Part shown: positions 1 to 64,000 of the stretch, one piece after another | How the letters are laid out: each line of letters starts with the position of its first letter | Position numbering within the stretch: the stretch's first letter is position 1 | NCBI RefSeq assembly: GCF_036373705.1 | Contig: NW_027102722.1 | Span: 62,001 to 126,000 of the forward strand | Direction: 5' to 3' | Origin: Amia ocellicauda | Lineage: Eukaryota > Chordata > Actinopteri > Amiiformes > Amiidae | Length of the DNA stretch: 64,000 nucleotides | Notes under the pieces: generated by a model | Seen by the model: the letters and a program-made list of their open reading frames with translations, nothing else | What the model was told of the DNA's origin: nothing | Database searches by the model: none | Program-made: the position numbers and the translations under genes

Positions 1-1019
1 ACTGTGCACTGTTCCTTATAGTCTGTCAGATCAATAGGTGATTGGTTCTTGAGTTCTTGAGATTGGATTTCGGTTTCAGCCCCCAGTGTCCTAATGGAGG
101 GGGGCTTGATTTATGACTGATGTCAATCCATGCCATCTTTTGGAAATGCCGGTTGGCCCGGGTTCGTAGCTCTATGTCGGGATTTCGGCTCTCGTCCACT
201 TCAAAGAGTTTTTATCACCTACAGGCCCCTTTCTCCAGACATCTCATAGCAGGATTCAACCTATTTGGCCTCTTCTCGGTGCCATCCTCCCCAAAACTGT
301 CACTTTGATGCAAACCAGTTCCAAGCTGATGAGCAAAGGAAATCTGATAACTTTGGGGGTGGAGAGGTCTTCTTTAGATCAGTGCTTCAGCTCAGAGCCC
401 GAATGCTCTTATCAAAATAAACCCAACATAACGCTACACAGTGGAACTGCAAGGCAATTGATTAAAGGGACATGTGGTGAATTCCTTTTTATCTTTATAC
501 TGTTGTTGGATGTCTCCTGTTCCTCTAAGTCTCATTTGGCCTTGGTTTTCCCCCTCTGTGTTGAATAATCGGGCTCTAAATAGCCCCGGCGTTTCTCCTG
601 CAGTTCTTCGTTCTTTCCACTGCTAGCGCTGCCTTTGTGCAGCTTGTTATAGGATATTGTGAACTGAACCTATTTTGCTGTGAATTTATATTTACTGCGA
701 ATAGTTTATTGTGGCTGGTCTTGGTCTGTCTGCACTAAATAAATGATTTGTATCAAGGGATTATTTAGTTTGTCTGTGTACTTTTTTACCTAACCACTAA
801 GGTCCACTCCTTGCACTTCACACATTTGCCCTTTTAATTACTCCCTTACTGACATACTTTAACATGCAATGTGCGTGTGATAATAGTTTTAGCAGCCTGT
901 TGCCATTCAGGTGAGACAATACCTAGTAAATCCTTTTTTTTTTTTTCATGTTGGTGCGCCGCGAAGGTTTTTGGTCTCAGCAAAGTGTGCCGTGGCATTA
1001 CAACGCTTGGGAACCACTG
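1..1019 (+). mobile_element. hAT element, right part (cut by window edge)
   Basis: Right 1019 bp of the array's hAT, ending at the CTTGGGAACCACTG terminus and followed by GCTTGGCT. The window begins exactly one base after the GA tract of this copy. Confidence 0.88.
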
Positions 1020-1526
1020 GCTTGGCTTGTTGGGCATCCAGGTATGCACTGAGATTACGATCGGCACGATGATTGTCGTTCTCAGGAGAATTGTGTTTCT
1101 TTGCTGATCACGTTCTCTGTCGCTTTTTACACAGTTCTTACAAGTGGCACATTGGGGATGAAGAGCAGAGCATGCTGACACGCATAGCTGTGGACTTCTG
1201 CATGGCATGGGGCCACAGGTCATTCCAAGTATTTCAAGACGCCTGCAAATGTGTGGACACGTTGTGTTGGCCCAACCCTCACAGATTGTGCCAAGTCAAG
1301 TAGAGATGCATGTTGTGCTGTTCTAAAGTGACACGTCGTCAACAGCAAAAACATCTCTCAGAGTTCCTGGCTTGACTTGCCTCTGGAAGACAACACTTGC
1401 CCAGGCTGGATATTTGCCGAAAGAAGCAAAGAGGACTAGACACCTTGCCTAGACGCAACTGCATATTTCATTGTCACCTGGAAGGCCATCCAGGCTTTTC
1501 ACCATCATGGCCCTCGGTCAACAAGG

Positions 1527-1580
1527 CGCCCGAACAGGGACTCGAACCCTGGACCCTCAGATTAAAAGTCTGATGCTCTA
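1527..1580 (-). pseudogene. Truncated tRNA-Lys (3' 54 nt only)
   Basis: Contains tRNA positions 20-73 (GAGC of the D stem, anticodon arm with TTT, T arm, 3' acceptor strand). It then jumps straight into the hAT interior at ACACACAAATCG. The 5' acceptor strand, the D-stem 5' strand and the A box are gone, so it cannot fold into a tRNA. The B box remains. The tRNA-Tyr that would lie upstream is deleted with it. Confidence 0.93.
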
Positions 1581-2683
1581 ACACACAAATCGTTAAACAA
1601 AAAAGGTTATAAACACATTAACTACAATACCGGTTAGTAAGACGAAGGTGAGTCTCTCGTTAGTATTGTTAGTCAGACATTAAATAACTACGCAGGTTAG
1701 TATTTATGTCAGGTAACTTCTCGTTATATATATATCAGTCTCATTTACGTTTAGGTGCCGAGAAAGATCCTATCGTTACTTGTTACCACAATTTCCCTTA
1801 ACTGATTATTATTCAATGATCATGGATAGGCAGGGACACCAATTATCTAACGTCTATTGACTTGTGTCAATTTCAGACTAAACAGTTAAACAGGAATGAG
1901 AAGATATTTCTCGGGGTTGACAGATTTTATTTCTAAAATTATCAACAAAACAGTTTAATGCAACACACATTTATATTTAAGAAAACTAAATGATATTACA
2001 CATTCTAGAGTTATGAATCACAGAATAACATTTCTAATTGATTTCTCAAATGTCATGAATCATGAACTCCAAACTGTTAAACTTATCTGAACTTCGTCGC
2101 AGAGAGGCCTCTCTGTCTTCGGGCTCAGATCACAGCACACGGCACATGGTCCGTGTGGTTTGGAACAAAGGCAGTGCGGTTCGGCTTTGTCCAAGAACTT
2201 CCACTCAGTCGATGCAGCTGGAAGTTGGGGTTTCGCGAAATTAGAGTCTTTTCCAAACAGATTTTCCACTGGTTTGAAGGCTCCAAGGTTGTGCACAAAA
2301 TCTTCTTTGTAAGCAGGGTTCCACCGTAGTTACTTGAAGACAAAGTCTTTGAGGAAAGCAGGGCCCTGTTCGTTCCAAGGGTCAAGTTTCTTAAGACTCA
2401 AATAGCTATTTAAATGACTGAACACTTTCATATACATTCGACTTACTCAATTGTCCAGCTGTAAAACTCCACTGATCAGGTGGGCACAGGCGGGCATGCG
2501 CAGTCTGTAAAGTTCTTTATTTAATAAAGTCCTTTAAAAGAATTCTTCGTACGGCTCAATCTCCTTCTCCCAGTTTAACTCTTCTGTTGCCGGCAAAGAC
2601 TTGGTTGGTTTCTGGTTCCGGTTCGGGCAACAGAGCTACTGGTTGAACTGTGGCAGCGAGTTACTGGTTCAGGTGAGAGAGAA

Positions 2684-2730
<47 letters not shown>

Positions 2731-3745
2731 GCACTGTTCCTTATAGTCTGTCAGATCAATAGGTGATTGGTTCTTGAGTTCTTGAGATTGGATTTCGGTT
2801 TCAGCCCCCAGTGTCCTAATGGAGGGGGGCTTGATTTATGACTGATGTCAATCCATGCCATCTTTTGGAAATGCCGGTTGGCCCGGGTTCGTAGCTCTAT
2901 GTCGGGATTTCGGCTCTCGTCCACTTCAAAGAGTTTTTATCACCTACAGGCCCCTTTCTCCAGACATCTCATAGCAGGATTCAACCTATTTGGCCTCTTC
3001 TCGGTGCCATCCTCCCCAAAACTGTCACTTTGATGCAAACCAGTTCCAAGCTGATGAGCAAAGGAAATCTGATAACTTTGGGGGTGGAGAGGTCTTCTTT
3101 AGATCAGTGCTTCAGCTCAGAGCCCAAATGCTCTTATCAAAATACACCCAACATAATGCTACACAGTGGAACTGCAAGGCAATTGATTAAAGGGACATGT
3201 GGTGAATTCCTTTTTATCTTTATACTGTTGTTGGATGTCTCCTGTTCCTCTAAGTCTCATTTGGCCTTGGTTTTCCCCCTCTGTGTTGAATAATCGGGCT
3301 CTAAATAGCCCCGGCGTTTCTCCTGCAGTTCTTCGTTCTTTCCACTGCTAGCGCTGCCTTTGTGCAGCTTGTTATAGGATATTGTGAACTGAACCTATTT
3401 TGCTGTGAATTTATATTTACTGCGAATAGTTTATTGTGGCTGGTCTTGGTCTGTCTGCACTAAATAAATGATATGTATCAAGGGATTATTTAGTTTGTCT
3501 GTGTACTTTTTTACTTAACCACTAAGGGCCACTCCTTGCACTTCACACATTTGCCCTTTTAATTACTCCCTTACTGACATACTTTAACATGCAATGTGCG
3601 TGTGATAATAGCTTTAGCAGCCTGTTGCCATTCAGGTGAGACAATACCTAGTAAATCCTTTTTTTTTTTTTTCATGTTGGTGCGCCGCGAAGGTTTTTGG
3701 TCTCAGCAAAGTGTGCAGTGGCATTACAACGCTTGGGAACCACTG
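1581..3745 (+). mobile_element. hAT element, left-truncated (short-unit form)
   Basis: Lacks the left terminus and about 520 bp of the left arm, beginning at ACACACAAATCG fused to the tRNA-Lys fragment. The right terminus and right TSD copy are intact. With only one end it cannot be excised as a unit. Confidence 0.88.
2675..2725. repeat. GA microsatellite inside each hAT copy (representative)
   Basis: A purine tract of GA repeats interrupted by AAA or ATA, starting after GGTTCAGGT and ending at ACTGTGCACTG. Measured lengths run from about 29 bp (9029-9057) through 39 bp (6316-6354) to 51 bp (2675-2725, 12977-13027, 24746-24796, 28407-28457). The short tract goes with the AATATAG short-unit subfamily. 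Confidence 0.9.
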
Positions 3746-4232
3746 GCTTGGCTTGTTGGGCATCCAGGTATGCACTGAGATTACGATCGGCACGATGATT
3801 GTCGTTCTCAGGAGAATTGTGTTTCTTTGCTGATCACGTTCTCTGTCGCTTTTTATACAGTTCTTACAAGTAGCACATTGGGGATGAGGAGCAGAGCATG
3901 CTGACACGCATAGCTGTGGACTTCTGCATGGCATGGGGCCACAGGTCATTCCAAGTATTTCAAGACGCCTGCAAATGTGTGGACACGTTGTGTTGGCCCA
4001 ACCCTCACAGATTGTGCCAAATCAAGTAGAGATGCATGTTGTGCTGTTCTAAAGTGACACGTCGTCAACGGCAAAAACATCTCTCAGAGTTCCTGGCTTG
4101 ACTTGCCCAGGCTGGATATTTGCCGAAAGAAGCAAAGAGGACTAGACACCTTGCATAGACGCAACTGCATATTTCATTGTCACCTGGAAGGCCATCCAAG
4201 CTTTTCACCATCATGGCCCTCGGTCAACAAGG

Positions 4233-4305
4233 CGCCCGAACAGGGACTCGAACCCTGGACCCTCAGATTAAAAGTCTGATGCTCTACCGGCTGAGCTACC
4301 CGGGC
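4233..4305 (-). tRNA. tRNA-Lys (anticodon TTT)
   Basis: On the minus strand the 73-nt sequence folds as a complete cloverleaf. The acceptor is GCCCGGG with TTCGGGC (last two pairs G-U), the D stem GCTC/GAGC, the anticodon stem TCAGA/TCTGA around CTTTTAA, and the T arm CAGGG-TTCGAGT-CCCTG with discriminator G. Anticodon TTT is in the loop, so it decodes AAA/AAG lysine codons. It is very close to vertebrate tRNA-Lys(TTT). A box and B box (GGTTCGAGTCC) are intact, so RNA polymerase III transcription is plausible. tRNA-Tyr lies upstream on the same strand. No run of four T lies close downstream; the first is about 155 nt away. Confidence 0.97.
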
Positions 4306-4511
4306 TTCAGTGAAGTGCTTCACAATGTGTTGGCTTCATGATTGTTCCAGACCGCTTTCTGGCCGGTTTAGAAAACTGGGCTCAGGGTGAAAAGGGTCAC
4401 ATGCATATGAGATGTTTGGGCAATGCGAGTTCTACACAGCAAATCCGAATTTCCGGTGTTTTCTCCTTGTCCTCATGCAATTCCAATGGCTTGACATTTG
4501 GGAGCTCGTCC

Positions 4512-4515
4512 AAAA
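4512..4515 (-). terminator. Candidate Pol III terminator of tRNA-Tyr
   Basis: A TTTT on the minus strand, about 26 nt downstream of the tRNA-Tyr 3' end. The same four-T run follows every tRNA-Tyr copy in the array. Four T is the minimal vertebrate signal; efficiency is unknown. Confidence 0.5.
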
Positions 4516-4540
4516 CCGATGTCAAGCCATAATCACGCCT

Positions 4541-4629
4541 TCCTTCGAGCCGGAATTGAACCAGCGACCTAAGGATGCCCGCTGTCTGAAACCTACAGTC
4601 CTCCGCTCTACCAACTGAGCTATCGAAGG
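4541..4629 (-). tRNA. tRNA-Tyr (anticodon GTA) with 16-nt intron
   Basis: The minus-strand sequence begins CCTTCGATAGCTC and ends CCGGCTCGAAGG plus discriminator A, a perfect seven-pair acceptor stem. The anticodon loop CTGTAG is interrupted after position 37 by a 16-nt intron at 4577-4592, then resumes with ATCCTT. This is the canonical position of eukaryotic tRNA introns, removed by the tRNA splicing endonuclease; tyrosine tRNA genes usually carry one. A and B boxes are intact. A TTTT on the transcribed strand (AAAA at 4512-4515) lies about 26 nt past the 3' end and can act as a polymerase III terminator. Confidence 0.97.
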
Positions 4630-4699
4630 GAAGCTTCTCACCGTCTTCCCCTGGCAGTCTCAGTGGCCGTGCAAAGCCAAGAAGCACCGTGGCTTGGCT

Positions 4700-6315
4700 C
4701 AGTGGTTTTCAACCCGTGTGCCGTGAGGACTACCCAATTGTGTCGTGAGATTTTTATCCCCTGAAAAATATTATGTCATTTTGTTTGGTCAACTTCATAA
4801 ATCTTGTATCAAATCAAACTTATTCAAATGTGTGAAAATATTACATTTATACATCACCTGTAGAAAGCGTTTCATAACTGAAATGTTGTGTTTGCCGGAC
4901 TGAACGCACACCTACACTGAGTTGCAGTGCTATCAGTTGTATCGTAAGGTACACTTATAAATTTCAATTTAAGAAGTGAATTTATAGTATCACCTTATCA
5001 CGAATCCTGGAATCTTGTAGAACTCAATTTCTGTAATAATTGGACACAGACACCAATTCCAAAGATATAAATTGTTAAATTTATTCAAAAACAAAGACTA
5101 AATGTAGCACTACACTAATTATACAAAAGGGAAAAGCTAATTAAAATTCAACTCTAGATCAACAAATCAAAGACAAATCACTTCCGTGACCAAATCAAAG
5201 ACCATGGGATCGCATATGATAACACACAAATCGTTAAACAAAAAAGGTTATAAACACATTAACTACAATACCGGTTAGTAAGACGAAGGTGAGTCTCTCG
5301 TTAGTATTGTTAGTCAGACATTAAATAACTACGCAGGTTAGTATTTATGTCAGGTAACTTCTCGTTATATATATATCAGTCTCATTTACGTTTAGGTGCC
5401 GAGAAAGATCCTATCGTTACTTGTTACCACAATTTCCCTTAACTGATTATTATTCAATGATCAAGGATAGGCAGGGCCACCAATAATCTAACGTCTATTG
5501 ACTTGTGTCAATTTCAGACTAAACAGTTAAACAGGAATGAGAAGATATTTCTCGGGGTTGACAGATTTTATTTCTAAAATTATCAACAAAACAGTTTAAT
5601 GCAACACACATTTATATTTAAGAAAACTAAATGATATTACACATTCTAGAGTTTTGAATCACAGAATAACATTTCTAATTGATTTCTCAAATGTCATGAA
5701 TCATGAACTCCAAACTGTTAAACTTATCTGAACTTCGTCGCAGAGAGGCCTCTCTGTCTTCGGGCTCAGATCACAGCACACGGCACATGGTCCGTGTGGT
5801 TTGGAACAAAGGCAGTGCGGTTCGGCTTTGTCCAAGAACTTCCACTCAGTCGATGCACCTGGAAATTGGGGTTTCGCGAAATTAGAGTCTTTTCCAAACA
5901 GATTTTCCACTGGTTTGAAGGCTCCAAGGTTGTGCACAAAATCTTCTTTGTAAGCAGGGTTCCACCGTAGTTACTTGAAGACAAAGTCTTTGAGGAAAGC
6001 AGGGCCCTGTTCGTTCCAAGGGTCAAGTTTCTTAAGACTCAAATAGCTATTTAAATGACTGAACACTTTCATATACATTCGACTTACTCAATTGTCCAGC
6101 TGTAAAACTCCACTGATCAGGTGGGCACAGGCGGGCATGCGCAGTCTGTAAAGTTCTTTATTTAATAAAGTCCTTTAATAGAATTCTTCGTACGGCTCAA
6201 TCTCCTTCTCCCAGTTTAACTCTTCTGTTGCCGGCAAAGACTTGGTTGGTTTCTGGTTCCGGTTCGGGCAACAGAGCTACAGGTTGAGCTGTGGCAGCGA
6301 GTTACTGGTTCAGGT

Positions 6316-6359
<44 letters not shown>

Positions 6360-7374
6360 GCACTGTTCCTTATAGTCTGTCAGATCAATAGGTGATTGGT
6401 TCTTGAGTTCTTGAGATTGGATTTCGGTTTCAGCCCCCAGTGTCTTAATGGAGGGGGGCTTGATTTATGACTGATGTCAATCCATGCCATCTTTTGGAAG
6501 TGCCGGTTGGCCCGGGTTCGTAGCTCTATGTCGGGATTTCGGCTCTCGTCCACTTCAAAGAGTTTTTATCACCTACAGGCCCCTTTCTCCAGACATCTCA
6601 TAGCAGGATTCAACCTATTTGGCCTCTTCTCGGTGCCATCCACCCCAAAACTGTCACTTTGATGCAAACCAGTTCCAAGCTGATGAGCAAAGGAAATCTG
6701 ATAACTTTGGGGGTGGAGAGGTCTTCTTTAGATCAGTGCTTCAGCTCAGAGCCCAAATGCTCTTATCAAAATACACCCAACATAACGCTACACAGTGGAA
6801 CTGCAAGGCAATTGATTAAAGGGACATGTGGTGAATTCCTTTTTATCTTTATACTGTTGTTGGATGTCTCCTGTTCCTCTAAGTCTCATTTGGCCCTGGT
6901 TTTCCCCCTCTGTGTTGAATAATCGGGCTCTAAATAGCCCCGGCGTTTCTCCTGCAGTTCTTCGTTCTTTCCACTGCTAGCGCTGCCTTTGTGCAGCTTG
7001 TTATAGGATATTGTGAACTGAACCTATTTTGCTGTGAATTTATATTTACTGCGAATAGTTTATTGTGGCTGGTCTTGGTCTGTCTGCACTAAATAAATGA
7101 TTTGTATCAAGGGATTATTTAGTTTGTCTGTGTACTTTTTTACCTAACCACTAAGGGCCACTCCTTGCACTTCACACATTTGCCCTTTTAATTACTCCCT
7201 TACTGACATACTTTAACATGCAATGTGCGTGTGATAATAGTTTTAGCAGCCTGTTGCCATTCAGGTGAGACAATACCTAGTAAATCCTTTTTTTTTTTTT
7301 TCATGTTGGTGCGCCGCAAAGGTTTTTGGTCTCAGCAAAGTGTTCCGTGGCATTACAACGCTTGGGAACCACTG
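4700..7374 (+). mobile_element. Non-autonomous hAT element, full length (2675 bp), with 8-bp TSD
   Basis: Left end CAGTGGTTTTCAACCC and right end CTTGGGAACCACTG form imperfect terminal inverted repeats (CAGTGGTT-CAA core) of the hAT superfamily. The flanks are GCTTGGCT at 4692-4699 and GCTTGGCT at 7375-7382, an 8-bp target duplication as hAT transposases make. The interior has no long open frame and no hAT transposase, so it would need a transposase in trans. It holds an AT-rich left third, a GA microsatellite (6316-6354), a more GC-rich right third and a poly-T of about 13 nt. A GTGTGCCGTG motif lies near each end in the same orientation. Confidence 0.9.
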
Positions 7375-7881
7375 GCTTGGCTTGTTGGGCATCCAGGTAT
7401 GCACTGAGATTACGATCGGCACGATGATTGTCGTTCTCAGGAGAATTGTGTTTCTTTGCTGATCACGTTCTCTGTCGCTTTTTACACAGTTCTTACAAGT
7501 GGCACATTGGGGATGAAGAGCAGAGCATGCTGACACGCATAGCTGTGGACTTCTGCATGGCATGGGGCCACAGGTCATTCCAAGTATTTCAAGACGCCTG
7601 CAAATGTGTGGACACGTTGTGTTGGCCCAACCCTCACAGATTGTGCCAAGTCAAGTAGAGATGCATGTTGTGCTGTTCTAAAGTGACACGTCGTCAACGG
7701 CAAAAACATCTCTCAGAGTTCCTGGCTTGACTTGCCTCTGGAAGACAACACTTGCCCAGGCTGGATATTTGCCGAAAGAAGCAAAGAGGACTAGACACCT
7801 TGCCTAGACGCAACTGCATATTTCATTGTCACCTGGAAGGCCATCCAGGCTTTTCACCATCATGGCCCTCGGTCAACAATG

Positions 7882-7935
7882 CGCCCGAACAGGGACTCGA
7901 ACCCTGGACCCTCAGATTAAAAGTCTGATGCTCTA
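7882..7935 (-). pseudogene. Truncated tRNA-Lys (3' 54 nt only)
   Basis: Same deletion junction as 1527. The flank just past the 3' end has a private base (CAATGCGCCC instead of CAAGGCGCCC). Confidence 0.92.
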
Positions 7936-10386
7936 ACACACAAATCGTTAAACAAAAAAGGTTATAAACACATTAACTACAATACCGGTTAGTAAGACGA
8001 AGGTGAGTCTCTCGTTAGTATTGTTAGTCAGACATTAAATAACTACGCAGGTTAGTATTTATGTCAGGTAACTTCTCGTTATATATATATCAGTCTCATT
8101 TACGTTTAGGTGCCGAGAAAGATCCTATCATTACTTGTTACCACAATTTCCCTTAACTGATTATTATTCAATGATCAAGGATAGGCAGGGCCACCAATAA
8201 TCTAACGTCTATTGACTTGTGTCAATTTCAGACTAAACAGTTAAACAGGAATGAGAAGATATTTCTCGGGGTTGACAGATTTTATTTCTAAAATTATCAA
8301 CAAAACAGTTTAATGCAACACACATTTATATTTAAGAAAACGAAATGATATTACACATTCTAGAGTTTTGAATCACAGAATAACATTTCTAATTGATTTC
8401 TCAAATGTCATGAATCATGAACTCCAAACTGTTAAACTTATCTGAACTTCGTCACAGAGAGGCCTCTCTGTCTTCGGGCTCAGATCACAGCACACGGCAT
8501 ATGGTCCGTGTGGTTTGGAACAAAGGCAGTGCGGTTCGGCTTTGTCCAAGAACTTCCACTCAGTCGATGCACCTGGAAATTGGGGTTTCGCGAAATTAGA
8601 GTCTTTTCCAACAGATTTTCCACTGGTTTGAAGGCTCCAAGGTTGTGCACAAAATCTTCTTTGTAAGCAGGGTTCCACCGTAGTTACTTGAAGACAAAGT
8701 CTTTGAGGAAAGCAGGGCCCTGTTCGTTCCAAGGGTCAAGTTTCTTAAGACTCAAATAGCTATTTAAATGACTGAACACTTTCATATACATTCGACTTAC
8801 TCAATTGTCCAGCTGTAAAACTCCACTGATCAGGTGGGCACAGGCGGGCATGCGCAGTCTGTAAAGTTCTTTCTTTAATATAGTCCTTTAATAGAATTCT
8901 TCGTACGGCTCAATCTACTTCTCCCAGTTTAACTCTTCTGTTGCCGGCAAAGACTTGGTTGGTTTCTGGTTCCGGTTCGGGCAACAGAGCTACAGGTTGA
9001 GCTGTGGCAGCGAGTTACTGGTTCAGGTGAGAGAGAAAGAGAGAGAGAGAGAGAGAGACTGTGCACTGTTTCTTATAGTCTGTCAGATCAATAGGTGATT
9101 GGTTCTTGAGTTCTTGAGATTGGATTTCGGTTTCAGCCCCCAGTGTCCTAATGGAGGGGGGCTTGATTTATGACTGATGTCAATCCATGCCATCATTTGG
9201 AAATGCCGGTTGGCCCGGGTTCGTAGCTCTATGTCGGGATTTCGGCTCTCGACCACTTCAAAGAGTTTTTATCACCTACAGGCCCCTTTCTCCAGACATC
9301 TCATAGCAGGATTCAACCTATTTGGCCTCTTCTCGGTGCCATCCTCCCCAAAACTGTCACTTTGATGCAAACCAGTTCCAAGCTGATGAGCAAAGGAAAT
9401 CTGATAACTTTGGGGGTGGAGAGGTCTTCTTTAGATCAGTGCTTCAGCTCAGAGCCCAAATGCTCTTATCAAAATACACCCAACATAACGCTACACAGTG
9501 GAACTGCAAGGCAATTGATTAAAGGGACATGTGGTGAATTCCTTTTCATCTTTATACTGTTGTTGGATGTCTCCTGTTCCTCTAAGTCTCATTTGGCTTT
9601 GGTTTCCCCCCTCTGTGTTGAATAATCGGGCTCTAAATAGCCCCGGCGTTTCTTCTGCAGTTCTTCGTTCTTTCCACTGCTAGCGCTGCCTTTGTGAAGG
9701 CAGATGGTGCTTGTGAGAAGTCAACAGCATGTCCACCGAAAAGGGTGTCTGACTCCTGGTTTTGGATCCGGAAGGGTTGATAACAGACCGAAATGGTTAC
9801 AATATGATACTGCTTAGATTAACTGTGGATATGTATTGTGATCGTGCTCGGCTCAGGTGTGCGTTCAGTCTGCACACAAAACATTTCGGTCGCGAAACGT
9901 CTAATCAAATCGAATAAAATGGCGGGGATAGCATGTTTGATCCGTGTGCTATTGTTTTTCAACAATTGTAATGCCCTTTGTAACGTTTAACTACTTCGTT
10001 AAATACAGCTTGTTATAGGATATTGTGAACTGAACCTATTTTGCTGTGAATTTATATTTACTGCGAATAGTTTATTGTGGCTGGTCTTGGTCTGTCTGCA
10101 CTAAATAAATGATTTGTATCAAGGGATTATTTAGTTTGTCTGTGTACTTTTTTACCTAACCACTAAGGGCCACTCCTTGCACTTCACACATTTGCCCTTT
10201 TAATTACTCCCTTACTGACATACTTTAACATGCAATGTGCGTGTGATAATAGTTTTAGCAGCCTGTTGCCATTCAGGTGAGACAATACCTAGTAAATCCT
10301 TTTTTTTTTTTTTCATGTTGGTGCGCCGCGAAGGTTTTTGGTCTCAGCAAAGTGTGCCGTGGCATTACAATGCTTGGGAACCACTG
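7936..10386 (+). mobile_element. hAT element, left-truncated, with 309-bp extra segment
   Basis: Short-unit form as at 1581, but with 309 bp at 9697-10005 found in no other copy. The right terminus is intact. It carries a short GA tract (9029-9057). Confidence 0.88.
9697..10005. repeat. 309-bp segment unique to one hAT copy
   Basis: Interrupts GCCTTTGTG/CAGCTTGTT, which is continuous in all other copies. Positions 9855-9899 resemble, in inverted orientation, the left subterminal region of the array hAT (about 4867-4913): AGGTGTGCGTTCAGTC and a later ACATTTC match closely. It may be a fragment of a related hAT inserted here, or a right-arm segment that other copies lost. No clear target duplication; CCTTTGT occurs at the left edge and again about 25 nt before the right edge. 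Confidence 0.75.
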
Positions 10387-10893
10387 GCTTGGCTTGTTGG
10401 GCATCCAGGTATGCACTGAGATTACGATCGGCACGATGATTGTCGTTCTCAGGAGAATTGTGTTTCTTTGCTGATCATGTTCTCTGTCGCTTTTTACAAA
10501 GTTCTTACAAGTGGCACATTGGGGATGAGGAGCAGAGCATGCTGACACGCATAGCTGTGGACTTCTGCATGGCATGGGGCCACAGGTCATTCCAAGTATT
10601 TCAAGACGCCTGCAAATGTGTGGACACGTTGTGTTGGCCCAACCCTCACAGATTGTGCCAAGTCAAGTAGAGATGCATGTTGTGCTGTTCTAAAGTGACA
10701 CGTCGTCAACGGCAAAAACATCTCTCAGAGTTCCTGGCTTGACTTGCCTCTGGAAGACAACACTTGCCCAGGCTGGATATTTGCAGAAAGAAGCAAAGAG
10801 GACTAGACACCTTGCCTAGACACAACTGCATATTTCATTGTCACCTGGAAGGCCATCCAGGCTTTTCACCATCATGGCCCTCGGTCAACAAGG

Positions 10894-10966
10894 CACCCGA
10901 ACAGGGACTCGAACCCTGGACCCTCAGATTAAAAGTCTGATGCTCTACCGGCTGAGCTACCCGGGC
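10894..10966 (-). tRNA. tRNA-Lys (TTT), acceptor variant
   Basis: Same cloverleaf as the copy at 4233, with one change: the base before the discriminator (position 72) is T instead of C. The first acceptor pair becomes G1-U72 instead of G-C. Anticodon, A box and B box are unchanged, so it may still be transcribed, but end processing or charging could be weaker. Confidence 0.9.
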
Positions 10967-11201
10967 TTCAGTGAAGTGCTTCACAATGTGTTGGCTTCAT
11001 GATTGTTCCAGACCGCTTTCTGGCCGGTTTAGAAAACTGGGCTCAGGGTGAAAAGGGCCACATGCATATGAGATGTTTGGGCAATGCGAGTTCTCCACAG
11101 CAAATCCGAATTTCCGGTGTTTTCTCCTTGTCCTCATGCAATTCCAATGGCTTGACATTTGGGAGCTCGTCCAAAACCGATGTCAAACCATAATCACGCC
11201 T

Positions 11202-11290
11202 TCCTTCGAGCCGGAATTGAACCAGCGATCTAAGGATGCCCGCTGTCTGAAACCTACAGTCCTCCGCTCTACCAACTGAGCTATCGAAGG
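11202..11290 (-). tRNA. tRNA-Tyr (GTA) with intron, variable-loop variant
   Basis: Complete tRNA-Tyr with the 16-nt intron in its T-allele form. It differs from the other copies by one base in the variable loop (AGGTC to AGATC, about position 46). Stems and anticodon are intact. Confidence 0.93.
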
Positions 11291-11360
11291 GAAGATTCTC
11301 ACTGTCTTCCCCTGGCAGTCTCAGTGGCCGTGCAAAGCCAAGAAGCACCGTGGCTTGGCT

Positions 11361-12985
11361 CAGTGGTTTTCAACCCGTGTGCCGTGAGGACTACCCAATT
11401 GTGTCGTGAGATTTTTATCCCCTGAAAAATATTATGTCATTTTGTTTGGTCAACTTCATAAATCTTGTATCAAATCAAACTTATTCAAATGTGTGAAAAT
11501 ATTACATTTATACATCACCTGTAGAAAGCGTTTCATAACTGAAATGTTGTGTTTGCCGGACTGAACGCACACCTACACTGAGTTGCAGTGCTATCAGTTG
11601 TATCTTAAGGTACACTTATAAATTTCAATTTAAGAAGTGAATTTATAGTATCACCTTATCACGAATCCTGGAATCTTGTAGAACTCAATTTCTGTAATAA
11701 TTGGACACAGACACCAATTCCAAAGATATAAATTGTTAAATTTATTCAAAAACAAAGACTAAATGTAGCACTACACTAATTATACAAAAGGGAAAAGCTA
11801 ATTAAAATTCAACTCTAGATCAACAAATCAAAGACAAATCACTTCCGTGACCAAATCAAAGACCATGGGATCGCATATGATAACACACAAATCGTTAAAC
11901 AAAAAAGGTTATAAACACATTAACTACAATACCGGTTAGTAAGACGAAGGTGAGTCTCTCGTTAGTATTGTTAGTCAGACATTAAATAACTACGCAGGTT
12001 AGTATTTATGTCAGGTAACTTCTCGTTATATATATATCAGTCTCATTTACGTTTAGGTGCCGAGAAAGATCCTATCGTTACTTGTTACCACAATTTCCCT
12101 TAACTGATTATTATTCAATGATCAAGGATAGGCAGGGCCACCAATAATCTAACGTCTATTGACTTGTGTCAATTTCATACTAAACAGTTAAACAGGAATG
12201 AGAACATATTTCTCGGGGTTGACAGATTTTATTTCTAAAATTATCAACAAAACAGTTTAATGCAACACACATTTATATTTAAGAAAACTAAATGATATTA
12301 CACATTCTAGAGTTATGAATCACAGAATAACATTTCTAATTGATTTCTCAAATGTCATGAATCATGAACTCCAAACTGTTAAACTTATCTGAACTTCGTC
12401 GCAGAGAGGCCTCTCTGTCTTCGGGCTCAGATCACAGCACACGGCACATGGTCCGTGTGGTTTGGAACAAAGGCAGTGCGGTTCGGCTTTGTCCAAGAAC
12501 TTCCACTCAGTCGATGCAGCTGGAAGTTGGGGTTTCGTGAAATTAGAGTCTTTTCCAAACAGATTTTCCACTGGTTTGAAGGCTCCAAGGTTGTGCACAA
12601 AATCTTCTTTGTAAGCAGGGTTCCACCGTAGTTACTTGAAGACAAAGTCTTTGAGGAAAGCAGGGCCCTGTTCGTTCCAAGGGTCAAGTTTCTTAAGACT
12701 CAAATAGCTATTTAAATGACTGAACACTTTCATATACATTCGACTTACTCAATTGTCCAGCTGTAAAACTCCACTGATCAGGTGGGCACAGGCGGGCATG
12801 CGCAGTCTGTAAAGTTCTTTATTTAATAAAGTCCTTTAAAAGAATTCTTCGTACGGCTCAATCTCCTTCTCCCAGTTTAACTCTTCTGTTGCCGGCAAAG
12901 ACTTGGTTGGTTTCTGGTTCCGGTTCGGGCAACAGAGCTACAGGTTGAGCTGTGGCAGCGAGTTACTGGTTCAGGTGAGAGAGAA

Positions 12986-13032
<47 letters not shown>

Positions 13033-14047
13033 GCACTGTTCCTTATAGTCTGTCAGATCAATAGGTGATTGGTTCTTGAGTTCTTGAGATTGGATTTCGG
13101 TTTCAGCCCCCAGTGTCCTAATGGAGGGGGGCTTGATTTATGACTGATGTCAATCCATGCCATCTTTTGAAAATGCCGGTTGGCCCGGGTTCGTAGCTCT
13201 ATGTCGGGATTTCGGCTCTCGTCCACTTCAAAGAGTTTTTATCACCTACAGGCCCCTTTCTCCAGACATCTCATAGCGGGATTCAACCTATTTGGCCTCT
13301 TCTCGGTGCCATCCTCCCCAAAACTGTCACTTTGATGCAAACCAGTTCCAAGCTGATGAGCAAAGGAAATCTGATAACTTTGGGGGTGGAGAGGTCTTCT
13401 TTAGATCAGTGCTTCAGCTCAGAGCCCAAATGCTCTTATCAAAATACACCCAACATAACGCTACACAGTGGAACTGCAAGGCAATTGATTAAAGGGACAT
13501 GTGGTGAATTCCTTTTTATCTTTATACTGTTGTTGGATGTCTCCTGTTCCTCTAAGTCTCATTTGGCCTTGGTTTTCCCCCTCTGTGTTGAATAATCGGG
13601 CTCTAAATAGCCCCGGCGTTTCTCCTGCAGTTCTTCGTTCTTTCCACTGCTAGCGCTGCCTTTGTGCAGCTTGTTATAGGATATTGTGAACTGAACCTAT
13701 TTTGCTGTGAATTTATATTTACTGCGAATAGTTTATTGTGGCTGGTCTTGGTCTGTCTGCACTAAATAAATGATTTGTATCAAGGGATTATTTAGTTTGT
13801 CTGTGTACTTTTTTACCTAACCACTAAGGGCCACTCCTTGCACTTCACACATTTGCCCTTTTAATTACTCCCTTACTGACATACTTTAACATGCAATGTG
13901 CGTGTGATAATAGTTTTAGCAGCCTGTTGCCATTCAGGTGAGACAATACCTAGTAAATCCTTTTTTTTTTTTTTCATGTTGGTGCGCCGCGAAGGTTTTT
14001 GGTCTCAGCAAAGTGTGCCGTGGCATTACAACGCTTGGGAACCACTG
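11361..14047 (+). mobile_element. hAT element, full length (2687 bp)
   Basis: Both termini and both GCTTGGCT duplications present. The GA tract is long (12977-13027). Confidence 0.9.
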
Positions 14048-14554
14048 GCTTGGCTTGTTGGGCATCCAGGTATGCACTGAGATTACGATCGGCACGATGA
14101 TTGTCGTTCTCAGGAGAATTGTGTTTCTTTGCTGATCACGTTCTCTGTCGCTTTTTACACAGTTCTTACAAGTGGCACATTGGGGATGAAGAGCAGAGCA
14201 TGCTGACACGCATAGCTGTGGACTTCTGCATGGCATGGGGCCACAGGTCATTCCAAGTATTTCAAGACGCCTGCAAATGTGTGGACACGTTGTGTTGGCC
14301 CAACCCTCACAGATTGTGCCAAGTCAAGTAGAGATGCATGTTGTGCTGTTCTAAAGTGACACGTCGTCAACGGCAAAAACATCTCTCAGAGTTCCTGGCT
14401 TGACTTGCCTCTGGAAGACAACACTTGCCCAGGCTGGATATTTGCCGAAAGAAGCAAAGAGGACTAGACACCTTGCCTACACGCAACTGCATATTTCATT
14501 GTCACCTGGAAGGCCATCCAGGCTTTTCACCATCATGGCCCTCGGTCAACAAGG

Positions 14555-14608
14555 CGCCCGAACAGGGACTCGAACCCTGGACCCTCAGATTAAAAGTCTG
14601 ATGCTCTA
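14555..14608 (-). pseudogene. Truncated tRNA-Lys (3' 54 nt only)
   Basis: Same junction as 1527. The flank carries CCTACACGC instead of CCTAGACGC, shared only with the next unit. Confidence 0.92.
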
Positions 14609-15702
14609 ACACACAAATCGTTAAACAAAAAAGGTTATAAACACATTAACTACAATACCGGTTAGTAAGACGAAGGTGAGTCTCTCGTTAGTATTGTTAG
14701 TCAGACATTAAATAACTACGCAGGTTAGTATTTATGTCAGGTAACTTCTCGTTATATATATATCAGTCTCATTTACGTTTAGGTGCCGAGAAAGATCCTA
14801 TCGTTACTTGTTACCACAATTTCCCTTAACTGATTATTATTCAATGATCAAGGATAGGCAGGGCCACCAATAATCTAACGTCTATTGACTTGTGTCAATT
14901 TCATACTAAACAGTTAAACAGGAATGAGAACATATTTCTCGGGGTTGACAGATTTTATTTCTAAAATTATCAACAAAACAGTTTAATGCAACACACATTT
15001 ATATTTAAGAAAACTAAATGATATTACACATTCTAGAGTTATGAATCACAGAATAACATTTCTAAATGATTTCTCAAATGTCATGAATCATGAACTCCAA
15101 ACTGTTAAACTTATCTGAACTTCGTCGCAGAGAGGCCTCTCTGTCTTCGGGCTCAGATCACAGCACACGGCACATGGTCTGTGTGGTTTGGAACAAAGGC
15201 AGTGCGGTTCGGCTTTGTCCAAGAACTTCCACTCAGTCGATGCAGCTGGAAGTTGGGGTTTCGCGAAATTAGAGTCTTTTCCAAACAGATTTTCCACTGG
15301 TTTGAAGGCTCCAAGGTTGTGCACAAAATCTTCTTTGTAAGCAGGGTTCCACCGTAGTTACTTGAAGACAAAGTCTTTGAGGAAAGCAGGGCCCTGTTCG
15401 TTCCAAGGGTCAAGTTTCTTAAGACTCAAATAGCTATTTAAATGACTGAACACTTTCATATACATTCGACGTACTCAATTGTCCAGCTGTAAAACTCCAC
15501 TGATCAGGTGGGCACAGGCGGGCATGCGCAGTCTGTAAAGTTCTTTCTTTAATATAGTCCTTTAATAGAATTCTTCGTACGGCTCAATCTCCTTCTCCCA
15601 GTTTAACTCTTCTGTTGCCGGCAAAGACTTGGTTGGTTTCTGGTTCCGGTTCGGGCAACAGAGCTACAGGTTGAGCTGTGGCAGCGAATTACTGGTTCAG
15701 GT

Positions 15703-15734
<32 letters not shown>

Positions 15735-16753
15735 CTGTGCACTGTTCCTTATAGTCTGTCAGATCAATAGGTGATTGGTTCTTGAGTTCTTGAGATTGGA
15801 TTTCGGTTTCAGCCCCCAGTGTCCTAATGGAGGGGGGCTTGATTTATGACTGATGTCAATCCATGCCATCTTTTGGAAATGCCGGTTGGCCCGGGTTCGT
15901 AGCTCTATGTCGGGATTTCGGCTCTCGTCCACTTCAAAGAGTTTTTGTCACCTACAGGCCCCTTTCTCCAGACATCTCATAGCAGGATTCAACCTATTTG
16001 GCCTCTTCTCGGTGCCATCCTCCCCAAAACTGTCACTTTGATGCAAACCAGTTCCAAGCTGATGAGCAAAGGAAATCTGATAACTTTGGGGGTGGAGAGG
16101 TCTTCTTTAGATCAGTGCTTCAGCTCAGAGCCCAAATGCTCTTATCAATATACACCCAACATAACGCTACACAGTGGAACTGCAAGGCAATTGATTAAAG
16201 GGACATGTGGTGAATTCCTTTTTATCTTTATACTGTTGTTGGATGTCTCCTGTTCCTCTAAGTCTCATTTGGCCTTGGTTTTCCCCCTCTGTGTTGAATA
16301 ATCGGGCTCTAAATAGCCCCGGCGTTTCTCCTGCAGTTCTTCGTTCTTTCCACTGCTAGCGCTGCCTTTGTGCAGCTTGTTATAGGATATTGTGAACTGA
16401 ACCTATTTTGCTGTGAATTTATATTTACTGCGAATAGTTTATTGTGGCTGGTCTTGGTCTGTCTGCACTAAATAAATGATTTGTATCAAGGGATTATTTA
16501 GTTTGTCTGTGTACTTTTTTACCTAACCACTAAGGGCCACTCCTTGCACTTCACACATTTGCCCTTTTAATTACTCCCTTACTGACATACTTTAACATGC
16601 AATGTGCGTGTGATAATAGTTTTAGCAGCCTGTTGCCATTCAGGTGAGACAATACCTAGTAAATCCTTTTTTTTTTTTTTCATGTTGGTGCGCCGCGAAG
16701 GTTTTTGGTCTCAGCAAAGTGTGCCGTGGCATTACAACGCTTGGGAACCACTG
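14609..16753 (+). mobile_element. hAT element, left-truncated
   Basis: Short-unit form. Its CTTTCTTTAATATAG haplotype replaces the CTTTATTTAATAAAG near-palindrome. Confidence 0.88.
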
Positions 16754-17260
16754 GCTTGGCTTGTTGGGCATCCAGGTATGCACTGAGATTACGATCGGCA
16801 CGATGATTGTCGTTCTCAGGAGAATTGTGTTTCTTTGCTGATCACGTTCTCTGTCGCTTTTTACACAGTTCTTACAAGTGGCACATTGGGGATGAAGAGC
16901 AGAGCATGCTGACACGCATAGCTGTGGACTTCTGCATGGCATGGGGCCACAGGTCATTCCAAGTATTTCAAGACGCCTGCAAATGTGTGGACACGTTGTG
17001 TTGGCCCAACCCTCACAGATTGTGCCAAGTCAAGTAGAGATGCATGTTGTGCTGTTCTAAAGTGACACGTCGTCAACGGCAAAAACATCTCTCAGAGTTC
17101 CTGGCTTGACTTGCCTCTGGAAGACAACACTTGCCCAGGCTGGATATTTGCCGAAAGAAGCAAAGAGGACTAGACACCTTGCCTACACGCAACTGCATAT
17201 TTCATTGTCACCTGGAAGGCCATCCAGGCTTTTCACCATCATGGCCCTCGGTCAACAAGG

Positions 17261-17314
17261 CGCCCGAACAGGGACTCGAACCCTGGACCCTCAGATTAAA
17301 AGTCTGATGCTCTA
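17261..17314 (-). pseudogene. Truncated tRNA-Lys (3' 54 nt only)
   Basis: Same junction. Copy of the 14555 fragment at +2706 bp, sharing its CCTACACGC flank. Confidence 0.92.
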
Positions 17315-18408
17315 ACACACAAATCGTTAAACAAAAAAGGTTATAAACACATTAACTACAATACCGGTTAGTAAGACGAAGGTGAGTCTCTCGTTAGTAT
17401 TGTTAGTCAGACATTAAATAACTACGCAGGTTAGTATTTATGTCAGGTAACTTCTCGTTATATATATATCAGTCTCATTTACGTTTAGGTGCCGAGAAAG
17501 ATCCTATCGTTACTTGTTACCACAATTTCCCTTAACTGATTATTATTCAATGATCAAGGATAGGCAGGGCCACCAATAATCTAACGTCTATTGACTTGTG
17601 TCAATTTCATACTAAACAGTTAAACAGGAATGAGAACATATTTCTCGGGGTTGACAGATTTTATTTCTAAAATTATCAACAAAACAGTTTAATGCAACAC
17701 ACATTTATATTTAAGAAAACTAAATGATATTACACATTCTAGAGTTATGAATCACAGAATAACATTTCTAAATGATTTCTCAAATGTCATGAATCATGAA
17801 CTCCAAACTGTTAAACTTATCTGAACTTCGTCGCAGAGAGGCTTCTCTGTCTTCGGGCTCAGATCACAGCACACGGCACATGGTCTGTGTGGTTTGGAAC
17901 AAAGGCAGTGCGGTTCGGCTTTGTCCAAGAACTTCCACTCAGTCGATGCAGCTGGAAGTTGGGGTTTCGCGAAATTAGAGTCTTTTCCAAACAGATTTTC
18001 CACTGGTTTGAAGGCTCCAAGGTTGTGCACAAAATCTTCTTTGTAAGCAGGGTTCCACCGTAGTTACTTGAAGACAAAGTCTTTGAGGAAAGCAGGGCCC
18101 TGTTCGTTCCAAGGGTCAAGTTTCTTAAGACTCAAATAGCTATTTAAATGACTGAACACTTTCATATACATTCGACGTACTCAATTGTCCAGCTGTAAAA
18201 CTCCACTGATCAGGTGGGCACAGGCGGGCATGCGCAGTCTGTAAAGTTCTTTCTTTAATATAGTCCTTTAATAGAATTCTTCGTACGGCTCAATCTCCTT
18301 CTCCCAGTTTAACTCTTCTGTTGCCGGCAAAGACTTGGTTGGTTTCTGGTTCCGGTTCGGGCAACAGAGCTACAGGTTGAGCTGTGGCAGCGAATTACTG
18401 GTTCAGGT

Positions 18409-18440
<32 letters not shown>

Positions 18441-19459
18441 CTGTGCACTGTTCCTTATAGTCTGTCAGATCAATAGGTGATTGGTTCTTGAGTTCTTGAG
18501 ATTGGATTTCGGTTTCAGCCCCCAGTGTCCTAATGGAGGGGGGCTTGATTTATGACTGATGTCAATCCATGCCATCTTTTGGAAATGCCGGTTGGCCCGG
18601 GTTCGTAGCTCTATGTCGGGATTTCGGCTCTCGTCCACTTCAAAGAGTTTTTGTCACCTACAGGCCCCTTTCTCCAGACATCTCATAGCAGGATTCAACC
18701 TATTTGGCCTCTTCTCGGTGCCATCCTCCCCAAAACTGTCACTTTGATGCAAACCAGTTCCAAGCTGATGAGCAAAGGAAATCTGATAACTTTGGGGGTG
18801 GAGAGGTCTTCTTTAGATCAGTGCTTCAGCTCAGAGCCCAAATGCTCTTATCAAAATACACCCAACATAACGCTACACAGTGGAACTGCAAGGCAATTGA
18901 TTAAAGGGACATGTGGTGAATTCCTTTTTATCTTTATACTGTTGTTGGATGTCTCCTGTTCCTCTAAGTCTCATTTGGCCTTGGTTTTCCCCCTCTGTGT
19001 TGAATAATCGGGCTCTAAATAGCCCCGGCGTTTCTCCTGCAGTTCTTCGTTCTTTCCACTGCTAGCGCTGCCTTTGTGCAGCTTGTTATAGGATATTGTG
19101 AACTGAACCTATTTTGCTGTGAATTTATATGTACTGCGAATAGTTTATTGTGGCTGGTCTTGGTCTGTCTGCACTAAATAAATGATTTGTATCAAGGGAT
19201 TATTTAGTTTGTCTGTGTACTTTTTTACCTAACCACTAAGGGCCACTCCTTGCACTTCACACATTTGCCCTTTTAATTACTCCCTTACTGACATACTTTA
19301 ACATGCAATGTGCGTGTGATAATAGTTTTAGCAGCCTGTTGCCATTCAGGTGAGACAATTCCTAGTAAATCCTTTTTTTTTTTTTTCATGTTGGTGCGCC
19401 GCGAAGGTTTTTGGTCTCAGCAAAGTGTGCCGTGGCATTACAACGCTTGGGAACCACTG
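17315..19459 (+). mobile_element. hAT element, left-truncated
   Basis: Near-identical to the preceding copy at +2706 bp, from a single-unit duplication. Confidence 0.88.
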
Positions 19460-19966
19460 GCTTGGCTTGTTGGGCATCCAGGTATGCACTGAGATTACGA
19501 TCGGCACGATGATTGTCGTTCTCAGGAGAATTGTGTTTCTTTGCTGATCACGTTCTCTGTCGCTTTTTACACAGTTCTTACAAGTGGCACATTGGGGATG
19601 AAGAGCAGAGCATGCTGACACGCATAGCTGTGGACTTCTGCATGGCATGGGGCCACAGGTCATTCCAAGTATTTCAAGACGCCTGCAAATGTGTGGACAC
19701 GTTGTGTTGGCCCAACCCTCACAGATTGTGCCAAGTCAAGTAGAGATGCATGTTGTGCTGTTCTAAAGTGACACGTCGTCAACGGCAAAAACATCTCTCA
19801 GAGTTCCTGGCTTGACTTGCCTCTGGAAGACAACACTTGCCCAGGCTGGATATTTGCCGAAAGAAGCAAAGAGGACTAGACACCTTGCCTAGACGCAACT
19901 GCATATTTCATTGTCACCTGGAAGGCCATCCAGGCTTTTCACCATCATGGCCCTCGGTCAACAAGG

Positions 19967-20020
19967 CGCCCGAACAGGGACTCGAACCCTGGACCCTCAG
20001 ATTAAAAGTCTGATGCTCTA
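19967..20020 (-). pseudogene. Truncated tRNA-Lys (3' 54 nt only)
   Basis: Same junction; first short unit of higher-order copy A. Confidence 0.92.
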
Positions 20021-21123
20021 ACACACAAATCGTTAAACAAAAAAGGTTATAAACACATTAACTACAATACCGGTTAGTAAGACGAAGGTGAGTCTCTCGT
20101 TAGTATTGTTAGTCAGACATTAAATAACTACGCAGGTTAGTATTTATGTCAGGTAACTTCTCGTTATATATATATCAGTCTCATTTACGTTTAGGTGCCG
20201 AGAAAGATCCTATCGTTACTTGTTACCACAATTTCCCTTAACTGATTATTATTCAATGATCAAGGATAGGCAGGGCCACCAATAATCTAACGTCTATTGA
20301 CTTGTGTCAATTTCAGACTAAACAGTTAAACAGGAATGAGAAGATATTTCTCGGGGTTGACAGATTTTATTTCTAAAATTATCAACAAAACAGTTTAATG
20401 CAACACACATTTATATTTAAGAAAACTAAATGATATTACACATTCTAGAGTTATGAATCACAGAATAACATTTCTAATTGATTTCTCAAATGTCATGAAT
20501 CATGAACTCCAAACTGTTAAACTTATCTGAACTTCGTCGCAGAGAGGCCTCTCTGTCTTCGGGCTCAGATCACAGCACACGGCACATGGTCCGTGTGGTT
20601 TGGAACAAAGGCAGTGCGGTTCGGCTTTGTCCAAGAACTTCCACTCAGTCGATGCAGATGGAAGTTGGGGTTTCGCGAAATTAGAGTCTTTTCCAAACAG
20701 ATTTTCCACTGGTTTGAAGGCTCCAAGGTTGTGCACAAAATCTTCTTTGTAAGCAGGGTTCCACCGTAGTTACTTGAAGACAAAGTCTTTCAGGAAAGCA
20801 GGGCCCTGTTCGTTCCAAGGGTCAAGTTTCTTAAGACTCAAATAGCTATTTAAATGACTGAACACTTTCATATACATTCGACTTACTCAATTGTCCAGCT
20901 GTAAAACTCCACTGATCAGGTGGGCACAGGCGGGCATGCGCAGTCTGTAAAGTTCTTTATTTAATAAAGTCCTTTAAAAGAATTCTTCGTACGGCTCAAT
21001 CTCCTTCTCCCAGTTTAACTCTTCTGTTGCCGGCAAAGACTTGGTTGGTTTCTGGTTCCGGTTCGGGCAACAGAGCTACAGGTTGAGCTGTGGCAGCGAG
21101 TTACTGGTTCAGGTGAGAGAGAA

Positions 21124-21164
<41 letters not shown>

Positions 21165-22183
21165 CTGTGCACTGTTCCTTATAGTCTGTCAGATCATTAG
21201 GTGATTGGTTCTTGAGTTCTTGAGATTGGATTTCGGTTTCAGCCCCCCCTGTCCTAATGGGGGGGGGCTTGATTTATGACTGATGTCAATCCATGCCATC
21301 TTTTGGAAATGCCGGTTGGCCCGGGTTCGTAGCTCTATGTCGGGATTTCGGCTCTCGTCCACTTCAAAGAGTTTTTATCACCTACAGGCCCCTTTCTCCA
21401 GACATCTCATAGCAGGATTCAACCTATTTGGCCTCTTCTCGGTGCCATCCTCCCCAAAACTGTCACTTTGATGCAAACCAGTTCCAAGCTGATGAGCAAA
21501 GGAAATCTGATAACTTTGGGGGTGGAGAGGTCTTCTTTAGATCAGTGCTTCAGCTCAGAGCCCAAATGCTCTTATCAAAATACACCCAACATAACGCTAC
21601 ACAGTGGAACTGCAAGGCAATTGATTAAAGGGACATGTGGTGAATTCCTTTTTATCTCTATACTGTTGTTGGATGTCTCCTCTTCCTCTAAGTCTCATTT
21701 GGCCTTGGTTTTCCCCCTCTGTGTTGAATAATCGGGCTCTAAATAGCCCCGGCGTTTCTCCTGCAGTTCTTCGTTCTTTCCACTGCTAGCGATGCCTTTG
21801 TGCAGCTTGTTATAGGATATTGTGAACTGAACCTATTTTGCTGTGAATTTATATTTACTGCGAATAGTTTATTGTGGCTGGTCTTGGTCTGTCTGCACTA
21901 AATAAATGATTTGTATCAAGGGATTATTTAGTTTGTCTGTGTACTTTTTTACCTAACCACTAAGGGCCACTCCTTGCACTTCACACATTTGCCCTTTTAA
22001 TTACTCCCTTACTGACATACTTTAACATGCAATGTGCGTGTGATAATAGTTTTAGCAGCCTGTTGCCATTCAGGTGAGACAATACCTAGTAAATCCTTTT
22101 TTTTTTTTTTCATGTTGGTGCGCCGCGAAGGTTTTTGGTCTCAGCAAAGTGTGCCGTGGCATTACAACGCTTGGGAACCACTG
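20021..22183 (+). mobile_element. hAT element, left-truncated
   Basis: Short-unit form but with the long-unit type interior (near-palindrome and long GA tract), a mosaic of the two classes. Confidence 0.88.
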
Positions 22184-22671
22184 GCTTGGCTTGTTGGGCA
22201 TCCAGGTATGCACTGAGATTACGATCGGCACGATGATTGTCGTTCTCAGGAGAATTGTGTTTCTTTGCTGATCATGTTCTCTGTCGCTTTTTACAAAGTT
22301 CTTACAAGTGGCACATTGGGGATGAGGCATAGCTGTGGACTTCTGCATGGCATGGGGCCACAGGTCATTCCAAGTATTTCAAGACGCCTGCAAATGTGTG
22401 GACACGTTGTGTTGGCCCAACCCTCACAGATTGTGCCAAGTCAAGTAGAGATGCATGTTGTGCTGTTCTAAAGTGACACGTCGTCAACGGCAAAAACATC
22501 TCTCAGAGTTCCTGGCTTGACTTGCCTCTGGAAGACAACACTTGCCCAGGCTGGATATTTGCCGAAAGAAGCAAAGAGGACTAGACACCTTGCCTAGACG
22601 CAACTGCATATTTCATTGTCACCTGGAAGGCCATCCAGGCTTTTCACCATCATGGCTCTCGGTCAACAAGG

Positions 22672-22744
22672 CGCCCGAACAGGGACTCGAACCCTGGACC
22701 CTCAGATTAAAAGTCTGATGCTCTACCGGCTGAGCTACCCGGGC
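22672..22744 (-). tRNA. tRNA-Lys (TTT)
   Basis: Complete, with the canonical T loop TTCGAGT. Lies in the first long unit of higher-order copy A; its twin is at 39045. Confidence 0.96.
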
Positions 22745-22970
22745 TTCAGTGAAGTGCTTCACAATGTGTTGGCTTCATGATTGTTCCAGACCGCTTTCTG
22801 GCCGGTTTAGAAAACTGGGCTCAGGGTCACATGCATATGAGATGTTTGGGCAATGCGAGTTCTCCACAGCAAATCCGAATTTCCGGTGTTTTCTCCTTGT
22901 CCTCATGCAATTCCAATGGCTTGACATTTGGGAGCTCGTCCAAAACCGATGTCAAACCATAATCACGCCT

Positions 22971-23059
22971 TCCTTCGAGCCGGAATTGAACCAGCGACCT
23001 AAGGATGCCCGCTGCCTGAAACCTACAGTCCTCCGCTCTACCAACTGAGCTATCGAAGG
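22971..23059 (-). tRNA. tRNA-Tyr (GTA) with 16-nt intron, intron allele C
   Basis: Exonic sequence identical to the copy at 4541. The plus-strand intron reads GCCCGCTGCCTGAAAC instead of GCCCGCTGTCTGAAAC. The spacer to tRNA-Lys is 9 bp shorter than in most units. Confidence 0.96.
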
Positions 23060-23129
23060 GAAGCTTCTCACCGTCTTCCCCTGGCAGTCTCAGTGGCCGT
23101 GCAAAGCCAAGAAGCACCGTGGCTTGGCT

Positions 23130-24755
23130 CAGTGGTTTTCAACCCGTGTGCCGTGAGGACTACCCAATTGTGTCGTGAGATTTTTATCCCCTGAAAAATA
23201 TTATGTCATTTTGTTTGGTCAACTTCATAAATCTTGTATCAAATCAAACTTATTCAAATGTGTGAAAATATTACATTTATACATCACCTGTAGAAAGCGT
23301 TTCATAACTGAATTGTTGTGTTTGCCGGACTGAACGCACACCTACACTGAGTTGCAGTGCTATCAGTTGTATCGTAAGGTACACTTATAAATTTCAATTT
23401 AAGAAGTGAATTTATAGTATCACCTTATCACGAATCCTGGAATCTTGTAGAACTCAATTTCTGTAATAATTGGACACAGACACCAATTCCAAAGATATAA
23501 ATTGTTAAATTTATTCAAAAACAAAGACTAAATGTAGCACTACACTAATTATACAAAAGGGAAAAGCTAATTAAAATTCAACTCTAGATCAACAAATCAA
23601 AGACAAATCACTTCCGTGACCAAATCAAAGACCATGGGATCGCATATGATAGCACACAAATCGTTTAACAAAAAAGGTTATAAACACATTAACTACAATA
23701 CCGGTTAGTAAGACGAAGGTGAGTCTCTCGTTAGTATTGTTAGTCAGACATTAAATAACTACGCAGGTTAGTATTTATGTCAGGTAACTTCTCGTTATAT
23801 ATATATCAGTCTCATTTACGTTTAGGTGCCGAGAAAGATCCTATCGTTACTTGTTACCACAATTTCCCTTAACTGATTATTATTCAATGATCAAGGATAG
23901 GCAGGGCCACCAATAATCTAACGTCTATTGACTTGTGTCAATTTCAGACTAAACAGTTAAACAGGAATGAGAAGATATTTCTCGGGGTTGACAGATTTTA
24001 TTTCTAAAATTATCAACAAAACAGTTTAATGCAACACACATTTATATTTAAGAAAACTAAATGATATTACACATTCTAGAGTTTTGAATCACAGAATAAC
24101 ATTTCTAATTGATTTCTCAAATGTCATGAATCATGAACTCCAAACTGTTAAACTTATCTGAACTTCGTCGCAGAGAGGCCTCTCTGTCTTCGGGCTCAGA
24201 TCACAGCACACGGCACATGGTCCGTGTGGTTTGGAACAAAGGCAGTGCGGTTCGGCTTTGTCCAAGAACTTCCACTCAGTCGAAGCACCTGGAAGTTGGG
24301 GTTTCGCGAAATTAGAGTCTTTTCCTAACAGATTTTCCACTGGTTTGAAGGCTCCAAGGTTGTGCACAAAATCTTCTTTGTAAGCAGGGTTCCACCGTAG
24401 TTACTTGAAGACAAAGTCTTTGAGGAAAGCAGGGCCCTGTTCGTTCCAAGGGTCAAGTTTCTTAAGACTCAAATAGCTATTTAAATGACTGAACACTTTC
24501 ATATACATTCGACTTACTCAATTGTCCAGCTGTAAAACTCCACTGATCAGGTGGGCACAGGCGGGCATGCACAGTCTGTAAAGTTCTTTATTTAATAAAG
24601 TCCTTTAAAAGAATTCTTCGTACGGCTCAATCTCCTTCTCCCAGTTTAACTCTTCTGTTGCCGGCAAAGACTTGGTTGGTTTCTGGTTCCGGTTCGGGCA
24701 ACAGAGCTACAGGTTGAGCTGTGGCAGCGAGTTACTGGTTCAGGTGAGAGAGAAA

Positions 24756-24801
<46 letters not shown>

Positions 24802-25816
24802 GCACTGTTCCTTATAGTCTGTCAGATCAATAGGTGATTGGTTCTTGAGTTCTTGAGATTGGATTTCGGTTTCAGCCCCCAGTGTCCTAATGGAGGGGGG
24901 CTTGATTTATGACTGATGTCAATCCATGCCATCTTTTGGAAATGCCGGTTGGCCCGGGTTCGTAGCTCTATGTCGGGATTTCGGCTCTCGTCCACTTCAA
25001 AGAGTTTTTATCACCTACAGGCCCCTTTCTCCAGACATCTCATAGCAGGATTCAACCTATTTGGCCTCTTCTCGGTGCCATCCTCCCCAAAACTGTCACT
25101 TTGATGCAAACCAGTTCCAAGCTGATGAGCAAAGGAAATCTGATAACTTTGGGGGTGGAGAGGTCTTCTTTAGATCAGTGCTTCAGCTCAGAGCCCAAAT
25201 GCTCTTATCAAAATACACCCAACATAACGCTACACAGTGGAACTGCAAGGCAATTGATTAAAGGGACATGTGGTGAATTCCTTTTCATCTTTATACTGTT
25301 GTTGGATGTCTCCTGTTCCTCTAAGTCTCATTTGGCCTTGGTTTTCCCCCTCTGTGTTGAATAATCGGGCTCTAAATAGCCCCGGCGTTTCTCCTGCAGT
25401 TCTTCGTTCTTTCCACTGCTAGCGCTGCCTTTGTGCAGCTTGTTATAGGATATTGTGAACTGAACCTATTTTGCTGTGAATTTATATGTACTGCGAATAG
25501 TTTATTGTGGCTGGTCTTGGTCTGTCTGCACTAAATAAATGATTTGTATCAAGGGATTATTTAGTTTGTCTGTGTACTTTTTTACCTAACCACTAAGGGC
25601 CACTCCTTGCACTTCACACATTTGCCCTTTTAATTACTCCCTTACTGACATACTTTAACATGCAATGTGCGTGTGATAATAGTTTTAGCAGCCTGTTGCC
25701 ATTCAGGTGAGACAATACCTAGTAAATCCTTTTTTTTTTTTTTCATGTTGGTGCGCCGCGAAGGTTTTTGGTCTCAGCAAAGTGTGCCGTGGCATTACAA
25801 CGCTTGGGAACCACTG
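23130..25816 (+). mobile_element. hAT element, full length (2687 bp)
   Basis: Both termini and TSD copies intact. Private bases include ATAGCACAC at the point where short copies are truncated. Confidence 0.9.
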
Positions 25817-26323
25817 GCTTGGCTTGTTGGGCATCCAGGTATGCACTGAGATTACGATCGGCACGATGATTGTCGTTCTCAGGAGAATTGTGTTTCTTTG
25901 CTGATCATGTTCTCTGTCGCTTTTTACAAAGTTCTTACAAGTGGCACATTGGGGATGAGGAGCAGAGCATGCTGACACGCATAGCTGTGGACTTCTGCAT
26001 GGCATGGGGCCACAGGTCATTCCAAGTATTTCAAGACGCCTGCAAATGTGTGGACACGTTGTGTTGGCCCAACCCTCACAGATTGTGCCAAGTCAAGTAG
26101 AGATGCATGTTGTGCTGTTCTAAAGTGACACGTCGTCAACGGCAAAAACATCTCTCAGAGTTCCTGGCTTGACTTGCCTCTGGAAGACAACACTTGCCCA
26201 GGCTGGATATTTGCCGAAAGAAGCAAAGAGGACTAGACACCTTGCCTAGACACAACTGCATATTTCATTGTCACCTGGAAGGCCATCCAGGCTTTTCACC
26301 ATCATGGCTCTCGGTCAACAAGG

Positions 26324-26396
26324 CGCCCGAACAGGGACTCAAACCCTGGACCCTCAGATTAAAAGTCTGATGCTCTACCGGCTGAGCTACCCGGGC
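26324..26396 (-). tRNA. tRNA-Lys (TTT), T-loop C56 changed to T
   Basis: Stems and anticodon match the other copies, but the T loop reads TTTGAGT instead of TTCGAGT. C56 normally pairs with G19 of the D loop to hold the L-shape, and it is also a nearly invariant base of the polymerase III B box. The copy is therefore probably poorly transcribed or unstable. The change is shared by 29985, 42697 and 46358. Confidence 0.85.
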
Positions 26397-26631
26397 TTCA
26401 GTGAAGTGCTTCACAATGTGTTGGCTTCATGATTGTTCCAGACCGCTTTCTGGCCGGTTTAAAAAACAGGGCTCAGGGTGAAAAGGGTCACATGCATATG
26501 AGATGTTTGGGCAATGCGAGTTCTCCACAGCAAATCCGAATTTCCGATGTTTTCTCCTTGTCCTCATGCAATTCCAATGGCTTGACATTTGGGAGCTCGT
26601 CCAAAACCGATGTCAAACCATAATCACGCCT

Positions 26632-26720
26632 TCCTTCGAGCCGGAATTGAACCAGCGACCTAAGGATGCCCGCTGTCTGAAACCTACAGTCCTCCGCTCT
26701 ACCAACTGAGCTATCGAAGG
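26632..26720 (-). tRNA. tRNA-Tyr (GTA) with 16-nt intron
   Basis: Exons and intron (T allele) identical to the copy at 4541. It remains intact although its neighbouring tRNA-Lys carries the T-loop change. Confidence 0.96.
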
Positions 26721-26790
26721 GAAGCTTCTCACCGTCTTCCCCTGGCAGTCTCAGTGGCCGTGCAAAGCCAAGAAGCACCGTGGCTTGGCT

Positions 26791-28416
26791 CAGTGGTTTT
26801 CAACCCGTGTGCCGTGAGGACTACCCAATTGTGTCGTGAGATTTTTATCCCCTGAAAAATATTATGTCATTTTGTTTGGTCAACTTCATAAATCTTGTAT
26901 CAAATCAAACTTATTCAAATGTGTGAAAATATTACATTTATACATCACCTGTAGAAAGCGTTTCATAACTGAAATGTTGTGTTTGCCGGACTGAACGCAC
27001 ACCTACACTGAGTTGCAGTGCTATCAGTTGTATCGTAAGGTACACTTATAAATTTCAATTTAAGAAGTGAATTTATAGTATCACCTTATCACGAATCCTG
27101 GAATCTTGTAGAACTCAATTTCTGTAATAATTGGACACAGACACCAATTCCAAAGATATAAATTGTTAAATTTATTCAAAAACAAAGACTAAATGTAGCA
27201 CTACACTAATTATACAAAAGGGAAAAGCTAATTAAAATTCAACTCTAGATCAACAAATCAAAGACAAATCACTTCCGTGACCAAATCAAAGACCATGGGA
27301 TCGCATATGATAACACACAAATCGTTAAACAAAAAAGGTTATAAACACATTAACTACAATACCGGTTAGTAAGACGAAGGTGAGTCTCTCGTTAGTATTG
27401 TTAGTCAGACATTAAATAACTACGCAGGTTAGTATTTATGTCAGGTAACTTCTCGTTATATATATATCAGTCTCATTTACGTTTAGGTGCCGAGAAAGAT
27501 CCTATCGTTACTTGTTACCACAATTTCCCTTAACTGATTATTATTCAATGATCAAGGATAGGCAGGGCCACCAATAATCTAACGTCTATTGACTTGTGTC
27601 AATTTCAGACTAAACAGTTAAACAGGAATGAGAAGATATTTCTCGGGGTTGACAGATTTTATTTCTAAAATTATCAACAAAACAGTTTAATGCAACACAC
27701 ATTTATATTTAAGAAAACTAAATGATATTACATATTCTAGAGTTTTGAATCACAGAATAACATTTCTAATTGATTTCTCAAATGTCATGAATCATGAACT
27801 CCAAACTGTTAAACTTATCTGAACTTCGTCGCAGAGAGGCCTCTCTGTCTTCGGGCTCAGATCACAGCACACGGCACATGGTCCGTGTGGTTTGGAACAA
27901 AGGCAGTGCGGTTCGGCTTTGTCCAAGAACTTCCACTCAGTCGATGCACCTGGAAATTGGGGTTTCGCGAAATTAGAGTCTTTTCCAAACAGATTTTCCA
28001 CTGGTTTGAAGGCTCCAAGGTTGTGCACAAAATCTTCTTTGTAAGCAGGGTTCCAACGTAGTTACTTGAAGACAAAGTCTTTGAGGAAAGCAGGGCCCTG
28101 TTCGTTCCAAGGGTCAAGTTTCTTAAGACTCAAATAGCTATTTAAATGACTGAACACTTTCATATACATTCGACTTACTCAATTGTCCAGCTGTAAAACT
28201 CCACTGATCAGGTGGGCACAGGCGGGCATGCGCAGTCTGTAAAGTTCTTTATTTAATAAAGTCCTTTAATAGAATTCTTCGTACGGCTCAATCTCCTTCT
28301 CCCAGTTTAACTCTTCTGTTGCCGGCAAAGACTTGGTTGGTTTCTGGTTCCGGTTCGGGCAACAGAGCTACAGGTTGAGCTGTGGCAGCGAGTTACTGGT
28401 TCAGGTGAGAGAGAAA

Positions 28417-28462
<46 letters not shown>

Positions 28463-29477
28463 GCACTGTTCCTTATAGTCTGTCAGATCAATAGGTGATT
28501 GGTTCTTGAGTTCTTGAGATTGGATTTCGGTTTCAGCCCCCAGTGTCCTAATGGAGGGGGGCTTGATTTATGACTGATGTCAATCCATGCCATCTTTTGG
28601 AAATGCCGGTTGGCCCGGGTTCGTAGCTCTATGTCGGGATTTCGGCTCTCGTCCACTTCAAAGAGTTTTTATCACCTACAGGCCCCTTTCTCCAGACATC
28701 TCATAGCAGGATTCAACCTATTTGGCCTCTTCTCGGTGCCATCCTCCCCAAAACTGTCACTTTGATGCAAACCAGTTCCAAGCTGATGAGCAAAGGAAAT
28801 CTGATAACTTTGGGGGTGGAGAGGTCTTCTTTAGATCAGTGCTTCAGCTCAGAGCCCAAATGCTCTTATCAAAATACACCCAACATAACGCTACACAGTG
28901 GAACTGCAAGGCAATTGATTAAAGGGACATGTGGTGAATTCCTTTTCATCTTTATACTGTTGTTGGATGTCTCCTGTTCCTCTAAGTCTCATTTGGCCTT
29001 GGTTTTCCCCCTCTGTGTTGAATAATCGGGCTCTAAATAGCCCCGGCGTTTCTCCTGCAGTTCTTCGTTCTTTCCACTGCTAGCGCTGCCTTTGTGCAGC
29101 TTGTTATAGGATATTGTGAACTGAACCTATTTTGCTGTGAATTTATATGTACTGCGAATAGTTTATTGTGGCTGGTCTTGGTCTGTCTGCACTAAATAAA
29201 TGATTTGTATCAAGGGATTATTTAGTTTGTCTGTGTACTTTTTTACCTAACCACTAAGGGCCACTCCTTGCACTTCACACATTTGCCCTTTTAATTACTC
29301 CCTTACTGACATACTTTAACATGCAATGTGCGTGTGATAATAGTTTTAGCAGCCTGTTGCCATTCAGGTGAGACAATACCTAGTAAATCCTTTTTTTTTT
29401 TTTTCATGTTGGTGCGCCGCGAAGGTTTTTGGTCTCAGCAAAGTGTGCCGTGGCATTACAACGCTTGGGAACCACTG
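26791..29477 (+). mobile_element. hAT element, full length (2687 bp)
   Basis: Both termini and TSD copies intact. Shares CCAACGTAG (instead of CCACCGTAG) with the next copy. Confidence 0.9.
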
Positions 29478-29984
29478 GCTTGGCTTGTTGGGCATCCAGG
29501 TATGCACTGAGATTACGATCGGCACGATGATTGTCGTTCTCAGGAGAATTGTGTTTCTTTGCTGATCATGTTCTCTGTCGCTTTTTACAAAGTTCTTAAA
29601 AGTGGCACATTGGGGATGAGGAGCAGAGCATGCTGACACGCATAGCTGTGGACTTCTGCATGGCATGGGGCCACAGGTCATTCCAAGTATTTCAAGACGC
29701 CTGCAAATGTGTGGACACGTTGTGTTGGCCCAACCCTCACAGATTGTGCCAAGTCAAGTAGAGATGCATGTTGTGCTGTTCTAAAGTGACACGTCGTCAA
29801 CGGCAAAAACATCTCTCAGAGTTCCTGGCTTGACTTGCCTCTGGAAGACAACACTTGCCCAGGCTGGATATTTGCCGAAAGAAGCAAAGAGGACTAGACA
29901 CCTTGCCTAGACACAACTGCATATTTCATTGTCACCTGGAAGGCCATCCAGGCTTTTCACCATCATGGCTCTCGGTCAACAAGG

Positions 29985-30057
29985 CGCCCGAACAGGGACT
30001 CAAACCCTGGACCCTCAGATTAAAAGTCTGATGCTCTACCGGCTGAGCTACCCGGGC
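29985..30057 (-). tRNA. tRNA-Lys (TTT), T-loop C56 changed to T
   Basis: Same T-loop variant as 26324, from which this unit was probably duplicated. No further change seen. Confidence 0.85.
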
Positions 30058-30292
30058 TTCAGTGAAGTGCTTCACAATGTGTTGGCTTCATGATTGTTCC
30101 AGACCGCTTTCTGGCCGGTTTAAAAAACAGGGCTCAGGGTGAAAAGGGTCACATGCATATGAGATGTTTGGGCAATGCGAGTTCTCCACAGCAAATCCGA
30201 ATTTCCGATGTTTTCTCCTTGTCCTCATGCAATTCCAATGGCTTGACTTTTGGGAGCTCGTCCAAAACCGATGTCAAACCATAATCACGCCT

Positions 30293-30381
30293 TCCTTCGA
30301 GCCGGAATTGAACCAGCGACCTAAGGATGCCCGCTGTCTGAAACCTACAGTCCTCCGCTCTACCAACTGAGCTATCGAAGG
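30293..30381 (-). tRNA. tRNA-Tyr (GTA) with 16-nt intron
   Basis: Complete, intron T allele. The adjacent spacer has one private base (GACTTTTGG instead of GACATTTGG, around 30248). Confidence 0.96.
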
Positions 30382-30451
30382 GAAGCTTCTCACCGTCTTC
30401 CCCTGGCAGTCTCAGTGGCCGTGCAAAGCCAAGAAGCACCGTGGCTTGGCT

Positions 30452-32067
30452 CAGTGGTTTTCAACCCGTGTGCCGTGAGGACTACCCAATTGTGTCGTGA
30501 GATTTTTATCCCCTGAAAAATATTATGTCATTTTGTTTGGTCAACTTCATAAATCTTGTATCAAATCAAACTTATTCAAATGTGTGAAAATATTACATTT
30601 ATACATCACCTGTAGAAAGCGTTTCATAACTGAAATGTTGTGTTTGCCGGACTGAACGCACACCTACACTGAGTTGCAGTGCTATCAGTTGTATCGTAAG
30701 GTACACTTATAAATTTCAATTTAAGAAGTGAATTTATAGTATCACCTTATCACGAATCCTGGAATCTTGTAGAACTCAATTTCTGTAATAATTGGACACA
30801 GACACCAATTCCAAAGATATAAATTGTTAAATTTATTCAAAAACAAAGACTAAATGTAGCACTACACTAATTATACAAAAGGGAAAAGCTAATTAAAATT
30901 CAACTCTAGATCAACAAATCAAAGACAAATCACTTCCGTGACCAAATCAAAGACCATGGGATCGCATATGATAACACACAAATCGTTAAACAAAAAAGGT
31001 TATAAACACATTAACTACAATACCGGTTAGTAAGACGAAGGTGAGTCTCTCGTTAGTATTGTTAGTCAGACATTAAATAACTACGCAGGTTAGTATTTAT
31101 GTCAGGTAACTTCTCGTTATATATATATCAGTCTCATTTACGTTTAGGTGCCGAGAAAGATCCTATCGTTACTTGTTACCACAATTTCCCTTAACTGATT
31201 ATTATTCAATGATCAAGGATAGGCAGGGCCACCAATAATCTAACGTCTATTGACTTGTGTCAATTTCAGACTAAACAGTTAAACAGGAATGAGAAGATAT
31301 TTCTCGGGGTTGACAGATTTTATTTCTAAAATTATCAACAAAACAGTTTAATGCAACACACATTTATATTTAAGAAAACTAAATGATATTACATATTCTA
31401 GAGTTTTGAATCACAGAATAACATTTCTAATTGATTTCTCAAATGTCATGAATCATGAACTCCAAACTGTTAAACTTATCTGAACTTCGTCGCAGAGAGG
31501 CCTCTCTGTCTTCGGGCTCAGATCACAGCACACGGCACATGGTCCGTGTGGTTTGGAACAAAGGCAGTGCGGTTCGGCTTTGTCCAAGAACTTCCACTCA
31601 GTCGATGCACCTGGAAATTGGGGTTTCGCGAAATTAGAGTCTTTTCCAAACAGATTTTCCACTGGTTTGAAGGCTCCAAGGTTGTGCACAAAATCTTCTT
31701 TGTAAGCAGGGTTCCAACGTAGTTACTTGAAGACAAAGTCTTTGAGGAAAGCAGGGCCCTGTTCGTTCCAAGGGTCAAGTTTCTTAAGACTCAAATAGCT
31801 ATTTAAATGACTGAACACTTTTATATACATTCGACTTACTCAATTGTCCAGCTGTAAAACTCCACTGATCAGGTGGGCACAGGCGGGCATGCGCAGTCTG
31901 TAAAGTTCTTTATTTAATAAAGTCCTTTAATAGAATTCTTCGTACGGCTCAATCTCCTTCTCCCAGTTTAACTCTTCTGTTGCCGGCAAAGACTTGGTTG
32001 GTTTCTGGTTCCGGTTCGGGCAACAGAGCTACAGGTTGAGCTGTGGCAGCGAGTTACTGGTTCAGGT

Positions 32068-32111
<44 letters not shown>

Positions 32112-33126
32112 GCACTGTTCCTTATAGTCTGTCAGATCAATAGGTGATTGGTTCTTGAGTTCTTGAGATTGGATTTCGGTTTCAGCCCCCAGTGTCCTAA
32201 TGGGGGGGGGCTTGATTTATGACTGATGTCAATCCATGCCATCTTTTGGAAATGCCGGTTGGCCCGGGTTCGTAGCTCTATGTCGGGATTTCGGCTCTCG
32301 TCCACTTCAAAGAGTTTTTATCACCTACAGGCCCCTTTCTCCAGACATCTCATAGCAGGATTCAACCTATTTGGCCTCTTCTCGGTGCCATCCTCCCCAA
32401 AACTGTCACTTTGATGCAAACCAGTTCCAAGCTGATGAGCAAAGGAAATCTGATAACTTTGGGGGTGGAGAGGTCTTCTTTAGATCAGTGCTTCAGCTCA
32501 GAGCCCAAATGCTCTTATCAAAATACACCCAACATAACGCTACACAGTGGAACTGCAAGGCAATTGATTAAAGGGACATGTGGTGAATTCCTTTTTATCT
32601 TTATACTGTTGTTGGATGTCTCCTGTTCCTCTAAGTCTCATTTGGCCCTGGTTTTCCCCCTCTGTGTTGAATAATCGGGCTCTAAATAGCCCCGGCGTTT
32701 CTCCTGCAGTTCTTCGTTCTTTCCACTGCTAGCGCTGCCTTTGTGCAGCTTGTTATAGGATATTGTGAACTGAACCTATTTTGCTGTGAATTTATATTTA
32801 CTGCGAATAGTTTATTGTGGCTGGTCTTGGTCTGTCTGCACTAAATAAATGATTTGTATCAAGGGATTATTTAGTTTGTCTGTGTACTTTTTTACCTAAC
32901 CACTAAGGGCCACTCCTTGCACTTCACACATTTGCCCTTTTAATTACTCCCTTACTGACATACTTTAACATGCAATGTGCGTGTGATAATAGTTTTAGCA
33001 GCCTGTTGCCATTCAGGTGAGACAATACCTAGTAAATCCTTTTTTTTTTTTTTCATGTTGGTGCGCCGCGAAGGTTTTTGGTCTCAGCAAAGTGTGCCGT
33101 GGCATTACAACGCTTGGGAACCACTG
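30452..33126 (+). mobile_element. hAT element, full length (2675 bp)
   Basis: Both termini and TSD copies intact; shorter GA tract than its left neighbour. Confidence 0.9.
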
Positions 33127-33633
33127 GCTTGGCTTGTTGGGCATCCAGGTATGCACTGAGATTACGATCGGCACGATGATTGTCGTTCTCAGGAGAGTTG
33201 TGTTTCTTTGCTGATCACGTTCTCTGTGGCTTTTTACACAGTTCTTACAAGTGGCACATTGGGGATGAAGAGCAGAGCATGCTGACACGCATAGCTGTGG
33301 ACTTCTGCATGGCATGGGGCCACAGGTCATTCCAAGTATTTCAAGACGCCTGCAAATGTGTGGACACGTTGTGTTGGCCCAACCCTCACAGATTATGCCA
33401 AGTCAAGTAGAGATGCATGTTGTGCTGTTCTAAAGTGACACGTCATCAACGGCAAAAACATCTCTCAGAGTTCCTGACTTGACTTGCCTCTGGAAGACAA
33501 CACTTGCCCAGGCTGGATATTTGCCGAAAGAAGCAAAGAGGACTAGACACCTTGCCTAGACGCAACTGCATATTTCATTGTCACCTGGAAGGCCATCCAG
33601 GCTTTTCACCATCATGGCCCTCGGTCAACAAGG

Positions 33634-33687
33634 CGCCCGAACAGGGACTCGAACCCTGGACCCTCAGATTAAAAGTCTGATGCTCTA
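33634..33687 (-). pseudogene. Truncated tRNA-Lys (3' 54 nt only)
   Basis: Same junction; last short unit of higher-order copy A. Confidence 0.92.
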
Positions 33688-34781
33688 ACACACAAATCGT
33701 TAAACAAAAAAGGTTATAAACACATTAACTACAATACCGGTTAGTAAGACGAAGGTGAGTCTCTCGTTAGTATTGTTAGTCAGACATTAAATAACTACGC
33801 AGTTTAGTATTTATGTCAGGTAACTTCTCGTTATATATATATCAGTCTCATTTACGTTTAGGTGCCGAGAAAGATCCTATCATTACTTGTTACCACAATT
33901 TCCCTTAACTGATTATTATTCAATGATCAAGGATAGGCAGGGCCACCAATAATCTAACGTCTATTGACTTGTGTCAATTTCAGACTAAACAGTTAAACAG
34001 GAATGAGAAGATATTTCTCGGGGTTGACAGATTTTATTTCTAAAATTATCAACAAAACAGTTTAATGCAACACACATTTATATTTAAGAAAACTAAATGA
34101 TATTACACATTCTAGAGTTTTGAATCACAGAATAACATTTCTAATTGATTTCTCAAATGTCATGAATCATGAACTCCAAACTGTTAAACTTATCTGAACT
34201 TCGTCGCAGAGAGGCCTCTCTGTCTTCGGGCTCAGATCACAGCACACGACACATGGTCTGTGTGGTTTGGAACAAAGGCAGTGCGGTTCGGCTTTGTCCA
34301 AGAACTTCCACTCAGTCGATGCAGCTGGAAGTTGGGGTTTCGCGAAATTAGAGTCTTTTCCAAACAGATTTTCCACTGGTTTGAAGGCTCCAAGGTTGTG
34401 CACAAAATCTTCTTTGTAAGCAGGGTTCCACCGTAGTTACTTGAAGACAAAGTCTTTGAGGAAAGCAGGGCCCTGTTCGTTCCAAGGGTCAAGTTTCTTA
34501 AGACTCAAATAGCTATTTAAATGACTGAACACTTTCATATACATTCGACGTACTCAATTGTCCAGCTGTAAAACTCCACTGATCAGGTGGGCACAGGCGG
34601 GCATGCGCAGTCTGTAAAGTTCTTTCTTTAATATAGTCCTTTAATAGAATTCTTCGTACGGCTCAATCTCCTTCTCCCAGTTTAACTCTTCTGTTGCCGG
34701 CAAAGACTTGGTTGGTTTCTGGTTCCGGTTCGGGCAACAGAGCTACAGGTTGAGCTGTGGCAGCGAATTACTGGTTCAGGT

Positions 34782-34813
<32 letters not shown>

Positions 34814-35832
34814 CTGTGCACTGTTCCTTATAGTCTGTCAGATCAATAGGTGATTGGTTCTTGAGTTCTTGAGATTGGATTTCGGTTTCAGCCCCCAGTG
34901 TCCTAATGGAGGGGGGCTTGATTTATGACTGATGTCAATCCATGCCATCTTTTGGAAATGCCGGTTGGCCCGGGTTCGTAGCTCTATGTCGGGATTTCGG
35001 CTCTCGTCCACTTCAAAGAGTTTTTGTCACCTACAGGCCCCTTTCTCCAGACATCTCATAGCAGGATTCAACCTATTTGGCCTCTTCTCGGTGCCATCCT
35101 CCCCAAAACTGTCACTTTGATGCAAACCAGTTCCAAGCTGATGAGCAAAGGAAATCTGATAACTTTGGGGGTGGAGAGGTCTTCTTTAGATCAGTGCTTC
35201 AGCTCAGAGCCCAAATGCTCTTATCAAAATACACCCAACATAACGCTACACAGTGGAACTGCAAGGCAATTGATTAAAGGGACATGTGGTGAATTCCTTT
35301 TTATCTTTATACTGTTGTTGGATGTCTCCTGTTCCTCTAAGTCTCATTTGGCCTTGGTTTTCCCCCTCTGTGTTGAATAATCGGGCTCTAAATAGCCCCG
35401 GCGTTTCTCCTGCAGTTCTTCGTTCTTTCCACTGCTAGCGCTGCCTTTGTGCAGCTTGTTATAGGATATTGTGAACTGAACCTATTTTGCTGTGAATTTA
35501 TATGTACTGCGAATAGTTTATTGTGGCTGGTCTTGGTCTGTCTGCACTAAATAAATGATTTGTATCAAGGGATTATTTAGTTTGTCTGTGTACTTTTTTA
35601 CCTAACCACTAAGGGCCACTCCTTGCACTTCACACATTTGCCCTTTTAATTACTCCCTTACTGACATACTTTAACATGCAATGTGCGTGTGATAATAGTT
35701 TTAGCAGCCTGTTGCCATTCAGGTGAGACAATTCCTAGTAAATCCTTTTTTTTTTTTTTCATGTTGGTGCGCCGCGAAGGTTTTTGGTCTCAGCAAAGTG
35801 TGCCGTGGCATTACAACGCTTGGGAACCACTG
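33688..35832 (+). mobile_element. hAT element, left-truncated; contains the higher-order junction
   Basis: Short-unit form. Its left part matches the copy at 50061, and its right part, from 34259, matches the copy at 17315. The switch marks the 16.4-kb duplication joint. Confidence 0.88.
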
Positions 35833-36339
35833 GCTTGGCTTGTTGGGCATCCAGGTATGCACTGAGATTACGATCGGCACGATGATTGTCGTTCTCAGGA
35901 GAATTGTGTTTCTTTGCTGATCACGTTCTCTGTCGCTTTTTACACAGTTCTTACAAGTGGCACATTGGGGATGAAGAGCAGAGCATGCTGACACGCATAG
36001 CTGTGGACTTCTGCATGGCATGGGGCCACAGGTCATTCCAAGTATTTCAAGACGCCTGCAAATGTGTGGACACGTTGTGTTGGCCCAACCCTCACAGATT
36101 GTGCCAAGTCAAGTAGAGATGCATGTTGTGCTGTTCTAAAGTGACACGTCGTCAACGGCAAAAACATCTCTCAGAGTTCCTGGCTTGACTTGCCTCTGGA
36201 AGACAACACTTGCCCAGGCTGGATATTTGCCGAAAGAAGCAAAGAGGACTAGACACCTTGCCTAGACGCAACTGCATATTTCATTGTCACCTGGAAGGCC
36301 ATCCAGGCTTTTCACCATCATGGCCCTCGGTCAACAAGG

Positions 36340-36393
36340 CGCCCGAACAGGGACTCGAACCCTGGACCCTCAGATTAAAAGTCTGATGCTCTA
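36340..36393 (-). pseudogene. Truncated tRNA-Lys (3' 54 nt only)
   Basis: Copy B twin of 19967. Confidence 0.92.
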
Positions 36394-37496
36394 ACACACA
36401 AATCGTTAAACAAAAAAGGTTATAAACACATTAACTACAATACCGGTTAGTAAGACGAAGGTGAGTCTCTCGTTAGTATTGTTAGTCAGACATTAAATAA
36501 CTACGCAGGTTAGTATTCATGTCAGGTAACTTCTCGTTATATATATATCAGTCTCATTTACGTTTAGGTGCCGAGAAAGATCCTATCGTTACTTGTTACC
36601 ACAATTTCCCTTAACTGATTATTATTCAATGATCAAGGATAGGCAGGGCCACCAATAATCTAACGTCTATTGACTTGTGTCAATTTCAGACTAAACAGTT
36701 AAACAGGAATGAGAAGATATTTCTCGGGGTTGACAGATTTTATTTCTAAAATTATCAACAAAACAGTTTAATGCAACACACATTTATATTTAAGAAAACT
36801 AAATGATATTACACATTCTAGAGTTATGAATCACAGAATAACATTTCTAATTGATTTCTCAAATGTCATGAATCATGAACTCCAAACTGTTAAACTTATC
36901 TGAACTTCGTCGCAGAGAGGCCTCTCTGTCTTCGGGCTCAGATCACAGCACACGGCACATGGTCCGTGTGGTTTGGAACAAAGGCAGTGCGGTTCGGCTT
37001 TGTCCAAGAACTTCCACTCAGTCGATGCAGATGGAAGTTGGGGTTTCGCGAAATTAGAGTCTTTTCCAAACAGATTTTCCACTGGTTTGAAGGCTCCAAG
37101 GTTGTGCACAAAATCTTCTTTGTAAGCAGGGTTCCACCGTAGTTACTTGAAGACAAAGTCTTTCAGGAAAGCAGGGCCCTGTTCGTTCCAAGGGTCAAGT
37201 TTCTTAAGACTCAAATAGCTATTTAAATGACTGAACACTTTCATATACATTCGACTTACTCAATTGTCCAGCTGTAAAACTCCACTGATCAGGTGGGCAC
37301 AGGCGGGCATGCGCAGTCTGTAAAGTTCTTTATTTAATAAAGTCCTTTAAAAGAATTCTTCGTACGGCTCAATCTCCTTCTCCCAGTTTAACTCTTCTGT
37401 TGCCGGCAAAGACTTGGTTGGTTTCTGGTTCCGGTTCGGGCAACAGAGCTACAGGTTGAGCTGTGGCAGCGAGTTACTGGTTCAGGTGAGAGAGAA

Positions 37497-37537
<41 letters not shown>

Positions 37538-38556
37538 CTGTGCACTGTTCCTTATAGTCTGTCAGATCATTAGGTGATTGGTTCTTGAGTTCTTGAGATT
37601 GGATTTCGGTTTCAGCCCCCAGTGTCCTAATGGGGGGGGGCTTGATTTATGACTGATGTCAATCCATGCCATCTTTTGGAAATGCCGGTTGGCCCGGGTT
37701 CGTAGCTCTATGTCGGGATTTCGGCTCTCGTCCACTTCAAAGAGTTTTTATCACCTACAGGCCCCTTTCTCCAGACATCTCATAGCAGGATTCAACCTAT
37801 TTGGCCTCTTCTCGGTGCCATCCTCCCCAAAACTGTCACTTTGATGCAAACCAGTTCCAAGCTGATGAGCAAAGGAAATCTGATAACTTTGGGGGTGGAG
37901 AGGTCTTCTTTAGATCAGTGCTTCAGCTCAGAGCCCAAATGCTCTTATCAAAATACACCCAACATAACGCTACACAGTGGAACTGCAAGGCAATTGATTA
38001 AAGGGACATGTGGTGAATTCCTTTTTATCTCTATACTGTTGTTGGATGTCTCCTCTTCCTCTAAGTCTCATTTGGCCTTGGTTTTCCCCCTCTGTGTTGA
38101 ATAATCGGGCTCTAAATAGCCCCGGCGTTTCTCCTGCAGTTCTTCGTTCTTTCCACTGCTAGCGATGCCTTTGTGCAGCTTGTTATAGGATATTGTGAAC
38201 TGAACCTATTTTGCTGTGAATTTATATTTACTGCGAATAGTTTATTGTGGCTGGTCTTGGTCTGTCTGCACTAAATAAATGATTTGTATCAAGGGATTAT
38301 TTAGTTTGTCTGTGTACTTTTTTACCTAACCACTAAGGGCCACTCCTTGCACTTCACACATTTGCCCTTTTAATTACTCCCTTACTGACATACTTTAACA
38401 TGCAATGTGCGTGTGATAATAGTTTTAGCAGCCTGTTGCCATTCAGGTGAGACAATACCTAGTAAATCCTTTTTTTTTTTTTTCATGTTGGTGCGCCGCG
38501 AAGGTTTTTGGTCTCAGCAAAGTGTGCCGTGGCATTACAACGCTTGGGAACCACTG
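36394..38556 (+). mobile_element. hAT element, left-truncated
   Basis: Copy B twin of 20021, with one private base at 36518 and the two-base difference opposite 21248-21249. Confidence 0.88.
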
Positions 38557-39044
38557 GCTTGGCTTGTTGGGCATCCAGGTATGCACTGAGATTACGATCG
38601 GCACGATGATTGTCGTTCTCAGGAGAATTGTGTTTCTTTGCTGATCATGTTCTCTGTCGCTTTTTACAAAGTTCTTACAAGTGGCACATTGGGGATGAGG
38701 CATAGCTGTGGACTTCTGCATGGCATGGGGCCACAGGTCATTCCAAGTATTTCAAGACGCCTGCAAATGTGTGGACACGTTGTGTTGGCCCAACCCTCAC
38801 AGATTGTGCCAAGTCAAGTAGAGATGCATGTTGTGCTGTTCTAAAGTGACACGTCGTCAACGGCAAAAACATCTCTCAGAGTTCCTGGCTTGACTTGCCT
38901 CTGGAAGACAACACTTGCCCAGGCTGGATATTTGCCGAAAGAAGCAAAGAGGACTAGACACCTTGCCTAGACGCAACTGCATATTTCATTGTCACCTGGA
39001 AGGCCATCCAGGCTTTTCACCATCATGGCTCTCGGTCAACAAGG

Positions 39045-39117
39045 CGCCCGAACAGGGACTCGAACCCTGGACCCTCAGATTAAAAGTCTGATGCTCTACC
39101 GGCTGAGCTACCCGGGC
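39045..39117 (-). tRNA. tRNA-Lys (TTT)
   Basis: Higher-order copy B twin of 22672, with the canonical T loop and no difference seen. Confidence 0.96.
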
Positions 39118-39343
39118 TTCAGTGAAGTGCTTCACAATGTGTTGGCTTCATGATTGTTCCAGACCGCTTTCTGGCCGGTTTAGAAAACTGGGCTCAGGGT
39201 CACATGCATATGAGATGTTTGGGCAATGCGAGTTCTCCACAGCAAATCCGAATTTCCGGTGTTTTCTCCTTGTCCTCATGCAATTCCAATGGCTTGACAT
39301 TTGGGAGCTCGTCCAAAACCGATGTCAAACCATAATCACGCCT

Positions 39344-39432
39344 TCCTTCGAGCCGGAATTGAACCAGCGACCTAAGGATGCCCGCTGCCTGAAACCTACA
39401 GTCCTCCGCTCTACCAACTGAGCTATCGAAGG
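39344..39432 (-). tRNA. tRNA-Tyr (GTA) with 16-nt intron, intron allele C
   Basis: Copy B twin of 22971, with the same intron allele and the same shortened spacer. Confidence 0.96.
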
Positions 39433-39502
39433 GAAGCTTCTCACCGTCTTCCCCTGGCAGTCTCAGTGGCCGTGCAAAGCCAAGAAGCACCGTGGCTTGG
39501 CT

Positions 39503-41128
39503 CAGTGGTTTTCAACCCGTGTGCCGTGAGGACTACCCAATTGTGTCGTGAGATTTTTATCCCCTGAAAAATATTATGTCATTTTGTTTGGTCAACTTCA
39601 TAAATCTTGTATCAAATCAAACTTATTCAAATGTGTGAAAATATTACATTTATACATCACCTGTAGAAAGCGTTTCATAACTGAATTGTTGTGTTTGCCG
39701 GACTGAACGCACACCTACACTGAGTTGCAGTGCTATCAGTTGTATCGTAAGGTACACTTATAAATTTCAATTTAAGAAGTGAATTTATAGTATCACCTTA
39801 TCACGAATCCTGGAATCTTGTAGAACTCAATTTCTGTAATAATTGGACACAGACACCAATTCCAAAGATATAAATTGTTAAATTTATTCAAAAACAAAGA
39901 CTAAATGTAGCACTACACTAATTATACAAAAGGGAAAAGCTAATTAAAATTCAACTCTAGATCAACAAATCAAAGACAAATCACTTCCGTGACCAAATCA
40001 AAGACCATGGGATCGCATATGATAGCACACAAATCGTTTAACAAAAAAGGTTATAAACACATTAACTACAATACCGGTTAGTAAGACGAAGGTGAGTCTC
40101 TCGTTAGTATTGTTAGTCAGACATTAAATAACTACGCAGGTTAGTATTTATGTCAGGTAACTTCTCGTTATATATATATCAGTCTCATTTACGTTTAGGT
40201 GCCGAGAAAGATCCTATCGTTACTTGTTACCACAATTTCCCTTAACTGATTATTATTCAATGATCAAGGATAGGCAGGGCCACCAATAATCTAACGTCTA
40301 TTGACTTGTGTCAATTTCAGACTAAACAGTTAAACAGGAATGAGAAGATATTTCTCGGGGTTGACAGATTTTATTTCTAAAATTATCAACAAAACAGTTT
40401 AATGCAACACACATTTATATTTAAGAAAACTAAATGATATTACACATTCTAGAGTTTTGAATCACAGAATAACATTTCTAATTGATTTCTCAAATGTCAT
40501 GAATCATGAACTCCAAACTGTTAAACTTATCTGAACTTCGTCGCAGAGAGGCCTCTCTGTCTTCGGGCTCAGATCACAGCACACGGCACATGGTCCGTGT
40601 GGTTTGGAACAAAGGCAGTGCGGTTCGGCTTTGTCCAAGAACTTCCACTCAGTCGAAGCACCTGGAAGTTGGGGTTTCGCGAAATTAGAGTCTTTTCCTA
40701 ACAGATTTTCCACTGGTTTGAAGGCTCCAAGGTTGTGCACAAAATCTTCTTTGTAAGCAGGGTTCCACCGTAGTTACTTGAAGACAAAGTCTTTGAGGAA
40801 AGCAGGGCCCTGTTCGTTCCAAGGGTCAAGTTTCTTAAGACTCAAATAGCTATTTAAATGACTGAACACTTTCATATACATTCGACTTACTCAATTGTCC
40901 AGCTGTAAAACTCCACTGATCAGGTGGGCACAGGCGGGCATGCACAGTCTGTAAAGTTCTTTATTTAATAAAGTCCTTTAAAAGAATTCTTCGTACGGCT
41001 CAATCTCCTTCTCCCAGTTTAACTCTTCTGTTGCCGGCAAAGACTTGGTTGGTTTCTGGTTCCGGTTCGGGCAACAGAGCTACAGGTTGAGCTGTGGCAG
41101 CGAGTTACTGGTTCAGGTGAGAGAGAAA

Positions 41129-41174
<46 letters not shown>

Positions 41175-42189
41175 GCACTGTTCCTTATAGTCTGTCAGAT
41201 CAATAGGTGATTGGTTCTTGAGTTCTTGAGATTGGATTTCGGTTTCAGCCCCCAGTGTCCTAATGGAGGGGGGCTTGATTTATGACTGATGTCAATCCAT
41301 GCCATCTTTTGGAAATGCCGGTTGGCCCGGGTTCGTAGCTCTATGTCGGGATTTCGGCTCTCGTCCACTTCAAAGAGTTTTTATCACCTACAGGCCCCTT
41401 TCTCCAGACATCTCATAGCAGGATTCAACCTATTTGGCCTCTTCTCGGTGCCATCCTCCCCAAAACTGTCACTTTGATGCAAACCAGTTCCAAGCTGATG
41501 AGCAAAGGAAATCTGATAACTTTGGGGGTGGAGAGGTCTTCTTTAGATCAGTGCTTCAGCTCAGAGCCCAAATGCTCTTATCAAAATACACCCAACATAA
41601 CGCTACACAGTGGAACTGCAAGGCAATTGATTAAAGGGACATGTGGTGAATTCCTTTTCATCTTTATACTGTTGTTGGATGTCTCCTGTTCCTCTAAGTC
41701 TCATTTGGCCTTGGTTTTCCCCCTCTGTGTTGAATAATCGGGCTCTAAATAGCCCCGGCGTTTCTCCTGCAGTTCTTCGTTCTTTCCACTGCTAGCGCTG
41801 CCTTTGTGCAGCTTGTTATAGGATATTGTGAACTGAACCTATTTTGCTGTGAATTTATATGTACTGCGAATAGTTTATTGTGGCTGGTCTTGGTCTGTCT
41901 GCACTAAATAAATGATTTGTATCAAGGGATTATTTAGTTTGTCTGTGTACTTTTTTACCTAACCACTAAGGGCCACTCCTTGCACTTCACACATTTGCCC
42001 TTTTAATTACTCCCTTACTGACATACTTTAACATGCAATGTGCGTGTGATAATAGTTTTAGCAGCCTGTTGCCATTCAGGTGAGACAATACCTAGTAAAT
42101 CCTTTTTTTTTTTTTTCATGTTGGTGCGCCGCGAAGGTTTTTGGTCTCAGCAAAGTGTGCCGTGGCATTACAACGCTTGGGAACCACTG
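39503..42189 (+). mobile_element. hAT element, full length (2687 bp)
   Basis: Copy B twin of 23130; both ends and TSD copies intact. Confidence 0.9.
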
Positions 42190-42696
42190 GCTTGGCTTGT
42201 TGGGCATCCAGGTATGCACTGAGATTACGATCGGCACGATGATTGTCGTTCTCAGGAGAATTGTGTTTCTTTGCTGATCATGTTCTCTGTCGCTTTTTAC
42301 AAAGTTCTTACAAGTGGCACATTGGGGATGAGGAGCAGAGCATGCTGACACGCATAGCTGTGGACTTCTGCATGGCATGGGGCCACAGGTCATTCCAAGT
42401 ATTTCAAGACGCCTGCAAATGTGTGGACACGTTGTGTTGGCCCAACCCTCACAGATTGTGCCAAGTCAAGTAGAGATGCATGTTGTGCTGTTCTAAAGTG
42501 ACACGTCGTCAACGGCAAAAACATCTCTCAGAGTTCCTGGCTTGACTTGCCTCTGGAAGACAACACTTGCCCAGGCTGGATATTTGCCGAAAGAAGCAAA
42601 GAGGACTAGACACCTTGCCTAGACACAACTGCATATTTCATTGTCACCTGGAAGGCCATCCAGGCTTTTCACCATCATGGCTCTCGGTCAACAAGG

Positions 42697-42769
42697 CGCC
42701 CGAACAGGGACTCAAACCCTGGACCCTCAGATTAAAAGTCTGATGCTCTACCGGCTGAGCTACCCGGGC
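42697..42769 (-). tRNA. tRNA-Lys (TTT), T-loop C56 changed to T
   Basis: Copy B twin of 26324 with the same TTTGAGT T loop. Confidence 0.85.
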
Positions 42770-43004
42770 TTCAGTGAAGTGCTTCACAATGTGTTGGCTT
42801 CATGATTGTTCCAGACCGCTTTCTGGCCGGTTTAAAAAACAGGGCTCAGGGTGAAAAGGGTCACATGCATATGAGATGTTTGGGCAATGCGAGTTCTCCA
42901 CAGCAAATCCGAATTTCCGATGTTTTCTCCTTGTCCTCATGCAATTCCAATGGCTTGACATTTGGGAGCTCGTCCAAAACCGATGTCAAACCATAATCAC
43001 GCCT

Positions 43005-43093
43005 TCCTTCGAGCCGGAATTGAACCAGCGACCTAAGGATGCCCGCTGTCTGAAACCTACAGTCCTCCGCTCTACCAACTGAGCTATCGAAGG
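43005..43093 (-). tRNA. tRNA-Tyr (GTA) with 16-nt intron
   Basis: Copy B twin of 26632; complete, intron T allele. Confidence 0.96.
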
Positions 43094-43163
43094 GAAGCTT
43101 CTCACCGTCTTCCCCTGGCAGTCTCAGTGGCCGTGCAAAGCCAAGAAGCACCGTGGCTTGGCT

Positions 43164-44789
43164 CAGTGGTTTTCAACCCGTGTGCCGTGAGGACTACCCA
43201 ATTGTGTCGTGAGATTTTTATCCCCTGAAAAATATTATGTCATTTTGTTTGGTCAACTTCATAAATCTTGTATCAAATCAAACTTATTCAAATGTGTGAA
43301 AATATTACATTTATACATCACCTGTAGAAAGCGTTTCATAACTGAAATGTTGTGTTTGCCGGACTGAACGCACACCTACACTGAGTTGCAGTGCTATCAG
43401 TTGTATCGTAAGGTACACTTATAAATTTCAATTTAAGAAGTGAATTTATAGTATCACCTTATCACGAATCCTGGAATCTTGTAGAACTCAATTTCTGTAA
43501 TAATTGGACACAGACACCAATTCCAAAGATATAAATTGTTAAATTTATTCAAAAACAAAGACTAAATGTAGCACTACACTAATTATACAAAAGGGAAAAG
43601 CTAATTAAAATTCAACTCTAGATCAACAAATCAAAGACAAATCACTTCCGTGACCAAATCAAAGACCATGGGATCGCATATGATAACACACAAATCGTTA
43701 AACAAAAAAGGTTATAAACACATTAACTACAATACCGGTTAGTAAGACGAAGGTGAGTCTCTCGTTAGTATTGTTAGTCAGACATTAAATAACTACGCAG
43801 GTTAGTATTTATGTCAGGTAACTTCTCGTTATATATATATCAGTCTCATTTACGTTTAGGTGCCGAGAAAGATCCTATCGTTACTTGTTACCACAATTTC
43901 CCTTAACTGATTATTATTCAATGATCAAGGATAGGCAGGGCCACCAATAATCTAACGTCTATTGACTTGTGTCAATTTCAGACTAAACAGTTAAACAGGA
44001 ATGAGAAGATATTTCTCGGGGTTGACAGATTTTATTTCTAAAATTATCAACAAAACAGTTTAATGCAACACACATTTATATTTAAGAAAACTAAATGATA
44101 TTACATATTCTAGAGTTTTGAATCACAGAATAACATTTCTAATTGATTTCTCAAATGTCATGAATCATGAACTCCAAACTGTTAAACTTATCTGAACTTC
44201 GTCGCAGAGAGGCCTCTCTGTCTTCGGGCTCAGATCACAGCACACGGCACATGGTCCGTGTGGTTTGGAACAAAGGCAGTGCGGTTCGGCTTTGTCCAAG
44301 AACTTCCACTCAGTCGATGCACCTGGAAATTGGGGTTTCGCGAAATTAGAGTCTTTTCCAAACAGATTTTCCACTGGTTTGAAGGCTCCAAGGTTGTGCA
44401 CAAAATCTTCTTTGTAAGCAGGGTTCCAACGTAGTTACTTGAAGACAAAGTCTTTGAGGAAAGCAGGGCCCTGTTCGTTCCAAGGGTCAAGTTTCTTAAG
44501 ACTCAAATAGCTATTTAAATGACTGAACACTTTCATATACATTCGACTTACTCAATTGTCCAGCTGTAAAACTCCACTGATCAGGTGGGCACAGGCGGGC
44601 ATGCGCAGTCTGTAAAGTTCTTTATTTAATAAAGTCCTTTAATAGAATTCTTCGTACGGCTCAATCTCCTTCTCCCAGTTTAACTCTTCTGTTGCCGGCA
44701 AAGACTTGGTTGGTTTCTGGTTCCGGTTCGGGCAACAGAGCTACAGGTTGAGCTGTGGCAGCGAGTTACTGGTTCAGGTGAGAGAGAAA

Positions 44790-44835
<46 letters not shown>

Positions 44836-45850
44836 GCACTGTTCCTTATAGTCTGTCAGATCAATAGGTGATTGGTTCTTGAGTTCTTGAGATTGGATTT
44901 CGGTTTCAGCCCCCAGTGTCCTAATGGAGGGGGGCTTGATTTATGACTGATGTCAATCCATGCCATCTTTTGGAAATGCCGGTTGGCCCGGGTTCGTAGC
45001 TCTATGTCGGGATTTCGGCTCTCGTCCACTTCAAAGAGTTTTTATCACCTACAGGCCCCTTTCTCCAGACATCTCATAGCAGGATTCAACCTATTTGGCC
45101 TCTTCTCGGTGCCATCCTCCCCAAAACTGTCACTTTGATGCAAACCAGTTCCAAGCTGATGAGCAAAGGAAATCTGATAACTTTGGGGGTGGAGAGGTCT
45201 TCTTTAGATCAGTGCTTCAGCTCAGAGCCCAAATGCTCTTATCAAAATACACCCAACATAACGCTACACAGTGGAACTGCAAGGCAATTGATTAAAGGGA
45301 CATGTGGTGAATTCCTTTTCATCTTTATACTGTTGTTGGATGTCTCCTGTTCCTCTAAGTCTCATTTGGCCTTGGTTTTCCCCCTCTGTGTTGAATAATC
45401 GGGCTCTAAATAGCCCCGGCGTTTCTCCTGCAGTTCTTCGTTCTTTCCACTGCTAGCGCTGCCTTTGTGCAGCTTGTTATAGGATATTGTGAACTGAACC
45501 TATTTTGCTGTGAATTTATATGTACTGCGAATAGTTTATTGTGGCTGGTCTTGGTCTGTCTGCACTAAATAAATGATTTGTATCAAGGGATTATTTAGTT
45601 TGTCTGTGTACTTTTTTACCTAACCACTAAGGGCCACTCCTTGCACTTCACACATTTGCCCTTTTAATTACTCCCTTACTGACATACTTTAACATGCAAT
45701 GTGCGTGTGATAATAGTTTTAGCAGCCTGTTGCCATTCAGGTGAGACAATACCTAGTAAATCCTTTTTTTTTTTTTTCATGTTGGTGCGCCGCGAAGGTT
45801 TTTGGTCTCAGCAAAGTGTGCCGTGGCATTACAACGCTTGGGAACCACTG
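43164..45850 (+). mobile_element. hAT element, full length (2687 bp)
   Basis: Copy B twin of 26791; both ends and TSD copies intact. Confidence 0.9.
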
Positions 45851-46357
45851 GCTTGGCTTGTTGGGCATCCAGGTATGCACTGAGATTACGATCGGCACGA
45901 TGATTGTCGTTCTCAGGAGAATTGTGTTTCTTTGCTGATCATGTTCTCTGTCGCTTTTTACAAAGTTCTTAAAAGTGGCACATTGGGGATGAGGAGCAGA
46001 GCATGCTGACACGCATAGCTGTGGACTTCTGCATGGCATGGGGCCACAGGTCATTCCAAGTATTTCAAGACGCCTGCAAATGTGTGGACACGTTGTGTTG
46101 GCCCAACCCTCACAGATTGTGCCAAGTCAAGTAGAGATGCATGTTGTGCTGTTCTAAAGTGACACGTCGTCAACGGCAAAAACATCTCTCAGAGTTCCTG
46201 GCTTGACTTGCCTCTGGAAGACAACACTTGCCCAGGCTGGATATTTGCCGAAAGAAGCAAAGAGGACTAGACACCTTGCCTAGACACAACTGCATATTTC
46301 ATTGTCACCTGGAAGGCCATCCAGGCTTTTCACCATCATGGCTCTCGGTCAACAAGG

Positions 46358-46430
46358 CGCCCGAACAGGGACTCAAACCCTGGACCCTCAGATTAAAAGT
46401 CTGATGCTCTACCGGCTGAGCTACCCGGGC
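46358..46430 (-). tRNA. tRNA-Lys (TTT), T-loop C56 changed to T
   Basis: Copy B twin of 29985 with the same TTTGAGT T loop. Confidence 0.85.
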
Positions 46431-46665
46431 TTCAGTGAAGTGCTTCACAATGTGTTGGCTTCATGATTGTTCCAGACCGCTTTCTGGCCGGTTTAAAAAA
46501 CAGGGCTCAGGGTGAAAAGGGTCACATGCATATGAGATGTTTGGGCAATGCGAGTTCTCCACAGCAAATCCGAATTTCCGATGTTTTCTCCTTGTCCTCA
46601 TGCAATTCCAATGGCTTGACTTTTGGGAGCTCGTCCAAAACCGATGTCAAACCATAATCACGCCT

Positions 46666-46754
46666 TCCTTCGAGCCGGAATTGAACCAGCGACCTAAGGA
46701 TGCCCGCTGTCTGAAACCTACAGTCCTCCGCTCTACCAACTGAGCTATCGAAGG
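46666..46754 (-). tRNA. tRNA-Tyr (GTA) with 16-nt intron
   Basis: Copy B twin of 30293; complete, intron T allele, and the same private spacer base. Confidence 0.96.
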
Positions 46755-46824
46755 GAAGCTTCTCACCGTCTTCCCCTGGCAGTCTCAGTGGCCGTGCAAA
46801 GCCAAGAAGCACCGTGGCTTGGCT

Positions 46825-48440
46825 CAGTGGTTTTCAACCCGTGTGCCGTGAGGACTACCCAATTGTGTCGTGAGATTTTTATCCCCTGAAAAATATTATG
46901 TCATTTTGTTTGGTCAACTTCATAAATCTTGTATCAAATCAAACTTATTCAAATGTGTGAAAATATTACATTTATACATCACCTGTAGAAAGCGTTTCAT
47001 AACTGAAATGTTGTGTTTGCCGGACTGAACGCACACCTACACTGAGTTGCAGTGCTATCAGTTGTATCGTAAGGTACACTTATAAATTTCAATTTAAGAA
47101 GTGAATTTATAGTATCACCTTATCACGAATCCTGGAATCTTGTAGAACTCAATTTCTGTAATAATTGGACACAGACACCAATTCCAAAGATATAAATTGT
47201 TAAATTTATTCAAAAACAAAGACTAAATGTAGCACTACACTAATTATACAAAAGGGAAAAGCTAATTAAAATTCAACTCTAGATCAACAAATCAAAGACA
47301 AATCACTTCCGTGACCAAATCAAAGACCATGGGATCGCATATGATAACACACAAATCGTTAAACAAAAAAGGTTATAAACACATTAACTACAATACCGGT
47401 TAGTAAGACGAAGGTGAGTCTCTCGTTAGTATTGTTAGTCAGACATTAAATAACTACGCAGGTTAGTATTTATGTCAGGTAACTTCTCGTTATATATATA
47501 TCAGTCTCATTTACGTTTAGGTGCCGAGAAAGATCCTATCGTTACTTGTTACCACAATTTCCCTTAACTGATTATTATTCAATGATCAAGGATAGGCAGG
47601 GCCACCAATAATCTAACGTCTATTGACTTGTGTCAATTTCAGACTAAACAGTTAAACAGGAATGAGAAGATATTTCTCGGGGTTGACAGATTTTATTTCT
47701 AAAATTATCAACAAAACAGTTTAATGCAACACACATTTATATTTAAGAAAACTAAATGATATTACATATTCTAGAGTTTTGAATCACAGAATAACATTTC
47801 TAATTGATTTCTCAAATGTCATGAATCATGAACTCCAAACTGTTAAACTTATCTGAACTTCGTCGCAGAGAGGCCTCTCTGTCTTCGGGCTCAGATCACA
47901 GCACACGGCACATGGTCCGTGTGGTTTGGAACAAAGGCAGTGCGGTTCGGCTTTGTCCAAGAACTTCCACTCAGTCGATGCACCTGGAAATTGGGGTTTC
48001 GCGAAATTAGAGTCTTTTCCAAACAGATTTTCCACTGGTTTGAAGGCTCCAAGGTTGTGCACAAAATCTTCTTTGTAAGCAGGGTTCCAACGTAGTTACT
48101 TGAAGACAAAGTCTTTGAGGAAAGCAGGGCCCTGTTCGTTCCAAGGGTCAAGTTTCTTAAGACTCAAATAGCTATTTAAATGACTGAACACTTTTATATA
48201 CATTCGACTTACTCAATTGTCCAGCTGTAAAACTCCACTGATCAGGTGGGCACAGGCGGGCATGCGCAGTCTGTAAAGTTCTTTATTTAATAAAGTCCTT
48301 TAATAGAATTCTTCGTACGGCTCAATCTCCTTCTCCCAGTTTAACTCTTCTGTTGCCGGCAAAGACTTGGTTGGTTTCTGGTTCCGGTTCGGGCAACAGA
48401 GCTACAGGTTGAGCTGTGGCAGCGAGTTACTGGTTCAGGT

Positions 48441-48484
<44 letters not shown>

Positions 48485-49499
48485 GCACTGTTCCTTATAG
48501 TCTGTCAGATCAATAGGTGATTGGTTCTTGAGTTCTTGAGATTGGATTTCGGTTTCAGCCCCCAGTGTCCTAATGGGGGGGGGCTTGATTTATGACTGAT
48601 GTCAATCCATGCCATCTTTTGGAAATGCCGGTTGGCCCGGGTTCGTAGCTCTATGTCGGGATTTCGGCTCTCGTCCACTTCAAAGAGTTTTTATCACCTA
48701 CAGGCCCCTTTCTCCAGACATCTCATAGCAGGATTCAACCTATTTGGCCTCTTCTCGGTGCCATCCTCCCCAAAACTGTCACTTTGATGCAAACCAGTTC
48801 CAAGCTGATGAGCAAAGGAAATCTGATAACTTTGGGGGTGGAGAGGTCTTCTTTAGATCAGTGCTTCAGCTCAGAGCCCAAATGCTCTTATCAAAATACA
48901 CCCAACATAACGCTACACAGTGGAACTGCAAGGCAATTGATTAAAGGGACATGTGGTGAATTCCTTTTTATCTTTATACTGTTGTTGGATGTCTCCTGTT
49001 CCTCTAAGTCTCATTTGGCCCTGGTTTTCCCCCTCTGTGTTGAATAATCGGGCTCTAAATAGCCCCGGCGTTTCTCCTGCAGTTCTTCGTTCTTTCCACT
49101 GCTAGCGCTGCCTTTGTGCAGCTTGTTATAGGATATTGTGAACTGAACCTATTTTGCTGTGAATTTATATTTACTGCGAATAGTTTATTGTGGCTGGTCT
49201 TGGTCTGTCTGCACTAAATAAATGATTTGTATCAAGGGATTATTTAGTTTGTCTGTGTACTTTTTTACCTAACCACTAAGGGCCACTCCTTGCACTTCAC
49301 ACATTTGCCCTTTTAATTACTCCCTTACTGACATACTTTAACATGCAATGTGCGTGTGATAATAGTTTTAGCAGCCTGTTGCCATTCAGGTGAGACAATA
49401 CCTAGTAAATCCTTTTTTTTTTTTTTCATGTTGGTGCGCCGCGAAGGTTTTTGGTCTCAGCAAAGTGTGCCGTGGCATTACAACGCTTGGGAACCACTG
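46825..49499 (+). mobile_element. hAT element, full length (2675 bp)
   Basis: Copy B twin of 30452; both ends and TSD copies intact. Confidence 0.9.
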
Positions 49500-50006
49500 G
49501 CTTGGCTTGTTGGGCATCCAGGTATGCACTGAGATTACGATCGGCACGATGATTGTCGTTCTCAGGAGAGTTGTGTTTCTTTGCTGATCACGTTCTCTGT
49601 GGCTTTTTACACAGTTCTTACAAGTGGCACATTGGGGATGAAGAGCAGAGCATGCTGACACGCATAGCTGTGGACTTCTGCATGGCATGGGGCCACAGGT
49701 CATTCCAAGTATTTCAAGACGCCTGCAAATGTGTGGACACGTTGTGTTGGCCCAACCCTCACAGATTATGCCAAGTCAAGTAGAGATGCATGTTGTGCTG
49801 TTCTAAAGTGACACGTCATCAACGGCAAAAACATCTCTCAGAGTTCCTGACTTGACTTGCCTCTGGAAGACAACACTTGCCCAGGCTGGATATTTGCCGA
49901 AAGAAGCAAAGAGGACTAGACACCTTGCCTAGACGCAACTGCATATTTCATTGTCACCTGGAAGGCCATCCAGGCTTTTCACCATCATGGCCCTCGGTCA
50001 ACAAGG

Positions 50007-50060
50007 CGCCCGAACAGGGACTCGAACCCTGGACCCTCAGATTAAAAGTCTGATGCTCTA
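50007..50060 (-). pseudogene. Truncated tRNA-Lys (3' 54 nt only)
   Basis: Copy B twin of 33634. Confidence 0.92.
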
Positions 50061-51154
50061 ACACACAAATCGTTAAACAAAAAAGGTTATAAACACATTA
50101 ACTACAATACCGGTTAGTAAGACGAAGGTGAGTCTCTCGTTAGTATTGTTAGTCAGACATTAAATAACTACGCAGTTTAGTATTTATGTCAGGTAACTTC
50201 TCGTTATATATATATCAGTCTCATTTACGTTTAGGTGCCGAGAAAGATCCTATCATTACTTGTTACCACAATTTCCCTTAACTGATTATTATTCAATGAT
50301 CAAGGATAGGCAGGGCCACCAATAATCTAACGTCTATTGACTTGTGTCAATTTCAGACTAAACAGTTAAACAGGAATGAGAAGATATTTCTCGGGGTTGA
50401 CAGATTTTATTTCTAAAATTATCAACAAAACAGTTTAATGCAACACACATTTATATTTAAGAAAACTAAATGATATTACACATTCTAGAGTTTTGAATCA
50501 CAGAATAACATTTCTAATTGATTTCTCAAATGTCATGAATCATGAACTCCAAACTGTTAAACTTATCTGAACTTCGTCGCAGAGAGGCCTCTCTGTCTTC
50601 GGGCTCAGATCACAGCACACGACACATGGTCCGTGTGGTTTGGAACAAAGGCAGTGCGGTTCGGCTTTGTCCAAGAACTTCCACTCAGTCGATGCACCTG
50701 GAAATTGGGGTTTCGCGAAATTAGAGTCTTTTCCAAACAGATTTTCCACTGGTTTGAAGGCTCCAAGGTTGTGCACAAAATCTTCTTTGTAAGCAGGGTT
50801 CCACCGTAGTTACTTGAAGACAAAGTCTTTGAGGAAAGCAGGGCCCTGTTCGTTCCAAGGGTCAAGTTTCTTAAGACTCAAATAGCTATTTAAATGACTG
50901 AACACTTTCATATACATTCGACTTACTCAATTGTCCAGCTGTAAAACTCCACTGATCAGGTGGGCACAGGCGGGCATGCGCAGTCTGTAAAGTTCTTTCT
51001 TTAATATAGTCCTTTAATAGAATTCTTCGTACGGCTCAATCTCCTTCTCCCAGTTTAACTCTTCTGTTGCCGGCAAAGACTTGGTTGGTTTCTGGTTCCG
51101 GTTCGGGCAACAGAGCTACAGGTTGAGCTGTGGCAGCGAGTTACTGGTTCAGGT

Positions 51155-51186
<32 letters not shown>

Positions 51187-52206
51187 CTGTGCACTGTTCC
51201 TTATAGTCTGTCAGATCAATAGGTGATTGGTTCTTGAGTTCTTGAGATTGGATTTCGGTTTCAGCCCCCAGTGTCCTAATGGAGGGGGGCTTGATTTATG
51301 ACTGATGTCAATCCATGCCATCTTTTGGAAATGCCGGTTGGCCCGGGTTCGTAGCTCTATGTCGGGATTTCGGCTCTCGTCCACTTCAAAGAGTTTTTAT
51401 CACCTACAGGCCCCTTTCTCCAGACATCTCATAGCAGGATTCAACCTATTTGGCCTCTTCTCGGTGCCATCCTCCCCAAAACTGTCACTTTGATGCAAAC
51501 CAGTTCCAAGCTGATGAGCAAAGGAAATCTGATAACTTTGGGGGTGGAGAGGTCTTCTTTAGATCAGTGCTTCAGCTCAGAGCCCAAATGCTCTTATCAA
51601 AATACACCCAACATAACGCTACACAGTGGAACTGCAAGGCAATTGATTAAAGGGACATGTGGTGAATTCCTTTTTATCTTTATACTGTTGTTGGATGTCT
51701 CCTGTTCCTCTAAGTCTCATTTGGCCTTGGTTTTCCCCCTCTGTGTTGAATAATCGGGCTCTAAATAGCCCCGGCGTTTCTCCTGCAGTTCTTCGTTCTT
51801 TCCACTGCTAGCGCTGCCTTTGTGCAGCTTCTTATAAGATATTGTGAACTGAACCTATTTTGCTGTGAATTTATATTTACTGCGAATAGTTTATTGTGGC
51901 TGGTCTTGGTCTGTCTGCACTAAATAAATGATTTGTATCAAGGGATTATTTAGTTTGTCTGTGTACTTTTTTACCTAACCACTAAGGGCCACTCCTTGCA
52001 CTTCACACATTTGCCCTTTTAATTACTCCCTTACTGACATACTTTAACATGCAATGTGCGTGTGATAATAGTTTTAGCAGCCTGTTGCCATTCAGGTGAG
52101 ACAATACCTAGTAAATCCTTTTTTTTTCTTTTTCATGTTGGTGCGCCGCGAAGGTTTTTGGTCTCAGTAAAGTGTGCCGTGGCATTACAACGCTTGGGAA
52201 CCACTG
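50061..52206 (+). mobile_element. hAT element, left-truncated
   Basis: Short-unit form. It matches the copy at 33688 only as far as 50631, where the higher-order duplication ends. The poly-T is interrupted by a C (near 52128). Confidence 0.88.
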
Positions 52207-52605
52207 GCTTGGCTTGTTGGGCATCCAGGTATGCACTGAGATTACGATCGGCACGATGATTGTCGTTCTCAGGAGAATTGTGTTTCTTTGCTGATCATGT
52301 TCTCTGTCGCTTTTTACACAGTTCTTACAAGTGGCACATTGGGGATGAGGAGCAGAGCATGCTGACACGCATAGCTGTGGACTTCTGCATGGCATGGGGC
52401 CACAGGTCATTCCAAGTATTTCAAGACGCCTGCAAATGTGTGGACACGTTGTGTTGGCCCAACCCTCACAGATTGTGCCAAGTCAAGTAGAGATGCATGT
52501 TGTGCTGTTCTAAAGTGACACGTCGTCAACGGCAAAAACATCTCTCAGAGTTCCTGGCTTGACTTGCCTCTGGAAGACAACACTTGCCCAGGCTGGATAT
52601 TTGCT

Positions 52606-54230
52606 CAGTGGTTTTCAACCCGTGTGCCGTGAGGACTACCCAATTGTGTCGTGAGATTTTTATCCCCTGAAAAATATTATGTCATTTTGTTTGGTCAACT
52701 TCATAAATCTTGTATCAAATCAAACTTATTCAAATGTGTGAAAATATTACATTTATACATCACCTGTAGAAAGCGTTTCATAACTGAAATGTTGTGTTTG
52801 CCGGACTGAACGCACACCTACACTGAGTTGCAGTGCTATCAGTTGTATCGTAAGGTACACTTATAAATTTCAATTTAAGAAGTGAATTTATAGTATCACC
52901 TTATCACGAATCCTGGAATCTTGTAGAACTCAATTTCTGTAATAATTGGACACAGACACCAATTCCAAAGATATAAATTGTTAAATTTATTCAAAAACAA
53001 AGACTAAATGTAGCACTACACTAATTATACAAAAGGGAAAAGCTAATCAAAATTCAACTCTAGATCAACAAATCAAAGACAAATCACTTCCGTGACCAAA
53101 TCAAAGACCATGGGATCGCATATGATAACACACAAATCGTTAAACAAAAAAGGTTATAAACACATTAACTACAATACCGGTTAGTAAGACGAAGGTGAGT
53201 CTCTCGTTAGTATTGTTAGTCAGACATTAAATAACTACGCAGGTTAGTATTTATGTCAGGTAACTTCTCGTTATATATATATCAGTCTCATTTACGTTTA
53301 GGTGCCGAGAAAGATCCTATCGTTACTTGTTACCACAATTTCCCTTAACTGATTATTATTCAATGATCAAGGATAGGCAGGGCCACCAATAATCTAACGT
53401 CTATTGACTTGTGTCAATTTCAGACTAAACAGTTAAACAGGAATGAGAAGATATTTCTCGGGGTTGACAGATTTTATTTCTAAAATTATCAACAAAACAG
53501 TTTAATGCAACACACATTTATATTTAAGAAAACTAAATGATATTACACATTCTAGAGTTATGAATCACAGAATAACATTTCTAATTGATTTCTCAAATGT
53601 CATGAATCATGAACTCCAAACTGTTAAACTTATCTGAACTTCGTCGCAGAGAGGCCTCTCTGGCTTCGGGCTCAGATCACAGCACACGGCACATGGTCCG
53701 TGTGGTTTGGAACAAAGGCAGTGCGGTTCGGCTTTGTCCAAGAACTTCCACTCAGTCGATGCACCTGGAAGTTGGGGTTTCGCGAAATTAGAGTCTTTTC
53801 CAAACAGATTTTCCACTGGTTTGAAGGCTCCAAGGTTGTGCACAAAATCTTCTTTGTAAGCAGGGTTCCACCGTAGTTACTTGAAGACAAAGTCTTTGAG
53901 GAAAGCAGGGCCCTGTTCGTTCCAAGGGTCAAGTTTCTTAAGACTCAAATAGCTATTTAAATGACTGAACACTTTCATATACATTCGACTTACTCAATTG
54001 TCCAGCTGTAAAACTCCACTGATCAGGTGGGCACAAGCGGGCATGCGCAGTCTGTAAAGTTCTTTATTTAATAAAGTCCTTTAAAAGAATTCTTCGTACG
54101 GCTCAATCTCCTTCTGCCAGTTTAACTCTTCTGTTGCCGGCAAAGACTTGGTTGGTTTCTGGTTCCGGTTCGGGCAACAGAGCTACAGGTTGAGCTGTGG
54201 CAGCGAGTTACTGGTTCAGGTGAGAGAGAA

Positions 54231-54267
<37 letters not shown>

Positions 54268-55286
54268 CTGTGCACTGTTCCTTATAGTCTGTCAGATCAA
54301 TAGGTGATTGGTTCTTGAGTTCTTGAGATTGGATTTCGGTTTCAGCCCCCAGTGTCCTAATGGAGGGGGGCTTGATTTATGACTGATGTCAATCCATGCC
54401 ATCTTTTGGAAATGCCGGTTGGCCCGGGTTCGTAGCACTATGTCGGGATTTCGGCTCTCGTCCACTTCAAAGAGTTTTTATCACCTACAGGCCCCTTTCT
54501 CCAGACATCTCATAGCAGGATTCAACCTATTTGGCCTCTTCTCGGTGCCATCCTCCCCAAAACTGTCACTTTGATGCAAACCAGTTCCAAGCTGATGAGC
54601 AAAGGAAATCTGATAACTTTGGGGGTGGAGAGGTCTTCTTTAGATCAGTGCTTCAGCTCAGAGCCCAAATGCTCTTATCAAAATACACCCAACATAACGC
54701 TACACAGTGGAACTGCAAGGCAATTGATTAAAGGGACATGTGGTGAATTCCTTTTTATCTTTATACTGTTGTTGGATGTCTCCTGTTCCTCTAAGTCTCA
54801 TTTGGCCTTGGTTTTCCCCCTCTGTGTTGAATAATCGGGCTCTAAATAGCCCCGGCGTTTCTCCTGCAGTTCTTCGTTCTTTCCACTGCTAGCGCTGCCT
54901 TTGTGCAGCTTGTTATAGGATATTGTGAACTGAACCTATTTTGCTGTGAATTTATATTTACTGCGAATAGTTTATTGTGGCTGGTCTTGGTCTGTCTGCA
55001 CTAAATAAATGATTTGTATCAAGGGATTATTTAGTTTGTCTGTGTACTTTTTTACCTAACCACTAAGGGCCACTCCTTGCACTTCACACATTTGCCCTTT
55101 AAATTACTCCCTTACTGACATACTTTAACATGCAATGTGCGTGTGATAATAGTTTTAGCAGCCTGTTGCCATTCAGGTGAGACAATACCTAGTAAATCCG
55201 TTTTTTTTTTTTTCATGTTGGTGCGCCGCGAAGGTTTTTGGTCTCAGCAAAGTGTGCCGTGGCATTACAACGCTTGGGAACCACTG
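52606..55286 (+). mobile_element. hAT element, full length (2681 bp), left TSD lost
   Basis: Both termini are present. The host sequence to its left, including both tRNA genes and most of the left GCTTGGCT, is removed by a 575-bp deletion ending 1 bp before the terminus. Confidence 0.88.
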
Positions 55287-55793
55287 GCTTGGCTTGTTGG
55301 GCATCCAGGTATGCACTGAGATTACGATCGGCACGATGATTGTCGTTCTCAGGAGAATTGTGTTTCTTTGCTGATCATGTTCTCTGTCGCTTTTTACAAA
55401 GTTCTTACAAGTGGCACATTGGGGATGAGGAGCAGAGCATGCTGACACGCATAGCTGTGGACTTCTGCATGGCATGGGGCCACAGGTCATTCCAAGTATT
55501 TCAAGACGCCTGCAAATGTGTGGACACGTTGTGTTGGCCCAACCCTCACAGATTGTGCCAAGTCAAGTAGAGATGCATGTTGTGCTGTTCTAAAGTGACA
55601 CGTCGTCAACGGCAAAAACATCTCTCAGAGTTCCTGGCTTGACTTGCCTCTGGAAGACAACACTTGCCCAGGCTGGATATTTGCCGAAAGAAGCAAAGAG
55701 GACTAGACACCTTGCCTAGACGCAACTGCATATTTCATTGTCACCTGGAAGGCCATCCAGGCTTTTCACCATCATGGCCCTCGGTCAACAAGG

Positions 55794-55866
55794 CGCCCGA
55801 ACAGGGACTCGAACCCTGGACCCTCAGATTAAAAGTCTGATGCTCTACCGGCTGAGCTACCCGGGC
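55794..55866 (-). tRNA. tRNA-Lys (TTT)
   Basis: Complete copy with the canonical T loop, in a long unit near the right end of the array. Confidence 0.96.
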
Positions 55867-56101
55867 TTCAGTGAAGTGCTTCACAATGTGTTGGCTTCAT
55901 GATTGTTCCAGACCGCTTTCTGGCCGGTTTAGAAAACTGGGCTCAGGGTGAAAAGGGTCACATGCATATGAGATGTTTGGGCAATGCGAGTTCTCCACAG
56001 CAAATCCGAATTTCCGGTGTTTTCTCCTTGTCCTCATGCAATTCCAATGGCTTGACATTTGGGAGCTCGTCCAAAACCGATGTCAAACCATAATCACGCC
56101 T

Positions 56102-56190
56102 TCCTTCGAGCCGGAATTGAACCAGCGACCTAAGGATGCCCGCTGCCTGAAACCTACAGTCCTCCGCTCTACCAACTGAGCTATCGAAGG
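56102..56190 (-). tRNA. tRNA-Tyr (GTA) with 16-nt intron, intron allele C
   Basis: Complete, with intron allele C as in 22971, linking this unit to that subfamily. Confidence 0.96.
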
Positions 56191-56260
56191 GAAGCTTCTC
56201 ACCGTCTTCCCCTGGCAGTCTCAGTGGCCGTGCAAAGCCAAGAAGCACCGTGGCTTGGCT

Positions 56261-57885
56261 CAGTGGTTTTCAACCCGTGTGCCGTGAGGACTACCCAATT
56301 GTGTCGTGAGATTTTTATCCCCTGAAAAATATTATGTCATTTTGTTTGGTCAACTTCATAAATCTTGTATCAAATCAAACTTATTCAAATGTGTGAAAAT
56401 ATTACATTTATACATCACCTGTAGAAAGCGTTTCATAACTGAAATGTTGTGTTTGCCGGACTGAACGCACACCTACACTGAGTTGCAGTGCTATCAGTTG
56501 TATCGTAAGGTACACTTATAAATTTCAATTTAAGAAGTGAATTTATAGTATCACCTTATCACGAATCCTGGAATCTTGTAGAACTCAATTTCTGTAATAA
56601 TTGGACACAGACACCAATTCCAAAGATATAAATTGTTAAATTTATTCAAAAACAAAGACTAAATGTAGCACTACACTAATTATACAAAAGGGAAAAGCTA
56701 ATCAAAATTCAACTCTAGATCAACAAATCAAAGACAAATCACTTCCGTGACCAAATCAAAGACCATGGGATCGCATATGATAACACACAAATCGTTAAAC
56801 AAAAAAGGTTATAAACACATTAACTACAATACCGGTTAGTAAGACGAAGGTGAGTCTCTCGTTAGTATTGTTAGTCAGACATTAAATAACTACGCAGGTT
56901 AGTATTTATGTCAGGTAACTTCTCGTTATATATATATCAGTCTCATTTACGTTTAGGTGCCGAGAAAGATCCTATCGTTACTTGTTACCACAATTTCCCT
57001 TAACTGATTATTATTCAATGATCAAGGATAGGCAGGGCCACCAATAATCTAACGTCTATTGACTTGTGTCAATTTCAGACTAAACAGTTAAACAGGAATG
57101 AGAAGATATTTCTCGGGGTTGACAGATTTTATTTCTAAAATTATCAACAAAACAGTTTAATGCAACACACATTTATATTTAAGAAAACTAAATGATATTA
57201 CACATTCTAGAGTTATGAATCACAGAATAACATTTCTAATTGATTTCTCAAATGTCATGAATCATGAACTCCAAACTGTTAAACTTATCTGAACTTCGTC
57301 GCAGAGAGGCCTCTCTGGCTTCGGGCTCAGATCACAGCACACGGCACATGGTCCGTGTGGTTTGGAACAAAGGCAGTGCGGTTCGGCTTTGTCCAAGAAC
57401 TTCCACTCAGTCGATGCACCTGGAAGTTGGGGTTTCGCGAAATTAGAGTCTTTTCCAAACAGATTTTCCACTGGTTTTAAGGCTCCAAGGTTGTGCACAA
57501 AATCTTCTTTGTAAGCAGGGTTCCACCGTAGTTACTTGAAGACAAAGTCTTTGAGGAAAGCAGGGCCCTGTTCGTTCCAAGGGTCAAGTTTCTTAAGACT
57601 CAAATAGCTATTTAAATGACTGAACACTTTCATATACATTCGACTTACTCAATTGTCCAGCTGTAAAACTCCACTGATCAGGTGGGCACAGGCGGGCATG
57701 CGCAGTCTGTAAAGTTCTTTATTTAATAAAGTCCTTTAAAAGAATTCTTCGTACGGCTCAATCTCCTTCTCCCAGTTTAACTCTTCTGTTGCCGGCAAAG
57801 ACTTGGTTGGTTTCTGGTTCCGGTTCGGGCAACAGAGCTACAGGTTGAGCTGTGGCAGCGAGTTACTGGTTCAGGTGAGAGAGAA

Positions 57886-57920
<35 letters not shown>

Positions 57921-58683
57921 CTGTGCACTGTTCCTTATTGTCTGTCAGATCAATAGGTGATTGGTTCTTGAGTTCTTGAGATTGGATTTCGGTTTCAGCC
58001 CCCAGTGTCCTAATGGAGGGGGGCTTGATTTATGACTGATGTCAATCCATGCCATCTTTTGGAAATGCCGGTTGGCCCGGGTTCGTAGCACTATGTCGGG
58101 ATTTCGGCTCTCGTCCACTTCAAAGAGTTTTTATCACCTACAGGCCCCTTTCTCCAGACATCTCATAGCAGGATTCAACCTATTTGGCCTCTTCTCGGTG
58201 CCATCCTCCCCAAAACTGTCACTTTGATGCAAACCAGTTCCAAGCTGATGAGCATTTCTCCTGCAGTTCTTCGTTCTTTCCACTGCTAGCGCTGCCTTTG
58301 TGCAGCTTGTTATAGGATATTGTGAACTGAACCTATTTTGCTGTGAATTTATATTTACTGCGAATAGTTTATTGTGGCTGGTCTTGGTCTGTCTGCACTA
58401 AATAAATGATTTGTATCAAGGGATTATTTAGTTTGTCTGTGTACTTTTTTACCTAACCACTAAGGGCCACTCCTTGCACTTCACACATTTGCCCTTTAAA
58501 TTACTCCCTTACTGACATACTTTAACATGCAATGTGCGTGTGATAATAGTTTTAGCAGCCTGTTGCCATTCAGGTGAGACAATACCTAGTAAATCCGTTT
58601 TTTTTTTTTTCATGTTGGTGCGCCGCGAAGGTTTTTGGTCTCAGCAAAGTGTGCCGTGGCATTACAACGCTTGGGAACCACTG
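56261..58683 (+). mobile_element. hAT element with internal 308-bp deletion
   Basis: Both termini and TSD copies present. A 308-bp stretch of the right third is missing at the joint 58254/58255 (GATGAGCA joined to TTTCTCCTGC). Confidence 0.88.
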
Positions 58684-59190
58684 GCTTGGCTTGTTGGGCA
58701 TCCAGGTATGCACTGAGATTACGATCGGCACGATGATTGTCGTTCTCAGGAGAATTGTGTTTCTTTGCTGATCATGTTCTCTGTCGCTTTTTACAAAGTT
58801 CTTACAAGTGGCACATTGGGGATGAGGAGCAGAGCATGCTGACACGCATAGCTGTGGACTTCTGCATGGCATGGGGCCACAGGTCATTCCAAGTATTTCA
58901 AGACGCCTGCAAATGTGTGGACACGTTGTGTTGGCCCAACCCTCACAGATTGTGCCAAGTCAAGTAGAGATGCATGTTGTGCTGTTCTAAAGTGACACGT
59001 CGTCAACGGCAAAAACATCTCTCAGAGTTCCTGGCTTGACTTGCCTCTGGAAGACAACACTTGCCCAGGCTGGATATTTGCCGAAAGAAGCAAAGAGGAC
59101 TAGACACCTTGCCTAGACGCAACTGCATATTTCATTGTCACCTGGAAGGCCATCCAGGCTTTTCACCATCATGGCCCTCGGTCAACAAGG

Positions 59191-59263
59191 CGCCCGAACA
59201 GGGACTCGAACCCTGGACCCTCAGATTAAAAGTCTGATGCTCTACCGGCTGAGCTACCCGGGC
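59191..59263 (-). tRNA. tRNA-Lys (TTT)
   Basis: Last tRNA-Lys of the array, complete with canonical T loop. Still intact although the following hAT copy is degraded. Confidence 0.96.
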
Positions 59264-59498
59264 TTCAGTGAAGTGCTTCACAATGTGTTGGCTTCATGAT
59301 TGTTCCAGACCGCTTTCTGGCCGGTTTAGAAAACTGGGCTCAGGGTGAAAAGGGTCACATGCATATGAGATGTTTGGGCAATGCGAGTTCTCCACAGCAA
59401 ATCCGAATTTCCGGTGTTTTCTCCTTGTCCTCATGCAATTCCAATGGCTTGACATTTGGGAGCTCGTCCAAAACCGATGTCAAACCATAATCACGCCT

Positions 59499-59587
59499 TC
59501 CTTCGAGCCGGAATTGAACCAGCGACCTAAGGATGCCCGCTGCCTGAAACCTACAGTCCTCCGCTCTACCAACTGAGCTATCGAAGG
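59499..59587 (-). tRNA. tRNA-Tyr (GTA) with 16-nt intron, intron allele C
   Basis: Last tRNA-Tyr of the array; complete, intron allele C, matching the previous unit. Confidence 0.96.
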
Positions 59588-59657
59588 GAAGCTTCTCACC
59601 GTCTTCCCCTGGCAGTCTCAGTGGCCGTGCAAAGCCAAGAAGCACCGTGGCTTGGCT

Positions 59658-61702
59658 CAGTGGTTTTCAACCCGTGTGCCGTGAGGACTACCCAATTGTG
59701 TCGTGAGATTTTTATCCCCTGAAAAATATTATGTCATTTTGTTTGGTCAACTTCATAAATCTTGTATCAAATCAAACTTATTCAAATGTGTGAAAATATT
59801 ACATTTATACATCACCTGTAGAAAGCGTTTCATAACTGAAATGTTGTGTTTGCCGGACTGAACGCACACCTACACTGAGTTGCAGTGCTATCAGTTGTAT
59901 CGTAAGGTACACTTATAAATTTCAATTTAAGAAGTGAATTTATAGTATCACCTTATCACGAATCCTGGAATCTTGTAGAACTCAATTTCTGTAATAATTG
60001 GACACAGACACCAATTCCAAAGATATAAATTGTTAAATTTATTCAAAAACAAAGACTAAATGTAGCACTACACTAATTATACAAAAGGGAAAAGCTAATC
60101 AAAATTCAACTCTAGATCAACAAATCAAAGACAAATCACTTCCGTGACCAAATCAAAGACCATGGGATCGCATATGATAACACACAAATCGTTAAACAAA
60201 AAAGGTTATAAACACATTAACTACAATACCGGTTAGTAAGACGAAGGTGAGTCTCTCGTTAGTATTGTTAGTCAGACATTAAATAACTACGCAGGTTAGT
60301 ATTTATGTCAGGTAACTTCTCGTTATATATATATCAGTCTCATTTACGTTTAGGTGCCGAGAAAGATCCTATCATTACTTGTTACCACAATTTCCCTTAA
60401 CTGATTATTATTCAATGATCAAGGATAGGCAGGGCCACCAATAATCTAACGTCTATTGACTTGTGTCAATTTCAGACTAAACAGTTAAACAGGAATGAGA
60501 AGATATTTCTCGGCGTTGACAGATTTTATTTCTAAAATTATCAACAAAACAGTTGAATGCAACACACATTTATATTTAAGAAAACTAAATGATATTACAC
60601 ATTCTAGAGTTATGAATCACAGATTAACATTTCTAATTGATTTCTTAAATGTCATGAATCACAAACTCCAAACTGTTAAACTTATCTGAACTTCGTCGCA
60701 GAGAGGCCTCTCTGGCTTCGGGCTCAGATAACAGCACACGGCACGAGGTCCGTGTGGTTGGAACAAAGGCAGTCCGGTTCAGCTTTGTCCAAGAACTTCC
60801 ACTCAGTCGATGCACCTGGAAGTTGGGGTTTCGCGAATGTAGAGTCTTTTCCAAACAGATTTTCCATTGGTTTGAAGGCTCCAAGGTTGTGCACAAAATC
60901 TTCTTTGTAAGCAGGGTTCCACCGTAGTTACTTGAAGACAAAGTCTTTGAGGAAAGCAGGGCCCTGTTCGTTCCAAGGGTCAAGTTTCTTAAGACTCAAA
61001 TAGCTATTTAAATGACTGGCACTTTCGTATTCAGTCGACTTAGTCAATTGTCCAGCTGTAAAACTCCACTGATCAGGTGGGTCTGTAAAGTTCTTTATTT
61101 AATAAAGTCCTTTAAAAGAATTCTTCGTACGGCTCAATCTCCTTCTCCCAGTTTAATTCTTCTGTTGCCGGCAAAGACTTGGTTGGTTTCTGGTTCCGGT
61201 TCTGGCAACAGAGCTACAGGTTGCGAGTTTCTGGTTCAGGTGAGAGAGAGAGTAAGAGAGAGAGACCGTGCGCTGTTCTTTATAGTCTGTCAGATCAATA
61301 GGTGATTGGTTCTTGATTTTTTTAGATTGGATTTCGGTTTCAGCCCCCAGTGTCCTATTGGAGGGGGGCTTGATTTATGACTGATGTCAATCCATGCCAT
61401 CTTTTGGAAATGCCGGTTGGCCCGGGTTCGTAGCTCTATGTCGGGATTTCGGCTCTCGTCCACTTCAAAGAGTTTTTATTACCTACAGGCCCCTTTCTCC
61501 TATCTCATAGCAGGATTCCAAACTATTTGGCCTATTCTCGGTGCCATCCTCCCCAAAACTGTCACTTTGATGTAAACCAGTTCCAAGCTGATGAGTTAAG
61601 GAAATCTGATAACTTTTGGTGGGGGGAGAGGTCTTCTTTAGATCAGTGCTTCAGCTCAGAGCTAAAATGCTCTTATCAAAATACACCCAACATAACACTA
61701 CA
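59658..61702 (+). mobile_element. hAT element, right-truncated and diverged (array edge)
   Basis: The left terminus with its GCTTGGCT flank is intact. From about 60490 substitutions and small indels become frequent, the GA tract is short and broken (about 61236-61264), and homology ends at about 61,702 where a MITE-like sequence begins. The right terminus is absent. Confidence 0.85.
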
Positions 61703-61920
61703 ATAATATATGGTTTGCTAAGTTGTAAATAATGGCTAAAATGCATTTACTGTGCATTCGGTTAATCATTAATTACTAGGTTTATGTTTATTTATTGCAT
61801 GAATGTGGATCCTTCAAATGTTTAATAAATAATGACTAATATGTAAAGTTAAAAATTAATTACGAGTGTGTTTGTGCTTAACTAATGCATACTTCTGGCC
61901 CCTTAAAATAAAGTGTTATC
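61692..61920. mobile_element. MITE-like repeat at the array boundary
   Basis: The left edge reads ATAACACTACAATAA. The right edge, inverted, reads GATAACACTTTATTTTAAGG, sharing ATAACACT, which resembles the GGTAACACTTTA-type ends of small teleost DNA transposons. The interior is AT-rich with repeated TTAATTA/ATGCAT motifs. The ends match over few bases and the left end overlaps the array's own ATAAC, so the exact start and family are uncertain. Confidence 0.45.
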
Positions 61921-62043
61921 AGATCTCCTTTGAGATATGACTCCCTCCCCTTCAGGTTCTGCAACGTTGAATAAATAAACTTAGATAGCCGCGACTGTTT
62001 CCCAAAAATGTATTGTTTCAAATATGCCGTTTAACAGCATTTG
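61921..62043. other. Short unassigned spacer
   Basis: About 120 bp between the MITE-like repeat and the hAT terminus. Contains AATAAATAAA on the plus strand; no gene recognised. Confidence 0.5.
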
Positions 62044-63183
62044 TTAGGGGTGTAACGTTACGGTACACAAAACTGACAGTTCGGTACGTACCTCGGTTTT
62101 GAAGTCTCGGTTCGTTATGGGTTCGGTACAGCGGGGGGGGGAACTAAACATTAATTCCTTTGTGCATGTTTCTAAGCTATGCAAAAGAGATTTCACTTGT
62201 TTCTCAGTCTGTCTGGTGATGCATAGCCCACATAGGGCACGTGCAACACATAACACAACATTTAGAAAGCGGGTGACACTTATTTTGTTACATATAAGAG
62301 CGACACTACTCCAGACACTCCCTTGCTCGTGATCTAAAGTTAGACAGAGATGCTGTGCTTGGCTGGGGTCACCTATCAGACAGGCCTCACACTTATCAAC
62401 TAATTCACGGCCAATACAATGTTGTAACACTAGCGCAATAATGCCCTTTATGGTGTGTGTCATCACTAGTGTTACATGATCATCATAGTTTTTACAATTA
62501 TATCTCGGAACTTCCCTGTCTGAATCAAAACTCTTGTGGGTTCTAGCAAGGCAAGAACAGAAGCATGCAATGTTCAATCTTGTTTGGGGTCTTAAAGAGT
62601 TGACAGAGGAATCAATATCACTGGTGTCTGGTACTCCACTATTCTAATGAAGAGAAAAGAAAATAACACTTAAAACTGTAATGTGTGTCGGTCAGTAAAG
62701 AAGTACACAACTAAACACAGTTGTAGGACCTCTATATTTACCTCTCTTTCCATTGATGGTCCAACTCCATCATCAGTGTCTGAGGTTTTATCCTCCCTGC
62801 CATGTTCATGGTCCTTGTCATCATCTTCAGACTCATCACCAGTGTTGACACCTTCGTCTTCATCAGACATTGGGAGAGCATCCCTGGGGCTCAGAGGAGG
62901 AGCGCTGACACTATTCTTTTGATAAACATACAAAGAAGAAAACATGCATTTAAATTCACTTTGCATTGAAATTCATATATACACACATACGGCCTAACAG
63001 CATGTAAACACCGGCATACGTTTAAAATTAATAATAATATTCTAAACACGTTTTTAAAGTAAAATAAAGTGTTACCTCTTTTGGGTCCCTGTCTTCCGAC
63101 CATCTTAATTTTGTGTTAGGTGCCCCCGCATCTTCATCAGCAGCGTGGTCGCTAGGGGGTGTCTTCTTAGCTGGTGTAGCCAT
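62044..63183 (-). CDS. Probable three-exon gene, acidic protein of unknown function (about 293 aa)
   Basis: Exon 1 (63183-63076) starts at an ATG with A at -3 and G at +4 and encodes 36 residues (MATPAKKTPP... ending RDPKE). Exon 2 (62915-62742) encodes 58 residues rich in D and E. Exon 3 (62643-62044) encodes 199 residues. Donors are GAG|GTAACA and GAG|GTAAAT. Acceptors are CAAAAG and TTCTCTTCATTAG, the latter after a good pyrimidine tract. Both introns (160 and 98 bp) are phase 0 and the frame stays open throughout, which supports the model. Exon 3 has a cysteine cluster, CxxC followed ten residues later by HxC (KCEACLIGDPSQAQHLC), which could bind zinc; similar motifs occur, as I recall, in uncharacterised teleost proteins. 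The last 30 or so residues come from the hAT terminus. The true gene may instead splice on before it. I do not recognise the family. Confidence 0.6.
62045..62141 (+). mobile_element. hAT terminus of the TAGGGGTGTAACG type
   Basis: Begins TAGGGGTGTAACGTTACGG and continues with GTTCGGTACGTACCTCGG and GGTTCGGTACAG, the characteristic start of a widespread teleost hAT group (usual start CAGGGGTGTAACGGTAC). It ends near a run of nine G. I see no matching opposite terminus in the window, so this is a solitary end or part of a longer element. The family assignment is from memory. Confidence 0.65.
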
Positions 63184-63275
63184 AGTGCGCTATGGGGGTT
63201 TCCACCAGTTACCGCAGACCTGTTCTGTCCCGAACGGGTGACATGTTTTCTGTGTTTACCAGCATGCTCTTTATA
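63184..63275 (-). promoter_or_regulatory. Core promoter and 5' UTR of the minus-strand gene, TATA box at 63270-63275
   Basis: On the minus strand CAGTATAAAGAG gives a good TATAAA about 90 bp upstream of the ATG at 63183, predicting a start near 63240 and a 5' leader of roughly 60 nt. The GC-rich E-box module lies immediately upstream. Confidence 0.5.
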
Positions 63276-63293
63276 CTGTAAATGGTGGCCGGC

Positions 63294-63429
63294 GGCTCTA
63301 CAGAGGAGGCGGGGTGTGGGCGGGGTTGGGGGCGTGTGTGGGGACACGTGGGTAAATGGGGGGCAGTGGCTATACAGAGGAGGAGGAGTGTGGACGGAGT
63401 TGGGTGCGTGTATGGGTGCCACGTGGGTA
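63294..63429 (-). promoter_or_regulatory. Duplicated 74-bp upstream module with CACGTG E-boxes
   Basis: Two direct copies begin at 63294 (GGCTCTACAGAGGAGG) and 63368 (GGCTATACAGAGGAGG). Each contains a CACGTG E-box (63345-63350 and 63420-63425) and a GTGTG-rich core. Copy 1 also has a GC box GGGCGGGG at 63318-63325 that is degraded in copy 2. It sits just upstream of the TATA box, where bHLH-type and Sp-type factors would act if the gene is real. Confidence 0.55.
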
Positions 63430-63801
63430 CAGTCATTTGTACCCATTAGGCTCGTGTCCATAACAAATATGTGATAACAATTTATCTCTCCAAATGGTCA
63501 CCTCACCCAGTGTGTACACGTTGTTTTGAACGTGAGACCATGACCATAGCACGCATAGATACAGATGTCTGTTGGAGATCAACTTTATCGGAGTGAAATA
63601 GACACCCCAACATTCCGCCCCAACTGAATTCTGTAATGAGAACAACATTTTTGGCGGTTTCCTGGTATGTTATGTGGAATACAATTTTGTGTGATTCTTA
63701 GAAAAATTATGAAATACCATTTTGCCCCCCCATAAATAAGCCGCTCCAAGCAGTTAATTTTACACATCCAATATAATATATGAAGGGACACACTCTTCAT
63801 A
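63430..63801. other. Intergenic stretch between divergent gene starts
   Basis: No recognisable gene or repeat. AT-rich toward the right, with a TATA-like ATAAATA at 63732-63738 about 65 bp before the plus-strand ATG at 63802. Confidence 0.4.
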
Positions 63802-63872
63802 ATGGCATCTGACTGGGGTCCATTTGATGATGATGGGGTCCGTTTAATGGCCAGTTTTATTCAGATTCCATG
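63802..63872 (+). CDS. Candidate first coding exon of a second gene (partial)
   Basis: An ATG with A at -3 and G at +4 opens 23 codons (MASDWGPFDDDGVRLM...) up to a possible donor CATG|GTATGC at 63872/63873. A TATA-like ATAAATA lies upstream at 63732. The frame continues to 63984 without splicing but turns AT-rich and low-quality after the donor. It lies head to head with the minus-strand gene. The rest would lie beyond the window. Function unknown, and it may be a chance frame. Confidence 0.25.
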
Positions 63873-64000
63873 GTATGCCATAGAACAAGTTGTTATATAT
63901 TATAAATTAATTACATCTTCTAAAACATTATATTGTGTACATTTATGGGACCAATGTTTGTTTTTTGAATTGACAGTTGTTTAACCCACATAACTAAGCA

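Follow-up and report, generated by a model that had tools for sequence, protein, structure and literature searches.

In Xenopus laevis, a 3.18-kb tDNA repeat with several tRNA genes, including those for Lys and Tyr, forms long tandem arrays. Alpha satellite is organised into higher-order repeats, in which a multi-unit period recurs in copies that are far closer to one another than the inner units are, through unequal exchange, the textbook engine of tandem-array evolution. The human tRNA variable-number tandem repeat at 1q23.3 exhibits copy-number variation together with meiotic and mitotic instability; it has a GC-rich 7.3-kb unit with five tRNA genes (Leu, Gly, Glu, Gly, and Asp), a CTCF site, and simple repeats, present in tandem copies approximately 98% alike (PMC4041453). 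A zebrafish study places many tRNA genes in the repeat-rich heterochromatic arm of chromosome 4 (PMC11075544). In the protist Entamoeba, almost all tRNA genes are arrayed, and the units contain up to five tRNA genes along with short tandem repeats (PMC2652664).

The stretch analysed here, referred to as the window, comprises 64,000 nucleotides of an Amia ocellicauda contig (NW_027102722.1, hereafter C87), and most of it is a tandem tRNA-gene array. The array resembles the human repeat in its kilobase-scale multi-tRNA unit, its closely similar tandem copies, and the simple repeats in each unit, whereas its units are mostly 2.7–3.9 kb long, have a GC content of approximately 43%, and contain Lys and Tyr genes. 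It resembles the zebrafish chromosome arm in that many tRNA genes are gathered in repeat-rich DNA, and Entamoeba in that tRNA genes and short tandem repeats are combined in one unit. The Xenopus unit is also approximately 3 kb long but holds more tRNA genes. Unlike alpha satellite, the present locus has only two copies of its higher-order period, and its units are kilobases long and gene-bearing. No description of the Lys/Tyr tRNA array itself was found among the entries listed by searches of open-licence papers.

Unit types and tRNA genes of the array

The array occupies positions 1–61702 of the window (approximately 17–123.7 kb of C87) and is followed by a non-array flank (61703–64000 in the window). 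Its units are arranged head to tail and are at least approximately 98% alike, with a median of 29 differences between two 2.7–3.9-kb units, counting substitutions and gap runs, over the 496 pairs formed by 32 C87 units. Long units of approximately 3.6 kb bear a tRNA-Lys(TTT) gene and an intron-bearing tRNA-Tyr gene. Short units of approximately 2.7 kb are devoid of the Tyr gene and of the 5′ part of the Lys gene, and appear to descend from one shared deletion. Rfam searches placed 10 Lys-type matches, 10 Tyr-type matches, and eight Lys remnants on the minus strand of the window and none on the plus strand; one unit (50990–54056) had no tRNA match. ARAGORN called all 10 Lys genes in the window and, with introns allowed, nine of the 10 Tyr genes.

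Five successive units form a block that is present twice in tandem (block 1, 17886–34258; block 2, 34259–50631). Each block contains three Lys-type and three Tyr genes, all six apparently complete and on the minus strand. In block 1, a tRNA-Lys(TTT) gene with a canonical T loop (22672–22744) is paired with an intron-containing tRNA-Tyr(GTA) gene (22971–23059), and two further Lys genes (26324–26396 and 29985–30057), in which GGTTTGA replaces GGTTCGA in the B box, are paired with Tyr genes at 26632–26720 and 30293–30381, respectively. The block 2 copies of the first pair lie at 39045–39117 and 39344–39432; those of the Lys genes with the B-box change lie at 42697–42769 and 46358–46430, with Tyr genes at 43005–43093 and 46666–46754. 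The B-box change was found in four of the ten Lys genes. A short-unit Lys remnant of block 1, with the 5′ end and the A box deleted, lies at 19975–20031 (minus strand), and other remnants within the blocks are located at 33642, 36348, and 50015. A- and B-box-like sequences were recognised by eye in the long units, and the first TTTT appears at +156 or +176 in the three Lys genes and at +26 in the two Tyr genes examined.

Other interpretations of the repeat were rejected. Regarding a protein-coding repeat, the sole open reading frame of at least 150 amino acids in the window (bacterial start rules) sits in the flank. Regarding a short-period satellite, TRF with periods of up to 500 reported 18 GA tracts, between 2675 and 57920, and one 74-bp pair. 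A coding function of the flank was also set aside; five chosen translations compared with Pfam gave one reverse transcriptase match above the cut-off, one DDE_3 match below its cut-off, and no match for the remaining three.

The two blocks and their hybrid junction unit

Pairwise comparison gave a length of 16,373 bp for each block and three base differences between them, so that the copies are much closer to each other than the units are. The sequence-only reading had described a five-unit repeat of exactly this length and position (17886–50631), and the three differences it had counted by eye proved to be the complete set. The unit lengths it listed, 2724-3633-3661-3649-2706, recur in both blocks when the cut is placed directly behind the (GA)n tract (one such tract lies at 18409–18440, plus strand) and likewise at two other cut points; a fourth gives 2706-3631-3661-3661-2714, with an unchanged sum. 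Since unit pairs differ at a median of 29 positions and none of 2000 shuffles of the 30 unit spacings on C87 reproduced a repeated run of five spacings, the block repeat is not due to chance. A third copy of the 16,373-bp period was not found on C87.

The differences lie at 20145 (T in block 1; C at 36518 in block 2) and at 21248–21249 (CC in block 1; AG at 37621–37622 in block 2). The C at 36518 is private to block 2, occurring in one of the 63 units that have a base there (one of 64 has a gap), and the CC at 21248–21249 is private to block 1 (one of 64 units). The CC change adjoins a C run, where sequencing errors are more likely. The longest exact tract at the block offset covers 13,009 bp (21250–34258). 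At this offset, the match already starts at 17877, which leaves the block boundary uncertain by 9 bp (17877–17885 = 34250–34258).

The unit spanning the join (31903–34616) is an in-register hybrid, and units of both parent types still lie on either side of it. Its left part is identical over 2347 positions to the fifth unit of block 2 (48276–50989) and to no other unit, the next nearest of the 63 units having 12 differences; its right part differs from that unit at four of 358 positions. The unit before block 1 (15538–18243) shows the opposite relationship, with 22 substitutions and one gap on the left and no differences over the 358 positions on the right. The two parent units are thus approximately 0.9% apart. 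Two other units of the 63 also match the right part; the three exact matches lie on C87 (at 74812 and 77538) and on a second contig, C38. Because they fit equally well, the right-hand parent can be named by type but not as a particular unit. At 34249 the hybrid still has the A of block 2's fifth unit, and at 34259 it already has the T of the unit preceding block 1; the switch between these two diagnostic sites places the putative exchange interval at 34250–34258. The four-way form of the motif has 413 places in the genome, and the 31-mer across the interval (34240–34270) accounts for one of them, its only occurrence in the 988-Mb assembly. To our knowledge, it is not often possible to fix a joint within a few bases while the product and both of its parent types still lie side by side; the junction can be read here because the units carry private variants.

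Origin of the duplication

Judging from the sequence, the two blocks probably arose when array copies misaligned by five units recombined unequally but in register, a recent event that left one block duplicated in tandem. The hybrid unit would then be the product of a cellular event and no artefact of assembly: homologous unequal crossing-over between sister chromatids or homologues, or an equivalent homology-directed template switch during replication. The outcome would be an increased number of tRNA gene copies, and turnover of the array by exchange would also have spread the short units.

The exchange interval of only 9 bp is short for a crossover and counts against one, although the surrounding kilobases are approximately 99% identical. 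The shortness favours a template switch or break-induced replication that landed in a homologous unit, with no reciprocal crossover, and this route would give the same product as crossing-over. Segmental duplications in yeast are reported to arise by replication-based repair (PMC2518615), and tRNA clusters have been described as unstable and as obstacles to replication forks (PMC2888827). The sequence holds nothing that separates this route from crossing-over, and the junction contains neither inserted bases nor an out-of-register join, which speaks against it. As a sub-case of unequal exchange, with a likelihood that overlaps that of the wider reading, we regard it as possible, with the balance somewhat against it.

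An assembly error, in which a single real block was entered twice or two near-identical alleles or adjacent copies of the array were put end to end, is rather unlikely. Four array contigs are short, at 145–307 kb, and copies of both array and flank are scattered among many contigs, which indicates a region that was hard to assemble. The block divergence (3 in 16,373 bp) is similar in magnitude to the divergence separating the flanks of C87 (122901–142143) and C38 (2 mismatches in 19,243 bp), as expected of two copies of one place. Repeated runs of spacings were also detected on C38 (15,645 bp; shuffle P = 0.0015) and C43 (16,659 bp; P = 0.0035), both weaker cases that consist of three spacings each and derive from spacings only. 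Three of the four block periods lie at 15.6–16.7 kb, which fits an assembly duplication and, as an observation against unequal exchange, could reflect assembly behaviour or the resolving limit of the assembler. Common long reads are close to 16 kb in length. Against these points, the junction unit switches sharply and in register between two units approximately 0.9% apart, and its 31-mer is unique; some real or chimeric molecule must therefore have held the junction, we infer. Each block has a private change, the longest exact tract of 13,009 bp is within reach of usual long reads, and the periods of block repeats found on other contigs are different; these repeats include a three-unit block on C383 with 1, 1, and 1 differences between its copies, the last being a 19-base gap. 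No repeated spacing run was found in three of the six listed arrays. The sequence-only reading had left a very recent duplication and an assembly duplication side by side; given the genome-unique hybrid, the 9-bp switch, the private change in each block, and the other periods elsewhere, a real recent duplication is favoured.

Gene conversion that made two old blocks alike is very improbable: the mosaic relationships of units in the arrays suggest that conversion probably occurs, but the likeness extends through five units in a row, across 16 kb, without any difference in length, a single conversion of that size would be indistinguishable from duplication, many small ones should leave a patchwork, and the hybrid unit sets the boundary where duplication predicts it.

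The larger repeat and its meaning

C87 and C38 share the core of the array, and the array ends almost identically on both, but they differ in the middle; C38 lacks the five-unit duplication, a point in favour of unequal exchange on C87. At that place on C38, nothing corresponds to the unit before block 1, and a 2726-bp unit is directly followed by the first block unit, an observation that counts against unequal exchange. The two contigs may represent alleles or paralogues. Simple allelism of one place is weakened by a 4-kb flank piece (C87:133001–137000) that recurs across the genome, with at least 23 places at an identity given as 100%.

Array and flank together form a segment of approximately 94–117 kb; flank copies are arranged head to tail on every contig that holds two or more. 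Neither the tRNA-gene identity of the array nor this larger repeated segment had featured in the sequence-only reading. We tentatively suggest, while considering it doubtful, that there is a three-level repeat of which this locus is one copy, consisting of units, arrays (approximately 7–32 units in those examined), and the segment, in which private block duplications keep arising and which possibly serves as a Lys/Tyr tRNA dosage store.

The block duplication is an ordinary process caught unusually cleanly; its novelty is modest, and the approximately 100-kb repeat with its arrays is of greater interest. The 413 exact places of one unit motif would make many exchange events countable, if reads confirm the assembly. 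Each extra block adds six apparently complete tRNA genes, two of which are Lys genes with the B-box change. For the tRNA genes of zebrafish chromosome 4, a role in egg supply has been hypothesised (PMC11075544). If the three-level reading is correct, the Amia arrays could constitute a store of Lys and Tyr tRNA dosage, possibly for eggs, in which the pace of unequal exchange could be followed through its single events.

The two blocks and the unit at their join

Cuts at 17886 and 34259 in the tRNA-gene array yielded two 16,373-bp blocks (17886–34258 and 34259–50631) of five units each, and the coordinates proposed by the sequence-only reading proved exact. Its unit lengths (2724, 3633, 3661, 3649 and 2706 bp) were recovered with unit cuts placed directly after the GA tract. 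Its three base differences between the blocks were all located, at 20145, 21248 and 21249 only. Same-offset identity begins at 17877, with 9 bp assignable to either block. For comparison, the median difference was 29 per unit pair (496 pairs among the 32 units cut from C87, the contig bearing the window), and the five-unit run was reproduced in none of 2000 shuffles of the 30 unit spacings on this contig. Only block 2 has the C at 36518 (the counterpart of 20145), and only block 1 has the CC at 21248–21249; because each is private to one unit, the three differences look like changes after the duplication, with two events behind them if the adjacent CC counts once. At a fish mutation rate of 0.5–1e-8 per base and generation, two to three changes would place the duplication very roughly 6,000–18,000 generations ago, an estimate that gene conversion would shift.

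We aligned 64 units from C87 (n = 32) and three other contigs of the assembly, C38 (n = 23), C383 (n = 7) and C88 (n = 2). The unit at the block join (31903–34616) is a hybrid. Over 2347 bp its left part is identical to the fifth unit of block 2 (0 differences, against 12 for the closest of the other units), and its right part shows 0 differences over 358 bp to the unit before block 1, matched equally by two more units (one upstream on C87 and one on C38). The two parents are 22 substitutions and one gap apart in the left part and 4 substitutions apart in the right, and the switch falls between 34249 and 34259. The hybrid 31-mer occurs once in the 988 Mb assembly. Pairing of the array with its own copy five units out of register, followed by exchange, would be expected to yield such a unit. 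Crossing-over and a homology-directed template switch are indistinguishable here; since the template switch is one variant of the favoured explanation, the confidences in the two overlap. A small inverted repeat seen by eye (CACACGG...CCGTGTG, 34243–34264) encloses nearly all of the exchange interval in its loop and has both diagnostic bases in its arms; it belongs to the common unit form, and its position is probably a coincidence.

Duplication or assembly error

Judged from the sequence, the block duplication is probably real. Despite a divergence of approximately 0.9% between its parents, the hybrid has a sharp joint, each block carries private changes, the longest exact tract between the blocks being 13,009 bp, and block repeats in other arrays have other periods. 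That an assembly error made the second block is less likely; in favour of such an error, the array contigs are short, the blocks are about as divergent as the flanks of C87 and C38, and the periods of three of the four block repeats lie near 16 kb.

Read in reverse, C38 has the same pre-block unit series as C87 (2739, 3637, 2713, 3948 and 2726, then 2706, 3631 and 3661 bp) and a near-identical array end; by comparison of the unit series, it has neither the duplication nor the extra 2706-bp unit found before block 1 on C87. On C383, three units form a tandem block of their own, with one difference per unit pair, the third of which is a 19-base gap. A unit motif had 413 exact places in the genome; among the first-listed of these, spacings repeated at 15,645 bp in one C38 array and at 16,659 bp in one C43 array, over three spacings only in each case, and no spacing repeat was found in the other C38 array, the second C43 array or C82. 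On C88, the spacings between short-unit junctions (1402, 2710, 1402 and 2710 bp at C88:14483–22743) point to a further small block repeat, with a period of 4,112 bp. A Lys 43-mer had 241 exact places genome-wide, with other, partly regular spacings among the places listed (C2:60701358–60708825, with 2,475-bp spacing; C5:51688327–51705143; C57:120133–199997).

The surrounding repeat

The sequence following the array (from 61703 on) is common to C87 and C38, with 2 base differences in 19,243 bp. A 4-kb piece of this flank (C87:133001–137000) had 23 full-length places at a printed identity of 100%, its own included, 12 places at 98–99% and 2 partial places (37 scored of 2084 candidates). On six contigs, places of the closest kind occurred at least twice (a partial place on C99 included); within each of these contigs they shared one direction, head to tail, at intervals of 94–117 kb apart from a single 186-kb gap. 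Places at 98–99% occurred in both directions on C20, C219 and C284, those on C20 at 35.39 and 35.56 Mb being opposite in direction. The 40 best array matches fell on 18 contigs, and the flank was also present on 14 of these. This repeated co-occurrence indicates that the array is part of a repeat of approximately 100 kb, and C87 and C38 may therefore be alleles or separate copies. The flank also contains reverse transcriptase remains (RVT_1, E 1.1e-21; C87:142021–142908) and, at C87:144632–144913, a weak match to the DDE_3 transposase that stays below the cut-off.

tRNA gene content

Rfam gave 28 tRNA matches in the window, all on the minus strand, of which 10 scored 66.6–69.2 bits, another 10 scored 59.4 bits and the remaining 8, which are remnants, scored 32 bits. 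ARAGORN identified the ten strongest as Lys(TTT). When introns were allowed, it also named nine of the ten 59.4-bit matches as Tyr(GTA); the other, at 11202, received no tRNA assignment. Typical long units (~3.6 kb) contain both genes, and each block comprises three long and two short units (~2.7 kb). The short units have one common deletion junction, with an apparent two-base overlap, which joins mid-Lys to sequence past Tyr and takes out the Lys 5' end, the A box and the whole Tyr gene. The junction was found in 20 of the 64 units compared, with one more unit having both forms; genome-wide it had 126 exact places, versus 413 for the unit motif. Being common to these units, it suggests that the deletion arose once and that the short form then spread. 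The 3,067-bp unit at 50990–54056, with zero tRNA matches, lost them through another change.

In four of the ten window Lys genes (26324, 29985, 42697 and 46358), each of them in a 3661-bp unit of one of the blocks, the B box reads GGTTTGA instead of GGTTCGA, and this T for C may weaken the predicted genes. The first TTTT lies 156 or 176 bases past the three Lys genes examined (4233, 22672 and 59191) and 26 bases past the two Tyr genes examined; the usual nearby terminator thus seems to be absent for the former. ARAGORN also showed anticodon changes within the array, reading Lys-position genes with TTC or CTT and Tyr-position genes with GGA, at C87:27777, C87:21679 and C87:60157 and, on C38 read in reverse, at 6812, 10727 and 46371.

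By analogy, the locus fits a known kind, that of clustered or tandem tRNA-gene loci. The closest described case that we found is the human 1q23.3 tDNA repeat (PMC4041453); tRNA genes are clustered in zebrafish and stickleback (PMC2888827), and a maternal role for those on zebrafish chromosome 4 is put forward as a hypothesis only (PMC11075544). As predicted from the sequence, the second block brings a further three Lys-type genes and a further three Tyr genes.
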